Shown here one piece after another: positions 1 through 48,960 of a stretch of DNA of 48,960 nucleotides. The stretch comes from a virus. The DNA lies in the IMG/VR virus record IMGVR_UViG_3300037196_000239, positions 1 to 48,960 of that record. One strand, 5' to 3'. The position numbers were made by a program, and so were the translations under genes. Every line of letters starts with the position of its first letter. Position 1 is the stretch's first letter. The notes under the pieces are model-generated. The model saw only the letters and a program-made list of their open reading frames with translations, ran no database searches and had not been told where the DNA came from.

Positions 1-23
1 ATGTCAAAGGCTTCCTTACACAT

Positions 24-275
24 TTACTTACCAGTAAAGTTTTTTAGTTTTTCATTATACTTCTTTATTGCCTCGGAACACATACCAGCAGCAGTATATC
101 TAATTCGAGTAGTATCTGTTTTAAATGTCTTTTTTAGTTGTGTATTCATTTGTAAGAAAGTAAAATAGGCTTTCTCAAGTAATGTCTTTTCTGCTATAGA
201 ATCAATCTTAGTCTTAAAGTCATCTATGAATAACTTGTAGGAATCAAGTTTTGCTGTTGTTTTTTTATCTACCAA
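24..275 (-). CDS. Hypothetical Lys-rich small protein
   Basis: Not recognised. An 83-residue, lysine-rich, cysteine-poor protein with the look of an all-helical fold and no membrane segment. The start is a TTG at 273-275 with a GGAG about 8 nt upstream; no ATG lies near the N terminus, so TTG is the likely start. The coding region overlaps the 3' end of the upstream gene by 11 nt, so the two are probably translated together. It is the last visible member of the minus-strand accessory run that begins near 1.6 kb. Confidence 0.6.
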   Translation of the reverse strand: MVDKKTTAKLDSYKLFIDDFKTKIDSIAEKTLLEKAYFTFLQMNTQLKKTFKTDTTRIRYTAAGMCSEAIKKYNEKLKNFTGK

Positions 276-507
276 AGGAAAATCTCCATAAATAATCTAT
301 TTCTGACATTTCCACTAACTCATACTCCTCAGAATGTTTTAATGTTAGAATATACTTAGCTGCTATTTCTTTACTACCTATAAACCAGGGCCTAGTTTCA
401 AATGAAAGGCCCATACATAGATAATCAGCAGTAAGATATTCCCCATTTATTACATCCAGGATTAATGCTCCAGGCTCTGTTAAACTTGGGTTATAGTGAC
501 TATCCAT
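265..507 (-). CDS. Small protein, distant member of the LHIPTG family
   Basis: An 80-residue protein of unknown function. The order of features resembles the LHIPTG proteins at 1728, 5522 and 6110: an N-terminal strand (ALILDVINGEYLTADY), a central aromatic/Ser segment followed by a helix (SKEIAAKYILTL), and a final strand (YELVEMSEIDY). The HIP core is not conserved, so the relation is tentative. AGGA lies 6 nt before the ATG. It overlaps both neighbours by 11-28 nt. Confidence 0.6.
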   Translation of the reverse strand: MDSHYNPSLTEPGALILDVINGEYLTADYLCMGLSFETRPWFIGSKEIAAKYILTLKHSEEYELVEMSEIDYLWRFSFGR

Positions 508-722
508 ATTTCATCCTCTGCTTGATATGAAAAACTATAATTGGTAGTATCCATTGAGAATGTTTCACCTGGAAGTAATGTAGTAATTACATTTTTAACA
601 AGATAAACCGTAAGAAGCCCAGGTTTACCATCTACCTTAGCCAGTTCAGTAGTCATCTTTATTATATTACCAGCAAAGGGCATTGTAGGATTAAAATCAC
701 AATAAGGAAGTTGTATAGACAT
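480..722 (-). CDS. Hypothetical protein
   Basis: An unrecognised 80-residue protein that looks beta-rich (alternating hydrophobic stretches such as LLTVYLVKNVITTLL and EIWIVTITQV). The ATG overlaps the stop of the upstream gene as TAATG, and a GGAG lies inside that gene's 3' end, so expression is probably coupled. No membrane segment, Cys pair or catalytic motif is seen. Confidence 0.6.
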   Translation of the reverse strand: MSIQLPYCDFNPTMPFAGNIIKMTTELAKVDGKPGLLTVYLVKNVITTLLPGETFSMDTTNYSFSYQAEDEIWIVTITQV

Positions 723-1288
723 TAGCGAAGATACTCCACACTCTCATAAACTGTCTGACTATTTCGTTTAATAATAGCAAAACGCTGGTCTGGTGTAGTT
801 AATAAGGAACCAATAGGCAATTCTATATTGGTATTTACAGGCTCTACAACTAATCGTGTAGTTCTAGTAATATGGTTGTCTGGAGTTTGCTCATCTCTTA
901 TATCTATAATCTCACCTGACATAAACTTAAGAATGGTATTATCCGTATATTCTATTGTTTTTAACCTACTCTTCACAAAAGACTGCTTAGATTCTTGAAT
1001 AATTTGCTTATAGGGTTCCTGATTTTTTTCTGCTTCTGCTATAAACATGTCAAGAAAAGTAGTAATATGAGTTATATCTTTTTCCTTAATGGCACGCTTA
1101 AGCTGGTCCATACTTACTTTATTTATAGTAATGTTTCCAACACGATAAATAACAGATTGGTCATATGAACCGGATTGAACATCTATCTCAGGTTTAATTT
1201 CCCACTCAGCGGGCTGGGTGGCGAAAACAACATTTTCTGCCGTATTTATTACTGTATCTAACTTTAACTTCTTCTGGCCTTCTCTCAT
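722..1288 (-). CDS. Hypothetical 188-aa protein
   Basis: Not recognised. A soluble protein whose central part (residues about 65-115) is strongly helical and charged, followed by a beta-like C-terminal half. AAGGAG lies 13 nt before the ATG. A YCGATAHT promoter-like site sits 29 nt upstream (1318-1325). It appears to lead a group of four overlapping minus-strand genes reaching to the window edge. Confidence 0.7.
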   Translation of the reverse strand: MREGQKKLKLDTVINTAENVVFATQPAEWEIKPEIDVQSGSYDQSVIYRVGNITINKVSMDQLKRAIKEKDITHITTFLDMFIAEAEKNQEPYKQIIQESKQSFVKSRLKTIEYTDNTILKFMSGEIIDIRDEQTPDNHITRTTRLVVEPVNTNIELPIGSLLTTPDQRFAIIKRNSQTVYESVEYLR

Positions 1289-1317
1289 TTAAGCTCTGGT
1301 TCTCCTTTATACTATAT

Positions 1318-1325
1318 ATTATCGG
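1318..1325 (-). promoter_or_regulatory. YCGATAHT promoter-like site (ACCGATAAT)
   Basis: Reads ACCGATAATATATAG on the minus strand, ending 29 nt before the start codon of the 722-1288 gene. The 12 bases after CCGATAAT match the site at 4138 closely, beyond the core motif. Confidence 0.6.
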
Positions 1326-1366
1326 TATACTCTCAGAGTTATTAAGTAAAGTAGGTAAAATAATAT

Positions 1367-1618
1367 TTATACTATTTGAAGCTTCCATAGATTACGTTCA
1401 TCAGTATCCTTTGAATGTAGTCTGGTAATTATTATTTCTCCCATAGTATCATTATCCTTTAGATTAGTCTTTACATTTTTAAGAGTTATAAACTGAGTCT
1501 TTCCTATATGTGATGAAGTAATAACAGTACCCTTAATAAATTTACCATATAGTCTATATTCTATGACATCAGCGGAATTTACATTTTCTAGTTTTGGATT
1601 TCTTAAAGCCTTGGTCAT
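1367..1618 (-). CDS. Hypothetical 83-aa protein
   Basis: Not recognised. Residues 20-50 (VIEYRLYGKFIKGTVITSS and following) suggest a small beta-barrel or SH3-like fold; the protein is basic overall. AAGGAG lies 6 nt before the ATG. The 109-nt gap upstream (1619-1727) shows no YCGATAHT core and no clear terminator. Confidence 0.65.
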   Translation of the reverse strand: MTKALRNPKLENVNSADVIEYRLYGKFIKGTVITSSHIGKTQFITLKNVKTNLKDNDTMGEIIITRLHSKDTDERNLWKLQIV

Positions 1619-1727
1619 TTATAACTCCTTTATTATGATTAATTCTATATTCCGCATCCGTCCCAAATTTCTAAGATAATATGTCTATTATTATACACTT
1701 TTAGTTTTATTGAAGTAAGATTTCATA

Positions 1728-1982
1728 CTAGTTATCTCCTCTTATATGTAAATCGGCATTAACTGAAACAACACAAAACTCATTAATAGTAAATACTTCT
1801 AATTGTCCATAAGAGTTATACATATATGTCTTATCAGCCAAAAATTTAGCTAGTGCCCTATTTGCTGACCACTTAAAACGAAACTGAAATGGAGGATATG
1901 TATAACGAAAACTATAAGGCTCCCGTACCTTTATAGAAACCCAAGAACCCGTTGGTATATGTAAAATTCTATACTTAAGCAT
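1728..1982 (-). CDS. LHIPTG-family small protein
   Basis: An 84-residue protein that begins with the hallmark YRILHIPTGSWV (residues 4-15). Next come an aromatic-rich stretch, a short helix (SANRALAKFLADK) and a terminal strand (EFCVVSV). Proteins at 5522 and 6110 share the same N-terminal motif and order. The function is unknown; the size suggests a one-domain binding or regulatory protein. AGGAGG lies 4 nt before the ATG and a YCGATAHT site lies 29 nt upstream. Confidence 0.7.
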   Translation of the reverse strand: MLKYRILHIPTGSWVSIKVREPYSFRYTYPPFQFRFKWSANRALAKFLADKTYMYNSYGQLEVFTINEFCVVSVNADLHIRGDN

Positions 1983-2011
1983 TTCACCTCCTACATGTAA
2001 TGCCTAACTAC

Positions 2012-2019
2012 ATTATCGG
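2012..2019 (-). promoter_or_regulatory. YCGATAHT promoter-like site (TCCGATAAT)
   Basis: Reads TATAGTCCGATAATGTAG on the minus strand, ending 29 nt before the ATG of the LHIPTG gene 1728-1982 and just outside the AGGAGG ribosome site. It lies within a few bases of the stop of the upstream gene, so it would re-start transcription for the downstream genes. Confidence 0.6.
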
Positions 2020-2020
2020 A

Positions 2021-2416
2021 CTATATAGTAAATTTATTAGCTTCTGCCTGTTCTTTTTTAGGAGTCTCTATTACTAGCAAAAGGGTATCTTTAGCTATTC
2101 TAACACAAGAGATATAAATGTCAGAAGTCTTATAATAATTTACTAACGCTAAAATAAGAATCTGAAACTCAATCGAAAAATCATCAGTATATTTAGCATC
2201 TTTTAGAGTAAGTTCTACTGATTTACTTTCTGCTAATTTTTCATTTATTTGCTTAACTAGTGAGTCAAATGCTGGCTTCATTTCTTTTGTTAAAGCCTCC
2301 ATTTCTTGTTTAGTATAGGCATGAGATTTTTCAGGTATATTTACATGAGAAGGCTCATTAATAGAAATTAATGTAAATATAGGTAAAATTAAAGCTAATG
2401 TTATATTTAATAGCAT
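2021..2416 (-). CDS. Hypothetical exported or membrane-anchored protein
   Basis: A 131-residue protein with an N-terminal hydrophobic stretch (residues 2-19, LLNITLALILPIFTLISI) that looks like a signal peptide or single anchor; no lipobox cysteine follows. The rest is charged and helical (about 35-75), then a mixed strand/helix part (IEFQILILALVNYY). Function unknown. AAGGA lies about 7 nt before the ATG. The 84-nt gap upstream (2417-2500) shows nothing recognisable. Confidence 0.65.
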   Translation of the reverse strand: MLLNITLALILPIFTLISINEPSHVNIPEKSHAYTKQEMEALTKEMKPAFDSLVKQINEKLAESKSVELTLKDAKYTDDFSIEFQILILALVNYYKTSDIYISCVRIAKDTLLLVIETPKKEQAEANKFTI

Positions 2417-2500
2417 AATAGTGTCCTTAAAAGAAGATATAACTTACAAGTAATCATTAACACTATAAGCTATATTACATTTAATTATACATAAAGCATA

Positions 2501-2833
2501 CTAACTAAAGGCCATTTTTAGCTCTTTTACCTTATTTAGTAACTCATCTCGTTCTTTATATACCTCCAATATATCCAATATATTAGGACCTTTACCAAAT
2601 AAAATACCTACTAAATCACCATCCTCATTATGAAATTTTGTCTTATTATACTCATCTAATGAATTTAGTTCATGATATAATCTTGAGTAATACTTGGCAT
2701 TTTCTTTTTCTTCTTCATACAACTGTTTATAACGAAAAGCCTCAGCTTTAAACTCCTCTAAAAGAGCATTAGATTTAGTTAGTTTATCATTGAATAAATC
2801 AACTAACTTCTCTATTGTTACCGAATCTTCCAT
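2501..2833 (-). CDS. Coiled-coil protein
   Basis: A 110-residue acidic/basic helical protein. Residues 1-60 and 88-108 have the heptad-like spacing and high Glu/Lys content of coiled coils, separated by a Gly/Asp/Pro-containing turn (NEDGDLVGILFGKGPN). No catalytic motif. GGGAGG lies 5 nt before the ATG, and a YCGATAHT site (2870-2877) lies 36 nt upstream, directly after the hsp20 terminator, so this gene has its own promoter. Confidence 0.7.
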   Translation of the reverse strand: MEDSVTIEKLVDLFNDKLTKSNALLEEFKAEAFRYKQLYEEEKENAKYYSRLYHELNSLDEYNKTKFHNEDGDLVGILFGKGPNILDILEVYKERDELLNKVKELKMAFS

Positions 2834-2869
2834 TTTAGCCTCCCTAGTTAAAAACTTCTTACAGTAAGT

Positions 2870-2877
2870 ATTATCGG
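2870..2877 (-). promoter_or_regulatory. YCGATAHT promoter-like site (GCCGATAAT)
   Basis: On the minus strand it begins a few bases after the T-tract of the hsp20 terminator and ends 36 nt before the coiled-coil gene 2501-2833. A terminator directly followed by this motif is also seen at 27668-27725, which supports a promoter role. Confidence 0.65.
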
Positions 2878-2884
2878 CAAAAAC

Positions 2885-2916
2885 AAAAACACCTCAAATT
2901 TTTATGAGGTGTTTTT
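2885..2916 (-). terminator. Rho-independent terminator after hsp20
   Basis: A perfect 12-bp inverted repeat (2885-2896 with 2905-2916, 8-nt loop). On the minus strand the stem is followed by a T-rich run, giving a standard intrinsic terminator 20 nt past the hsp20 stop. The stem is also preceded by A residues, so it could act weakly in the other direction. Confidence 0.85.
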
Positions 2917-2936
2917 TACGTCTTCTGGTAGGTGTG

Positions 2937-3386
2937 TTATTTAATATCTATTACTTTTAGTTGCTTCTCTTCTGGTACAAGCTGTTCTAAATCTATAGTC
3001 AATATACCTTCAGTAAATACTGCCTTATTAACTTTAATATTTTCAGCTAATTGAAAAGAGCGCTTAAATTGCTTTCCTGTAATTCCTCTATGTACTTCAT
3101 AAACCGATTCATCATGTTCTGATTTATGATGCCTACCCTCAAAGCAAGCAGTTTCATATAAATTAGAAGGACTATTTAGAGATATGACAGATAACACTCC
3201 ATCTTTTAAAGTTATCTCTATATCCTTTTTAAGATATCCAGCCAATGCTAGTTCTATCTTAAAATTATTATCTCCTATACGATAAATATTGTACGGAGGA
3301 AATGCTTGTGTGTTAGATGTTTCAAATAGCCTGGAAAATAAAGTATCCATACCAATTGATAACTCTTTGTATTGATTCATATCCAT
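2937..3386 (-). CDS. Small heat-shock protein, Hsp20/alpha-crystallin family
   Basis: An ATP-independent holdase chaperone that binds unfolding proteins in the cytoplasm. The 149 residues show the family layout: a short N-terminal arm ending in YNIYRIGDNNFKIELALAGYLKKDI, the alpha-crystallin beta sandwich (about 35-135, with DGVLSVIS and the late GILTIDLE strand) and a C-terminal I-x-I anchor (IDI). Hsp20 genes occur in several large T4-like phages, where they are thought to help capsid or host protein folding; that role is inferred here. AGGGG lies 6 nt before the ATG, and its own terminator follows. No YCGATAHT core lies upstream; a small hairpin with a CCGAAAGG core does. Confidence 0.9.
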   Translation of the reverse strand: MDMNQYKELSIGMDTLFSRLFETSNTQAFPPYNIYRIGDNNFKIELALAGYLKKDIEITLKDGVLSVISLNSPSNLYETACFEGRHHKSEHDESVYEVHRGITGKQFKRSFQLAENIKVNKAVFTEGILTIDLEQLVPEEKQLKVIDIK

Positions 3387-3410
3387 GTTATACCCCTTTA
3401 AGGCAGTTAT

Positions 3411-3429
3411 TGAACCCTTTCGGCGTTCA
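3411..3429 (-). promoter_or_regulatory. Leader hairpin with GAAA loop before hsp20
   Basis: On the minus strand TGAAC-g-CC-GAAA-GG-GTTCA can form a 7-bp stem with one bulged G and a GNRA-type tetraloop, ending 24 nt before the hsp20 start codon. A similar bulged hairpin with a GAAA-containing loop lies at 28286-28301. It may be an RNA regulatory element or a divergent form of the phage promoter (CCGAAA instead of CCGATA). Confidence 0.3.
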
Positions 3430-3467
3430 GTTATTAATAAGAGTCTATACCAGAAGACCTCTTAAAA

Positions 3468-3773
3468 TTAATTCATTAAACATAACATTTCTAAAATCTC
3501 ATCTTCATAGGCAATAAAATAATTTTCTAGTATTATTTGGTTATTAGTCTCATTAGTAGAGACTAAAGTTGCCCTCAAGAATATATCAGAGAGAATCCTA
3601 TCATAATTATCTAGTTGTACATTATATGAAGTAGTATTTATTCTCTTATGTAGTCTCTTTAATAGAACAGTGGCTTCATTTGAATAAACTCTACTAATAT
3701 CTAAAAGAATCTCTGCTTTACATGAGATACTATATCTAAAAGAACTACTAACATGCTCAAAAGAACTACGCAT
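3468..3773 (-). CDS. Hypothetical 101-aa protein
   Basis: Not recognised. A mostly helical protein with an acidic C terminus. It overlaps the stop of the membrane-protein gene 3766-4116 by 8 nt, so the pair is likely co-translated. The 81-nt gap between it and hsp20 holds the leader hairpin but no terminator. Confidence 0.65.
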   Translation of the reverse strand: MRSSFEHVSSSFRYSISCKAEILLDISRVYSNEATVLLKRLHKRINTTSYNVQLDNYDRILSDIFLRATLVSTNETNNQIILENYFIAYEDEILEMLCLMN

Positions 3774-4116
3774 GTTTACCTAACACTTCCCAAATAGATG
3801 AAAATATATTCCTATTAAAGGCTCTTACAATTAATAATAAACTAGACAATACAGAGGAAAGTTGTAGCATATATTCTGTATAATAGGCATGATTAACTAA
3901 TATTATACTAAAACAAAACAATAACCATATAAAATACCTAGGAAAAAATATCTTTAAAATATAATCCTCTAACGTTCGTTTTCCATCAGATAAAAGAAAA
4001 ATACGAGTATATAGACTATTATTTTTTAATTTATATCTCAAAAAGAGAGTTAAAATACCCTCTACTAATAAACCACCAAGCAGTAAAAAAGTAAGGGCTG
4101 TTATATAGAAGAGCAT
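3766..4116 (-). CDS. Integral membrane protein, about three TM segments
   Basis: A 116-residue protein with hydrophobic segments at about 2-26, 57-78 and 83-98, joined by a basic cytoplasmic-type loop (residues 27-50). No family was recognised. The size and topology would fit a holin or inner-membrane anti-exclusion protein, but nothing specific supports either. A YCGATAHT site lies only 21 nt upstream of the ATG, with GAGGAG between. Confidence 0.7.
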   Translation of the reverse strand: MLFYITALTFLLLGGLLVEGILTLFLRYKLKNNSLYTRIFLLSDGKRTLEDYILKIFFPRYFIWLLFCFSIILVNHAYYTEYMLQLSSVLSSLLLIVRAFNRNIFSSIWEVLGKHA

Positions 4117-4137
4117 TCAACCAAATCTCCTCTATAT

Positions 4138-4145
4138 ATTATCGG
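4138..4145 (-). promoter_or_regulatory. YCGATAHT promoter-like site (ACCGATAAT)
   Basis: Reads ACCGATAATATATAGAGGAG on the minus strand; the ribosome site begins 5 nt after the motif and the ATG of 3766-4116 follows 21 nt after it. It abuts the stop codon of the gp25-like gene (4146-4148). The short distance argues for transcription starting immediately downstream of the motif. Confidence 0.65.
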
Positions 4146-4553
4146 TTAGTAGTCCAGAGAAAATGAGACAGTTTGTGAAATAGTTTGGCCAGTAGACTTC
4201 ATTTGAAGAACAAGCTCAAATATTCGTGTATTTTGTGAAGTGGCTGCTGTTATTTGCGTAACAGTTACACGTGGCTCCCAGGTTGCAATATCAGATATAA
4301 TGGCATCAGCTACCAAACTCTGTGTTGTATCATTAATTGGTTGAAATATTAAATCCTGAGCTGAACTGCCAAAGGAAGGATTTCCTGGCATACAACCTTT
4401 TTTAGAATTTAATAAAACATAAATAGAATCTGTTATCAAATCTAAATCAGTTTCCATGGCAAAAAAACCAGAAGAACTTTTTCTTGGCGGAAATGCTATA
4501 CCAGAAAATGTAGAAGTTGTAGGAGTTGTTGGTGTATTTATTTTATAGCTCAT
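4146..4553 (-). CDS. 25: Baseplate wedge protein, gp25-like (W/gp25 family)
   Basis: A 135-residue homologue of the T4 gp25/P2 gpW-type wedge protein that initiates sheath assembly on the baseplate. The conserved core runs from DLDLITDSIYVLLNSKKG (about 36-53) through PGNPSFGSSAQDLIF to WEPRVTV (E93-P94-R95), the EPR signature of this family. The N-terminal Thr/Pro-rich tail is extra. It is transcribed away from the main baseplate operon (7.4-13.3 kb). GGA lies upstream of the ATG, and the 151-nt gap to the divergent zincin gene must hold its promoter, though no YCGATAHT site faces this gene. Confidence 0.88.
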   Translation of the reverse strand: MSYKINTPTTPTTSTFSGIAFPPRKSSSGFFAMETDLDLITDSIYVLLNSKKGCMPGNPSFGSSAQDLIFQPINDTTQSLVADAIISDIATWEPRVTVTQITAATSQNTRIFELVLQMKSTGQTISQTVSFSLDY

Positions 4554-4655
4554 TTTAAAATTCCTTTATTATATCAGGTAATTAGATTATTTTATTTAGT
4601 ACATTTTCTATATTTAATTAAGTATAGGAAATTATTACTCAACTATTACGAATAT

Positions 4656-4663
4656 CCGATAAT
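4656..4663 (+). promoter_or_regulatory. YCGATAHT promoter-like site (TCCGATAAT)
   Basis: A plus-strand copy, ATATCCGATAATCTTATAGG, ending 41 nt before the start of the plus-strand zincin gene at 4705. That plus genes carry the motif on the plus strand and minus genes on the minus strand is key evidence for a directional promoter. Confidence 0.65.
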
Positions 4664-4704
4664 CTTATAGGAAGTAATTATAGGGGTTATAGTAAATTAA
4701 CTAT

Positions 4705-5529
4705 ATGAAATCATTTAATTCCACTATGTTCATAAAACCAATAAACATAACTGAAATGTCATTAGGTATATCTAATGATTTGTGGAAGTCATTAGAGAAT
4801 CACATAGGAGATAGTGAAGAATGGTTTAATAAATTAATAAAAACATCTAAGTGGTCTTCACAGATTTCCGATGCTACCTTAGAAGCTATTATAAAGAATT
4901 ATTTTTTTACTTTACTAGAAAGAAATAATATAAATTTAATAGATTTGAAATGTAATTTCTACAAGACCGACGAAGCTGATAGTATTTATGGTAAATGTTC
5001 TTATAATTTACTAAATTCTTCTAATAAATTAAAGCATATAAAAGAAATAAAGGCTAAGATAGATATATATATGTTTAGGCTATTAGAAGTTAACTCAAAA
5101 GATGCTATAAAAATATTATACCATGAACTAATTCATTGTGAAGAACTTACCAAAGCCTTAATAAACATAGGCACTGATAAAATGTTTAATACTATTCCAC
5201 AATTTGAATGGGTAAGCGCTGACTTAGTAATAAATAAAAAAGAAAATAAAACAGAAGAAGACTATATAAATGATATCTCAGAAATAAATGCTTATGCCGG
5301 AGAATTAGCCCTACAACTATACTATAAATATAAACTTGAATTTAAAGATAGAACCACTAAAGAACAGGACTATTTTATAAGAACTAAAATAATTCCAAAT
5401 ATAAAAAATGAATTTTCAAATAGCATACAAGTAAATTATATTAACAAATTAATAAAAAGCAATAAATTTTATATAGCGTTAATTAAACAGCTTTCTATAT
5501 TAGCTTCTCATGTGGCAATAAATGAATAA
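4705..5529 (+). CDS. Putative zinc metallopeptidase (HExxH)
   Basis: A 274-residue protein with a zincin motif, LYHELIH (H140-E141-x2-H144), and a downstream ExxAY segment (E193, DISEINAYAGEL) that could supply a third zinc ligand as in gluzincin-type enzymes. The rest is helical and lysine-rich; no signal peptide, so it would act in the cytoplasm or in the virion. The substrate is unknown. A YCGATAHT site precedes it by 41 nt. The 3' end overlaps the LHIPT gene 5522-5845 by 8 nt. Without a wider alignment the zinc site is an inference from the motif. Confidence 0.65.
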   Translation: MKSFNSTMFIKPINITEMSLGISNDLWKSLENHIGDSEEWFNKLIKTSKWSSQISDATLEAIIKNYFFTLLERNNINLIDLKCNFYKTDEADSIYGKCSYNLLNSSNKLKHIKEIKAKIDIYMFRLLEVNSKDAIKILYHELIHCEELTKALINIGTDKMFNTIPQFEWVSADLVINKKENKTEEDYINDISEINAYAGELALQLYYKYKLEFKDRTTKEQDYFIRTKIIPNIKNEFSNSIQVNYINKLIKSNKFYIALIKQLSILASHVAINE

Positions 5530-5845
5530 CACAGTATATGCCCTATTACATATTCCAACAGCAGAATACGTAACAGTAGACTACAAGACGGCATTATGTG
5601 AAGACATACCTGCTGCCAATAAGCTACTATCTATAATGGTTTGTGATACCACTTATTATTGGGGACATCCTAGAACAGACTTTAGGATAGGTAAGATATC
5701 ATTAAAGGAATACGAAATTCCACCAGATAGCTTAGAATTTGATATTGTGGCTATTCCTAAAAATGTCTTAAATGAGGAATCTTATAATCATATATTAAGC
5801 ATAGGCTTTTATTATTGTAGTAAAACTATAGCCAGTATCATATAA
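5522..5845 (+). CDS. LHIPTG-family small protein (LHIPTAEYV)
   Basis: A 107-residue protein with the family start VYALLHIPTAEYVTVDY (residues 5-21), a longer middle and a C-terminal YNHILSIGFYYC segment. It is co-translated with the zincin gene upstream (8-nt overlap). The function is unknown. It is the longest member of the family in this window. Confidence 0.7.
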   Translation: MNNTVYALLHIPTAEYVTVDYKTALCEDIPAANKLLSIMVCDTTYYWGHPRTDFRIGKISLKEYEIPPDSLEFDIVAIPKNVLNEESYNHILSIGFYYCSKTIASII

Positions 5846-5846
5846 A

Positions 5847-6080
5847 TTATAGAGGTATTACAGAAATTTTTAAAGCCAGTTTTAAGGGTACATTGATTCT
5901 TTTTTTATTTCCCTGAGAATATATATCTAACACAATACCCCGTTCTTTTATACCCTTAACTCTAACTCTTGCTCCTAGTTCAAGTTCCAAAGAAGTAAGT
6001 TCTTCCTTTGAAAAAGTATCTGTATCTAAAGCTTTAATAATACCTAATGAATTTTTTGGAAGTGCTGAAAGTAATATCAT
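5847..6080 (-). CDS. FeoA-like (SH3-like barrel) protein
   Basis: A 77-residue protein whose pattern fits the FeoA domain: SLGIIKALD near the N terminus, a charged turn, then ELGARVRVKGI, GIVLDIYSQGNKKRINV and a last ALKISVIP strand. FeoA domains are small SH3-like barrels found with ferrous iron transporters and in DtxR-type regulators; no FeoB or metal regulator is present here, so the role is open. It lies opposite its neighbours, convergent with 5522-5845 and divergent from 6110-6331 with 29 nt between starts; no good ribosome site is seen. Confidence 0.45.
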   Translation of the reverse strand: MILLSALPKNSLGIIKALDTDTFSKEELTSLELELGARVRVKGIKERGIVLDIYSQGNKKRINVPLKLALKISVIPL

Positions 6081-6109
6081 ATATTTAATTAGCTTATTTT
6101 AGGATATTT

Positions 6110-6331
6110 ATGTATCAAATACTTCATATACCAAGTGGATGCTATGTAAAGTATAATGCTTATGAATTATATGATGCTTACAGACCAGGAGTTATCCTAA
6201 ATAGCAGCAAAAATAAAACTGCTCCAGTAGTGTGTTCTACGGAGCAGGAGGCTAAGCAAGTAATAACTAATATCTTATTAATACTATCAGAAGCCTTAGA
6301 TATTGAATTTGAAATTATTAAATTATATTAG
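6110..6331 (+). CDS. LHIPTG-family small protein (LHIPSGCYV)
   Basis: A 73-residue protein starting MYQILHIPSGCYVKYNAYE, the same N-terminal motif as the proteins at 1728 and 5522. It continues with VVCSTEQEAKQVITNI (helix) and ends in a strand, FEIIKLY. Function unknown. AGGATA lies a few nt before the ATG. Its 3' end overlaps the convergent 6318-7316 gene by 14 nt. Confidence 0.7.
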   Translation: MYQILHIPSGCYVKYNAYELYDAYRPGVILNSSKNKTAPVVCSTEQEAKQVITNILLILSEALDIEFEIIKLY

Positions 6332-7316
6332 ACTCTATAAGATTTCTAATCATGATATAGGTATATCCTTCTATATCGTTTATGGCTTGATTTAAAGCAC
6401 AATAATCAATAACTAAATCAACAAAAGGAAGGACATTAGTTCCTGCTACTGTTATATTAGTAAGTAAATCTATTAATCCTTTTTTAGATTTATCAAATGT
6501 CTGTAAAGCCTTTAAAATATATGTTTTATCATTTAAAAAAGATAAATAGCTATATTCAGGAGAAAAATATGGTTGGATATCAGGCAAAACTGATTTATTA
6601 ACTAAATAAACTTCAGAAGACATACACTCTAATAACGCAGAAGCCTTAGAGAAAGCAGAAGTTGTTTTTGGATTTGTTGATAAATTATATATATAATTTG
6701 GAACATGTATAGCAGGAGTTAGACCTAGTTTAAGATTTTTTTTAAAACTTAAAAGGTTATTAGTAAAATCTAAAAATTTATAATTAACCAATGGCAAAAG
6801 TCTGGCTTTTAAAGAAGAAAAATAATCCTCTTTATTTTTTTTAATTGCCAATGAATCATCTAGTAAGGCATCTATATTAGATACCGGAGTTTCTGCTCTA
6901 CATATGGCTGAGAGTTCTAATCTATTATAACACATATCATAAGCAACAACAGCTAAACCCCTTCCTAAAGTATAAAATTCAAGTAAACTAGAAGCATTTA
7001 TAAGTTCATCTGATAAATCATTCTCAACAAGAGTAAAATAATTGGAAGAAAGTAAATTATAAGTTATGGAATAAGAATTTTCTATAGAATATAGATAATC
7101 TTTTACTATTTCCTTTGAAAAAGAAAAGGACAGCATTTCTTCATATGAGATATCAGAAAGATTTCTTGCGCCATAAGAAATAGGACCATAGGCAGTAGGG
7201 CTGAAGCTACTTGGACCATAGATGGTGGGTCTGGCACCAAGAGTATTAAGACTATTTGTATAATTTACTACGGTAGAGGTATTTGCGAAGCCATTAGCAA
7301 AATAAGGTGATGACAT
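6318..7316 (-). CDS. Hypothetical 332-aa protein next to baseplate genes
   Basis: Not recognised. The N terminus (residues 1-50) is Ser/Thr/Tyr/Gly-rich with repeated YGP units (IYGPSS, AYGPIS), typical of a flexible virion tail. The remaining 280 residues look helical, with many Leu, Ser and Asn. No enzyme motif. It lies beside the gp53/gp5 operon but on the other strand, so a minor baseplate or tail component is possible. A YCGATAHT site lies only 17 nt before the ATG, with GAGGAG between. Confidence 0.65.
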   Translation of the reverse strand: MSSPYFANGFANTSTVVNYTNSLNTLGARPTIYGPSSFSPTAYGPISYGARNLSDISYEEMLSFSFSKEIVKDYLYSIENSYSITYNLLSSNYFTLVENDLSDELINASSLLEFYTLGRGLAVVAYDMCYNRLELSAICRAETPVSNIDALLDDSLAIKKNKEDYFSSLKARLLPLVNYKFLDFTNNLLSFKKNLKLGLTPAIHVPNYIYNLSTNPKTTSAFSKASALLECMSSEVYLVNKSVLPDIQPYFSPEYSYLSFLNDKTYILKALQTFDKSKKGLIDLLTNITVAGTNVLPFVDLVIDYCALNQAINDIEGYTYIMIRNLIESNII

Positions 7317-7333
7317 ATTTACTCCTCATTAAT

Positions 7334-7341
7334 AATATCGG
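7334..7341 (-). promoter_or_regulatory. YCGATAHT promoter-like site (GCCGATATT)
   Basis: Reads GGCCGATATTATTAATGAGG on the minus strand, ending 17 nt before the ATG of 6318-7316. The divergent gp53 gene at 7384 has no copy facing it. Confidence 0.6.
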
Positions 7342-7383
7342 CCTAAGTACAATTAAGTTTAGTCCAAGAAGGGTATAATAGAT

Positions 7384-7725
7384 ATGTCATTCATTACAAA
7401 CTGGAATGGGGATGTTATACAGACTCCAGTATCTTCTGCTTTATGGAGTAATAAAGGAGGTATATTTACACCGGCTAATAGTTATTCAACTTATTATCCA
7501 CTACCTTCTGCTTATAGAACAGCAATTCCAATTGTTGGAACATATACTATACCACCACAGTTTGAAAATAGAGCAGACTTAATAGCCAACGCAGTGTATG
7601 GCTCAGAAGATTATTGGTGGTTAGTATTTTGGTTTAATGGTATTGTAGATCCATTTTCTACACTTACTGCTGGAACTACTTTATTATTAGCTGATATTAC
7701 TACAGTAAATTCCACATTAGGATAA
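7384..7725 (+). CDS. 53: Baseplate wedge protein, gp53-like
   Basis: A 113-residue wedge component. The family signature is SEDYWWLVFWFNGIVDPF (about 75-92), matching the 'Y-x-DYWW...fNgi-DPF' pattern of T4 gp53-type proteins; before it ENRADLIANAVYG fits the usual lead-in helix. It would join wedge subunits around the hub. It is the first gene of the plus-strand baseplate operon, with 3 nt to the spike gene. GAAGGG lies upstream of the ATG. Confidence 0.8.
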   Translation: MSFITNWNGDVIQTPVSSALWSNKGGIFTPANSYSTYYPLPSAYRTAIPIVGTYTIPPQFENRADLIANAVYGSEDYWWLVFWFNGIVDPFSTLTAGTTLLLADITTVNSTLG

Positions 7726-7728
7726 TAA

Positions 7729-10341
7729 ATGGCTGACAGAGAACAGCAAAAATATATGGAATATCTTTCCAAAGGTATTTCAGGTAATGTTACCAGAGGA
7801 CTTGTGGTTGATGTAAATGACCCATTACAGTCTGGAAGAGTGCGTGTATGGATTCCATTACATCATGGTGGTATGGTTAAAAATGACCCAATATCTTTTG
7901 ATGCCTCAGTATCTGGTAAAGCGGTATCAAGACTAGGAAATTTAGCAAGTAGTGATTCAATAACATGTCTTCCTTGGGCTCCTGTAATGAGCAATAATTG
8001 GGGTCCAGTAGTAGATTTACAATCAGGTACAGTTGCTTCTGTATTTGGTGTATATAATATACCTAAAATTGGTACTGAGGTATTTTTAATATTCGAAGAT
8101 GACGACCCTAATCATCCTATTGTTCTTGGAGCAGTTTATCATCAATCAGACTTAGTTCCATCACAAAGAAAAACTCCCTTAATAGAAATAACTCCAGGAA
8201 CTACTATAGCTACTACTCCAAATTTAGATTATAGTGGAACAGTATCTCAAAATTATTTAATACAAAGCCAAAATGGGTCCTCACTTTTATTAAGTGACAC
8301 TGTTGGACAAGAAGAAATATATGTTGGAGGCTCCATTGGGTTTTTTACTACTGCCGAAACTGGTGATTATAGCACTCAATATCAGACATTTAGTTCCAAT
8401 TATCCAAATTTTCCTACTACACAATCTGCTCCATATAGAGTTAGAAACTCTCTTATAAATACTTCAAATCCTCTTATAAATGTAAATTTATTACAGCCAA
8501 CAACTGCTCCAACTACCTCATTAGTAACTTCGCTAGGAACCACTACAACTACCACAGCGAACACTCAAGCTACTACTACCTCAACTACCTCTGGAACCAT
8601 AACTAAACAATTACCCTTTGGTCAAAATATATCTCCCCTTTTACCTGGATCTGCCTCTACTGATGGTAAGGCTTTCTACGCAAAAAGAGCAAATGGAGAG
8701 GTACATTTAGGAGTAGATATTCGATTTGCTACCTCTGACCATACTACTCCATTACTTGCCCCTATAAATGGAACTGTAGTATTAGCACAATTAAGCTCAA
8801 GTGCTGGAAATTGGATAATATTTTTAGGGGCTGATGGATATTGTCATACTTTTTGCCACCTAAGTGTTATAAGCTGTTCTGTAGGACAATCTTATCAAAT
8901 AGGAGCTGTATTAGGACATACTGGAGGTCAGCCTGGAACAGCAGGCGCAGGTAATACAACAGGACCGCATCTACATTGGGAAGTATGGAATCCCTCTGGT
9001 GCTACTACCAATTCTGCTATAATTAATGTAAGAAATGTAGCAAGAAAACCAAGTAATGTAGCTGGTCAAACTGGATATTACCCAAAATCAAATGGAGTTT
9101 TAATATTTGAAGATGGAGTAAAGACATGGCTAGGAAAACAAGTAACAGGTGTTAATACACAAGCCATGTTAGGAGCTACACAAATAGACTCTTATGTTCA
9201 GATGTACAATACAGCTACTGATTATACCCACGATAAGCCTATTGGTTTAGAAGTGTCGTTAAATCCTGGGGCAGAACAAATATTTATAAGGCACTCTTCT
9301 GGTGCGTTTTTAGGGTTTGATCCAGATGGCAATTTTAAACTGTATACGCCAGGATCAGCTGACTTTAAAATAAATAGAAATTTAGTATTTGATGTGCTAG
9401 GTGGTATTTTTAATTCCTGTATGGCCATGTATACTAGAGCAAGAGAGGTAATAAAATTCTTATCTGGAGGAAGAGCAATGGAAACATATCATATTAATGC
9501 TTTTACAGACTTTCCTACCGATAAAAATAGTTCCAATATCTTATCTAAGTATAATCTACCAAAAATATTTTCCAGAATAGACCTATTCAGAAAAAATGAT
9601 ATGAATGATGCTATAACTCAAAGTTCTTCTAATGTATATTATACATTAGCTACTGGATTTTTAGGTAAATCAGCATCAGCTATACAAACAGATGGATATG
9701 CGGCACAACCTGACCAGGATGCTATTAACCAAATTAACTTTAATTTTTCTTTGGATGATGGTTATATAAATAAGAGCTGGTCAACCTATATTAAAAGCAA
9801 TAACAATCCTATAGCTTCTCATATAACACCTAAGATACTTAAGGCAATGCTTCTTCTTGCTTGTAAAGGAAACCCAAGTCCAGCATCAAATGACGGATTA
9901 TCTGGAGTATTTCAATTAGCTTCCATAGCAGCAACCACAATAAAGGGTAATTCAGCTTCCCTAACGTCTTATCTAAGTCCACAAGACAATATAGATTTAG
10001 CAGTACAATTTATAAACAGTAGAGCTAATGCTATGTATACTTTTTTAGGCACTAAAGTAATATATTCTGATGATTCTAGTGGAGTAATTGGAGGCAAAGA
10101 ATATGCTATGAGAGCTGTCTTAATGGATTATTTGTATTGTATGTATACTAACACAGTTTCTACAGATATAGAATATTTGTATCAAGCAGTAGTAAATGGT
10201 GGTGGCTTTGGTTATCCCGCCCTAGAACAAAATTTTGCTACTTCTGCCTTATTAGCAGATGCCAGCACTTATAAAAATGCCGTAAATTGTTATGGGGCAA
10301 CTATTATAGCAATTACTAATAGTTCGGCTTTTAGTATATAG
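7729..10341 (+). CDS. 5: Baseplate hub spike, gp5-like, with M23 peptidase domain
   Basis: An 870-residue tail-tip protein. Residues about 17-135 form the gp5/gpV OB-fold (NVTRGLVVDVNDPLQSGRV; GTEVFLIFEDDDPNHPIVLG). A Thr-rich linker (about 255-290) leads to an M23 zinc endopeptidase domain with HLGVD (H326, D330) and HLH (H414, H416), the LytM-type metal and catalytic set; it would cut peptide cross-links of murein during penetration. Residues about 700-790 resemble a lytic transglycosylase fold (GLSGVFQLASIAATTI) but have Ala-Cys-Lys (711-713) where the catalytic Glu is expected. T4 gp5 carries a lysozyme instead, so this is a different arrangement. It is followed after 11 nt by the 998-aa gene. 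Confidence 0.88.
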   Translation: MADREQQKYMEYLSKGISGNVTRGLVVDVNDPLQSGRVRVWIPLHHGGMVKNDPISFDASVSGKAVSRLGNLASSDSITCLPWAPVMSNNWGPVVDLQSGTVASVFGVYNIPKIGTEVFLIFEDDDPNHPIVLGAVYHQSDLVPSQRKTPLIEITPGTTIATTPNLDYSGTVSQNYLIQSQNGSSLLLSDTVGQEEIYVGGSIGFFTTAETGDYSTQYQTFSSNYPNFPTTQSAPYRVRNSLINTSNPLINVNLLQPTTAPTTSLVTSLGTTTTTTANTQATTTSTTSGTITKQLPFGQNISPLLPGSASTDGKAFYAKRANGEVHLGVDIRFATSDHTTPLLAPINGTVVLAQLSSSAGNWIIFLGADGYCHTFCHLSVISCSVGQSYQIGAVLGHTGGQPGTAGAGNTTGPHLHWEVWNPSGATTNSAIINVRNVARKPSNVAGQTGYYPKSNGVLIFEDGVKTWLGKQVTGVNTQAMLGATQIDSYVQMYNTATDYTHDKPIGLEVSLNPGAEQIFIRHSSGAFLGFDPDGNFKLYTPGSADFKINRNLVFDVLGGIFNSCMAMYTRAREVIKFLSGGRAMETYHINAFTDFPTDKNSSNILSKYNLPKIFSRIDLFRKNDMNDAITQSSSNVYYTLATGFLGKSASAIQTDGYAAQPDQDAINQINFNFSLDDGYINKSWSTYIKSNNNPIASHITPKILKAMLLLACKGNPSPASNDGLSGVFQLASIAATTIKGNSASLTSYLSPQDNIDLAVQFINSRANAMYTFLGTKVIYSDDSSGVIGGKEYAMRAVLMDYLYCMYTNTVSTDIEYLYQAVVNGGGFGYPALEQNFATSALLADASTYKNAVNCYGATIIAITNSSAFSI

Positions 10342-10352
10342 GAATTAAGTAT

Positions 10353-13349
10353 ATGGATATGCCACTAAAACAACTAATAAAACATATACTAACTGAGGAA
10401 GTAGTAGACCCAGAGCAGGAAAATATAGTAGATATTTTGGCTAGATTTAAAAAAGAAGCCGAAGATGAGACTACTGTAGCTAACGAAGAGGAAGAGCAGT
10501 CTAAATTAGCAAAAGAAGCAAATGATAATAAAGTAGAGGAAGCCTTTGGAAATGAGTCAGTAATCTCTAAAGAGTCTCAGGAGATAGAAAAACCAAATAC
10601 AAAAATAATAATTCCAATAATATCTTTATATAACAATATAAAAAACTCTGGTATAGATTCTATGTCTCTTTTAGCTAAAGGTTCTGAAAATACAGTAGAG
10701 GAAGTATCAAAGACAATAGCAAAGTCAATAGTTGAATATAGAAAAAATCCAAATATACAGCGTAAACTACAACAAGCTTTTGAACAAGGAATAAAACCAA
10801 ATCCAAGCAATTATTTAAATGAAGAGCAACTAATAAGTAATTTAAAAGTATCCCTAATACGCTGTAAACTATACTTCTGGACTGCTCTTAATATTTACAG
10901 AGAACCAGAAGTATTTGTAAAGTCATCTTCAAAAGAGCAAAAAGAAGCAGAAAAATCAGGAATAGTTTCTGCTGATTCAGGAGATAATATAAAAACAAGC
11001 TATCCAAGCTTAAACTATTCCAAAATTTTTACTGAATTAATGAATCCTTCTGATAAAGAGCTAGACAGTGTTTATTATATGTTTAGAGAGTTGGCTTCTA
11101 ATCAGTATAGTAATGATATATCTGAACTACAAAAAATAATATTATCCAAAAATGATTTACTGACTAAATTTCTATCTAAAAAAATAAAACTTCAACAGGC
11201 TTCCTCAATACAAAATACAATTAAGGAGGCTATACAAAGACCTTCTTTTGATTATAATAACATAAAAAAGGCTGCTGATAGAATTAAAAAAGAGCAAGAA
11301 TTACAAGGAAGAGAAGTAGCCAAGTCAGAAACACCAATAGGAAGTGTTGATGTGGAAAAGCCCTCCAACTATACTGGAGATGCTGTTTCTAAAACTGATG
11401 AGCTTAGAAATAAGTTATTTGACAGATACTTCAATACTCTTATATCAGAATATTTTTATGCCACTACAGAAAATATAAGTAAAATTGATGAAAGAATTTA
11501 CGAAAAATTAGCCAACCCTATATCACTAAATTTATTTTTTAAGGGAAGAAGATTATCAGGTCAAAAATATGAAACCAAAGGTCTAGACACTACTTCTTCA
11601 AAAGATAAAAATATAATTCTAAGAAATGCTACTACTAGTATAGAGGACATAGAAACTACAGAATCAGCAACTATAACAAATAAAGAAGCCTATCTTCTTA
11701 ATAATAAAAATTTATTTCATGAGTATTTTAATTCTACAAACTATACAAGTTGTGTAGGAGAGTTTTTAGAGAAATGGTCTAAACAATCAGATAAATTTTT
11801 AGTTAAAATATTTGATAAACAAAGTAATAATCTAGTAGATATTAATTTATTAGAATATTTATATAAACAGTCTAGTCATTATTTACCCACTAGTGGAACA
11901 GCTATTACTGAATTACAGATAGATATTTTATCCTGTGCTAGGCATTTAATAACTTTGGATGGTGAACCTGCTAACGTTTCAGAATCAAATTTTAGTGAAT
12001 TTTATTCAGAGTTATATGGACTAGTAGTGTCTAAATATAAATTGCAGGAATTTACCTTTGCTGGAACTAATAATACAACAAAGGAAGCTGCTAGGCAAGC
12101 TTTTGGATTAGAAGAAATGGGAACAATAGAAACCTCAAATGAGCGCTCTTTTGGTAGATGGGCGGAAAAGGGCACATTTAAAGATAGACTATTAATAAAA
12201 ATTAATAGTATAACTGATCCAGCTTTTGAGAATATAAAAGAAAATGTAATAGAGCAATTAGAAACTATTACAGACCATGGAAAAATTTTAGATATTTCCA
12301 TAAGACTTATTGGAGAAGTAGCTACAGAAAACTTATTACGTGGGTCTTCAGATGAAAAACTTTATAGGGTAGCAAATAAATCAGAGTTGACCGTCCTATC
12401 CAAAGAATTAGCCAAGAAATTAGATGGGATAATGGTATTAGATCCAGTTAATACTTCTGATATTACTACATATATAATAACCCAAAATTTTAAGATAGGT
12501 AAAAAAGAACTTCTTAATTGGCTACTTACTTCTGACATAGCTTCTTGTGAAAAATTAAAAACTGAAATTACTCAGACTCCTAAATTTAAAGCATTAGCTC
12601 CAAGAAAAGTAGCTAGCCAAACAGCCATTATAGCCTCATTTGATGCTTTAATTCTAGAAAAAAAGAAAGCTGCCGGATTAACTGAAAGCTTAGAGCAGGA
12701 ACAGAGAGTAAGTGATATATTAAGACAAGCAGCTATTAAAGCTTTTGCTACTTCTTTAATTCCTAATTTACAATTTATAGGAAAAGAGCTTAATAAATTT
12801 GGAAGATTTTTAATAAATCTATCACAGTATCCAGAATATTATATCGATACAATAAAAAAGACAGAAGAATCTGCCCGTAAATTTAGATCTGCGCTAAGAA
12901 ATTTCTTACTGCCTATAAGTAGAATAAAACAACTAGTAGAAATTTATGAAGAAATAAAAGATGTAATGGAAGAGGAATTATCACCATTAGATAATCCAGT
13001 ATTTAAAAATAATTTTTCTAGGATAAAAAGTTGGTTACTGGAATTTTTTAAGATGGATAATAATTTAAAGGTAAAAATGGCAATAAAAATAGCTGAAGAA
13101 GAGAATGATTGGAAACCTCTTAAACAGCTATTATATGATAATTGGGATGTAATAGTCAAAAGATTAAGCGATTCTAATGGCAATCTTACTTCAATAGGAA
13201 AACTTATATCAGGATTAATATTTAAATCAGCAGCATATGCTAAACCATATAAGTCAACTACAGGTTCTGAAGAAGAAGACCTAAAAAATCAAGAACTACT
13301 AAAAAAAGCAGGAGTTAAACTCAAGAGCTCAAGATTTGCTTCTCTATAG
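10353..13349 (+). CDS. Large 998-aa presumed virion protein
   Basis: Not recognised. A lysine/glutamate-rich, largely helical protein. The first 20 residues (MDMPLKQLIKHILTEEVVDP) form a short amphipathic helix ending in LTE, resembling the capsid-targeting tags of T4-like internal proteins; residues 20-70 are very acidic. The rest has long helical stretches (about 850-930 is strongly heptad-like). It is cotranscribed with gp53 and gp5, so a baseplate, tail or ejected protein is likely. No RNA polymerase (DxDGD), Walker or protease motif was seen. The 3' end overlaps the convergent gene by 6 nt. Confidence 0.7.
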   Translation: MDMPLKQLIKHILTEEVVDPEQENIVDILARFKKEAEDETTVANEEEEQSKLAKEANDNKVEEAFGNESVISKESQEIEKPNTKIIIPIISLYNNIKNSGIDSMSLLAKGSENTVEEVSKTIAKSIVEYRKNPNIQRKLQQAFEQGIKPNPSNYLNEEQLISNLKVSLIRCKLYFWTALNIYREPEVFVKSSSKEQKEAEKSGIVSADSGDNIKTSYPSLNYSKIFTELMNPSDKELDSVYYMFRELASNQYSNDISELQKIILSKNDLLTKFLSKKIKLQQASSIQNTIKEAIQRPSFDYNNIKKAADRIKKEQELQGREVAKSETPIGSVDVEKPSNYTGDAVSKTDELRNKLFDRYFNTLISEYFYATTENISKIDERIYEKLANPISLNLFFKGRRLSGQKYETKGLDTTSSKDKNIILRNATTSIEDIETTESATITNKEAYLLNNKNLFHEYFNSTNYTSCVGEFLEKWSKQSDKFLVKIFDKQSNNLVDINLLEYLYKQSSHYLPTSGTAITELQIDILSCARHLITLDGEPANVSESNFSEFYSELYGLVVSKYKLQEFTFAGTNNTTKEAARQAFGLEEMGTIETSNERSFGRWAEKGTFKDRLLIKINSITDPAFENIKENVIEQLETITDHGKILDISIRLIGEVATENLLRGSSDEKLYRVANKSELTVLSKELAKKLDGIMVLDPVNTSDITTYIITQNFKIGKKELLNWLLTSDIASCEKLKTEITQTPKFKALAPRKVASQTAIIASFDALILEKKKAAGLTESLEQEQRVSDILRQAAIKAFATSLIPNLQFIGKELNKFGRFLINLSQYPEYYIDTIKKTEESARKFRSALRNFLLPISRIKQLVEIYEEIKDVMEEELSPLDNPVFKNNFSRIKSWLLEFFKMDNNLKVKMAIKIAEEENDWKPLKQLLYDNWDVIVKRLSDSNGNLTSIGKLISGLIFKSAAYAKPYKSTTGSEEEDLKNQELLKKAGVKLKSSRFASL

Positions 13350-13835
13350 TTTAGCGTTAGATACTAGGATAGCTCTTAAATACTCCTCTACAGTATCTGT
13401 AGAAAGCTTTTTCATAAATAATTTTCTAGAAGACATAAAACCCATAGTTATAGTAGCATAAAATACATGCTTAGTAGCCTTTAAAAATAGAAACTCATAT
13501 AAGAAATAATGTAACTGATATTTAAGAGAATATAAAAAACTGAGCATTCTAAAAAAAGATACATTCTTATAATCATGTAAAAGCATAAGACAAGGAAGAG
13601 CCTTAGCAGTAGAAAGAGCTCTATCCTCATCACATTTAGACATAGCTAGCTCTAAATGGAAAGATGGAACATACACAGTATTTTTATAAACACAATACTG
13701 ACCTCTACTAGCTAATCTTACAAACCAAGGAGCCTGAGATAACATTTCAAAGGGAGATGTATCCTCCTTTGTTGATGCTTTCACTACATCTATGACATAA
13801 GGCAAAGCGTAAAGTTGCTTATTTAAAAAACGCAT
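13344..13835 (-). CDS. Hypothetical 163-aa protein
   Basis: Not recognised. A helical protein with a Phe/Tyr/Leu-rich middle (MLSFLYSLKYQLHYFLYEFLFLK, about 98-120) that is more like a packed helix than a clear membrane span. Its ATG overlaps the dut stop (TAATG), so it is translated with dut. It converges on the 998-aa gene. Confidence 0.65.
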   Translation of the reverse strand: MRFLNKQLYALPYVIDVVKASTKEDTSPFEMLSQAPWFVRLASRGQYCVYKNTVYVPSFHLELAMSKCDEDRALSTAKALPCLMLLHDYKNVSFFRMLSFLYSLKYQLHYFLYEFLFLKATKHVFYATITMGFMSSRKLFMKKLSTDTVEEYLRAILVSNAKL

Positions 13836-14293
13836 TATACACCACTACTACCAAAACCCTTAGCCTTTCTTGATCTAACACTCTCTTCATTCTTAAAATC
13901 ATCAAGATTAATTTCAGCTATCTCACAAGGCCTTACTTCTTCAATTGAGAATTGACATATGGCTGTTCCAGAATCTATAATTTGAGCAGTATCTGATGTA
14001 TTAAGTAGTAAAACCTTCAAACGACCTGTATAGGCTTGGTCAATAACTCCAGCAGATACTTTTATGCCTTTTCTATAAGCAAGTCCAGAGCGTTCATGAA
14101 ACTTAATCCAACAATGTTCTGGAATAATACAAGAAAGTTCTGTATCAACTAAAACCTGTTCATGTGAGGGGATGAACAAAGGCTCTTTATTAAGTGGGTA
14201 ATATAAATCAAAGCAAGCATCAGTAGGATAATTCTTCTTTGGAAGAATAGCATTATTACTTGCTTTTAAGAACTTAAGTGTAATTGGTCTCAT
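13835..14293 (-). CDS. dut: dUTPase (trimeric dUTP diphosphatase)
   Basis: Hydrolyses dUTP to dUMP and pyrophosphate, feeding dTMP synthesis and keeping uracil out of DNA. All five motifs of the trimeric family are visible in 152 residues: ACFDLYYP (1), HERSGLAYRKGI (2), GVIDQAYTGRLKV (3, with the catalytic Asp), AICQFSIEEV (4) and the Gly-rich C-terminal KGFGSSG (5). AAGGAG lies 4 nt before the ATG. The start is only 20 nt from the divergent RusA start, so the two promoters must overlap the opposite genes or lie within that gap. Confidence 0.95.
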   Translation of the reverse strand: MRPITLKFLKASNNAILPKKNYPTDACFDLYYPLNKEPLFIPSHEQVLVDTELSCIIPEHCWIKFHERSGLAYRKGIKVSAGVIDQAYTGRLKVLLLNTSDTAQIIDSGTAICQFSIEEVRPCEIAEINLDDFKNEESVRSRKAKGFGSSGV

Positions 14294-14313
14294 CAGACTC
14301 CTTAATTAAGTGT

Positions 14314-14730
14314 ATGATACAACTAAATTTTAATCTATTTCCTTTGTCTACAAATAAGCTATACGTAAACATTCCTGGCCAAAAAAGGCGTTTTGTATCT
14401 ACTGAAGGTAAAAAATTCAAAGCCACAATAGAAGAAGAAGTAAAGAAAGGTCTAAGTAATAAAGAAACCCTACTTTATTTATCGTCATTAATAGGAAAAA
14501 AATTAACAGTTCTTATAGAAGTAACCTCTGATAAATGGTTCTTAAAAGATAAAAAAACTATAAGAATGCTTGATATAGAAAACACAGCTAAAGCACTTTT
14601 GGACTCTATCTTTACAGCCTATAAAGATAGTAATTTAGAGTTAGATGATAAACAGATATTCGAACTTAAATTAAGTAAAAAAGTTGGACTGACAGATTCT
14701 ACACTTGTTCAAATTTCTGAATTGCTGTAG
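14314..14730 (+). CDS. rusA: RusA-type Holliday junction resolvase
   Basis: A structure-specific endonuclease that would resolve branched DNA before packaging. In the 138-residue form, MLDIENTAKALLDSI (D87, N90, K93, D97) and LDDKQIFELKLSKK (D111, D112) match the acidic active-site pattern of RusA (DxDN..K..LD ... DD.QI). The ATG at 14314 gives the usual RusA N terminus; an upstream TTG at 14284 in the same frame has no ribosome site. The 3' end overlaps the convergent gp46 gene by 32 nt. T4 uses gp49 (endonuclease VII) for this job, so RusA is a replacement. Confidence 0.8.
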   Translation: MIQLNFNLFPLSTNKLYVNIPGQKRRFVSTEGKKFKATIEEEVKKGLSNKETLLYLSSLIGKKLTVLIEVTSDKWFLKDKKTIRMLDIENTAKALLDSIFTAYKDSNLELDDKQIFELKLSKKVGLTDSTLVQISELL

Positions 14731-16498
14731 ATATAGTAGAAGTCTCAGTAGCACCATCTTTTATAACCTGTATAGCATATCCAGGTTTAGTCTTAACTAA
14801 TTCATCATGAGATATTAGGATTATCTGATATTCGTGAGATAATGAATCTACTACTTTTAAGACAGCCAATTTACTTGCTTCTGAGAGACCATCTAAGGCT
14901 TCATCTAATACTAAAACAGACATATTAAATCCAGCAGTTTTAAGTAGTGATAGAAGAGATAAAGTCATTGAAATCTCAAGTCTACCCTTCTCACCAGTAG
15001 AGAACATTCCTGAGTTTCTTCCATTAATAGTAAAATCTAATGTAGGGTTATCCTTTTCGTCATTTATAAAGAACTTAACTTGCATAGGTTTTTCATATAC
15101 AATAGTAGCATATTGACTGGCTAAAGCATTAAGAACATTTATTTCTTCTTTAATATAACTTAATCTTAAACCATTTTTAGAAACTATTTGTTTCCATGCC
15201 ACGTTAATTTTTAACTGTTTTTCATGTTCTTTTAGAGAGGCTCTAAGTTCAATTAACTCTTTCTTTAATTTTAATAATAGTTCTTCGTTAAAGGCAGAAG
15301 AGGCTAACTCAAGACTTTCTTTATTGTTTGATAAGGCTCTTTCCAAAGCTATTAAATTTGTCTGAACAAAGGACAACGAAGACGATAACTTAGTAGCAGT
15401 CTTTTCCATTTGGTCTTTTAGGGCTTTTATTTTATCTATTTTAGATAGCTTTTCTATTAATTTTATAGATACTTCAGAAATTCGCACATTAAGAGTGGTT
15501 AACTCATCATCATAATGATGCTTTACTGCTTCTTTTGAATGCTCTGTTAATGAGGATTTACAAATAGAGCACTCTAAATTGCCTTGTTTATTAGTTTTAA
15601 AAGACTTTAAAACTGCCTTTTTCTTTATTTCTAAACCAGATTTCATAACCTCTATAGAACGTTTCTCTGCTGATAAATCGCTATATTCTAAGCTAAAGGG
15701 TTCCAGTTTGGTATTACATTCAGAAATAAGGGCTCTAGTATTATACAATTTTTCAGATATAGTGTGTTCTTGTTTCTGATAGCCTTGAATCTCTTCCTCA
15801 TGTTCCTTTATACTGCTTTTTATAGTTTCTATATTAGAGCAATATATTTCTTTTTTAGTAGCTTCAGCAATGTATAAGTTATTTTTATCTGTTATTAAAT
15901 AGTTTATGGAAGAAATAGATTCCTCACTACTTTTAATAGCTGTATTTATCTTTTTCACAACAGACTCTATACGTTTTACGGCCAAAGACTGCTCAAGTCG
16001 TTCAAATCTTTCTGAGGGCCTAAGTTTAGTAAATCCTGGAAGCATTACAGAGAAGATGGTGGAGAGGAAATTAGTATGGTCTATCCCTACTATGGCCCGA
16101 ATAGCCTCATCAATTCTAGTAATTGTCATGTCTTGCGATATACAAACACCATTCTTCCATAATTTTGCTTTATTTACCTCAGAATTGGGTCTTTTCCAGC
16201 GTTCAACCTTAATTAGATTATTATTTTCATCTATTATTTCTAATCCCACATAAATACCACCATTTTGATTATTTTTAGAGATATAATCTGAGATATAAGA
16301 GCTTCTAATGCCCTTTCCAAATAACGCTAAGCTTATTCCATCAATAAGTAAGGATTTTCCAGCTCCATTACTCTGTAAGGAACTACTCAAATAAGAACCA
16401 AATACCAGATTAATACAATCCCTAGAAAACTCCACAGTATTACGAGTCTGAAACACTACAAAATTCTCAAGCGTTAGGCTTTTAAGTTTAAATGCCAT
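14699..16498 (-). CDS. 46: Recombination nuclease ATPase subunit, gp46-like (SbcC/Rad50)
   Basis: The ATPase of the Mre11/Rad50-type nuclease that resects DNA ends for recombination-dependent replication. The 599 residues show Walker A (SNGAGKS, 43-49), two long coiled-coil arms, a zinc hook CSIC (C310, C313), the ABC signature (FSTGEKGRLEIS, about 500), Walker B (VLVLDEALDGLSE, about 530) and the H-loop (LISHDE). Length is close to T4 gp46. The ATG overlaps the stop of gp47, as expected for partners. Confidence 0.95.
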   Translation of the reverse strand: MAFKLKSLTLENFVVFQTRNTVEFSRDCINLVFGSYLSSSLQSNGAGKSLLIDGISLALFGKGIRSSYISDYISKNNQNGGIYVGLEIIDENNNLIKVERWKRPNSEVNKAKLWKNGVCISQDMTITRIDEAIRAIVGIDHTNFLSTIFSVMLPGFTKLRPSERFERLEQSLAVKRIESVVKKINTAIKSSEESISSINYLITDKNNLYIAEATKKEIYCSNIETIKSSIKEHEEEIQGYQKQEHTISEKLYNTRALISECNTKLEPFSLEYSDLSAEKRSIEVMKSGLEIKKKAVLKSFKTNKQGNLECSICKSSLTEHSKEAVKHHYDDELTTLNVRISEVSIKLIEKLSKIDKIKALKDQMEKTATKLSSSLSFVQTNLIALERALSNNKESLELASSAFNEELLLKLKKELIELRASLKEHEKQLKINVAWKQIVSKNGLRLSYIKEEINVLNALASQYATIVYEKPMQVKFFINDEKDNPTLDFTINGRNSGMFSTGEKGRLEISMTLSLLSLLKTAGFNMSVLVLDEALDGLSEASKLAVLKVVDSLSHEYQIILISHDELVKTKPGYAIQVIKDGATETSTISTAIQKFEQV

Positions 16499-17538
16499 TA
16501 TAGATTCACCATAAAATGCTCTCCAACTGTTTTAAACTCTTCTAAACTCACTCCTTCTGGTAGATATAATCCAGCATTATTCAAAATATACTCCTTTAAG
16601 CTAGATGAGTTTCTTTTTTCTATGTTTAATATACTAATTTGAGTTTCATTTTCTTCATTATTCTTAGTTAATAGTTCAAAACCCTTAGTAGAACCCAATA
16701 ACTTAGTTATTTCTATTACATTTTCTGGTGAAGTATATACTCTATAGTAAGCATTACTATTCAAAGTCTCTAAATTAAGCATTAAATTGGTATCTATAGT
16801 AGTTATAAACTCAGGAGAATATGGATTTTCTATAAATTCCAGAGAATTTTTGTCTGTATCTAAGATCCAGCAACCCTTTTTACCTGTTTCATTAAATTTT
16901 TTGTTTAGTAAAGTTCCTAAATACACTACTTTAGCATTTAAATCTGTTGTAGGAACATGAAAATGTCCAGTAAATACTCTATCAAAAAAGTTAAGGTTGA
17001 TTTTAGATAAATCTACAGCATCTGGGTCAACTGAGATAGTTTTAGTGTCCCAAAAATGCCCAAAGAAATACTTTTTACCAGGACAATCATACTTCTTCTC
17101 AAACTCAGTAAAAGCTGAATAGATATCTGTTGTCTCTCTTAAATAAGGTAAGAAAAACAACCTGGCATCTTGTGTATCTATAAAAGAAGGCTTTGAAAAT
17201 ATATTAATTATAGGATTAAAAAGGTCTAAAATATTATGATTACTAGAAATCATATCATGGTTTCCTATAAGCCAGTAATTTCTAGGAAAAGCAGACTTAA
17301 CTCGCTTAAAAAGCTCTGCTATGGCCAATCCTTCTCTAGTATGAAGGCGTTCTGCCACATCAAAAGTATCTCCTGAAGAGATAAAACTCTCAGCATGGTG
17401 CTCTTTTCCTACCTTTATAACCCAATCCACACTATCTATAATCTCTTGTAAACGAGAAGGGGTCCCGTTTTCTAAAACCCTATCAAACGCTGCAGAAAAT
17501 TTTAGATGAAAATCTGAGGCTATAACTATTTTTCCCAT
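16498..17538 (-). CDS. 47: Recombination nuclease subunit, gp47-like (SbcD/Mre11)
   Basis: The Mn-dependent phosphoesterase of the gp46/gp47 complex. In 346 residues the calcineurin-like motifs are in order: ASDFHL (D9, H11), SSGDTFD (D57), GNHD (N93-D95), FFGHFW (H161) and TGHFHVP (H192, H194). The C-terminal third would bind the gp46 coiled-coil base. A YCGATAHT site lies 18 nt upstream of the ATG with AGAGGG between, so this pair has its own promoter and belongs to the motif regulon. Confidence 0.95.
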   Translation of the reverse strand: MGKIVIASDFHLKFSAAFDRVLENGTPSRLQEIIDSVDWVIKVGKEHHAESFISSGDTFDVAERLHTREGLAIAELFKRVKSAFPRNYWLIGNHDMISSNHNILDLFNPIINIFSKPSFIDTQDARLFFLPYLRETTDIYSAFTEFEKKYDCPGKKYFFGHFWDTKTISVDPDAVDLSKINLNFFDRVFTGHFHVPTTDLNAKVVYLGTLLNKKFNETGKKGCWILDTDKNSLEFIENPYSPEFITTIDTNLMLNLETLNSNAYYRVYTSPENVIEITKLLGSTKGFELLTKNNEENETQISILNIEKRNSSSLKEYILNNAGLYLPEGVSLEEFKTVGEHFMVNL

Positions 17539-17556
17539 AAACCCTCTCTAATACTC

Positions 17557-17564
17557 AATATCGG
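17557..17564 (-). promoter_or_regulatory. YCGATAHT promoter-like site (GCCGATATT)
   Basis: Reads TATGCCGATATTGAGTATT on the minus strand and ends 18 nt before the gp47 start codon, inside a 57-nt gap. It would drive gp47-gp46 together. Confidence 0.65.
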
Positions 17565-17595
17565 CATAGGCCCATCATTCTTTAGCTACTCAATA

Positions 17596-17901
17596 CTAGT
17601 ACATCACTTGAAATGGTGTAAATGGCCCATAATCCTTAAATAATTTTGGTCCTATATACTTTCCAGTGGCATCTACTAAACTATCATCTACTTCTAAATA
17701 GGCAGGAATAGATAGGTTTGCTACATTAATAAAACTAAGTATTAACGGTACGTTATCATAGTTTACTATAAAAGAATTATTAATAGGCATGCGTAATCGT
17801 TTATTGGACCAAAATTCCTTAGTTCCAGTTAATTTATGAGTATATGTATTATTAGTTTTAATATCAAACCAATCAAAAGCACCAGAGAACACAACTTTCA
17901 T
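17596..17901 (-). CDS. Hypothetical 101-aa protein
   Basis: Not recognised. A compact, probably beta-rich protein with many aromatic residues (AFDWFDI, EFWSNKR) and a Pro/Phe-rich end. AAGGA lies about 8-9 nt before the ATG. It is upstream of gp47 on the same strand but separated by the gp47 promoter-like site. No YCGATAHT site precedes it. Confidence 0.6.
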   Translation of the reverse strand: MKVVFSGAFDWFDIKTNNTYTHKLTGTKEFWSNKRLRMPINNSFIVNYDNVPLILSFINVANLSIPAYLEVDDSLVDATGKYIGPKLFKDYGPFTPFQVMY

Positions 17902-17987
17902 AGCCTTATTCCTTCTATTACTTAATTTAAAGCTATCCTTTGAATTAACTTTAGAATATTTATCTAACTTATGAGGTATTTTCTATT

Positions 17988-18446
17988 ATGGATAAAAGAA
18001 ATTTATTTGAGCAAATGAATGAAAGTGCCTATGAGAATAGCACTAATCCCTTTGATTCATTATATGTAGTTAGTGAAGGAGATTCTTTTACAGAATCTGA
18101 GTTGACATATACAGAACCTACAAGTGTTAAAATGCCGCATAATATGACTCAGGCAGAAATAGAAGAATGGCGCCATAGATTAGAACTTGAAGAAGAAATG
18201 AATCCATTTAATGAGCCTGTTGAACCAGAAAATATAAATTTACCCTCTGAAGAACCTCTACCAGATGAGGCTTTACGTTCAGAGCTTCCTCCAGAAGAGG
18301 GTTTGGGTGGTAATGAGGGTGAAATTCCTAGCGATCTACCTCCAGAAGAAGCTGAACACGAAGAAATAATAGACACAGTAGAGACACTATCAGCTAAAAT
18401 TGATAAATTAGCTGCTAAACTTGATGCCATTACTAGTGCTTTATAG
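17988..18446 (+). CDS. Acidic low-complexity protein with CTS-like N terminus
   Basis: A 152-residue, very acidic Pro/Glu-rich protein (PPEE and PSEEPLPDE units) ending in a short coiled coil (ETLSAKIDKLAAKLDAI). The start, MDKRNLFEQMNESAYENS, resembles the capsid-targeting tags of T4-like internal or scaffold proteins. A scaffold-like or packaged role is possible. It opens the plus-strand cassette; GAGG lies 11 nt before the ATG, with no YCGATAHT site. Confidence 0.65.
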   Translation: MDKRNLFEQMNESAYENSTNPFDSLYVVSEGDSFTESELTYTEPTSVKMPHNMTQAEIEEWRHRLELEEEMNPFNEPVEPENINLPSEEPLPDEALRSELPPEEGLGGNEGEIPSDLPPEEAEHEEIIDTVETLSAKIDKLAAKLDAITSAL

Positions 18447-18457
18447 GATAGATTACT

Positions 18458-19366
18458 ATGTCGAAAGTGATACTTACAGTAGGTCCTCCAGGTGTTGGCA
18501 AGACCACCTGGATTAAAAATTATGTAGCTAATATAAATGAGCCTTATGTGATTTGTTCTACTGACCACTATTTTGAAAAAGAAGGTAAGTATGTCTATGA
18601 ACCTTCTAAGATTGGATTAGCACATAATAGCTGCTTTGAAAAATTTGTAAATGCTCTTCGCTCTGAAATACCTCTTATTTTTATAGACAATACTAACGTA
18701 ATAAAAGAACAAAGAGCTAAATATATAAATAAAGCTAATGAATATGGCTATGAAGTAGAAGTAAAAGTATTTCCAGTAGATATAAACAGAATAAAATTAC
18801 AAAATAAGTCTCAAGAACGAATTGATGCTAATAAAATAATACCTGACTCAGTTATAGATAGAATGTCTAGTAAATTAGATTTAGATCCAGGAACTTGGAA
18901 ACTAGTTAATGGTAAATTAGTAAAAATTTTAGAAACAAAACAATTTATTAGAGTTTCTGAAATTCAAGAAATGGCTGCTACCCCTCCACCTCCTACTACA
19001 GCCGAATTAAATCCTCCAGCACAAACACAACAAGTTAGTAGTTCTATGCCTTCTTGGATACAGCAACCAGATTCTGCAACTACTATAGGCTTTGCTGGTA
19101 AGGAAGCCTCTAATGCTATGGGTGATAAGGGATTACAAAGACAAGTAGCTACTAAAAATGCTATATCAGGCCTAACTAATAGGATTGCTTCTAAATTAAC
19201 TGCTAATAATCGTAAATTTGATGCTAACCAATTATCTTCTTGGATATCTTCTAATGCTTCTACAAATCAATTTTATACTGCCCAAGATGGAACTACTTAT
19301 GCTTTAGCTTCTGTTCAATATAGTAGTTTAGTAACATTTTTACGTCAACTATCTCCTACTCAATAG
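18458..19366 (+). CDS. P-loop kinase of the N4BP2L1/polynucleotide-kinase type, fused to a Gln/Ser-rich tail
   Basis: Residues 1-150 form an AAA_33-type kinase domain: Walker A GPPGVGKTT (9-17), CSTDHYF (D36, the acidic base position), and FIDNTN (D77-N80), followed by ANEYGYEVEV and a basic lid helix. This group phosphorylates polynucleotide 5' ends or related small substrates; T4 PNK uses the same fold. Residues 165-302 are Pro/Gln/Ser-rich and then a small globular part, with no phosphatase motif, so end-healing as in T4 Pnkp is not supported. It starts 11 nt after the acidic gene. Confidence 0.75.
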   Translation: MSKVILTVGPPGVGKTTWIKNYVANINEPYVICSTDHYFEKEGKYVYEPSKIGLAHNSCFEKFVNALRSEIPLIFIDNTNVIKEQRAKYINKANEYGYEVEVKVFPVDINRIKLQNKSQERIDANKIIPDSVIDRMSSKLDLDPGTWKLVNGKLVKILETKQFIRVSEIQEMAATPPPPTTAELNPPAQTQQVSSSMPSWIQQPDSATTIGFAGKEASNAMGDKGLQRQVATKNAISGLTNRIASKLTANNRKFDANQLSSWISSNASTNQFYTAQDGTTYALASVQYSSLVTFLRQLSPTQ

Positions 19367-19372
19367 GTAAAT

Positions 19373-19921
19373 ATGAAGAAGCTAGACAAAACAATGTTTA
19401 TCAGAAACTCTAAAGAATTTTTAGATGAGTTACATGCCATGCCTATACATCCTCCAGCTTTAATACATTTAAAACCAGCCCCAGCAGGAGATTGGTATGA
19501 TAGATTACATTTAGCTAATTTAGAATCTATATATAATCTACCTCAGGGTATATTAAAACACATGATTGATATAGAATCTGGTGGAAATCCATTAGCGCAC
19601 TCTAACAAGGGAGCAAAAGGACTATTTCAGATTATGGATAAAAAGCATAGTGGCTTTACTGGAGACCCCTTTAATCCAATAGAGGCTGCTAAATATGCTG
19701 CTAAAACTTTAAATGATTTAGCTCATCATTTTGGAAATTATAAAGAAGCTGTTGCAGCATATGATTGGGGAATAGGAAATATGACAACTCATGGACTAGA
19801 AAATGCCCCAGAAGAAACAAAAAATTACATAAAAAAATTTGAACAGCATGGCACTAATCTAGGCAATGTTATGCATTCTGTAAATGACGTTCACACATTT
19901 GAAAGGAAGCATAAGATATAA
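19373..19921 (+). CDS. Lytic transglycosylase (SLT family)
   Basis: Cleaves the murein glycan between MurNAc and GlcNAc, leaving 1,6-anhydro ends. The core is IDIESGGNPLAHSNKGAKGL (E68 catalytic, then GLFQIM) and the later AAYDWGIGNM. The 182 residues include a 55-residue N-terminal extension with SKEFLDELH and no signal peptide, which suits a virion-borne enzyme more than a secreted one. It sits 6 nt after the kinase gene and overlaps an alternative start of the next gene. Confidence 0.88.
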   Translation: MKKLDKTMFIRNSKEFLDELHAMPIHPPALIHLKPAPAGDWYDRLHLANLESIYNLPQGILKHMIDIESGGNPLAHSNKGAKGLFQIMDKKHSGFTGDPFNPIEAAKYAAKTLNDLAHHFGNYKEAVAAYDWGIGNMTTHGLENAPEETKNYIKKFEQHGTNLGNVMHSVNDVHTFERKHKI

Positions 19922-19922
19922 T

Positions 19923-20432
19923 ATGACTAATAAAAGTTTAATACGAAATGAAATAAAAAGAGTTTTAAACATACAGGAAGAAACAGAGGAACCTTTAACT
20001 AAAGCTCCAACTAAAGAAGATATTAAAAAAGAACCCAAAGAAGAACTTATTAAAAAAGATAAAAAAGAAGTGTATGGTAAGGAACTAATACTAGATATAC
20101 ATGAAGTTGAAAAAGATAAAATTACAGTAAAAAATATAAAAACATTTGCTGAAGAGTTATGTGATGAAATTGGAATGACAAAAGGTATTAAAGCAATAGT
20201 GTGGGGAACTGATTCAGATAAGGATGAGTTAAAGGATCCGCGAGCAGATGGGCTGTCATGCATACAATTTCTTCATAGTTCTTCTATTGTAGTTCATGGA
20301 ATAGATTTGCTTGGACGCATTTTTATAAATATTTTTTCATGTAAGGAATTTTCAACTGATAAAGCTAAAAACTTTGCTTTGAAATCATGGGGTGGAAAAA
20401 TAGCCTCAGAACATGTAATTATACGTAAATAA
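19923..20432 (+). CDS. speD: AdoMet decarboxylase-like (SpeD/SpeH) pyruvoyl enzyme
   Basis: Residues 52-169 match bacterial class 1B AdoMet decarboxylase: LDIHEVEKDKI, a Gly-Leu-Ser strand, SSSIVVH, INIFSCKEF and a terminal IIRK. Taking S120 as the pyruvoyl-forming serine puts His at +5 (H125) and Cys at +20 (C140), the spacing of S63, H68 and C83 in the Thermotoga enzyme. The residue before the serine is Ser, not the usual Glu. The product would be decarboxylated AdoMet for spermidine; some SpeD relatives act on ornithine or arginine instead. The first 50 residues are a Lys/Glu-rich extension with a CTS-like start. The ATG at 19923 is preferred (GGAAG 13 nt upstream) over 19884, which has no ribosome site. 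Confidence 0.75.
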   Translation: MTNKSLIRNEIKRVLNIQEETEEPLTKAPTKEDIKKEPKEELIKKDKKEVYGKELILDIHEVEKDKITVKNIKTFAEELCDEIGMTKGIKAIVWGTDSDKDELKDPRADGLSCIQFLHSSSIVVHGIDLLGRIFINIFSCKEFSTDKAKNFALKSWGGKIASEHVIIRK

Positions 20433-20446
20433 AGGGAAGAAATAAA

Positions 20447-21442
20447 ATGAAGGATAGTAAATTAAATGGAGTTTTCATAATCCCTACGGGGATTTCAAGT
20501 TCCATAGGTGGTCATGCCTCTGCTCTTTCTCAAGTTAATTTGATTGCTTCTTGTTGTAACAAACTTTTAGCAAACCCAAATTCAGTAAATGCTAGTGATA
20601 TAAATACCATGGCAAACAATGTATGGTATGTAGAAGGCTCAACTTTAGATAGAATGCTTAATGAAAATATTAACCTTAAAGAAACAAAAACATATAATAA
20701 AATACTTTGTGTAGTAAATTCTCCTTTATCTATTGCCTCAATAAATGCTGTTAATGCTGCACGATGGACTTCTGGCTGTGATATAACTCTTGTTGAACTA
20801 AATACAGCCTTAATAATGGAGGCTTTTATTCATCCAAATGGGGTTGCTGATGGAAATATTTATGGTATGGATGAACTTATAAATCAGGTTAAGAATTTAG
20901 ATTTTGATATACTAACTGTACATACTCCAATAATATGTTCTAAAGAGATATCAGATTATTATTGGATTAATGGTGGCACTTCTCCATGGGGTGCTGTAGA
21001 AGCTAAATTATCAAAATATCTTAGTTATGCTTTAAATAAACAAGCAGTTCATAGTCCAGTTGAGTTTTTAGAAGATGCTTTATTTAATAAAATTATAGTA
21101 GATAAACAACAAGCTGCTGAAATTATAAGTCAAACATTTGGACAATGTATGTGGATTGGTTCGCGGAGAGCTCCTACAATAGACATAACAAAAAATAATA
21201 AAAACTTATCAAATGATGATATAGATTTTATGGTTAGTCCCTATAATTGCTGGTCAACTCCTCATATAGCCTGTATAAATAATAATATACCAATTATAGT
21301 GGTAAAAGAAAATACTACATGTCTTAAAGATGTAATATATCCTGATAATAAAAATATTATATTTGTTGAAAATTATTTAGAGGCAGCTGGTGTTGTTCAA
21401 TGTCTTAATGCTGGTGTAGATTATAGACTTATTACCCTATAG
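20447..21442 (+). CDS. DUF3326-family protein
   Basis: A 331-residue match to DUF3326, a family known mainly from cyanobacteria and other bacteria and of unknown function. Landmarks: VFIIPTGISSSIGGHAS near the N terminus, ANPNSVNASDINTMANN, WYVEGSTLD, PWGAVEAKLSK, AVHSPVEF, SRRAPTI, VSPYNCWSTPHIACINN and IPIIVVKENTT. The length is normal and no conserved block seems missing, so it is probably an active protein. It follows the SpeD-like gene by 14 nt with GGGAAG before its ATG, so the two are in one operon. A role in polyamine or AdoMet-related metabolism is only a guess from this pairing. Confidence 0.8.
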   Translation: MKDSKLNGVFIIPTGISSSIGGHASALSQVNLIASCCNKLLANPNSVNASDINTMANNVWYVEGSTLDRMLNENINLKETKTYNKILCVVNSPLSIASINAVNAARWTSGCDITLVELNTALIMEAFIHPNGVADGNIYGMDELINQVKNLDFDILTVHTPIICSKEISDYYWINGGTSPWGAVEAKLSKYLSYALNKQAVHSPVEFLEDALFNKIIVDKQQAAEIISQTFGQCMWIGSRRAPTIDITKNNKNLSNDDIDFMVSPYNCWSTPHIACINNNIPIIVVKENTTCLKDVIYPDNKNIIFVENYLEAAGVVQCLNAGVDYRLITL

Positions 21443-21464
21443 TAAAATATAAATAAATATATAA

Positions 21465-21496
21465 AAATAAAGGACCAGTAATAAGGTCCTTTATTT
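21465..21496. terminator. Bidirectional terminator between convergent operons
   Basis: A 12-bp inverted repeat (21465-21476 with 21485-21496, GGACC/GGTCC core, 8-nt loop) flanked by A-rich and T-rich arms. It lies between the plus-strand DUF3326 gene and the minus-strand tail fibre gene and can end transcription from both sides. The rest of the 132-nt gap shows nothing else. Confidence 0.85.
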
Positions 21497-21574
21497 ATAT
21501 TAGAGGGAGTTACTTATTCCAGACTAGCAGACAGTTTATATATTCCCTATATATTTACTAGTTATTAATAGTAA

Positions 21575-23863
21575 TTATATTTCTGTTGCTGATATTGAGA
21601 TATTTGACACAGAGGCGGTACCTCCAGTAACTGCCATCAAAGAACAATCTATCCAATAAGCAGTAGCAATAGTTAATCCAGTAGCACTATATGTAATAGT
21701 AAATGGGGTTTTTTGAGCAGCCACTGATGAAATTATTGGCCCTATTGACAAACCAAGTAGTGTTCCTGTAACTGCTGCTCCATTTATGGGTGCTGTTCCT
21801 GTACCGTATCTCAAATCTACTGTTGCTCCATCTCCTGCTGTAGTATTTGATAACATACCACAAATAGTTACCTCTACTCTTGTTGAATTTACTGGAGTAA
21901 TAGTTCCTCCAATTGCCATCATAACAGCAGTAGTTAAGGTAGTTCCAGTAGGGGCAGCAGATGTATGGGAAGTAACAGCACTGGAGGTTGCTAAAATAGT
22001 ATGACCACTTATTTGAACAGCACCACCACCCTGAGTAACTATATTTAAACCGATTGAACCGCTTTCTGAGTTGTTAGCAGTTCCTATTTGTACAGCTCCT
22101 CCATTAGAGCCTTGTACAGCAAACCAATTAGTAGCACTTGATACTGGAGAAACAACCATCTGAGTTCCTCCAGATGACATAACTAGAAAGGAACCATCTG
22201 AACGTAATCTGGTGTTTACTGAAGTTCCAATATTATTTCCCATATCAAAACTTCCAGTGCTGTTATATCCACCACTCAAATACATAGTAGTATCTGTAGA
22301 GGAGGCCCCATTACCATTATATCCAGTAAAATACTGTAGACCTATATGATGACAAAACATTCCTATCTCACAATTAGGGCCTAGTCCTGGTTGATTTATA
22401 GCATGTGTAACTCCATTTGAGTCTTTTAATAAATCCAGGGTATTTATGGTTATATTTCCTGATATATAGGAAGAAACACAAACATTGGTAGCACTAGGAA
22501 CAACCAATGCAGCACCGGCCGCAGCATATTCAATTTGTGTCCCTGATCCAGAAATTCCACCACCTGACCCTGTAATAGTTATACCATTTAATCCTATTTG
22601 TAACCAACCTCCATTCCAAATAAGCGAGGAACTATTTAATAATATACTATAAGTTCCATATGTATTACTTATTAAATTACAATTTGATAAATACACAGCA
22701 CTAGTCCATACTGATCCAGTTCCAGCATTTACGGTAATTATAGAAGTATATGCTTGGGTATAATGGCCAGAAAAATTACAATTAGCAAAGTTAATATACT
22801 CTACTTGGTAATTAGTAGAGCCACCTATCAGTAATCCAGCACTGGTAAAGTTCTCGCAAGAAAAATTAGATATATTAATACCATTACAGCCACCTCCCAA
22901 AAATAATCCAAGTGTTCCTTGTCCATTAGGGCCGCTCCCATTAAGACACACATTATTTAAGGATACACCATAAACAAATCCAGTATCGTTTCCTACCTGT
23001 ATTACTGGACTAGATAAAGTCCAAGCCGTAAGATAGGCTTTTGGAGTATACCAGTCCTGAGGTTGCCCACATTCTAGTAATACTCCATTTTGAGTTATTA
23101 ATATATTACAAGCATAATAACCACATGGAACAATTACCTTACCTATACCATGTGCTACAGCATAAGCAATGGCATTATTAAAAGCACTTGATTGATCAAA
23201 GGTAAGATTATTTGGAATAGCACCAAAAGATATAACATTTACACCACTAGTATCCAGAATAGACTGAAGACTGGATGAAGTAGATCCTCCAGTAGCAGTA
23301 TAAGATATAGCTGAAGGAACAGCACCTGGGGCAGTATTCCAGCTACCGTCTCCTCTTAAATAAGTACTACTACTAGCTGTTCCTGTTACATTCAATGAAG
23401 TTACTGGTATAGTATTAGAGGTAATACTAGCCCCAGATGTTATAATAGAAGAGCAAGTAATAGAACCTGTAAAAGTAGGGGAAGAATTTAAAACTGCATA
23501 GGAAGACAGAGCAGAAGAGGTTATATAACCAGCAGTATTAGAAGTATTATATGGAGTAAATCCTAATGCGTTAGTTATTTGGTTTGAAGTAAGACCGGTT
23601 AATCCCAAAGCAGAACCGTTGAATTGATTAGCTGCTAAATTACCACTAGAGTCTCTAAGAGCAACACTAGAAGGAATGGGAGATACACTACCACTATTAC
23701 CTAAAGCAGCTTGTCCTACTGCTGTGTCTATTGCTAATAGATTGGCTATACTTGATGGTGATGCGCTTTGATCTAATTCTAAATTAAGAAGTGGAGTTCT
23801 TAATGGAAGAGTTGATACACTAGTAGTTATAATTCCTGGTGTAGTTATGCGTTGTTCTGACAT
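21575..23863 (-). CDS. Tail fibre or tailspike with beta-helix domain
   Basis: A 762-residue receptor-binding protein. Residues 1-185 are a repetitive fibre shaft with phage-fibre phrases (SSPTFTGSI, GTASSSTYLRGDGSWN). Residues 209-250 (VISFGAIPNNLTFDQSSAFN, then an Ala-rich helix and KVIVPCGYYA) mark the start of a pectate-lyase-like beta helix that runs to about residue 500 in Gly/Asn/Ser-rich rungs. The last 100 residues form a separate beta-rich tip. No catalytic set could be assigned. GGAG lies 7 nt before the ATG; two TATAAATA strings (T4-late-like) lie upstream in the 105-nt gap on the minus strand but could be chance in AT-rich DNA. Confidence 0.85.
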   Translation of the reverse strand: MSEQRITTPGIITTSVSTLPLRTPLLNLELDQSASPSSIANLLAIDTAVGQAALGNSGSVSPIPSSVALRDSSGNLAANQFNGSALGLTGLTSNQITNALGFTPYNTSNTAGYITSSALSSYAVLNSSPTFTGSITCSSIITSGASITSNTIPVTSLNVTGTASSSTYLRGDGSWNTAPGAVPSAISYTATGGSTSSSLQSILDTSGVNVISFGAIPNNLTFDQSSAFNNAIAYAVAHGIGKVIVPCGYYACNILITQNGVLLECGQPQDWYTPKAYLTAWTLSSPVIQVGNDTGFVYGVSLNNVCLNGSGPNGQGTLGLFLGGGCNGINISNFSCENFTSAGLLIGGSTNYQVEYINFANCNFSGHYTQAYTSIITVNAGTGSVWTSAVYLSNCNLISNTYGTYSILLNSSSLIWNGGWLQIGLNGITITGSGGGISGSGTQIEYAAAGAALVVPSATNVCVSSYISGNITINTLDLLKDSNGVTHAINQPGLGPNCEIGMFCHHIGLQYFTGYNGNGASSTDTTMYLSGGYNSTGSFDMGNNIGTSVNTRLRSDGSFLVMSSGGTQMVVSPVSSATNWFAVQGSNGGAVQIGTANNSESGSIGLNIVTQGGGAVQISGHTILATSSAVTSHTSAAPTGTTLTTAVMMAIGGTITPVNSTRVEVTICGMLSNTTAGDGATVDLRYGTGTAPINGAAVTGTLLGLSIGPIISSVAAQKTPFTITYSATGLTIATAYWIDCSLMAVTGGTASVSNISISATEI

Positions 23864-23968
23864 TAGAATGTCTCCAGTTATTAATTTATATTAAGTATAC
23901 AGTTAATTACATTCTATATTTATACAATAAAACAGCCTCATCCTTTATTTATATTATAGGGCTTAACA

Positions 23969-25003
23969 CTACTCATACTTCTGAAGTTGCTCATTCCAGG
24001 TCAAGAATAACAGACCATTTTCTTTCCTTTTATTATTAATCCAAATTAATGATTGCTTTTTAGTATGATTATATCCTAGAGCTTTATGTAATTGCTTATG
24101 CCATTCAATTATTAAAGGCAAGCCATTTGAATAATCTAATAAGTCATTTTCTAAGGCCAGTAAAGTTTCTTCTGATAGGCCCATATAATCTTCTGTTGTT
24201 TTTATTTTGAACTTCATAAGGATATTAGAAACCGTATTCAGATGATGGATTACCTCCTTAGAAGTGTCTTGAATGCCGTAAAGAAGTCTTAATTTTTTAG
24301 TCCATTTCTCACTTATGTATTCTCTTATTATTCTACTTAATTTTACTACTTCACCAGAGTTACCTGTCCCGCCGGCTGCCTTTGATTTTAATTCATTTGC
24401 CTTACAGCCGCAAGATTTTACTTCCATTCTTATTAAACTAGATGCCTTTCTTTCTATCAATTTATTACACCCATGACACAAACATAAAATTTTTCCTGAT
24501 TGAAGTAGTTTTAGTGGTTCTATATATTCAACTTGGCCTATGCTTTTAACTTTTTCAAAATTTATTTTTTGTTTTTCTATTAACAAACATCCACAACTAG
24601 TAACAAGACCATCAATTAATGACCTAGAAGAAGCTATATGATAATTACCACAATCACATAAGCAATTCCAATAAGCTAAATTACTTTTATTTTTTTCTTT
24701 TCTAGGAACTGTATTTAAAGCAGTCAATCTACCAAATTTTTTATTTACTAAATCACTAGATGCTAACTTAATTTTTAAACATCCACAACTTTTAGTATCC
24801 CCTTTAACTAGGTCCTGTGAAGAAACTAGAGTAAAATTACCACAAGAACACTGTGCCTTATAATAAATGACCCTACTTTTATTTTTTAGACATTTACCAA
24901 CTAGGTCTAAAATTTTTAGCTGCCCGAAAACCTTACCAATAATGTTGTTTTTTGGAGATACATTACTATCAAACTGATATTTATATAGATCTTCTAATTT
25001 CAC
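23969..25003 (-). CDS. HNH endonuclease with three CxC/SCGC zinc modules
   Basis: A 344-residue free-standing homing-type endonuclease. Three repeats of the 'GxxFGrL... C-x-C-G ... SCGC' kind lie at about 22-78, 88-142 and 155-202 (Cys pairs C52/C54 with C73/C75; C114-C118 with C137/C139; C174-C179 with C198/C200); these probably bind zinc and DNA. A phage-type HNH region follows (VIHHLNTVSN, H253/H254; IIEWHKQLHKALG, H302/H306). GTG at 25003, one base after the nrdJ stop, is preferred; a longer reading frame would overlap nrdJ by 89 nt. It probably arrived as a mobile gene beside nrdJ. Confidence 0.78.
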   Translation of the reverse strand: MKLEDLYKYQFDSNVSPKNNIIGKVFGQLKILDLVGKCLKNKSRVIYYKAQCSCGNFTLVSSQDLVKGDTKSCGCLKIKLASSDLVNKKFGRLTALNTVPRKEKNKSNLAYWNCLCDCGNYHIASSRSLIDGLVTSCGCLLIEKQKINFEKVKSIGQVEYIEPLKLLQSGKILCLCHGCNKLIERKASSLIRMEVKSCGCKANELKSKAAGGTGNSGEVVKLSRIIREYISEKWTKKLRLLYGIQDTSKEVIHHLNTVSNILMKFKIKTTEDYMGLSEETLLALENDLLDYSNGLPLIIEWHKQLHKALGYNHTKKQSLIWINNKRKENGLLFLTWNEQLQKYE

Positions 25004-25004
25004 A

Positions 25005-27599
25005 TTAACCGCATTTTGAATTAGAGTAATTACAACTAGAACATACCTCAGTAAGACATCCAGACTCACGTTTATAGAGTAACTCAGAACCACATTCTGG
25101 GCATGGCTTATTTTTAGCTTTTTCTTTAGCTATAACTTCCTCATCTGAAATATAGTTTTTAAGAACTCTAGCAAACACAGTTGGGGCATCATATAATGAA
25201 GACCCACTCTTAGCTAGCTGTTCTACGATTTCAGAAACTGCTATTCCATTTCGTAGTGACATACTAATCATTCTTGCTATAGTTATAACATCACCTGCTG
25301 GAAATAGATTTCCTAAGTTATTAACCTTTAAAATATCTTCTGGGTCGTCTGAAAGTTGGATTTGAAGAGTGTAATGACCACGCGATTTTTTAGTTAAAGT
25401 AGCAGATTTATATTTAGTTGGAAGACTTAGACCGGATTCTTCCCCGCCAAAAATCTCACAGGGGATATTATCTGCTTTTCCTACTAAAATCATATAAGAT
25501 TTTTCCTTATAACGAGTCTTAAATATATCAACATCAGTAGTTTTTGGTCTTTCTATACTTTTATTTGGCTTATTTTTAGGCTCTTCTTTTATAACATTCA
25601 AAACTCCAGAACGACATTCATCAACATAAACGGTAAGTCCCTTGCATCCAGCTTTAAAGGCACTCATATATAGCTTGCCAACAGTCTCTTGTGTAGTTCC
25701 TTTGGGTAGGTTTATTGTTGAACTAATGGCATGGTCAATATATAGTTGAATAGTTGCCTGAAGTTTTATTCTCATATCACCATTAATATTACCTGCTTTA
25801 ACAAATACAGAAGGGTCACCACCTGCATTTATACAATCCTCAATAGCTTGATGCTTTACTTTGAATTGAACAAAGTCATTAGTTCCTGGCTTTTTAACAT
25901 TTCTAGTATACTCTTCAGTTTCAAATACTGGCTCTAATCCAGAAGAAGTATTACGCATCAATATTGACATTGAACCATTTGGAGCACTGGTTAAACAAGC
26001 TATATTTCTTCGTGGCTTATTTTGAAGTTCTTTTGGTAGTCTTGACAGAAATACATGGCCATTTTCTTTAGTAGCATCATAAGCAGGAAAAGCACCCTTC
26101 TCAATAGCTAACTGTTCAGAAGAAGCATATACAGAGTCTCTTAATAGCTCATAAATACGTCTAGAAGTCTCAATAGCTTCTTCAGAGTCGTACCGTAGCC
26201 CAAGCATTGCTAACGTGTCTGCGAGCCCTGTACAGCCCATTCCAATACGTCTTCCTAATATAGCTGAATTGCGTAATCCTTCTAATGGAAGTAGCATTAT
26301 ATCTATATTTTTAATATTGTCCTGAGCTCTTGTAGATAACTTAACAACACGTTCAAATTCTGTATAATGAAATGTAGCATTGTCTTTATATGGACTAATA
26401 ACAAATGCTGTAAGGTTATGTGTACCTAAGCAACAAGAATCATCTCTACTAGCAGGAACCTCAGCACAAGGATTAAAACCTACAGTCTCAAAGGAATACG
26501 ATACATTCTTAGTAGTATTTGTTATTGGATCAATAATAATATAATCAGTAATCTCTGAATAACAGTCAGCGGGAGATTCTTTCTTTACTAACTCAAAATT
26601 TATTATTCCAGGTTCTGCTGAATTAGTAGCTCCTTCTATAAGTTTGCTCCAAATATCCTTAGCTTTTACAGTTTTTGAAATTCTAGGGTATTGGTTATTC
26701 TCAAACTCATACCAAAGTTCATAATCTAAGTCATTTTCTACTGCGTTAATAAAAGTGTTATCTACTAATACTGACACATTAGCATGGGAAGTTGATTTTA
26801 GTCTATCAGCAATACTAGAATACTTCCAATTATTAATATCTATTCCAGATTCTGATAACTCATTAAAAAACCATTGCTTATCTAAATCCTGCTTCATCTG
26901 TATAAAGTTAAAAATGTCTGGGTGATGAACTTCAAGGCAGCACATTAAAGCACCACGCCTACCTGATTGTCCTATGGCAGCAGTAACATGTGAGAAGAAG
27001 TCGCAAAAACTATAAGCCCCGGTAGAACTTTTGGCAGCATTGTTAGTTTGAGAGCCACTTGGACGCAGATTAGATAAGTTTATACCACAACCACCTCTTG
27101 CTGCATATATCTTAGCCATATTCTTTGCTGTATCGAAGATAGAATCAAGGTTGTCAGATATTTTTTCTAAAATAAAACAATTACTGGCTGAAGCTTTTAC
27201 ATATGGATTACCTAAAGAATACAGTCCAGAACCCTGAGGAGTATATTTCCAATTAGTCAGAATATCTCTAAATTGAGTAAACCAAAAATCATAAGTTTTT
27301 GATATATCTGGATTAGTTTTTACTTCTTCCTCAGCGAGAACTTTAGCAATTCTATCCCACATATCTTCTGGGGTTTGTTCAAGACAAATTCCACTATTAT
27401 CATGTAAGGCATACTTCTGTATAAATATAGCAGAGGCTAAATCAGCAGTATTCGGCATTACTTTCTGATTCTCAATGTACCATTTATAACAATCTCCATA
27501 GGCTACGGCATCTGATAATTGTGCTGCTGTAGCGGTTTCTACCGCTACGTTCTTATTTAGAAGATACTGTAATGCTTCGTCATTTAGTGCTTCTGGCAT
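25005..27599 (-). CDS. nrdJ: Class II (B12-dependent) ribonucleotide reductase
   Basis: Makes deoxyribonucleotides with adenosylcobalamin as radical source. In the 864-residue form (ATG at 27599) the landmarks are SNCF (C141, redox Cys), SGRRGALM, FNPCAE (N376, C378 catalytic thiyl, E380), CCLGTHNL (C389/C390), GMGCTGLAD and APNGSMSIL, with a C-terminal Cys cluster (CPECGS ... CSSC ... KCG) typical of large NrdJ proteins. The gene is intact, with no intein or intron. A GTG 14 codons upstream is possible but lacks a ribosome site; the ATG has CAGGAG 9 nt before it. A YCGATAHT site lies 68 nt upstream. The enzyme needs B12 from the host or medium. Confidence 0.93.
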   Translation of the reverse strand: MPEALNDEALQYLLNKNVAVETATAAQLSDAVAYGDCYKWYIENQKVMPNTADLASAIFIQKYALHDNSGICLEQTPEDMWDRIAKVLAEEEVKTNPDISKTYDFWFTQFRDILTNWKYTPQGSGLYSLGNPYVKASASNCFILEKISDNLDSIFDTAKNMAKIYAARGGCGINLSNLRPSGSQTNNAAKSSTGAYSFCDFFSHVTAAIGQSGRRGALMCCLEVHHPDIFNFIQMKQDLDKQWFFNELSESGIDINNWKYSSIADRLKSTSHANVSVLVDNTFINAVENDLDYELWYEFENNQYPRISKTVKAKDIWSKLIEGATNSAEPGIINFELVKKESPADCYSEITDYIIIDPITNTTKNVSYSFETVGFNPCAEVPASRDDSCCLGTHNLTAFVISPYKDNATFHYTEFERVVKLSTRAQDNIKNIDIMLLPLEGLRNSAILGRRIGMGCTGLADTLAMLGLRYDSEEAIETSRRIYELLRDSVYASSEQLAIEKGAFPAYDATKENGHVFLSRLPKELQNKPRRNIACLTSAPNGSMSILMRNTSSGLEPVFETEEYTRNVKKPGTNDFVQFKVKHQAIEDCINAGGDPSVFVKAGNINGDMRIKLQATIQLYIDHAISSTINLPKGTTQETVGKLYMSAFKAGCKGLTVYVDECRSGVLNVIKEEPKNKPNKSIERPKTTDVDIFKTRYKEKSYMILVGKADNIPCEIFGGEESGLSLPTKYKSATLTKKSRGHYTLQIQLSDDPEDILKVNNLGNLFPAGDVITIARMISMSLRNGIAVSEIVEQLAKSGSSLYDAPTVFARVLKNYISDEEVIAKEKAKNKPCPECGSELLYKRESGCLTEVCSSCNYSNSKCG

Positions 27600-27667
27600 G
27601 TGCTTCGACTCCTGTATATTTAATTGCGATACCCTAGCCACAGGAATAGCAATTTTATGTAATAATG

Positions 27668-27675
27668 AGTATCGG
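27668..27675 (-). promoter_or_regulatory. YCGATAHT promoter-like site (ACCGATACT)
   Basis: Reads ATTTGACCGATACTCATT on the minus strand, 68 nt before the nrdJ ATG and immediately after the terminator at 27702-27725. The flank ATTTG is shared with the sites at 28507, 32723 and 44304. Confidence 0.6.
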
Positions 27676-27701
27676 TCAAATCATACAAAAAATTACAAAA
27701 A

Positions 27702-27725
27702 AGAGACCCAAATTAACGGGTCTCT
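27702..27725 (-). terminator. Rho-independent terminator upstream of nrdJ
   Basis: An 8-bp perfect stem, AGAGACCC with GGGTCTCT, 8-nt loop, followed on the minus strand by TTTTTTGTAATTTTTTG. It ends the transcript of the three small genes at 27.7-28.2 kb just before the nrdJ promoter-like site. Confidence 0.88.
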
Positions 27726-27754
27726 AAGATATAATCAAAATCGATAACTATTTA

Positions 27755-27898
27755 TTATTTCTTTTTGTTGGGTGCTACTTTTGGTAATTTCTTGCCCTTA
27801 CTAGACTTATTCCATTCTTCAACGTTAACACCTGAGTTCTCTAACTTACCTTTATTAATGTTAAAGAACTTTCGCTGCTTATCTGATTTAAATGGCAC
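27755..27898 (-). CDS. Tiny basic protein (PFKSDKQRKFF)
   Basis: A 47-residue lysine-rich protein starting (GTG)PFKSDKQRKFFNINKG and ending in KKLPKVAPNKKK. It resembles the many tiny phage proteins that begin with 'PxxSxKQR'; their function is unknown. The GTG at 27898 is chosen because it puts that motif at the N terminus; a GTG at 27910 is the alternative and neither has a strong ribosome site. It is in frame with the gene upstream, separated from it only by a TAG and a few codons. Codons are rich in AAG and GGT. Confidence 0.6.
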   Translation of the reverse strand: MPFKSDKQRKFFNINKGKLENSGVNVEEWNKSSKGKKLPKVAPNKKK

Positions 27899-27919
27899 TA
27901 CAGCACCCACAAATAAAGA

Positions 27920-28033
27920 CTACTTACAATCCTTACCCTTCTTGTCTTTCTTATCCATCTTCTTATCGTCCTTACCATCCTTCTTAAGCCAGGGTGGAAG
28001 TTTCTTACCTGAGTCTTTCTTTTTATCTACCAT
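27920..28033 (-). CDS. Tiny Lys/Asp-rich protein
   Basis: A 37-residue protein made mostly of Lys, Asp and Gly (MVDKKKDSGKKLPPWLKKDG, then KDDKKMDKKDKKGKDCK). AAAGGAG lies 8 nt before the ATG, a strong site. Codons favour AAG and GGT, like the SSB gene, suggesting high expression. The stop is TAG, and the same frame stays open into the next small gene. A nucleic-acid-binding or internal-head role is possible but unproven. Confidence 0.65.
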   Translation of the reverse strand: MVDKKKDSGKKLPPWLKKDGKDDKKMDKKDKKGKDCK

Positions 28034-28063
28034 CTTATTATCTCCTTTAAATTACATTACTAA

Positions 28064-28213
28064 TTAACGCTTATCTTCCTTAATACCACCACTAGGCTTT
28101 ACAGTACCCTTACGAGTATCACGTAAAATACCATTCTTCTGAGTCTTACCAGGAACCTTTACAGGACCTTTCTGCTCGCCTCCAACACCATGCTTTTCGC
28201 TACCATTCTTCAT
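28064..28213 (-). CDS. Tiny Gly/Lys-rich protein
   Basis: A 49-residue protein (MKNGSEKHGVGGEQKGPVKV, then GKTQKNGILRDTRKGTVKPS and KEDKR). No known family. AAAGGA lies 8 nt before the ATG. It uses AAG, GGT and CGT codons, unlike the AAA/AGA style of most neighbours, so it may be strongly expressed. The 100-nt gap upstream (28214-28313) holds a small bulged hairpin at 28286-28301 and no YCGATAHT core. Confidence 0.65.
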   Translation of the reverse strand: MKNGSEKHGVGGEQKGPVKVPGKTQKNGILRDTRKGTVKPSGGIKEDKR

Positions 28214-28285
28214 TTATAATATCCTTTCATTAACTTATTGATATAATTTAATTACTTACTTCAATACTACTCTCATAATTTGCTC

Positions 28286-28301
28286 TTGCCTTTTCGGACA
28301 A
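28286..28301 (-). promoter_or_regulatory. Bulged hairpin with GAAAA loop upstream of small-gene cluster
   Basis: On the minus strand TTG-t-CC-GAAAA-GG-CAA can form a short stem with one bulged U, 72 nt before the ATG at 28213. It resembles the hsp20 leader hairpin at 3411-3429 (a bulge, CC, GAAA, GG). Either a shared RNA element or a promoter variant. Confidence 0.25.
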
Positions 28302-28313
28302 ACAAACCATATA

Positions 28314-28490
28314 TTAGCTCCCTTGTGATTCAGTTAACTTGTCAAAAATAGTTAATAATGGAGACTGTATTTCTTGCTTTTGTATCTTTGATAAATCACT
28401 AACACTTATTGAAATACTATACTTATTTAATATATCTAACAAAACACGTAATTCTTGTTGTGTAAACGTAATACTTTGTTCATCATTCAT
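28314..28490 (-). CDS. Small helical protein (TQQELRVLLDIL)
   Basis: A 58-residue protein, MNDEQSITFTQQELRVLLDI then KYSISISVSDLSKIQKQE. Function unknown; small phage proteins with a TxQE helix like this are common. The ATG at 28490 has TTGGAG 5 nt before it; a TTG nine codons upstream would begin inside the YCGATAHT site and is rejected. The promoter-like site ends only 16 nt before the ATG, the closest spacing in the window. Confidence 0.65.
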   Translation of the reverse strand: MNDEQSITFTQQELRVLLDILNKYSISISVSDLSKIQKQEIQSPLLTIFDKLTESQGS

Positions 28491-28506
28491 ACAGTCTCCA
28501 AAATCT

Positions 28507-28514
28507 ATTATCGA
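28507..28514 (-). promoter_or_regulatory. YCGATAHT promoter-like site (GTCGATAAT)
   Basis: Reads TATTTGTCGATAATAGATTT on the minus strand, 16 nt before the ATG at 28490. With the sites at 32723 and 44304 it forms a TTTGTCGATA subclass. Confidence 0.65.
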
Positions 28515-28531
28515 CAAATATAAAATAATAA

Positions 28532-28942
28532 TTATACTATTACAGTTAAAATTTTTGGAGCAAGGGCTGCTATTTTTAGTCTATCATTATGTGGAACAAC
28601 TATACAGCCTTCTGATTCCTGTAAATAATTAGAACCATTTGGAGCTTCTTGTCCATGAATAAAAAAAGCAGACCTTCCAAAGGTATTTCCAGAAATTTGA
28701 GTTAATTGAGCACTATTTTCGCCTACTACTGGATGGTTTTCAAAGGAGCCTATATTATATTTTCCAGGTGGTAATGGGCCTATAAAATGAACCGAGCACA
28801 TATTTGGATTATTTTTACCATGTATTCTATTTGGATTTTGAGGTATTCTACTATCATTACCAGCATAAGCACTACTAGTTAAGACAGTGGAATCCTCATC
28901 ATTAGTTATAGTTCCAGTAGTTATTTTAAAAGTTATACTCAT
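28532..28942 (-). CDS. L,D-transpeptidase-like protein (DUF2778 type)
   Basis: A 136-residue protein with the L,D-transpeptidase-type catalytic pattern: RSAFFIHGQ (H96-G97) followed by SEGCIVVP (S110, G112, C113). The N-terminal half (PPGKYNIGSF) fits the lead-in of DUF2778, a YkuD-related group that includes murein-targeting effectors. It would cut or exchange murein stems. No signal peptide is present, so a holin-like route or virion delivery is needed. It lies next to a spanin-like gene, suggesting a lysis pair. AGAGG lies before the ATG. Confidence 0.7.
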   Translation of the reverse strand: MSITFKITTGTITNDEDSTVLTSSAYAGNDSRIPQNPNRIHGKNNPNMCSVHFIGPLPPGKYNIGSFENHPVVGENSAQLTQISGNTFGRSAFFIHGQEAPNGSNYLQESEGCIVVPHNDRLKIAALAPKILTVIV

Positions 28943-28970
28943 GGATTACCTCTTAGATTGCTGTTTTTAC

Positions 28971-29588
28971 TTAAAGTAAGAAGTGTAGAGCAATTAAAGC
29001 AGCTTCTGCTAATGCTGAATCACGCCATAGCTTTTTTCTCTTAGTCTGGACATTAACATCCTTTTTTAATTGTGTGTTCTCTACATCAACATTAAAGATA
29101 GTCTGTGATTGATTGTTTATTAAAGCTTGATCAGCTGCCTTGTCTGTCTGTAAATCGTTTACAGTATCTACACACTGAGCATCATCTGCTTTAACTGCAG
29201 CTAATTCTTGTTGACAATCAGGTAATGTAGTAGGTGTTGGAGTATTTGGTAATTGAACTAAAGGAGCAGGTGCCACTACAGCATTACTAACAGTAGGTGT
29301 TGGTGTAATTACAGGCTTTTTACTCAATAAGGCTACTACTTTTGAATGTTCTAACTGATATAAATTATAGACAGAAGTAGCAGCAGCATCAGCAGTATCT
29401 TTGGCAGCAGTTAGTTTCACAGCTTCTATATTTAGACTTGCTATTTGAGCATTCTCTTTAGTAATAGTTTCATTGTGTAGCCTATCTTTAATATAAATAG
29501 TTCCAAATACAGCAAGACCAGCTAGAAGAATCCAAATAATATCCCTGTGATATTTTTCTATAAATGTTAAATCAGTGCCTAGACTCAT
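28971..29588 (-). CDS. Spanin-like inner-membrane coiled-coil protein
   Basis: A 205-residue protein with a cytoplasmic N terminus, one membrane span (residues 16-36, IIWILLAGLAVFGTIYI), an Ala/Lys-rich coiled coil (40-85), a Pro/Thr-rich linker (95-125), a second coiled coil (125-185) and a short hydrophobic C-terminal tail. This is the layout of i-spanins (Rz type), though longer and with a linker. No embedded Rz1 lipoprotein frame was found. With the L,D-transpeptidase-like gene downstream it may form a lysis unit. Confidence 0.55.
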   Translation of the reverse strand: MSLGTDLTFIEKYHRDIIWILLAGLAVFGTIYIKDRLHNETITKENAQIASLNIEAVKLTAAKDTADAAATSVYNLYQLEHSKVVALLSKKPVITPTPTVSNAVVAPAPLVQLPNTPTPTTLPDCQQELAAVKADDAQCVDTVNDLQTDKAADQALINNQSQTIFNVDVENTQLKKDVNVQTKRKKLWRDSALAEAALIALHFLL

Positions 29589-29589
29589 G

Positions 29590-30120
29590 TTATGCTTCTT
29601 TCTTATCTTCTTTTTTAGGTGAATAGAAAACGGATAGTAATAAGGTCTTAATTAGATTTTCATCATTAGGTGAAAATGCGGTTAAACCTAGTTTATTTAC
29701 AACCTGATACACGTTTTGGGCTTTTGTTTTAGCTACTCCAAAATCGGGATAGATTAAATACTCAGAATTCTTAGATATATATCCGTAAGCTAAAATCTCG
29801 GCTAATTTATTTTGTAGCACAGGGTCATCACTGAATAGTTTGTTAAGTTCTATAGCTGTCTTTAATCTGGCACAAAGAGTCTTAAAACCCTCCACATTAG
29901 GTGAAGAAGCCATATAAATATGTTCACTACACTTCTTATGTACTAAAATTATCTGACTTTGTATCTTTTTAGAGTCATTCAATGATTCAATAGAAATACC
30001 TATAGAATCTTTAGCTGGAACTGAGTATGGGGAGACTACACCACCTATAACTCCATTAACAGCATCTTTTGCTGTTAAACTACTAAAAGTCTCAAATAAT
30101 TTATTATACAAAGTTGTCAT
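29590..30120 (-). CDS. Hypothetical 176-aa protein
   Basis: Not recognised. A mostly helical soluble protein whose N terminus (MTTLYNKLFETFSSLTAKDA) is weakly like the CTS-type tags of neighbours. A Gly/Val-rich stretch follows (GVIGGVVSPYSVP). One base separates it from the spanin-like gene and one from the gene upstream, so it belongs to a tight operon with presumed virion genes. Confidence 0.65.
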   Translation of the reverse strand: MTTLYNKLFETFSSLTAKDAVNGVIGGVVSPYSVPAKDSIGISIESLNDSKKIQSQIILVHKKCSEHIYMASSPNVEGFKTLCARLKTAIELNKLFSDDPVLQNKLAEILAYGYISKNSEYLIYPDFGVAKTKAQNVYQVVNKLGLTAFSPNDENLIKTLLLSVFYSPKKEDKKEA

Positions 30121-30121
30121 T

Positions 30122-30400
30122 TTATGCCGTTAAGTTATTTACTATAGAAAGCTGTGTTTGTAAATAATTAATCAAACTAGTTTTTGCTTCTGTAAAGGTA
30201 AGCACTTGATTTTGAGGTATTGCTTGAATTATAAAATTTTTATCTAATCTTAACAAATCATACATAACAGTAGATTGGCTGTCTATAGTTTTTAAATACA
30301 CATTAGTAATCTTTACAGCATATAAATTAGCAGTAGCAAAAATAACAAAATAAGCTATGTCATTTACCGAAAAATTTGCTGTAAGTTGTTGTGTAGTCAT
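30122..30400 (-). CDS. Small beta-rich protein, paralogue of its upstream neighbour
   Basis: A 92-residue protein with ANFSVNDIAYFV, VKITNVYLKTID and a C-terminal helix. Order and key positions (F-x-V-x-D-x-AY ... V-x-IT-x-Y ... V-x-Y ... F-x-E) match the 97-aa protein encoded directly upstream, so the two look like a tandem duplication. Function unknown; structural small proteins of this type are common in myovirus operons. Its ATG overlaps the upstream stop. Confidence 0.65.
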   Translation of the reverse strand: MTTQQLTANFSVNDIAYFVIFATANLYAVKITNVYLKTIDSQSTVMYDLLRLDKNFIIQAIPQNQVLTFTEAKTSLINYLQTQLSIVNNLTA

Positions 30401-30693
30401 TATTGTAAGGCCTGTAAATTAGCTGTTTTTTGTGCTAAAATAACCGTCAGAATACCTGTAATTTCATCTAAATAAAATAGCTCATGCTCATTAAATAAAG
30501 TAGGTCCAGGCCTTGGATTTCCTACTCCAGAGGCATTTAGAGCATAGGAAATCTTATACGAAACTTCAGGGCAACCAACATTACTTAAAGAATCATGAAT
30601 ATAAATATCAGTAATATTAACAGATACTGGATTATCATGATAAATTCTATAAGCTGTATCGCCCACATTAAATTTAGTAGTATAGGAAGACAT
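30400..30693 (-). CDS. Small beta-rich protein, paralogue of its downstream neighbour
   Basis: A 97-residue protein with TKFNVGDTAYRIYHD, VNITDIYIHD and FYLDEITGIL followed by a final helix. See the neighbour at 30122-30400, which keeps the same pattern at low identity. The FxVGDxAY opening resembles short SH3-like barrels. Function unknown. Its ATG overlaps the stop of the gene upstream. Confidence 0.65.
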   Translation of the reverse strand: MSSYTTKFNVGDTAYRIYHDNPVSVNITDIYIHDSLSNVGCPEVSYKISYALNASGVGNPRPGPTLFNEHELFYLDEITGILTVILAQKTANLQALQ

Positions 30694-31289
30694 TAATAAG
30701 CAGCCTCAAGTGGATTAGTATATGGAGACTCATCTGCATGACCAAATGGATCAGTATATCCTTCTTGACCACCAGCAGAAGGGGCCTCTAAAGGAGCTGA
30801 TAAGGCCTCTGCAGGCTGTTCTGTGGGAACTGGTTCAGCAGTGGGCTCAATGGGTGCTTGGGCAACTGATGGCTCAATTGGAGGCTCTGTAGCCTGTCCA
30901 CCAGCCAATGTTGCTATACTATCAGCACAGCCAGCTAATATCTTTAAAAACTCATCAATATGAGGAACTGCGTTATCTACAGTCATATCTTTATCAAAGA
31001 GTTTTTCAAAAGAACCTACATAACTCTTTAGTGGAATGGTTATAGCACGTATAAGTTCTGGATTAATTACATCTTTCTGAACAGTATTAGAAGCAGAACC
31101 TGACGGAGAAGGCATTTGAGGGGCAGTTAGTCCAGGCTTAGCAGGGGCAGCATCAGAAGCACCTGTAGCAGCAGGAAAATCAGCATCCGACATTGGGGCA
31201 CCACTTACTTCCTGGGCACTTGTAGGTTCTTTGGGAAGATTTACATCATCAATAGCTTCTTGAAGAAAGTCTCTTATTTTTAAATTCAT
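30693..31289 (-). CDS. Pro/Ala/Glu-rich protein with CTS-like N terminus
   Basis: A 198-residue protein that starts MNLKIRDFLQEAIDDVN, the best match in this window to the 'FLxEA' capsid-targeting tags of T4-like internal proteins, including an LQE that could be a prohead-protease site. The rest is Pro/Ala/Ser/Glu-rich with a short helical core (NPELIRAITIPLKSYVGSFE, about 75-95). A scaffold-associated or internal head protein fits. The ATG at 31289 has GAGG 6 nt upstream; a TTG five codons earlier is less likely. Confidence 0.68.
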   Translation of the reverse strand: MNLKIRDFLQEAIDDVNLPKEPTSAQEVSGAPMSDADFPAATGASDAAPAKPGLTAPQMPSPSGSASNTVQKDVINPELIRAITIPLKSYVGSFEKLFDKDMTVDNAVPHIDEFLKILAGCADSIATLAGGQATEPPIEPSVAQAPIEPTAEPVPTEQPAEALSAPLEAPSAGGQEGYTDPFGHADESPYTNPLEAAY

Positions 31290-31306
31290 ACTATACCTCA
31301 TCAAAG

Positions 31307-32701
31307 TTAATTAATCTTTTTCTTTTTATTCCCATTAATGTCCCAAATACTTTCCCTAGTTCTAAAAATACAATTAGGATGCCTACATAAAAAACAACTT
31401 CTAGTATTAGGAAGAAGTATACCAGACTTTAAAGTTTGTTTAATCTTTGTTATGTCTTTTGCCCTATCTATATCAATATTAAAAGCCAATTCCTTAAATG
31501 GATGTAATAGACCTCTAGTATAAATTAAGGTGCCATCAATTGTTTCTAACTTAGGATATTCATTTTTTAGAAGCTTAGCATATAAGCTAATTTGTTTATT
31601 ATATTTAGTATTGTTTTTTTCTAAATATTTCTCATCTAATTTAGATGATTTATAATCTAAAATATGAGCTATATTTTCATTAATTATAATTAAATCAGCA
31701 GTTCCATAAAAGTCATAATTCGACAAATTACCCTTCATTAAATGTTCTACTAATACAATAGATGAAGGATTTATTAACTGATAAAAAATAGAAGTATCAT
31801 CCAAGAATAAACTTTCTATAAATGGAGTATGTTCTGCTAACTCATTCTTGATGTCTAAATATTTATTAGAAGAAAAATAGTTAGAGGCTATATTTTTAAG
31901 ATTTTTAGTTTTACTTTTATTGTATCTGGTAAAAATAGTCTCAAAAATAAGATGTAATTTAGAACCTTGTTTTGTAGCCTCATTACCTAAACATTCCTCT
32001 ACCAATTCATTTGTAATATATCTATCTGTAAAATATTTAGGACAGAAACTAAAATCTTCTAACTTAGAATTATTCCATTCCTCTATTTTATCTGAAACAT
32101 ATGTGCTATTTTTAGCTAAAATATAAGTGAAGAAAGGCTCCAAAATAACTGAAAGTTTATCTAAATATAAAGAACCCGAGGATGCTACAAGAGGAGAGTG
32201 ACAATATCTTTTATAGGCTAAAAAATAAGAAGTTAATTTTCCTTCCTTTTTATATTTATTAAAGGCATCCTCATAAGAAACAGAATCCGTGACAGCAATT
32301 TCTCTTATATTTTTTTCAGTTAGAAGAATGTCATCCTTAACTTGTTCTAATAATAAAGAAGAAGTAGTAAAATTATCTATAAATTTACTACAATACTCAA
32401 CTACTGAATCGTTTAGAAAATATCCTAAACTAAGTTTGTGTCCAGGTGAGGTATATTTTTGAATATAGGAGTAAGCACAACTTAAATATTTACCTAATGA
32501 GATATTACACTGCTTACAGTTGTTTATCAGAATAGAAAAAGCATCCAAATCAGAAGATGAGGCAAAGGATGGTGTCTTGGACACTAGGCTACAGAATAGC
32601 AGAGCATCATACAGTAAAGTTTTCTCTTTTAGAGGAAAATATTTCTTTATAGAAAATTTTAAACTGGGCTGTATATAATTTATAGTAGTTTCGTCCAACA
32701 A
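31307..32701 (-). CDS. PD-(D/E)XK nuclease with Cas4/AddB-like four-Cys cluster
   Basis: A 464-residue nuclease of the RecB/Cas4 superfamily. The C-terminal half carries GSKLHLIFE (H250), FYGTADLII (D336), HILDYKSSK (D349, K351) and KQISLYA (Q370), the usual metal-binding set. One Cys before the domain (C220, FSFCPKYF) and three after it (C436, C439, C444; C-x2-C-x5-C) have the spacing of the 4Fe-4S cluster in Cas4 and AddB. It would be a single-strand DNA exonuclease or end-processing enzyme; no helicase motif is present. The TTG start has CGGAGG 8 nt upstream and a YCGATAHT site 21 nt upstream. It sits among presumed virion genes, an odd place for a repair enzyme. Confidence 0.82.
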   Translation of the reverse strand: MLDETTINYIQPSLKFSIKKYFPLKEKTLLYDALLFCSLVSKTPSFASSSDLDAFSILINNCKQCNISLGKYLSCAYSYIQKYTSPGHKLSLGYFLNDSVVEYCSKFIDNFTTSSLLLEQVKDDILLTEKNIREIAVTDSVSYEDAFNKYKKEGKLTSYFLAYKRYCHSPLVASSGSLYLDKLSVILEPFFTYILAKNSTYVSDKIEEWNNSKLEDFSFCPKYFTDRYITNELVEECLGNEATKQGSKLHLIFETIFTRYNKSKTKNLKNIASNYFSSNKYLDIKNELAEHTPFIESLFLDDTSIFYQLINPSSIVLVEHLMKGNLSNYDFYGTADLIIINENIAHILDYKSSKLDEKYLEKNNTKYNKQISLYAKLLKNEYPKLETIDGTLIYTRGLLHPFKELAFNIDIDRAKDITKIKQTLKSGILLPNTRSCFLCRHPNCIFRTRESIWDINGNKKKKIN

Positions 32702-32722
32702 CGAAGCCTCCGAGGTAATACT

Positions 32723-32730
32723 AGTATCGA
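32723..32730 (-). promoter_or_regulatory. YCGATAHT promoter-like site (GTCGATACT)
   Basis: Reads AATTTGTCGATACTAGTATT on the minus strand, in the 40-nt gap between the 87-aa gene and the Cas4-like nuclease, 21 nt before the TTG start. Confidence 0.65.
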
Positions 32731-32741
32731 CAAATTCAGGA

Positions 32742-33005
32742 TTAACTGATAGAAGAATCTTCGGGAGGTGGCTCTAATGAGGCCTCCTCCGACTCCATCG
32801 AGGCCATTTCAGACTCTGCTTTAGCTTCCTCATCCTTTACTGTTGGGTCATTTTCATTTCTAACTACTACGAAATTTTGATTTTTTTCTTCCAGGGCCTT
32901 TTGTCCTATATTAGAAGCCTCAACATAAAAACTAGCACTTAAGATAAACATCATTTCTGCTAGTGTCATTTCTTGCTGTGAGAATGTAGCTGGTTGGTTT
33001 TCCAT
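32742..33005 (-). CDS. Small acidic protein
   Basis: An 87-residue protein with a helical first half (ATFSQQEMTLAEMMFILSAS) and a disordered, acidic C-terminal half (EEAKAESEMASMESEEASLE). The TFSQQE opening is like that of the 58-aa protein at 28314. Function unknown. It is coupled to the 703-aa gene by a TAATG overlap. Confidence 0.65.
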   Translation of the reverse strand: MENQPATFSQQEMTLAEMMFILSASFYVEASNIGQKALEEKNQNFVVVRNENDPTVKDEEAKAESEMASMESEEASLEPPPEDSSIS

Positions 33006-35116
33006 TACTTACCTTCCCTTAATTTTTCTTGCTCTGAAATCCAATTTTCTCGTAAAGTTAATATATTAGATTTTTCTAGTAATTCCCTATTAAACTGTAA
33101 ATCACCCTTAATTTCATTAAGTGGATTAAATAAACCTAAATCCTGACTATATACTGAGGAATCCGATTCATGACGTATAATAAATTTATCACAAGTCCAG
33201 TATCCATTTATAATATTTGTAGTTAAGGCTATAAAATCATTCTTTAAATCCTCTACCTGTGAAGTAGTGGTATTAAAGTTATACATTATTTGTAAAAATC
33301 TATCTCTAATATCGTCTAATAGCTCCATATCCTCAGTAGCCATTAGATTAACCTCAGGATTTACTGGGGTATATACACTATCTATAGTCGTAGTTCTTAC
33401 TTTGTCATATAAATTACTAAAATATAATGGTCTAGTACTTGATTTAAATCCTTTTAAAGTAGTATAGTCAGAATTATACTGAAAAAATATTCTTGGTATT
33501 AAAGCAAATACTACAAAATTAGTTTTAAAACTACCATCAGATTGATAAATAGAGGCTAAAAATTGTTGAAACTGAACAGCAGTAGAGTTTTCAGAGCCTC
33601 CTGAGTATATATTTTGAGCAGTCTCTCCTCTTGTGTCTAGGGAGGCTAATACAGAAAGATAAGAAGAAGCATCTATATTACCAAAATCCTGTTGGGCTTT
33701 TTGTAAAATAAAATTATGTTGGTCCAAAGGAATTCCTAAGCCATGCCAATTACTAGTTGTAGAATATCTTTCTGTGGATTTAGATTTACAACTAATACCA
33801 CTAACATTTTTAGTCATTAACAAATATGCTTGTTTATCCTTATTATAACTTAAAGAAGCTTTAGTAAAGGTAAGTCTAATAAATGGATTTGGAATTGTTC
33901 TCTCTACATTACTAAAAGACCTAAAAAATTCATTTTCTCCTAATGATATAAGAGTGGATATTCTATTTTCTGAATCTTCCGAACAAAAAATAGGAGTAAA
34001 ATCAAAATTACTTACACCACAAACTGATGCTAACTTAGCATTAAGATTGGCAAAATTTCCTATGATTACGTTAGTTAATGAATTATAAACTGTGTTTTTA
34101 GAACGAGATTTACTCATTACTTGTAATAGATTAGAGATATTTTTTAGATAAGGATTAGTGTTATGAATACATTTTGTTAAATTATTTTTTATATTTTCAC
34201 TTAATGCTGGTTCTATATTACTATTAGATAGTATAGGATTTCCAAGCAATCCATTACCTGCTTGATGACCAGTTCCATAATCCTTAGTTGATGGAAAATT
34301 TAAAGTGTCCACTAATCCAAACATAAGAGAATCAAGAAAAACTAAAGGAAGTTGATTATTAGATATATTATTTAAAAAGTCCTTTTCAGATGGACTATTA
34401 AAATAGGGAGTCAACTCTGAAATTACTTTTGCTTTTATTTCTTCTAATATAGAGGAAGAAAAAGAGACTACTCTTCTAGCCTCTTCTGTATTAACAGTTA
34501 AGTGTCCTTGTATAAACTCAAAATATCTAGGACCCTTACTAGAAGTTCCTACATATAAATTAGATTCTAAATCTGCTCTAACATAGGCTCTAGTTTCTTC
34601 ATTAGAGTTTAAAAATAAATAGTCACCTGATCTATCTCCTGGAGTGGTAGATATGGAGGCCTCAAATAAATTACACGCATAATTAGTATAAAAACTTTCT
34701 GTTGTAGGTGCTACAGAGGAAACAGAAGCTTTTTTTAGAAAGGTATATAATCTAACTCTTTTTTGACGTAAAATATCAGTGTTATAAAAATATTGTGTCC
34801 AATTAACCTCTTTTATTTTATTACTATAATCTATTGCTTGTTGCTGTAATTGTGACTGTTGTTCTGGAGTAAGTTGTCCAAAATGTTTCATCATATCAGT
34901 ATTAATAAGATGTGGAACAATATGTTGCTTGGAATAGTCATCTTTAGTGTTCTGTAAAAAATCACTTACAGTAGAACCAGTTGTTTTTTTTGGCTTCATT
35001 GGAACAGTATCTAATCCGAAGCCAGCTATCTTAGGAACAGCTAAAACTTCCTCCAATTCTCTTTTATCGAGTCTTGTTAAAATAGATTTATATAAATCCT
35101 CTTTATTAAGAGTCAT
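33005..35116 (-). CDS. Large 703-aa presumed virion protein
   Basis: Not recognised. A Ser/Asn/Thr-rich protein, mixed helix and strand, typical of phage structural proteins; no nucleotide-binding or protease motif seen. It is one base from the 1687-aa gene upstream and overlaps the 87-aa gene downstream, so the three form one translation unit. Head, neck or tail structural protein, or an ejected protein, are all possible. Confidence 0.7.
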   Translation of the reverse strand: MTLNKEDLYKSILTRLDKRELEEVLAVPKIAGFGLDTVPMKPKKTTGSTVSDFLQNTKDDYSKQHIVPHLINTDMMKHFGQLTPEQQSQLQQQAIDYSNKIKEVNWTQYFYNTDILRQKRVRLYTFLKKASVSSVAPTTESFYTNYACNLFEASISTTPGDRSGDYLFLNSNEETRAYVRADLESNLYVGTSSKGPRYFEFIQGHLTVNTEEARRVVSFSSSILEEIKAKVISELTPYFNSPSEKDFLNNISNNQLPLVFLDSLMFGLVDTLNFPSTKDYGTGHQAGNGLLGNPILSNSNIEPALSENIKNNLTKCIHNTNPYLKNISNLLQVMSKSRSKNTVYNSLTNVIIGNFANLNAKLASVCGVSNFDFTPIFCSEDSENRISTLISLGENEFFRSFSNVERTIPNPFIRLTFTKASLSYNKDKQAYLLMTKNVSGISCKSKSTERYSTTSNWHGLGIPLDQHNFILQKAQQDFGNIDASSYLSVLASLDTRGETAQNIYSGGSENSTAVQFQQFLASIYQSDGSFKTNFVVFALIPRIFFQYNSDYTTLKGFKSSTRPLYFSNLYDKVRTTTIDSVYTPVNPEVNLMATEDMELLDDIRDRFLQIMYNFNTTTSQVEDLKNDFIALTTNIINGYWTCDKFIIRHESDSSVYSQDLGLFNPLNEIKGDLQFNRELLEKSNILTLRENWISEQEKLREGK

Positions 35117-35117
35117 A

Positions 35118-38100
35118 TTATATCTGCTCAGAAGTTGGAGTATAGAAGTTAGTTATTAAGGCCTTTAGTTTAGCAAAATGAAATACTTGAATATAGGCCA
35201 TGTTATTAGGACTTTTAGTATTTATTCTAAATTGAATTTTATCTTGTCGTTTCGCAAACTTATCAATCACCTTAAGAGCCTGTTGTAGTGAACTGTTTAC
35301 TTTTTGTAAAATCCAATATTCTGGTTCCATAAAACTAAATGTAAATGGAGTATTATCTGCTTTTAACAGTCCTTGCTGAGAGGGATTTACGTGATGGTAT
35401 ACTCGTAAAACGGCTGCTAAAATATTTAATGTCCTAGAATCTTCCTGTAAAGCATTATTATTAGCATTAGTTTCTGTAGTTGGGTTAGGAAGTTGCTTCT
35501 CTCCTTCAACTGCTTCTAATATCTGCTTAGCTAACTGAAGTATATTCTCTTTAACAAAGGAGGGAAACTGAGTTTCATCAGTTATTATAGAAGATACTGG
35601 ATTCCCAGTTATAGCATTTACACCAATCCCAGATTTAATAGCCTGAGTTATATCAGCATTAATTTTTTTGCCTTGCTCTGTAGATGAGATATTTGAAAGA
35701 GTTTTAAGAAGACTTATTGCTGCTTTCTTATTTCTTTCTTTCTCTTCTGGTGTAATATTATTGGATAGATAGGTATTGGGGTCAAGTAAGGTACAGTATC
35801 TGGTAATAAATGCAGAGTTTAATTTAGATGCTGTCCAAGGTCTACTTTTAATATAATAAGGAGACCCTAAAAATTCTTGCTCATTCCCTAAAGGCATATT
35901 ATCTTCAGAGGGTTCAACATACGATGGAGTTGGTTGTATACTGCTCTTAGTCAAATCATCCTCTGCTTGATTATAAGAGGATGATTCTGAATATAATGAA
36001 ATTTCTTCATCAGCCAACTCTAAGAATTCTGGATCATTTCCTTTTTCTAGTAAAATAGTATTAACTTTACTTAATATCTGAGATATAGTATATCCCATAC
36101 CTAATAAACTAAATACGTGTTTGGACCCTTTATAGGCATTAAAATTTTGCTCTAACATATCATTACTATTTTTTGCTTTAAAGTGCTCAATTGAAAATAA
36201 TTCTGGTAGTGTTATATTTGAAGTATCTGTTCCAGTGGAGGTATCTTTTTGTGTAATGGCCCCTTCTGGTTTTAATTTGGCCAATAAATTTAATAGAGTA
36301 GTTTGAGTGCCCACATTAAAAATATACTCCTTAGCTATTACCTTAAAAAAACCACTTAAAGTAGAGCAATTATAAAAAGAAGCATCAGATAATGTCTTTA
36401 CTTCAGAAGCAATAGCTGGTAATCCAATTCCATTATAGAAATCTATATAAGAATTTGAAGCAACTGAGATAGCTCCAGTTAACTCACTTATATATTGCGA
36501 ATAGGATTTTACCTGCACTACATTTGTACCGTATCTTTTATCTTTTCCTAAAGTAGTATGAGTTTCTCCACTTATGGTAGAGTTTAATTCTTTAACTATA
36601 TTTTTAATAGGCTGTAAAGTAAACTTTAATATACCATTCTCATTTACAAATGGAGAGGGATTAGTTTCTGTAGGATTAGCCTCAGGATTTTCTACGTTAC
36701 CTAATGGAGTTTCTGGAGTGGTTTCTTCAGGCTCCTTTTCTGTAATAACTGTATTTAAATACATTATTCCAGTCTTAGGTAACACAGTCTCTGCCTTAGA
36801 GAAAGAAGCAGTTCCTGAAGTTTCTGACTCTTCTCGCTGAGTCTTAACCTCTGCTACAATCTTATCAATCTGTTCATTTGTTATAAACTTATTAAATTTA
36901 TCTAAAATTAAAGTTAAAATAGGATTTGATATTCTATTATCTTCTTTGTTTATAAGTTGAGTTCCTATAAAACCAGATTCTTTTGTAAACTTATCAAGTA
37001 GGGAAGTTGCCTTAGCCATATTATTCATTACATCATTAGCCTTAGCTTCTTCTCCTTCTTTTTGATACTTATTAACTAAATTAGCTAATAGTTCATTGGT
37101 TTCTGGATTACCTAAGGTAGCACAACTGAAAGCCTTTAAATTAATAGCTGTAGATATAATATCTACGGCACTTTGTATTTTAGAGATAGCATATGAGGAC
37201 GGGTCAGTTGCTGGGTCACTAGTTTTTGGAGTAGATTCAAAAGCCTGAGAAACAGCTATACTATTAAAAAACAACTGAGCAGAATTTTTTAGGTTATTAG
37301 ATTTTCTAAGGGCATATAATACAGCCTTACTTCCTAATAACATTGTAAATTTATTAAAATCCTCATTTATTTCACCTGGAATAAAATAGGTACTTGAGTT
37401 CTCAGCACTTAAAACGAATCGTTGAGTAGTATTACCCGCAGCCTCTAGTATTCTAGCATCTATGTCTTTAATAGCTGTTTTAAGTCCAATTACTGATACT
37501 GAATATAAGTTTTTAAAATAAGCATCTATTTGCGATACAGCACCTTTATTAGCCTTTTTAACATCTGGTAAAAGAATTCTATCTACAGAAACAGTCTGTA
37601 ATACTGGAGATACTAAAGAGGTTAATTTAGAAAGAATAAACTTATGAAAACATAAAGTTGCTATTGGATTAATAGATACAGTAGTAGGTAATCCACTAAA
37701 AAAATTACCGAAGAAACTATTAGAATCACTTGCTGGGTCAAGATTGAAGTTTAATTCTGGAATACCCTCAGAAGTCATACTTAGACCAGAAAAATTCTTT
37801 TGTATTGAGGCAGCTAAATTGATAAAGTCTATATAGTCATTAGTTAAACCTTCATAATAATCCATATTAGTACTGAAAACACCTTCAGTGGCTAACACTT
37901 TATTCTTGGCTTTTTGTATTAAATCATTAACAATTAAAATATTGGCCTTTTCTGAATTTTGTAGTATATCTTCCTCTGATAGCAGGTATAATTTATATGG
38001 AGATTGCTCAGAAAAGAAATTAGCTGATATATCCTTTATTAAATCATTAAAGAACGATGATAGTCCATTATTAGTTTCTTTATCAGTATCTTCTATACCA

Positions 38101-40181
38101 AATACTAATTCTCTCAGAGTAGCTAAATCAGCATTAGCTATTTTAGCAGAAATCTTTTTAAATAAAAGGGATACCGCAGCATTCATATGATGTAATAAAT
38201 ACTCTGTATCTAAAATTCTCTTTCTAGCAGTCTGTAGCTGATTAAAATAATCCGCATGAGTATCTCTCTCTGCTTTTTTAGTATTTAAAGAAGCCTCTAA
38301 TTGTTTGGGAGATTTTCTTACTATCTTATCAGCTTCCAATAAAAGTTCATCTAATTTTAATACACTTCTAAAAAAGATAAAGCCATCAAATCTATATCCA
38401 TTTGAAGTAAGGGAAGCATCACTTAAATGCTTTTTATATGTTTCTTCTAAATTCTTCTTTAATTCTTTTATAGATAACAAGCCAGTTTTAGCCAGTGTTA
38501 TAGAAACTACTGTCTTAAGTAATACATAAATATCACCCTCAGTAACTTCTGAAAACTCTCTATATTTTCTTTCTAGAGTAGCCTTAAATGGAGCCACATA
38601 TGTGCTATTCACATAAGACAGTCTATCCTGCTCTGTTGATAATTCCTCTAATATTTTTGGATTATTTTTTATTGCTGAATTAAAAATATTGGTTAGATAA
38701 TCCGGATTAGTTAAAACTACATCTAACTTATCTAGACCATTTATTGCAAAAGTATGTAGCCTCTCAAAAGCCTCATGACACAGACTAGTTAACTTATCGT
38801 TTTGATTTTTATCTTCTTCCTTAGTAGGTAAGGAAGTCTCTGTAAAAAAGTCCTCTAAAATATTATCTAATTCAGTAAAGGAGTCTTTTAATTCTGGGAA
38901 ATTCTCTACTACCACATGAAAAAATTTAATAGTGTCATTATTTATCTTTTCAACTTCTCTTACTTTTGCTATTCTGGTATTCTTTCTTTGCTTTTTAAGC
39001 TTATCACTATTTTTTGCATAAGTAAAAGCTAATTCATCTCTTATGTTTCTACCTAAAGTGCCCTTAGTTAGAATAGGGTCTTCTAGTATTAAAGTTCTTT
39101 TAGCTGCTACTAGTGTATCAGCACTAGAAGTCAAAAAGTCATCAGAAGTGCGATTACTTGCCATATTATCAGTTACTTTTTTATTGTCTAATTGAAATAA
39201 GTCCATATTAAATGGAGTATATGAACTTAAAATAGAATAATAAATAGTTTTTGAAATTTCATTTCTATGCTTATTATTGCCAATAGCTTTTATTGTACTT
39301 TCTTTCATTCCTAATGCTACATAGTTTAACCCTATAGAAAGTAATCGTTTAATTTCAGCATCTTCTTCAGAATCAGATACAACACTCTCTTGTAATATAT
39401 GAATAAATGATTTTAACTTACTGTCTTTTATGTGTTCTAAGGAATTGAAATTAGTTTCTGGTGAAAATTCTATTGAGTTAAAAATAGTTCCAGAATACAT
39501 TTTTTGTAGGGAAGAAAAGAAATTTACTGTATTGGCATTTTTAAAAAAATCAACCACTATATTCTGTTCTAATAGTGGAAAAACCAAGGATAGAAAAAAT
39601 ACATATCCTGGCATATTAGCATTTACATCACTAAGCTTTCTTGAATTTAAACCGAAATTTGATTGGTTTGATAGCAATAACATTAACTCTTTAAATGAAG
39701 GGTCAGTTTCTGAAGCAGCTAATACATTTTCGTTAGTGGTTATTATATTCTTAATACTATCTACTAGATATCTACATCTTCCACTACTTATAAGTACGGG
39801 TAATTCTTTGGCATCCTCAAAGAACTCATTTACTGATTTTCTATTTTTAATATAAGAAGAGCCATATTGGGCCTTTTCTTCTGCCCATCTAGCTTCTAAA
39901 TTAGTATCCTCTGAATTTTTATTGGGGTCACTTTCTGAAGTAGCCTTATTGACATACTTAGATTTAGCTAATTCCTCAACTCGTTTTTCACTATCTAGGG
40001 TATTGAAAGAGAGTGGAGTAGTATCCACAGAAGGCTCATTAACAGCTACGGTTTTCTTATCTGGTTTCTTACCCTTTGACTCTTCTTCCTTCTTAGCTAG
40101 TGAAGTAAAAGCTAAGGGGTCTTTTATTCTTCGTGGACTTTTAGCTTCTTGAAAAAGGTTTTTAAATAAACGGTCAACCAT
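35118..40181 (-). CDS. Giant 1687-aa presumed virion protein with CTS-like N terminus
   Basis: The longest gene here; not recognised. It begins MVDRLFKNLFQEAKSPRRIK, like the capsid-targeting tags of T4-like internal proteins, followed by a basic/acidic disordered part (25-100) and long helical regions (about 380-760) and Ser/Thr-rich regions. No RNA polymerase, ATPase, protease or tape-measure transmembrane pattern was seen. Size and tag suggest an internal or ejected protein. ATG at 40181 has GAAGGA upstream; a GTG one codon earlier is also possible. It has no promoter-like site of its own; the nearest is at 40588. Confidence 0.75.
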   Translation of the reverse strand: MVDRLFKNLFQEAKSPRRIKDPLAFTSLAKKEEESKGKKPDKKTVAVNEPSVDTTPLSFNTLDSEKRVEELAKSKYVNKATSESDPNKNSEDTNLEARWAEEKAQYGSSYIKNRKSVNEFFEDAKELPVLISSGRCRYLVDSIKNIITTNENVLAASETDPSFKELMLLLSNQSNFGLNSRKLSDVNANMPGYVFFLSLVFPLLEQNIVVDFFKNANTVNFFSSLQKMYSGTIFNSIEFSPETNFNSLEHIKDSKLKSFIHILQESVVSDSEEDAEIKRLLSIGLNYVALGMKESTIKAIGNNKHRNEISKTIYYSILSSYTPFNMDLFQLDNKKVTDNMASNRTSDDFLTSSADTLVAAKRTLILEDPILTKGTLGRNIRDELAFTYAKNSDKLKKQRKNTRIAKVREVEKINNDTIKFFHVVVENFPELKDSFTELDNILEDFFTETSLPTKEEDKNQNDKLTSLCHEAFERLHTFAINGLDKLDVVLTNPDYLTNIFNSAIKNNPKILEELSTEQDRLSYVNSTYVAPFKATLERKYREFSEVTEGDIYVLLKTVVSITLAKTGLLSIKELKKNLEETYKKHLSDASLTSNGYRFDGFIFFRSVLKLDELLLEADKIVRKSPKQLEASLNTKKAERDTHADYFNQLQTARKRILDTEYLLHHMNAAVSLLFKKISAKIANADLATLRELVFGIEDTDKETNNGLSSFFNDLIKDISANFFSEQSPYKLYLLSEEDILQNSEKANILIVNDLIQKAKNKVLATEGVFSTNMDYYEGLTNDYIDFINLAASIQKNFSGLSMTSEGIPELNFNLDPASDSNSFFGNFFSGLPTTVSINPIATLCFHKFILSKLTSLVSPVLQTVSVDRILLPDVKKANKGAVSQIDAYFKNLYSVSVIGLKTAIKDIDARILEAAGNTTQRFVLSAENSSTYFIPGEINEDFNKFTMLLGSKAVLYALRKSNNLKNSAQLFFNSIAVSQAFESTPKTSDPATDPSSYAISKIQSAVDIISTAINLKAFSCATLGNPETNELLANLVNKYQKEGEEAKANDVMNNMAKATSLLDKFTKESGFIGTQLINKEDNRISNPILTLILDKFNKFITNEQIDKIVAEVKTQREESETSGTASFSKAETVLPKTGIMYLNTVITEKEPEETTPETPLGNVENPEANPTETNPSPFVNENGILKFTLQPIKNIVKELNSTISGETHTTLGKDKRYGTNVVQVKSYSQYISELTGAISVASNSYIDFYNGIGLPAIASEVKTLSDASFYNCSTLSGFFKVIAKEYIFNVGTQTTLLNLLAKLKPEGAITQKDTSTGTDTSNITLPELFSIEHFKAKNSNDMLEQNFNAYKGSKHVFSLLGMGYTISQILSKVNTILLEKGNDPEFLELADEEISLYSESSSYNQAEDDLTKSSIQPTPSYVEPSEDNMPLGNEQEFLGSPYYIKSRPWTASKLNSAFITRYCTLLDPNTYLSNNITPEEKERNKKAAISLLKTLSNISSTEQGKKINADITQAIKSGIGVNAITGNPVSSIITDETQFPSFVKENILQLAKQILEAVEGEKQLPNPTTETNANNNALQEDSRTLNILAAVLRVYHHVNPSQQGLLKADNTPFTFSFMEPEYWILQKVNSSLQQALKVIDKFAKRQDKIQFRINTKSPNNMAYIQVFHFAKLKALITNFYTPTSEQI

Positions 40182-40225
40182 CACAATCCTTCAGATGTAA
40201 AAACTTACTACATTTAATTACTATT

Positions 40226-40567
40226 CTACCGTTTTCCCAAGCCATTAAAGCCCCTAAGCCATTTCTCAGGTTCAGCAGCACTATAGAAGTTAAGAACATT
40301 ATCAAACTTCTGAGTTGGTATATATTCTATTGAGGATTTTCCACACTTCTCACACACACACTCAAAAGGTTTCTTACTTACAACAATGTCACAGTCATCT
40401 CTAATGATATTGTATTTATAAATTTTTGAATCAGTAATTATTCCCAAAGGTCTAACATAATCACTTAAAAAATCAGTACTAATTACTTCGTTCTTTTTAA
40501 TAGCATTAAGAATTACTCCCTTGTGTTTACAATTAACACAAACATATGCTTTCTTTATTAAATCCAT
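40226..40567 (-). CDS. Zinc-ribbon protein
   Basis: A 113-residue protein with two half-sites for zinc: YVCVNCKHKG (C10, C13) and FECVCEKCGK (C70, C72, C75), the layout of a zinc ribbon with a long insert. The C-terminal part (PEKWLRGFNGLGKR) is basic. It could bind DNA, RNA or a polymerase; a transcription role is a guess. A YCGATAHT site lies 20 nt before the ATG. A second zinc-ribbon gene lies directly upstream. Confidence 0.7.
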   Translation of the reverse strand: MDLIKKAYVCVNCKHKGVILNAIKKNEVISTDFLSDYVRPLGIITDSKIYKYNIIRDDCDIVVSKKPFECVCEKCGKSSIEYIPTQKFDNVLNFYSAAEPEKWLRGFNGLGKR

Positions 40568-40587
40568 AAGTTAAAGTCCTTTATTAA

Positions 40588-40595
40588 AATATCGG
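40588..40595 (-). promoter_or_regulatory. YCGATAHT promoter-like site (ACCGATATT)
   Basis: Reads TAATTTACCGATATTTTAAT on the minus strand, 20 nt before the zinc-ribbon gene 40226-40567 and upstream of the giant 1687-aa and 703-aa genes. It may serve the whole block down to 32.7 kb. Confidence 0.6.
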
Positions 40596-40599
40596 TAAA

Positions 40600-41013
40600 T
40601 TAGAAATAAATTGCATCAAATTCTTTTGCTATTAATGATTTTTCTTTAACACTTCTATAGCCTATGTGTTTACAATAAGAACACTCATAAGAAATAAAGG
40701 GAGTTACCAAATCAGAAATGGGAGAATAAATAGTACTTACTAATACTCCATTAATATGATGACCACATTTATTACAATTACAAGAGACAGTTTTATCTGA
40801 TATTTTTCCACCAAAGACTTTATTTTGTAATTCTAACTTTTTTTCAGCTTCAGTAACTCCTGTTGTCTGTATAACTATTGGTTTTATTTTTTTAACTACT
40901 GTATTAGTTATATGTTTAAATTTAGTTACTGGAGCTTCTAACTCTTCTTCAAAATAATCATAATCATTCTCATATAGATTGGCCTTAAGTTGTTGTTTTG
41001 TTTTCTTTGACAT
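40600..41013 (-). CDS. Zinc-ribbon protein, second of a pair
   Basis: A 137-residue protein with an acidic/basic N-terminal third, then CNCNKCGHH (C78, C80, C83) and ECSYCKHIG (C111, C114), a zinc ribbon arranged like the gene downstream but with the Cys half-sites in reverse order. The KHxG after the Cys pair is shared. Function unknown. It overlaps the gene upstream by 29 nt. Confidence 0.7.
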   Translation of the reverse strand: MSKKTKQQLKANLYENDYDYFEEELEAPVTKFKHITNTVVKKIKPIVIQTTGVTEAEKKLELQNKVFGGKISDKTVSCNCNKCGHHINGVLVSTIYSPISDLVTPFISYECSYCKHIGYRSVKEKSLIAKEFDAIYF

Positions 41014-41356
41014 TATTAAAATCCTGTAATAATATGGTTACCTTACTATCTGGATAATAAAACACTATAAATTCATTAAGCTTTTTCTGTTTAATGTCAA
41101 TAATAGCATTGAAAGATAACAAGTATTCAACATTGACTGACTCCTTAATAAAAAAATATAGATTATTTATAGATGGTATAAGAGAGGTATAACTTATACC
41201 ATTAACTATAAATAATCCAGTATGTTCTGATATGGCCTTATAAAAATCCGACATAGGATAACTCATATTGTCGAATTCCTTTGGTTGAAAAGTTAAAGGA
41301 CTGTCGATAATAGAGGTATGGGATAAAAAATCAGTCAACTTTAGTTTTTTAATCAA
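40985..41356 (-). CDS. Hypothetical 123-aa protein
   Basis: Not recognised. A mixed alpha/beta soluble protein (LFIVNGISYTSLIPS; FIVFYYPDSKVTILLQDF). The C terminus is Lys/Asn/Thr-rich. Overlaps both neighbours (8 and 29 nt), so it is translated with them. A T4-like head or neck protein cannot be excluded. Confidence 0.65.
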   Translation of the reverse strand: MIKKLKLTDFLSHTSIIDSPLTFQPKEFDNMSYPMSDFYKAISEHTGLFIVNGISYTSLIPSINNLYFFIKESVNVEYLLSFNAIIDIKQKKLNEFIVFYYPDSKVTILLQDFNNVKENKTTT

Positions 41357-41834
41357 TGTCTTTTACTGAGTATAAGGCTTCAGGTATTAATCTGTCTTTT
41401 ACTGAAATAGGTATAAATTTATCTGACGTATTTTCAGTTCCTGGAAAATTTGTATTTTGTGGAGGCTGTTTAGAATAGTCATCAGACAAAGAAGCTACTA
41501 TACTTTCAGGTAGGGCATTATACCCTTGCTGTAAAAACTGGGTAAATAATTCTTCTTTATATTCATTATATACAATTTCAACTAATTGTAATAAAACATA
41601 AGTTCTAAAATCACCATTATCTAAAGTGTAGGCATTTATTTTTTTAGCTATCTCATAAAATACTTTAGATAATTTATTTTTATTTGAATCCATCTGCCAA
41701 TTTAGATTTCCATTACCAGAAATATCCTGTAGCAGCATAGTTAAGACATTAGTAGGTTCTTGTAATGACCTATACAAATATTGTGCTATTTGTATTTTAG
41801 CATCTTGTAAAAGTTTCTCTTGCGTTTTTAGCAT
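41349..41834 (-). CDS. Hypothetical 161-aa protein
   Basis: Not recognised. Mostly helical for residues 1-120 (EKLLQDAKIQIAQYLYRSLQ and following), then a Pro/Asn-rich tail. The setting between the presumed virion operon and the replication genes gives no clear hint. It starts 7 nt after the beta-rich gene 41842-42243. Confidence 0.65.
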   Translation of the reverse strand: MLKTQEKLLQDAKIQIAQYLYRSLQEPTNVLTMLLQDISGNGNLNWQMDSNKNKLSKVFYEIAKKINAYTLDNGDFRTYVLLQLVEIVYNEYKEELFTQFLQQGYNALPESIVASLSDDYSKQPPQNTNFPGTENTSDKFIPISVKDRLIPEALYSVKDID

Positions 41835-41841
41835 TATATTC

Positions 41842-42243
41842 CTAACTATATATTGTATAAGTATAATTTAAGAAGAATAAATCGTTAGGACCTATTAAAA
41901 GGGCATAAGCAGTCTGACCAACATATCCTGGACTAGTATAAGATTGATTGGCATGTATTGTAATAGTAAAACCAGTTAAGGTAGCTGTAGAAGGGCTTGC
42001 TGGGGTTGCGGTAACTGAATAAAAATATTTTGAAGTGGTAGTAGTCCCTAGTTCCTGGCCATTATAAAACACAGATATTTGAGTGGCATCGAAATCCTTA
42101 ACTTGCGGAGGAGTATCAGTATTGCTAGAAACAACTAGCAAATCTGTGTAAGGCCTAACTAAAGCAGCAGTAGTATCAGCAGGATAATTAACTGTATCAT
42201 ATTTTACAGCTACAGTTTTTTCAAATATAAGAGTTATAGTCAT
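41842..42243 (-). CDS. Beta-rich, Thr-rich protein, possible virion surface protein
   Basis: A 133-residue protein rich in Thr, Tyr, Pro and Val with alternating strands (TITLIFEKTVAVKYD; TGFTITIHANQ; FFLNYTYTIYS), typical of an all-beta structural or decoration protein. No family recognised. Its ATG overlaps the stop of the SWIM protein gene (TAATG). Confidence 0.6.
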   Translation of the reverse strand: MTITLIFEKTVAVKYDTVNYPADTTAALVRPYTDLLVVSSNTDTPPQVKDFDATQISVFYNGQELGTTTTSKYFYSVTATPASPSTATLTGFTITIHANQSYTSPGYVGQTAYALLIGPNDLFFLNYTYTIYS

Positions 42244-43379
42244 TAAGAAACCCCTAGTAATACGTGAAGTATTGAAGTATTATCGTCACTATCTAAAATC
42301 TCTATTCCTTCTGTTAAAGTATAGGCTATTCCAGATTTGTTAAGTTTATCTATTTGATTTTGCTGTATTTCTCTAGTTTCTGATTTAATCATATTCATAA
42401 GTTCATCTTTTGAAAAATACTTAGTGTATACTACTATAGTATCTCCAGAGGGAACTGTCTTATTAGCTAATCTAGTCATTATTGGAACTAATTCTTTATC
42501 TTTTATTTTATCTCGTAATGGATTGAGTGCTGGATTAGTAAACACAATAACCCAACCTTGAAAATACTTCTTAACCATAAATTTGTATTTCTTATATAAT
42601 TCTCCAGAAGCATTTTTAGCTCTGGAATTTTTATACACTTCAACAGTATTTGGCATAACATTACTAAAGAACTTTAAAGAGCGTCTAATTACTTTCTCAT
42701 AATCTGCTTTACGCTCATCTGTAGTCTTAGCAATTCTTCCCCTTTTCTTTACTTCACTTGGCGAAACTGCTTGAATAGGTTCAGCTGGCAAGGGTTGTTC
42801 TTGTGCCTTAATTTCCTTAGATACAATAAAGGCACTTTCTTCAGGGCCAGATTCTTTGGAGATAAAATCAGCATATTTCTTGGTCAATATAGAAAATAAA
42901 TGCTTACATACAGCAGCCTGTTGTTTTTTCACGCCTGTAGAAGGTAAAGTAGTTCCATTTGTATATCCATATTTTAGCATTTCTGACTTAAATAAAGTCT
43001 GAAATGCCATACAATCACAAGAACAATAATAACGAGTAGCTGTTCCATTTAGTAATGAATTTCTACTCGTAACTAAACAAGTATAACCATTTTTAGGATA
43101 TCTTTCCTTTAACTCTTTATTTTGATAGTCATTGTGTAGGACATGCCACTCATCACACTCTACTGTGGTAGCACCAAAACTAACATTAGTAGGAGAGGGA
43201 GATTTAGTTATAATTACATTTTTAGCAAAATCAACATACTCTCTATACATCATTCTAAGGCCACCTCTTAAATCTTTGCGGCCCTGCCATTTATAAGTAA
43301 CCTTTGGATCGTCATATGCCTCTAATTCTTTTAGAAGCCATGAAAAATTTTCTGAGATAATAAATTTTGGAATATCCAT
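42243..43379 (-). CDS. SWIM-type zinc-finger protein
   Basis: A 378-residue protein with RYYCSCDCMAFQ (C119, C121, C123) and, after 34 residues, AAVCKHLFSIL (C158, H160), matching the CxC...CxH pattern of SWIM zinc fingers, which bind DNA or proteins. The N-terminal part (GGLRMMYREYVDFAKNV) and a helical, Lys-rich C-terminal half are not recognised. Located directly after the primase gene (4 nt), so a DNA-replication or packaging role is plausible. The ribosome site is weak (TAAG). Confidence 0.65.
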   Translation of the reverse strand: MDIPKFIISENFSWLLKELEAYDDPKVTYKWQGRKDLRGGLRMMYREYVDFAKNVIITKSPSPTNVSFGATTVECDEWHVLHNDYQNKELKERYPKNGYTCLVTSRNSLLNGTATRYYCSCDCMAFQTLFKSEMLKYGYTNGTTLPSTGVKKQQAAVCKHLFSILTKKYADFISKESGPEESAFIVSKEIKAQEQPLPAEPIQAVSPSEVKKRGRIAKTTDERKADYEKVIRRSLKFFSNVMPNTVEVYKNSRAKNASGELYKKYKFMVKKYFQGWVIVFTNPALNPLRDKIKDKELVPIMTRLANKTVPSGDTIVVYTKYFSKDELMNMIKSETREIQQNQIDKLNKSGIAYTLTEGIEILDSDDNTSILHVLLGVS

Positions 43380-43383
43380 AAAC

Positions 43384-44286
43384 TTAATTATACAGCTTCA
43401 GTCTACTCTTTAAAGTTTCCATTGTTGATTGTGGCATATATCTAATACTATTTGTTTGTATCCAAGCCATTAAATCAAAGGAACTTAAAGTCTCAGCTAA
43501 TTTTCCTAAATCATTGTCTTTATATTTAGAAGTATCTATGTAGTATACCTCCTTATTAGGCATCCAATTATGAAGCTTACTACAGATAGTTTGTATCCAA
43601 GATTCTGCTCCAAAATCCAATGCTACATATACCTTAGATTTTCCCATTAATTTTTGAAGTAAGTTAGTCTCATTTTCCTTGGTTATAGTTTTTCCAAATA
43701 AAGCCACAGCATTTGGAATAGAGCAAGCATCAAAAATACCCTCACATATTACTAAACTATCTGGAAAAAACTTATTTTCAGATAACTTAGACTCAAATAT
43801 AATATCCTTTCTTGGGATAGAAGGATTTTTATATTTCATTGAGCCATCTGATTTAATACTTCTTGCGGTCCAATAAACTATCTTATCTTCTCTAATCACA
43901 GGCAAAATAACCCTATCTAAATAAGCAGGATTTAAAGAAACTAAAGGTCTGTAAATAAAAATAAGCTCCTCTGACCATCCTCTTGAAACTAAGTAAGAAT
44001 ATTGAGCATCTTCAAAGGAAATTTCACGAACTGGATTTAAATCCTCTAAGGCATCTACATTCTTAACTGTTAAAGGTTTAAAAGATTTCAACTTAGTAAA
44101 TTCAGATAAGCTAATCTTATCTTGTAAAGAAGATATTATCTCAGGATATTTATACAATTCAGAAAGCCTACCATGCCATCCACATCTGAAGCAATTAAAC
44201 ATTGCCTTCGTTGGATTTACATAAAGCTTAGGAGACTTACAAGAATCACATCTTGGACAGTTTATCACATACTCAGAGTCAGACAT
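43384..44286 (-). CDS. DnaG-type primase (zinc ribbon plus Toprim-like domain)
   Basis: A 300-residue primase of the small phage type. The N terminus has a zinc site (C10-x2-C13 ... NCFRCGWHG, C32, C35). Residues about 90-165 resemble the DnaG N-terminal catalytic subdomain, and 178-240 the Toprim fold: LVICEGIFDA (E182) and VYVALDFGAES (D224). The usual DxD at the end of the second Toprim strand is D-F-G, so one metal ligand is missing or shifted. It makes RNA primers for lagging-strand synthesis (T4 gp61 role). GGGAGG lies 5 nt before the ATG and a YCGATAHT site lies 17 nt upstream. Confidence 0.82.
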   Translation of the reverse strand: MSDSEYVINCPRCDSCKSPKLYVNPTKAMFNCFRCGWHGRLSELYKYPEIISSLQDKISLSEFTKLKSFKPLTVKNVDALEDLNPVREISFEDAQYSYLVSRGWSEELIFIYRPLVSLNPAYLDRVILPVIREDKIVYWTARSIKSDGSMKYKNPSIPRKDIIFESKLSENKFFPDSLVICEGIFDACSIPNAVALFGKTITKENETNLLQKLMGKSKVYVALDFGAESWIQTICSKLHNWMPNKEVYYIDTSKYKDNDLGKLAETLSSFDLMAWIQTNSIRYMPQSTMETLKSRLKLYN

Positions 44287-44303
44287 TGCAACCTCCCACA
44301 GTA

Positions 44304-44311
44304 AGTATCGA
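44304..44311 (-). promoter_or_regulatory. YCGATAHT promoter-like site (GTCGATACT)
   Basis: Reads AATTTGTCGATACTTACTG on the minus strand, 17 nt before the primase ATG, in the 29-nt gap after the FEN stop codon. Confidence 0.65.
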
Positions 44312-44315
44312 CAAA

Positions 44316-45371
44316 TTACTCAGGTTCTTTATAGACCGGTTTAAAGGCAAATAAAGTGCTGATAACAAAGTCTATATAATTAGTAGCTAATGGAAATAAC
44401 TCATGAAATTTATGAATGGTTTCTTTTTTTCCAGGAAGCTCACCGACCTCTAATAACTTTTTTAAGGTTAAGGATACTGTATTTGAAGAAATTACAGAAG
44501 AAGTTAAATCTATTAACTTATAATTACGTTCAAGTAATTCTATATTCTCGTGAATAAGTTTCTCTAATTTAGTTGAATTCCGTGAAGAAAGAAGTTTAAT
44601 ATAATCTAAATTATTTTTAACATAAATATCTAAAGTAGATTTATTTTCTAATGGTAATTGTTCTTTCATTAATTTAAATAAAGTCTTATAACCAATTCCT
44701 TTAATTCCATTAATATTATCTGAAGTATCTCCAACTATAACCTTATAAAACAAATATTCATAACTACTAATAGTTACTCCTTTTGTTTTTGGCAATTCAG
44801 AAAAGTAACGAGTAAAATTATCTAAAGATACCTCTGATTTATTATAGGGAATAGAACAAATTACAGAAGGGGTTCTAACAAGCTGAAGAAAGTCGCTATC
44901 ATTACTCAGAATAATAACTTGCTTACCTATATTAGTAAGCTCTTTAGTAGCAATTCCTATGTAATCATCTGCTTCTATTCCATACTCACAGAAAACAGTT
45001 AGATTAAGTATATTACAAAGCTCTAATACTTTTTCTTTTAACTTACTAAATAAATCACTACTAGTATCATTAAAAGCGGAAACTTGTCCATAGTTAGTTC
45101 CTGAGGCAGGTCTATTTGCTTTATATGCTTCAAAGATAGCTTTCTTTCTTATAGAGCCACCATTATCAAATGCTACATAAAGTCGCTTACAAGAATATTT
45201 CCTGATACAAAGACTGATTTGATTAATAAAAATTTCAGCACATTCCTGTATTAACTCAGGTTCGGATATCACTACTGAACCCTTATTCTTAGAAAACATT
45301 ACCCTTATTAAGAGATTGTGTCCATCAATTAAGAGAACATTTTGTGAATCCATGAATTTAGGACTTACCAC
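44316..45371 (-). CDS. rnh: 5'-3' exonuclease/flap endonuclease (T4 RNase H type)
   Basis: Removes RNA primers and 5' flaps during lagging-strand synthesis. In 351 residues all FEN active-site blocks are seen: VLLIDGHNL (D16), AFDNGG (D69), GIEADDYIG (E133, D135, D136), LSNDSDFLQL (D158, D160) and the helix-3-turn-helix GDTSDNINGIKGIGYKT (D215, D218). GTG at 45371 overlaps the upstream TAG and has CGGAG 5 nt before it; an ATG at 45353 lacks a ribosome site. A YCGATAHT site lies 53 nt upstream inside the previous gene. Confidence 0.92.
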   Translation of the reverse strand: MVSPKFMDSQNVLLIDGHNLLIRVMFSKNKGSVVISEPELIQECAEIFINQISLCIRKYSCKRLYVAFDNGGSIRKKAIFEAYKANRPASGTNYGQVSAFNDTSSDLFSKLKEKVLELCNILNLTVFCEYGIEADDYIGIATKELTNIGKQVIILSNDSDFLQLVRTPSVICSIPYNKSEVSLDNFTRYFSELPKTKGVTISSYEYLFYKVIVGDTSDNINGIKGIGYKTLFKLMKEQLPLENKSTLDIYVKNNLDYIKLLSSRNSTKLEKLIHENIELLERNYKLIDLTSSVISSNTVSLTLKKLLEVGELPGKKETIHKFHELFPLATNYIDFVISTLFAFKPVYKEPE

Positions 45372-46513
45372 TATATCTCCGATAAAAGGTTTTTTACATA
45401 ATTCTCAACAGTATTAATACTATTATTATCGGTAATTTCAGCTTGTTCAATAGGTTCCTCAAGTTTTTTATTATACCTATTACTTATTCTATCAAATATT
45501 TTCTGCTCTTGTAGGCTATCACAGGAGGTATCATTATTCCACAGCATAGTATAACATTTAAACTGACTTGGGAGCTCTGGCTGGGTATTAGAGAAGTCTA
45601 TATTAGGTATTACAGAAGGTTTTTGAACTTTATCATAGGATGCTTTCATACCCTCTAATAAAACTCTATCAAAATATAAAAGCTTCATTAAACGCTGAAG
45701 ATTTAAGGAGAAGTGGGAAGAGTTGCCCAGAAAGAAATAATCTAAAAATTCTGGTTTAGTTAAAAAAGCATAACTTAAAAACTTATGGGCTTTAGCTATG
45801 AGTTCCAGACCTAATCCATTTGATTTAGAAAATTTTTTATAGTTGTTTTTAAAATAATCTTTATCAAAATAAAAATCTTCATTTTTCTTCTTGTTAGTAA
45901 ATTGAATATAAAAAAGCAACATATAAAGATATTGAAGACTCATATACTTTAAACTATCTAATCCAAGTTTATTTACTATTTTATAAGTTCCTATAAGTTT
46001 AGAAAGAATATCTAAACCAGTTTTATTATTATAGTAATAAAGTCTATTATCTGAATTTATAGCCAGAAAAGATATTTTAGCAGAAAAGGAGACTAGAGAC
46101 CATAAATCTAAATTATTAGAAAGAATACAGATAGATTTATTATTTATCTGTTGATTAAGTAAAGAGAATATGATATTTTTAACATTTCCATATATTACAG
46201 ACTGATTTAAAGCCTGTGTTAAAGTTGTATTTTGTTCTGAAATAAACAGAATTCCAGAAGGGTTTATTATAGTAAAAGCAGAATATAGCCATGTATATAC
46301 TCTTTTAACTAATTCTTCTATGGATTTATTATAGAGAGCAGAAGTTTTACACTGCTGTCTGAATAACAATAATTCCTCAAGATAAGTTATATCAACAATT
46401 AGAAGAGGATTGTTATTATTCTCAGATATCTTAGTTCTGGTATTAAGTTTTTTAGACCTTTTTCCAGTTCTGAGTCTTCCAGATAATTTTTGTCTAAATT
46501 TAATAGAAGCCAT
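45371..46513 (-). CDS. Degenerate FEN/PIN-like protein next to the FEN gene
   Basis: A 380-residue protein. Its first half follows the FEN pattern: a basic tail, NPLLIVDITYLEELL (D41, compare NVLLIDGHNLL), a mid strand GILFISEQN (compare RLYVAFDNG), and SICILSNNLDLWSLV (D136, compare VIILSNDSDFLQLV). The EADD block and the GxxSDN helix-3-turn-helix are absent, so it is probably not a nuclease. It may be a decayed paralogue that partners the active enzyme. The C-terminal half is helical and unrecognised. The relation is inferred from the shared pattern only. Confidence 0.6.
   Translation of the reverse strand: MASIKFRQKLSGRLRTGKRSKKLNTRTKISENNNNPLLIVDITYLEELLLFRQQCKTSALYNKSIEELVKRVYTWLYSAFTIINPSGILFISEQNTTLTQALNQSVIYGNVKNIIFSLLNQQINNKSICILSNNLDLWSLVSFSAKISFLAINSDNRLYYYNNKTGLDILSKLIGTYKIVNKLGLDSLKYMSLQYLYMLLFYIQFTNKKKNEDFYFDKDYFKNNYKKFSKSNGLGLELIAKAHKFLSYAFLTKPEFLDYFFLGNSSHFSLNLQRLMKLLYFDRVLLEGMKASYDKVQKPSVIPNIDFSNTQPELPSQFKCYTMLWNNDTSCDSLQEQKIFDRISNRYNKKLEEPIEQAEITDNNSINTVENYVKNLLSEI
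45425..45432 (-). promoter_or_regulatory. YCGATAHT promoter-like site (ACCGATAAT), intragenic
   Basis: Reads AATTACCGATAATAATAG on the minus strand inside the 3' end of 45371-46513, 53 nt before the FEN start. The only member of the list that lies within coding sequence; it would give the FEN gene extra transcription. Confidence 0.45.
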
Positions 46514-46814
46514 AGTTATTCATTGTCAGCTTTCATACTACTTATTTATCTTCTTAGTTCTAGTTCCAGTTCCTTATGGGTTGCTCGAACTTCGTTCTCT
46601 CAACCCAGTTCTCAGCTTCGCTTCGAACGATTTATTTTTGTTTTGAACTTCTATCTTTTAGGTTTTACTTGTTTGTTTAGGCTTTCTTTGCTTTGCTTGA
46701 AGGTTAATATTTAAGCGACAAGTTGCTGCTTTATTATCGTATAATATTGGAGAAACTTTAGGGTTTTTGAAAATAAATATTTGGTATCCTAAATAATTAA
46801 TTTTAGGAGGTTTA
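46514..46814. other. 301-nt divergent intergenic region with GTTC/GAAC repeats and a stem-loop
   Basis: The only gene-free stretch longer than 300 nt. It separates the minus-strand replication block from the plus-strand YiiX/SSB group. It holds three direct AGTTC repeats at 6-nt steps (46556-46572), a fourth at 46607, and a two-tier stem-loop: GGGTTG (46578-46583) with CAACCC (46601-46606) enclosing GAAC (46587-46590) with GTTC (46594-46597). The next 80 nt are strongly T/C-biased on the plus strand. A TATAAT string (46740-46745) and AGGAGG at 46805 serve the plus gene. A weak ACGATAAT (46733-46739, minus) may be a promoter variant. A control region or replication origin is possible. Confidence 0.5.
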
Positions 46815-47351
46815 ATGCTGTATACCGAATTGCGTCATGGCGATATTTTACTTTTTACACATAAAGAAAAAGCAACTTTCCTTCAGAAACTAATTAGATT
46901 GATTGAAGGAAGTTCTTTTGTCCATTCAGCTGCTGTCAGAGAGGTGGATGGAAAGCTATACATTCTTGAAGCACTTACTTTGAGAACTTTATCCTATGCT
47001 CCTTTTTATTATTTAGAAGATGCTGAGGAAGTTTTTTGTTTTAGACCAACTTTTAATCTTCCAGAAATTAATGAAAAAAGTTTTTGGAGACATGAGCCTT
47101 ATGGATATTTATGTTTAGCTGATTCTGCCTTAAACCATTTCTTACATAGGCTTACCTTTGGTTGTTGGACATTTAAGCCTATTTTTCAGCAGCTATTTCG
47201 TTATAGGGCAATGGACTGCTCAGTATTAGTGGCTAATATGCTTGAAGTTAGTGCTAATACCTCCTGGTGTAAGTATAATGATGTAGTTGAACCTGATGAT
47301 TATGCCCTTCACCCTAGTGATTTCGTTCCTATGGGTCAGGTTATGTGGTAA
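46815..47351 (+). CDS. YiiX-like permuted NlpC/P60 cysteine hydrolase
   Basis: A 178-residue protein with the circularly permuted NlpC/P60 order: RHGDILLF near the N terminus, SFVHSAAV (H37), ILEAL (E52), then far downstream MDCSVLVANML (C135). This layout is known from YiiX/YebB-type proteins. The fold acts on peptide or acyl bonds; murein stem peptides or lipids are possible targets. No signal peptide. AGGAGG lies 4 nt before the ATG, one of the strongest ribosome sites here. It is separated from the SSB gene by 131 nt that contain a promoter-like site, so the two are probably independent. Confidence 0.75.
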   Translation: MLYTELRHGDILLFTHKEKATFLQKLIRLIEGSSFVHSAAVREVDGKLYILEALTLRTLSYAPFYYLEDAEEVFCFRPTFNLPEINEKSFWRHEPYGYLCLADSALNHFLHRLTFGCWTFKPIFQQLFRYRAMDCSVLVANMLEVSANTSWCKYNDVVEPDDYALHPSDFVPMGQVMW

Positions 47352-47389
47352 ATTTTCAAAAATTTTTTCTCATGTTTTCTGAGTGCTTA

Positions 47390-47397
47390 CCGATATT
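47390..47397 (+). promoter_or_regulatory. YCGATAHT promoter-like site (ACCGATATT)
   Basis: Reads GCTTACCGATATTAGTTATG on the plus strand, 85 nt before the SSB start. The long distance leaves room for a structured leader (47404-47446). Confidence 0.6.
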
Positions 47398-47482
47398 AGT
47401 TATGTAGCAAGGGTAGCAGACAGAGAAACAGCTACCAAGAAACTACTGAATTAATTATATGATTAATAATTTTGATGCCTAA
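47397..47482 (+). promoter_or_regulatory. Structured SSB leader with hairpin, AU-rich spacer and 7-codon ORF
   Basis: GGTAGC (47412-47417) pairs with GCTACC (47431-47436) around a 13-nt loop. TAGTT (47397-47401) or GTAG (47404-47407) can pair with AACTACT bases at 47441-47446, giving an outer stem or alternative fold. After it comes an unstructured AU-rich stretch, then ATGATTAATAATTTTGATGC-C-TAA (47459-47482), a 7-codon frame whose stop directly precedes the GTG start of the SSB and is in the same frame. T4 gene 32 is autoregulated through a leader pseudoknot followed by an AU-rich unstructured region; the layout here is similar, the function is inferred. Confidence 0.45.
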
Positions 47483-48388
47483 GTGGGTATCTTTTCAGCG
47501 ATTAAGTTCGCAAAAGGAAATAAATTGGCTACTACTACTAATTTCGAAAAGTTTAAGCAGAAGATGGAACAGTCAAAGGCCAAGAAAGCTTCTTCTGGTC
47601 TCAATTGGATGAAGTATGATGCTGGTCATAAGTACACTCTGAGATTTCTACCACTAAAGTCAGAAAATCTAGAGCTTCCTATTAGTATTTTTAATCATCA
47701 TGCTGTCACATTCCCTGATGGTCATTTTGAGAGTATTGCCTGCCCTCGTCAAACAGAGGATCGTTTCTGCCCCTTCTGTGATTTAGCCTCAAAGACTTAT
47801 CGTAAGTTTACAAAGACTAATGACAAGGAATATCTCGAAGCAGCTAAGAAGTTATTTGCTAAAAAGCATTATTTGCTAGTTGGTTTTCAGCCAAATGAAA
47901 TTGATCCAGCTAACATTTCCTCTGATGATATTAAGATTGTTAGAGCTTCTTCTCAGTCGGTAATGAGCCTTATTGAAAGCAAGCTAGAAAAGGAAATTGA
48001 TTTTGTTGATTTTCAGACCGGTCGTGATGTGGAGCTTCTAAAAACCAAAGCCACAGGAAAGAATACGGTTACAACGATCAGCTGGGATTTCGGCGATTCA
48101 TCTGCTGCCTTTGATGGCAAAAATGCTAAGAAAATTTGGGACTCTCTTGTTGATGCTTCTCCAGACCTCACTAGTGTTGTTTCTCCTCTCAATGATACTG
48201 AACTTGCTGCTAAGTTTAAGGAATTTAGTTCAACTCCAGTAGAGGCTGATGAAGAAGCCGATCCTTCTGAGGAAGAGCATGAGATGTTGGATAAATATAA
48301 GCCAGAACCACGAAAGGCTCAGTCAAAGGAACCAGAAGTTGATAGTGAACTGGACCTTGACGAGATGCGCAAGATGTTAGAAGATTAA
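47483..48388 (+). CDS. 32: Single-stranded DNA-binding protein, gp32-like
   Basis: Coats single-stranded DNA and organises replication, recombination and repair. In 301 residues: a basic N-terminal segment (about 8-35), YTLRFLPLK (52-60, compare IRFLPSK in T4 gp32), the zinc site with H72/H73, C87, C96 and C99 (ACPRQ ... FCPFC), a central OB core, and an acidic tail ending DLDEMRKMLED, like the T4 acidic C terminus that recruits partners. The start is GTG with no ribosome site; an in-frame TAA lies directly before it. AAG, CGT and GGT codons are far more common than in neighbours, which fits very high expression. A terminator follows. Confidence 0.9.
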   Translation: MGIFSAIKFAKGNKLATTTNFEKFKQKMEQSKAKKASSGLNWMKYDAGHKYTLRFLPLKSENLELPISIFNHHAVTFPDGHFESIACPRQTEDRFCPFCDLASKTYRKFTKTNDKEYLEAAKKLFAKKHYLLVGFQPNEIDPANISSDDIKIVRASSQSVMSLIESKLEKEIDFVDFQTGRDVELLKTKATGKNTVTTISWDFGDSSAAFDGKNAKKIWDSLVDASPDLTSVVSPLNDTELAAKFKEFSSTPVEADEEADPSEEEHEMLDKYKPEPRKAQSKEPEVDSELDLDEMRKMLED

Positions 48389-48407
48389 TGTTGATTTAAG
48401 TAGGAAT

Positions 48408-48434
48408 AGCCTGGGAAATATTCCAGGCTTTTCT
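48408..48434 (+). terminator. Rho-independent terminator after the SSB gene
   Basis: AGCCTGG (48408-48414) pairs with CCAGGCT (48423-48429) around an 8-nt loop and is followed by TTTTCTT. It lies 20 nt past the SSB stop on the plus strand. Confidence 0.85.
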
Positions 48435-48590
48435 TATATAGTAGATTAATAAATATTATTTGAATATTTTCTCATAAAAACTTTAATTCAGATGCTGTAG
48501 TTATTTTTTATTAGGGTAGATGGAGAAGAGTAAATGTCTAGGAAATGTGATATAAAAGTATGTCAAGAGCATGCCACAATCAAAGGTGGT

Positions 48591-48689
48591 AAGTTAATAT
48601 CTACTGAGTATATAAATAGTTATACTAAAATGTCATGGGAATGTGAGAAGGGTCATCAATGGAGTGCTTGTTGGAATAGTATTAAAAGT
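48591..48689 (+). repeat. Direct repeat, copy 1 of 99-bp module
   Basis: First DNA-level copy of the zinc-ribbon module (AAGTTAATATCTACTGAGTA at its start). The second copy (48774-48872) has the same length and most of the same bases, 183 bp downstream. Copies this similar at DNA level suggest recent duplication or selection for repeat exchange. Confidence 0.7.
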
Positions 48690-48773
48690 CAGGATAATTG
48701 GTGTTTACTTTGTTCTGGAAAGGCTAAACCTGATATAATTGAACTACAGGAATATGCTAAAAATAAAGAAGGA

Positions 48774-48872
48774 AAGTTAATATCTACAGAATACATAAAT
48801 TGTTTTACTAAAATGTTATGGGAATGTAAAGAAGGGCATCAATGGAAAGCTCATTGGCATAGTATTAAAAAT
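48774..48872 (+). repeat. Direct repeat, copy 2 of 99-bp module
   Basis: Second copy, starting AAGTTAATATCTACAGAATA and ending at AGTATTAAAAA. Reading continues for only ten codons after it, unlike after copy 1, where WCLLC follows. Confidence 0.7.
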
Positions 48873-48960
48873 AGTAATAGCAACGTGATATGGATAAAGT
48901 GATATATGCTAGGGAAAGTAATATAAAATTAATCATAATATCCTATACTGAAGAGAGAAA

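Follow-up and report, generated by a model that had tools for sequence, protein, structure and literature searches.

The middle promoters of phage T4 (MotA/AsiA) combine a MotA box with a sigma-70 -10 element and serve genes of replication, repair and nucleotide metabolism, and the late promoters of the same phage, read through gp55, consist of the block TATAAATA with no -35 element. In phage SPO1, the late promoters associated with gp33 and gp34 follow the consensus CGTTAGA-N17-19-GATATT, as given in PMC3601020. Among bacteria, the flagellar promoters of the sigma-28 family (FliA/SigD/WhiG) are two-part elements, for which Table 1 of PMC2859248 gives the FliA consensus TAAAGTTT-n11-GCCGATAA. 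Among the papers listed by searches of the open-licence PMC literature, none was seen to describe a phage regulon served by sigma-28-type promoters, which is weak evidence of absence. Here we describe, in an uncultured phage, a recurrent word, YCGATAHT, which we lean towards reading as the -10 part of a bipartite promoter resembling this bacterial sigma-28 layout.

The window analysed is the whole stretch of 48,960 nt constituting positions 1 to 48,960 of the IMG/VR record IMGVR_UViG_3300037196_000239. Near-identical contigs allowed the phage to be extended to about 102 kb (101.6 kb), and its gene models are 105 hand-chosen ORFs in these 101.6 kb with no published annotation behind them, 58 of which were included in the PHROGs scan. 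Judged by its terminase, the phage belongs to the T4 superfamily, and SPO1 and similar phages are among the relatives of its primase. Searches against phage records, by megablast of the first 24 kb and by tblastn of one baseplate protein and of the sigma-like protein described below, returned no near relative.

The original prediction, which regarded YCGATAHT as a probable phage-specific promoter, listed 14 copies, all of which were recovered with their coordinates and strands; a fifteenth, which it had missed, lies at 41284..41311(+) (word 41304-41311), antisense inside a gene, and is probably a chance occurrence. Shuffled sequences contained 3.54 copies on average and 10 at most (100 shuffles), and the raw count of 15 alone is weak evidence because the reversed pattern is commoner in the window, with 24 copies. 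The signal is carried by position and strand, not by raw count. Leaders make up 2.6% of the both-strand sequence and hold 13 of the 15 copies (log10 p -18.6); 200 Markov-1 sequences averaged 0.10 such copies and never had more than 1. As had been claimed, 13 copies fall in gaps, each of them in the orientation of the gene that follows; non-coding DNA represents 5.0% of the window. The two copies outside it are 41304(+) and 45425(-). The short distances to start codons also stood, with the correction that the range of 16-53 nt holds for 13 of the 14 listed copies rather than 12, the copy at 47390 being placed at 85 nt. Two copies directly follow predicted terminators, 2870 after 2916-2885(-) and 27668 after 27725-27702(-), and the ATTTR flank proved to be only a tendency, with T in 13, 15 and 12 of 20 sites at the three positions before R. 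Moreover, an enumeration of leader words with no motif given found CCGATA in 14 leaders (24 copies in all), where 0.42 were expected. Together, these observations support YCGATAHT as a promoter-like, strand-matched element, hereafter class I.

A likeness to the lone block of T4 late promoters had been suggested, and this was not borne out: a -35 element, TAAA(GTTT), is conserved at a fixed distance of 15 (11) bases ahead of RCCGATAAT, and the pattern as a whole agrees with the sigma-28 consensus. In 20 curated sites for which only CGATA was selected, a set without 27964(-), dropped as a probable chance copy, and with 46735(-) added, the -35 letters are T18 A13 A12 A11 G9 T9 T11 T13 and G occurs at -2 in 8. 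The C before CGATA is present in 15 of 20 curated sites, and in the earlier set, which still included 27964(-), it is preceded by A or G in 17 of 20, the same number having A or T after CGATA. In that earlier set, the TAAA letter score at -21 is 2.50 out of 4, other offsets giving about 1.3 (z 6.4), and it was never equalled when the upstream 40-mers were base-shuffled 20,000 times. The peak is not confined to curated sites, since the 57 CGATA copies outside the set also peak for TAAA at -21 (1.70, z 2.6); some of these may be real sites, or the peak may reflect a background bias. Three sites of the earlier set, 45425(-), 48649(+) and 56756(+), were included by hand, since they are in coding DNA by the ORF models or overlap a miscalled start.

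Class I thus shares with the flagellar promoters the TAAA -35, the spacing of 15 nt (11 after TAAAGTTT) and a CCGATA -10 within an octamer of the type GCCGATAA, and, CGATA itself being preselected, every one of the 16 positions in the two consensus octamers is matched by between 8 and 20 of the 20 sites. It differs in its looseness past the first T of the -35 (A in 13, 12 and 11 of 20), in the modest share of G at -2 in comparison with relatives, where it is found in 13 of 17 sites, in a nearly fixed T after the -10 octamer, and in its occurrence in a phage, on replication and repair genes. A phage-specific factor, which the original prediction took to be implied, does not follow from the motif because the pattern fits this known bacterial consensus.

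The claim that the word marks DNA-metabolism and accessory genes was supported by the leaders of the gp47, NrdJ, nuclease, primase and SSB genes. On the minus strand, class I sites are located at 1318..1345 (-35 TTAA, -10 CCGATAAT) before gene 722-1288, at 2012..2039 before gene 1728-1982, at 2870..2897, right behind its terminator, before gene 2501-2833, at 4138..4165, with a poor -35, before gene 3766-4116, and at 7334..7361 (-35 TAAA) before gene 6318-7316. The orthologue of gene 3766-4116 in the related contig G003 is preceded by CGATACT with T at -21. Further along the same strand are 17557..17584 (-35 TAAAG, -10 GCCGATAT) before the gp47/SbcD-like gene 16498-17538, 27668..27695, again right behind a terminator, before the NrdJ-like ribonucleotide reductase 25005-27641, 28507..28534 before the small gene 28314-28490, 32723..32750 before the PD-(D/E)XK nuclease 31307-32701, and 40588..40615 before gene 40226-40567. 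On the plus strand, 4636..4663 precedes gene 4705-5529 and 47370..47397 precedes the SSB-like gene 47483-48388. The sites before 4705-5529, the gp47/SbcD-like gene, the reductase, the nuclease and 40226-40567 are kept in G003, the last not in G006, and CGATA is kept before the SSB orthologues of G003, G004 and G006. Class I also heads RecA, an HNH endonuclease and a sigma-like gene.

In the FEN-primase stretch, the site 44304..44331(-), with a TAAAG -35, lies before the primase-like gene 43384-44286; it is not kept in G006, and not clearly so in G003. The copy at 45425..45452(-), which lies within a coding region 53 nt ahead of the FEN-like gene 44316-45371, is doubtful, and no CGATA was found within 100 nt of the FEN-like orthologues in G003, G004 and G006. 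At the head of the stretch is gene 45371-46513, about 220 nt upstream of which an additional class I site, TAAAGTTT-n11-TACGATAA, was located at 46733..46760(-). Counterparts are found at the corresponding position in G003 and in G006, the letters TAAAGTTT being unchanged in all three contigs, and the spacer of the G003 copy is one base longer. The region 46520-46730(-) was also examined as a possible non-coding RNA, a reading that was rejected in favour of a long 5' leader because z is -1.97, no Rfam match was found in the window and the leader diverges between relatives.

Relatives provided an independent test of the two-part structure. Among 17 leader copies of CGATAHT in G003, G005 and G006, a set that leaves out seven further non-coding copies with no start within 100 nt, T is found at -21 in 16 (p 2e-7), A at -19 in 12 and A at -20 in only 6 (T in 7), the best TAAA offset being again -21. 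Of the copies left out, G003 21793 and G006 42718 are long-leader promoters matched afterwards to 46735(-), and G003 45872 precedes the SSB gene. The -10 element drifts by lineage, being CGATAAT or CGATATT in this phage and mostly CGATACT in G003 and G006. In the orthologue comparison, a gene was assigned to a class by any copy lying within 100 nt, even one in coding DNA, and the row of the RecA gene is invalid, its start at 48661 being wrong. Five G003 orthologues were counted as keeping CGATA, the primase one being doubtful and lacking the T after the core. In G006, a more distant contig, CGATA occurs within 100 nt in none of five orthologues of class I-only genes; among the five corresponding sites of this phage, two are in coding DNA and another is the doubtful 45425. 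CGATA is kept before both the SSB and the sigma orthologues of G006. The enrichment of CGATA in leaders is not significant in G004, G005, G006 and G007.

The original prediction had seen no YCGATAHT before the baseplate operon, the 18-21 kb cassette or the fibre, which was corroborated, and these leaders were found to carry AATTAA instead. The word is part of a second, single-block element, AATTAAnT (class II), which precedes the genes of the major head protein, tail tube, sheath and baseplate and is broadly conserved among relatives. With no motif given, AATTAA was detected in 27 of 55 leaders against 3.8 expected; T follows at +7 in 29 of 33 class II copies, and there is no -35. Copies are located at 7351..7356(+) before the baseplate operon (7384 onward), at 17943..17948(+) before the cassette, at 4614..4619(-) before the gp25/TssE-like wedge gene 4146-4553 and at 46795..46800(+) before gene 46815-47351, and two words lie in 23881..23908(-) before gene 21575-23863, which had been taken for the fibre and has no PHROG match in the profile scan. 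Another, at 47449..47454(+), stands 34 nt before the SSB-like gene, so that both classes are present upstream of it. The 55 leaders comprise 13 with class I only, 24 with class II only, 3 with both and 15 with neither (Fisher p 0.007); the classes seem to avoid each other, as two separate promoter classes would. Scans for sigma-70 promoters yielded chance numbers only. The T4 late block TATAAATA, present in both contigs, is not among the leader-enriched words listed and was rejected as the identity of class II, which has AATTAAnT instead, although the missing -35 and the place before virion genes do fit.

A sigma-like factor elsewhere in the genome, a search for which the original prediction had proposed, was found outside the window, where the protein at G002:49615-50595(-) has weak region-2 matches: Pfam E 1.4e-4 at 22 bits, below the curated 24, TIGR02937 E 3.3e-5, below its cut-off, and phrog_351 E 2.5e-4. 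Sigma70_r2 and phrog_351 are matched by all six members of its family, always weakly. Region 4 is not detectable in this protein, its curated cut-off being reached in none of five phage records, and no FliA_WhiG match was found in the window. Homology to T4 gp55 is marginal (hhalign E 0.0028, probability 11%; hmmsearch E 0.79), and the 'late sigma' family phrog_234 matches two of the six members, with a best E of 0.17. AF2 models reached a pLDDT of 38.8 from the single sequence and 57.1 from a six-sequence alignment, the best Foldseek E was 1.1, and PDB sequence searches returned nothing meaningful. The gene itself carries class I and class II elements, both kept in G006, and in L168-L170 and L172 it has CGATACT in front of it. 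Because region 4 is not detectable, the protein is the better candidate for the single-block class II.

On balance, we favour a scheme in which a sigma-28-type class I would be read by a host-like sigma and late class II by the phage sigma. A sigma-28-family factor on RNA polymerase, most likely the host flagellar or motility sigma or close kin, would bind TAAA at -35 and CCGATA at -10, and transcription would start a few bases downstream, which would explain start-codon distances as short as 16 nt. Class I (TAAAGTTT-n11-RCCGATAAT) would drive replication, repair, nucleotide and endonuclease genes, a gene set of the kind served by T4 middle promoters but from a sigma-28-type pair, together with the phage's own sigma region-2 gene, whose product would then read AATTAAnT before virion genes. 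The sequence itself shows the two parts of the motif and their spacing, the preference for strand and position, the return of the motif in related phages and the division of the classes by gene function; promoter activity in the cell, the pairing of sigmas with classes and the time order are what we infer. A Bacillota MAG holds one distant relative, by which class I is poorly shown; neither flagellin nor a FliA match above cut-off was found in this MAG, and the binning of phage contigs is unreliable, so that the relative is possibly misbinned.

The same two-part promoter could instead be read by a phage sigma. This might be the region-2 protein, or else the product of a sigma-28-like gene lying in the part of this incomplete genome that is missing from the sequence; class I would then be phage-specific, as first proposed. 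The existence of the sigma gene, the conserved elements of both classes before it and a -10 drift between lineages such as a co-evolving phage factor might allow are consistent with this, yet we consider it rather unlikely, given a fixed -35 in class I with region 4 below cut-off in the phage sigma and the phage records, and the close match to a host-type consensus. An operator or an RNA or translation element would account for copies near start codons, and is highly improbable in view of the promoter geometry of the two parts, the two copies right behind terminators and the conserved copy far upstream of its gene.

Known phage late systems fit less well. An SPO1-type late promoter read by gp33/gp34-like factors would agree with the primase relatives, a compatible spacing to GATA and the overlap with the -10 GATATT; it is very unlikely, as CGTTAGA is unmatched (C, G and T at -24 to -22 in 4, 5 and 5 of 20 sites, G at -19 in 1), the marked genes belong to DNA metabolism and not to the virion, gp34 gives no alignment with the phage sigma (hhalign E 0.24), and SPO1 leaders over 43 kb contain no CGATA, weak evidence with 1.58 expected. 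A single block read by a gp55-like factor, the analogy of the original prediction, is hardly credible for class I: start codons are close and the terminase is of the T4 superfamily, but class I is no single TATA block lacking a -35, virion genes carry AATTAA, and CCGATA is not enriched (2 against 4.35 expected) in leaders of 46 partly redundant loci, namely T4 and those 45 of 80 gp47-bearing loci longer than 8 kb. The T4 late system is resembled rather by class II, a single block on virion genes in a phage with a divergent sigma region-2 protein.

If the favoured reading is true, the core DNA-metabolism regulon of a large phage is expressed from a promoter type whose known links have so far been mainly with motility. 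More tentatively, this T4-superfamily lineage may have swapped the T4 promoter programme for a two-sigma cascade, in which host sigma-28 is diverted to the replication regulon and to the gene of the phage sigma, which then reads the late AATTAAnT promoters; productive infection would be tied to motile, sigma-28-active cells and thus coupled to the host motility state. The rule that follows is testable: in an uncultured phage lineage, many transcription units would be assignable to a promoter class from two short words, and a candidate sigma/promoter pair is provided for testing.

The window is itself the complete IMG/VR record of 48,960 bases. An identical primase is encoded on two contigs, one of which, 80,322 bases long, shares a 27-kb overlap with the window (99.9% identity) and, once joined to it, extends the phage sequence to 101,620 bases. 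The extended contig encodes terminase, portal, head protease, major head protein, tail sheath and tail tube (PHROGs), together with a RecA-like recombinase (NCBIfam; score under the RecA model's cut-off). Identity to T4-superfamily phages is about 30% for the terminase, and to SPO1 and similar phages about 25-27% for the primase. Of the 105 gene products, 58 were scanned against PHROGs and none matched a DNA polymerase; for this reason, and because the contigs have open ends, the genome is regarded as incomplete. Between SSB and RecA, the near-identical contigs apparently differ in their endonuclease-like repeats (G001 1-3414, G002 50233-53249, window 48372-48960). A DNA methyltransferase (G002:48297-49613(-)) matches its PHROG over residues 293-437 only, the preceding part appearing intein-like by eye, and window 2937-3386(-) encodes an IbpA-like small heat-shock protein (E 3.8e-25, under the model's cut-off).

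All 14 copies of YCGATAHT listed in the original prediction are real, and a fifteenth lies antisense within a gene at 41304(+). Their strand-matched placement in gaps also holds, with 13 of the 15 window copies non-coding and sharing the strand of the gene that follows; in first-order random sequences, 0.10 copies are expected on average in the same leaders, the non-coding stretches before genes. The raw count is unremarkable, the reversed word being commoner in the window, and the signal is one of place and strand, not of number. When hexamers were ranked by enrichment across 55 leaders 15 nt or longer, with no motif named, the two most enriched were CCGATA (14 leaders, 24 copies overall, 0.42 expected) and AATTAA (27 leaders vs 3.8 expected). 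CGATA occurs 77 times in the 101.6 kb, 20 times in non-coding DNA, and 18 of these 20 copies have a same-strand start within 100 nt; one further non-coding copy, at 46735(-), is directed at a gene about 220 nt off.

Judged by its sequence pattern, the CGATA word is half of a predicted two-part promoter, termed class I here. In the site columns, counted from the C of CGATA, T stands at -21 and A-rich columns come next; at the -21 offset TAAA scores 2.50 of four letters in the curated sites, compared with about 1.3 at other offsets, a value attained by none of 20,000 shuffles. The 57 other CGATA copies peak at the same offset, much more weakly (1.70, z 2.6). In letters and spacing the putative promoter corresponds to the sigma-28 consensus TAAAGTTT-n11-GCCGATAA (PMC2859248), its eight -35 letters being matched by 18, 13, 12, 11, 9, 9, 11 and 13 of the 20 curated sites. 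A profile scan added one class I copy, 46735(-), with the -35 TAAAGTTT unchanged (window 46520-46760(-); the leader between it and gene 45371-46513 is unusually long, ~220 nt). A matching promoter with TAAAGTTT unchanged stands at the same place in two contigs of relatives, G003 and G006, its spacer one base longer in G003, and the leader behind it has diverged.

Among the repair, replication and small accessory genes originally named as marked, gp47, NrdJ, primase and SSB are indeed headed by class I, as are a PD-(D/E)XK nuclease and small unknown genes; RecA, an HNH endonuclease gene, a sigma gene and, by eye, two endonuclease-like or remnant genes are added. The baseplate operon, the 18-21 kb cassette and the gene originally read as the fibre (21575-23863), before which YCGATAHT had not been seen, all carry AATTAAnT, the class II word. 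Class II also heads a gp25/TssE-like wedge, the major head protein, tail tube, sheath and further unknown genes, with sites before virion genes at window 4614, 7351, 17943, 23881-23908 and 46795 and elsewhere on the 101-kb contig. Among its 33 copies, T at +7 is nearly fixed (29/33) and no -35 was seen around them. Class I alone occurs in 13 leaders, class II alone in 24, both in 3 (gene 4705, SSB and sigma) and neither in 15 (Fisher p 0.007). The HNH endonuclease gene and the two endonuclease-like or remnant genes, as judged by eye (G002:44859(-), 37163(-), 9747(-)), are each preceded by a class I promoter of their own, as though it were carried along by mobile genes.

Searches that used RecA and major head protein as queries recovered true relatives, in which the head protein is 87% identical in G003/G004 (apparently one species), 74% in G005, 65% in G006 and 63% in G007; G005 and G007 are virion-rich contigs. 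AATTAA ranks first among leader hexamers in G003, G005, G006 and G007 and fourth in G004. It is kept by orthologues of class II-only genes in 16/21 (G003), 7/9 (G004), 8/11 (G005), 12/13 (G006) and 3/3 cases (G007); where neither word is present here, the respective figures are 6/18, 2/7, 0/9, 2/15 and 0/1. AATTAAnT is probably the late promoter of the lineage. The leaders of G003, G005 and G006 hold 17 CGATAHT copies (T at -21 in 16/17, A at -19 in 12/17, G at -2 in 13/17), and those of G007 none. CGATA is kept by orthologues of class I-only genes in 5/8 (G003), 0/2 (G004), 1/1 (G005) and 0/5 cases (G006), a set including two coding copies (before 41842 and 80668), one of which is the G005 case; for genes with neither word here the figures are 2/18, 2/7, 1/9 and 2/15. 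Where both words are present here, CGATA is kept in 2/3 (G003), 1/2 (G004) and 2/2 cases (G006; SSB, sigma). From these orthologue and leader counts, class I is clear in this phage and G003, and present but sparser in G006.

Further afield, CCGATA is not enriched in the leaders of 46 loci of more distant phages (2 seen vs 4.35 expected; 45 gp47-bearing loci above 8 kb, partly redundant, and T4), and SPO1 has no CGATA in its leaders over 43 kb (1.58 expected), so the class I pattern seems to be a trait of this lineage. Within the portions of the literature covered, on GCCGATAA with bacteriophage and on sigma-28 or flagellar sigma with phage promoters, no report of a phage regulon served by sigma-28-type promoters was found. 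A distant relative, L173 (JAJYBA010000010.1), has genes resembling those for primase, SSB, RecA, sigma and terminase, similarly ordered (all but sigma judged by eye). It is binned in a Bacillota MAG, in which flagellin was not found; the binning is a weak hint of a Bacillota host.

The product of the sigma gene, a 326-aa protein (G002:49615-50595(-), equal to L123:11615-12595(-)), has sigma region 2 matches in three libraries (E 3e-5 to 3e-4), which in Pfam and NCBIfam fall short of the curated cut-offs; each of the six family members tested also gave a match in Pfam and in PHROGs. Relatives of this divergent protein, about 50-74% identical, occur in other contigs. At cut-off, five phage records yielded no region 4; the sole weak match (E 0.01) is a 38-residue frame elsewhere in G006. 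Homology of the candidate to T4 gp55 is suggested.

Within the sigma-70 family, promoters that have a fixed -35 are normally recognised by factors possessing region 4. Promoters lacking a -35 can do without such a factor; T4 is an example, its late promoters having no -35 and gp55 resembling domain 2 only (PMC2988020). On these grounds, the simplest reading, which we infer along its whole chain, is that a sigma-28-type factor possessing region 4, encoded by the host or in the missing genome part, would recognise class I, and the phage sigma class II. With both elements before it, the sigma gene would then be started by class I and reinforce itself through class II, as expected of such a factor.

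Follow-up and report, generated by a model that had tools for sequence, protein, structure and literature searches.

The window analyzed here is the whole 48,960-nucleotide stretch of a virus record (IMG/VR IMGVR_UViG_3300037196_000239, positions 1 to 48,960). Its + strand carries an ORF at 20447–21442, uninterrupted from ATG to TAA, which codes for a DUF3326 protein of 331 aa. The protein matches Pfam PF11805 at 171.7 bits (cut-off 25; E 2.8e-50) across profile positions 2–334 of 337, and at this E-value a chance match is ruled out. It represents a short form, without the N-terminal domain of ~80 residues that most cellular copies have. The gene closes a run of five + strand genes, and the features of this region are, in order:

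17988..18446, + strand: acidic 152-aa protein that opens the run (ORF; no Pfam family)
18458..19366, + strand: kinase-like protein with a P-loop (AAA_33), second gene of the run (Pfam 3.3e-16; PHROG ATPase 1.5e-21, polynucleotide kinase 4.1e-16)
19373..19921, + strand: SLT-type transglycosylase, ending 1 bp ahead of the SpeD-like ATG (Pfam SLT E 2.1e-15; PHROG lytic tail protein 2.5e-28)
19923..20432, + strand: SpeD-like pyruvoyl decarboxylase of 169 aa, the immediate upstream partner (Pfam AdoMet_dc E 1.8e-8; S120, H125, C140)
20433..20439, + strand: AGGGAAG, a Shine-Dalgarno-like site between the SpeD-like stop and the DUF3326 ATG (sequence)
20447..21442, + strand: DUF3326 protein, 331-aa short form (PF11805 E 2.8e-50; AlphaFold2 pLDDT 90.3)
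21465..21496, no strand assigned: 12-pair hairpin that separates the DUF3326 gene from the gene converging on it (21575–23863), called on the − strand (pattern match in a terminator-like scan)

Fourteen base pairs separate the SpeD-like stop from the DUF3326 ATG, and the hairpin may mark the end of a transcript. A role in DNA hypermodification, prompted by the upstream kinase-like gene, was set aside, as a by-eye reading of the phage sequence recognized no hypermodification gene. Elsewhere in the window, the phage codes for an Hsp20 small heat-shock protein (2937–3386; PHROG 1.5e-34), and an ORF of 374 aa (23969–25093) containing repeats of CxC-type motifs overlaps the ribonucleotide reductase gene at that gene's end; repeat-rich proteins similar to the latter recur elsewhere in the phage.

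The record contains SbcC/SbcD-like, dUTPase, ribonucleotide reductase, baseplate-hub, primase and exonuclease genes of phage families. An overlapping 80-kb contig, identical across the 6.1 kb compared, adds about 52 kb with terminase, portal, major head protein and tail genes. The terminase, portal and head genes rule out bacterial contamination of the record, which is, judging from this gene content, a fragment of a tailed-phage genome. Thus, the profile match, the phage families of the record and the structural genes of the overlapping contig together bear out the initial claim, made from the letters alone in an earlier note, that a DUF3326 protein is encoded in a phage. Two contigs from other metagenomes, L003 and L004, have their first base (position 1) at one and the same point within the DUF3326 gene. 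A 127-bp run (window 21299–21425) is identical in the window and both contigs, beyond which L004 is wholly different. This sharing looks like an assembly-graph branch between two phages with a common 3′ end of the gene; either a recent exchange of that end or a chimera is possible.

The PF11805 family is known from cyanobacteria, plants, and scattered bacteria and archaea, many uncultured lineages included. AlphaFold2 models of the window protein and of a full-length cellular copy (pLDDT 90.3 and 92.9, respectively) predict an alpha/beta protein in which a glycine-rich loop, PTGIGxxxGG, follows the first core strand, and models of the long form display an extra beta-alpha-beta-beta N-terminal domain. 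Structure searches of PDB and BFVD with these two confident models returned nothing at E <= 0.001, and a sequence search of PDB recovered no DUF3326 relative. Since no solved structure matches with confidence, the chemistry of the family is unconstrained by fold. Lumazine synthases recur among the matches to the cellular model (search probability up to 1.00, TM by target up to 0.58, rmsd 7.6); these may be a weak hint of a shared layered alpha/beta core, and we rest no mechanism on them. A likeness to ornithine carbamoyltransferase, recurrent in the first structure search, was dropped at a TM near 0.2.

The earlier note had read the complete set of landmark motifs in the window protein and described it as intact. 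The assignment to DUF3326 stands, at the E-value of 2.8e-50, and several of the quoted landmarks proved to be degenerate forms. The window protein deviates at 22 of 75 near-invariant columns (conserved in >=93% of rows), compared to <=8 in the other complete copies, and has lost several near-invariant polar residues. G25, D26, H43, N179 and A201 are altered, although these positions are 100% conserved in the other aligned homologs. In canonical copies, the conserved D, H, N, R and K at positions 26, 43, 179, 221 and 237 (window numbering) are candidates for site residues. Its terminal branch is also long (3.28, median 0.36), unlike those of other phage copies, a value that the unusual letter make-up for which this row was flagged might inflate. 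Membership of the family by descent is sound, but retention of the family activity is in doubt, and the description as intact is not secure. It is thus conceivable, though we incline against it, that the window copy is decaying or repurposed and has lost the family reaction. The altered columns and the branch length point in that direction; the open ORF, the confidently predicted fold, the ribosome-binding-like site ahead of the gene and the catalytic Ser, His and Cys retained by its SpeD-like partner argue the other way.

That partner matches the AdoMet_dc profile at 35.1 bits (cut-off 25). The equivalents of S63, H68 and C83 of the T. maritima SpeD (numbering from PMC10407285) are S120, H125 and C140 in the window protein. 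Across the SpeD-like family, the Ser and His are kept in 42/42 members and the Cys in 41/42, and because these equivalents are kept, formation of the pyruvoyl group is expected. The earlier note had described the neighbor as SpeD-like, which holds; to call it a SpeD enzyme of polyamine or AdoMet metabolism would be an overstatement. The window protein has no match to the AdoMet decarboxylase (AdoMetDC) equivalog TIGR03330, for which its best relatives reach 22.9–31.8 bits against a cut-off of 75.65. The WPE motif that follows His68 is absent from the window protein. It is likewise absent from the SpeD of phage phiN3, reported to be a working AdoMetDC (PMC9992855), so we dropped any choice of substrate based on motifs. 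The active-site block of the SpeD-like family, QFxxTSxIxxHTL...YINIFSCK, features an invariant Gln, a near-invariant Thr (Ser in the window protein) and a common Tyr. SpeD-derived ornithine decarboxylases (SpeDC) are reported to have diagnostic Gln, Thr, Phe and Tyr residues (PMC10407285), which the block may resemble. One SpeD-like protein, from a PtuAB-linked operon (L030, 5619–5990), has Phe at the catalytic Cys position.

We then looked for the pair in other viruses. With the SpeD-like protein as sole query, we recovered a very different phage contig, on which a complete DUF3326 begins 3 bp after a SpeD-like gene of 35% identity. The search of viral databases that the earlier note had called for yielded 20 viral-contig loci by profile, the window not counted; no relative of DUF3326 was found in INPHARED phages, PLSDB plasmids or PHROGs. 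In all 20 loci DUF3326 adjoins one of three types of gene, namely SpeD-like (11), phosphatidylserine-decarboxylase-like (PSD-like; 6) or ornithine-cyclodeaminase-family (3). The SpeD-like gene stands upstream of DUF3326 in all 11 of its loci, and directly so except in L022, where a gene for an HNH-type protein of 195 aa (4411–4998) splits the pair with the order kept. The PSD-like gene (Pfam PS_Dcarbxylase E 1.7e-17) adjoins DUF3326 directly downstream in five loci and divergently in the sixth, L023. In the remaining three phages, a gene of the ornithine cyclodeaminase/mu-crystallin family (2.4e-51) directly upstream places a dehydrogenase/cyclodeaminase where the decarboxylase would stand. 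Portal, terminase, tape measure, head protein and UvsX genes adjoin the pair in several of these relatives, ruling out bacterial contamination for them. Terminase was found on five of the viral contigs with DUF3326, four of them above the cut-off, whereas the viral origin of L024, and to a lesser degree of L015 and L021, rests on the collection's own classification. Two of the PSD-linked contigs have a terminase; an NCLDV capsid search matched nowhere at all and is thus uninformative on a giant-virus origin. The locus L080, assigned to a Heimdallarchaeota bin chromosome, has DUF3326 neighbors in common with the phage contigs L009 and L011, which suggests a provirus or binned viral DNA.

For cells, we analyzed the best 80 of 235 loci in a genome scan, spread over numerous bacterial phyla and a small number of archaea, with three cut at a contig edge. 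Among the 77 with an uncut upstream flank, a decarboxylase lies directly upstream of DUF3326 in 70. This is SpeD-like in 38 and, in 32, a PLP enzyme most like the carboxynorspermidine decarboxylase NspC (TIGR01047 E 9.5e-99; 330 bits, below the cut-off of 409), the latter count including L075 and L079, which were absent from the first gene calling. The decarboxylase profiles matched no other gene among the 783 flanking genes of the cellular loci, and the gaps to DUF3326 are mostly −4 to +57 bp, the HNH insertion in the viral locus L022 being the exception. Co-occurrence with speD-like genes, which the earlier note had proposed to look for, is therefore found in 11/20 viral and 38/80 cellular loci, and this recurrence makes the phage neighbor a stronger context clue than that note had it. 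Further, the pairwise distances of SpeD-like and DUF3326 proteins are correlated (r = 0.76; 0/2000 permutations as high).

The cellular sample is biased: the 80 loci scored best against a query alignment in which SpeD-paired phage sequences were abundant. Their rate of pairing is inflated by this sampling, judging from an independent draw that gave only 5/12. In that independent family search, DUF3326 was present in 7/294, 3/201 and 5/190 genomes of three groups (the query genome of each included). Genomes with DUF3326 make up 1.5–2.6% of the three groups, and this rare, scattered occurrence is what one would expect if the module were a mobile accessory. The decarboxylase neighbors of the 12 independently drawn loci comprise three NspC-like, one SpeD-like and one OKR_DC_1 (5.3e-50), the last a fold-I Orn/Lys/Arg decarboxylase and thus a fourth, unrelated decarboxylase family. 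The other seven include three of a cyanobacterium-like short group without a decarboxylase, one between nonribosomal peptide synthetase (NRPS) genes and three without any of these. The cyanobacterium-like subgroup (L131–L133) has no decarboxylase neighbor, and in two of its three loci read the DUF3326 N-terminal domain is a separate ORF of ~78 codons just upstream. Cyanobacterial DUF3326 has been reported beside ferredoxin 3 and DUF650 (PMC4284462). In L137 (6753–8078), DUF3326 lies between two NRPS-like genes, the downstream one matched by Pfam, with no decarboxylase seen nearby; such a setting would suit an enzyme that makes an unusual building block. These independent genomes, the cyanobacterium-like subgroup and the three phages with a cyclodeaminase-family gene instead count against a reading based on the pairing, as do the absence of a confident fold match and the polar residues lost from the window copy.

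In a tree of 107 DUF3326 proteins, the SpeD and NspC labels require 10 changes each, at least 5 of them forced by well-supported branches. The PSD-linked phages form one clade and the cyclodeaminase-linked phages another, and the window protein and eight further SpeD-linked copies of the short form group together (support 99). Thus, DUF3326 genes adjoin a decarboxylase in both cells and phages, the decarboxylases belong to four unrelated families, and two of these have repeatedly interchanged. Such repeated replacement by unrelated enzymes is our main argument that decarboxylation itself, rather than SpeD as such, is probably what the neighbor supplies. The families would then be able to stand in for one another by carrying out one and the same decarboxylation, on the substrate or product of DUF3326.

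On this basis, we lean, by a little over even, toward DUF3326 being a metabolic enzyme that acts in series with an amino-acid-type decarboxylase, the two jointly yielding a small amine or aminoalkyl group, with the phage pair being carried as cargo. Less surely, DUF3326 would act first and build or expose an alpha-amino-acid (alpha-amino-carboxylate) intermediate, from which the decarboxylase would then strip CO2, giving an amine. The ancestral substrates of SpeD and NspC, SAM and carboxynorspermidine, respectively, both carry a 3-amino-3-carboxypropyl end on which the enzymes act. Since it is common to the two, such an end is the simplest guess for the intermediate; step order, acceptor and product are all part of the conjecture. 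In phages, the pair would be accessory cargo, often between late genes, and in cells it would be joined to variable modules.

The order might also be the reverse. The decarboxylase would then act first on ornithine, arginine or SAM, and DUF3326 would use the resulting putrescine, agmatine or decarboxylated SAM, for example in a conjugation. We treat this as a serious rival, albeit one we think will probably not prevail. SpeD homologs in phages and cells are known to have become L-ornithine or L-arginine decarboxylases (PMC9992855, PMC10407285); the AR-fold and OKR_DC families include ornithine and arginine enzymes, as the cyclodeaminase family of the three phages includes ornithine enzymes; and the Rhodospirillales operons add a glutathionylspermidine-synthase-like ligase. 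Yet the PLP neighbor most resembles carboxynorspermidine decarboxylase, an enzyme whose substrate is a condensed intermediate and not a free amino acid, and no decarboxylase was seen near the DUF3326 gene that lies between NRPS genes. To our knowledge, PSD-like enzymes do not decarboxylate ornithine or arginine.

A quite improbable reading, in our judgment, is ordinary auxiliary polyamine metabolism, with the phage SpeD-like enzyme boosting polyamines for replication and DUF3326 as a loosely connected passenger. Marine phages commonly carry speD, and several of the phage homologs function as AdoMetDC, ODC or ADC enzymes (PMC9992855), but a passenger would hardly be found beside the gene in every viral case recovered via DUF3326, co-diverge with the SpeD-like protein, and keep a decarboxylase neighbor even where SpeD is replaced. 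Moreover, the families examined beside the pair included no aminopropyltransferase, and the INPHARED phages with a related speD, such as phiN3 with its reported AdoMetDC, are without DUF3326. Returning to the favored two-step reading, the cellular neighborhoods offer indications of where its product might be used.

Foremost among these neighborhoods is the Septu module PtuAB, which directly precedes the pair in 14 of the 80 cellular loci, irrespective of decarboxylase type (8 SpeD-like, 6 NspC-like). Profiles identified the ATPase PtuA (1.4e-54) and the HNH protein PtuB (2e-59) and confirmed two more loci (profile loci L030, L046 and L106), with the remaining loci of the 14 assigned by clustering. 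No PtuAB was seen in the other 66 operons, some of which carry cyclase, HD-domain, YgiC/YgiB/DUF350 or other modules. Ahead of the pair are a YgiC-like ligase, DUF1190 and DUF350 in 11/80 loci (Rhodospirillales and relatives), a cyclase/TPR cluster in six (which the cyclase profile matches weakly and which includes members with TPR alone) and an HD-type protein in two to three (assigned by eye); SecA/AMP-ligase sets occur in seven Chloroflexota-type loci. Some flanks contain integrase-like genes, read by eye, and defense-type helicases. This variety of modules, notably PtuAB, points to a metabolite used in conflict, signaling or envelope contexts rather than in housekeeping.

In L042 (3066–7089) and related Rhodospirillales loci, DUF350, DUF1190 (YgiB), a YgiC-like glutathionylspermidine-synthase-type ligase, SpeD-like and DUF3326 genes form one run; a related cluster, without DUF3326, has been discussed for PSP systems (PMC11237479). 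A homolog of 4HFCP synthase (MfnB of the methanofuran pathway) lies near PtuAB, on either strand, in L046, L074, L082, L097, L099 and L105.

The phage pair might serve counter-defense, making, modifying or removing the metabolite of the PtuAB-linked operons and so blunting a Septu-like defense. We regard this as unlikely. The position of PtuAB directly ahead of the pair and the integrase-like and helicase genes in the flanks speak for it, and Septu is known to cleave host tRNA-Tyr in E. coli, with phages having other ways round it (PMC13096335). Against it, most of the cellular operons show no PtuAB, and the link of DUF3326 to Septu is one of genomic proximity. There is no PtuAB in the operon of the window, where the adjacent genes are those for the kinase-like protein, the transglycosylase, the SpeD-like protein and the acidic 152-aa protein, and DUF3326 has no PADLOC match. 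A broader speculation, only slightly less improbable to us, is that the pair forms the arm that makes the metabolite in a family of conflict or stress systems with a variable effector slot (PtuAB, cyclase-TPR, HD-domain or YgiC/YgiB/DUF350). Phages would have repeatedly captured that arm alone, with the decarboxylase exchanged among unrelated families, for self-protection or exploitation of a signal.

The pairing of a decarboxylase with DUF3326 is not described in the openly licensed literature covered here that mentions DUF3326. It provides a first strong functional clue for a family without an assigned function or solved fold. The repeated replacement of the decarboxylase makes a proposed two-step reaction testable, with four natural versions for comparison. 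In addition, the Septu link and the recurrence in unrelated phages make it conceivable that a metabolite, either diffusible or base-modifying, takes part in the phage–host arms race.

Compared with known systems, the window protein is a full-length match to the PF11805 profile, with the PTG, GG, PNxVNAS, YVEG and PWG landmarks in common with the family. It differs in the absence of the N-terminal domain, in the alteration of many near-invariant polar residues and in a phage setting absent from PHROGs and INPHARED. Its partner belongs to the same family as the class 1b SpeD/AdoMet_dc enzymes, including the SpeD-derived ornithine and arginine decarboxylases (PMC9992855, PMC10407285), with the pyruvoyl-forming Ser and the catalytic His and Cys common to both. 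In contrast to class 1b SpeD, the window-type protein has a distinct active-site block, scores far below the AdoMetDC equivalog cut-off, and is linked to DUF3326 and not to speE.

In cellular operons, genes immediately ahead of the pair match the profiles of Septu PtuA and PtuB, but neither the SpeD-like protein nor DUF3326 belongs to Septu. In microcin C biosynthesis, a proposed route (route a) has MccD transfer an aminocarboxypropyl group, followed by decarboxylation by MccE (PMC10491745). This combination of a group-transfer enzyme and a PLP decarboxylase to give an aminopropyl group is an analogy in the way of working alone.

In the CASDH/CASDC pathway, carboxyspermidine is built and then decarboxylated. 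With an NspC-like protein as the alternative partner of DUF3326, the two-enzyme logic of building and then decarboxylating would be parallel; DUF3326, however, occupies the place of the dehydrogenase, to which it has no detectable relation.
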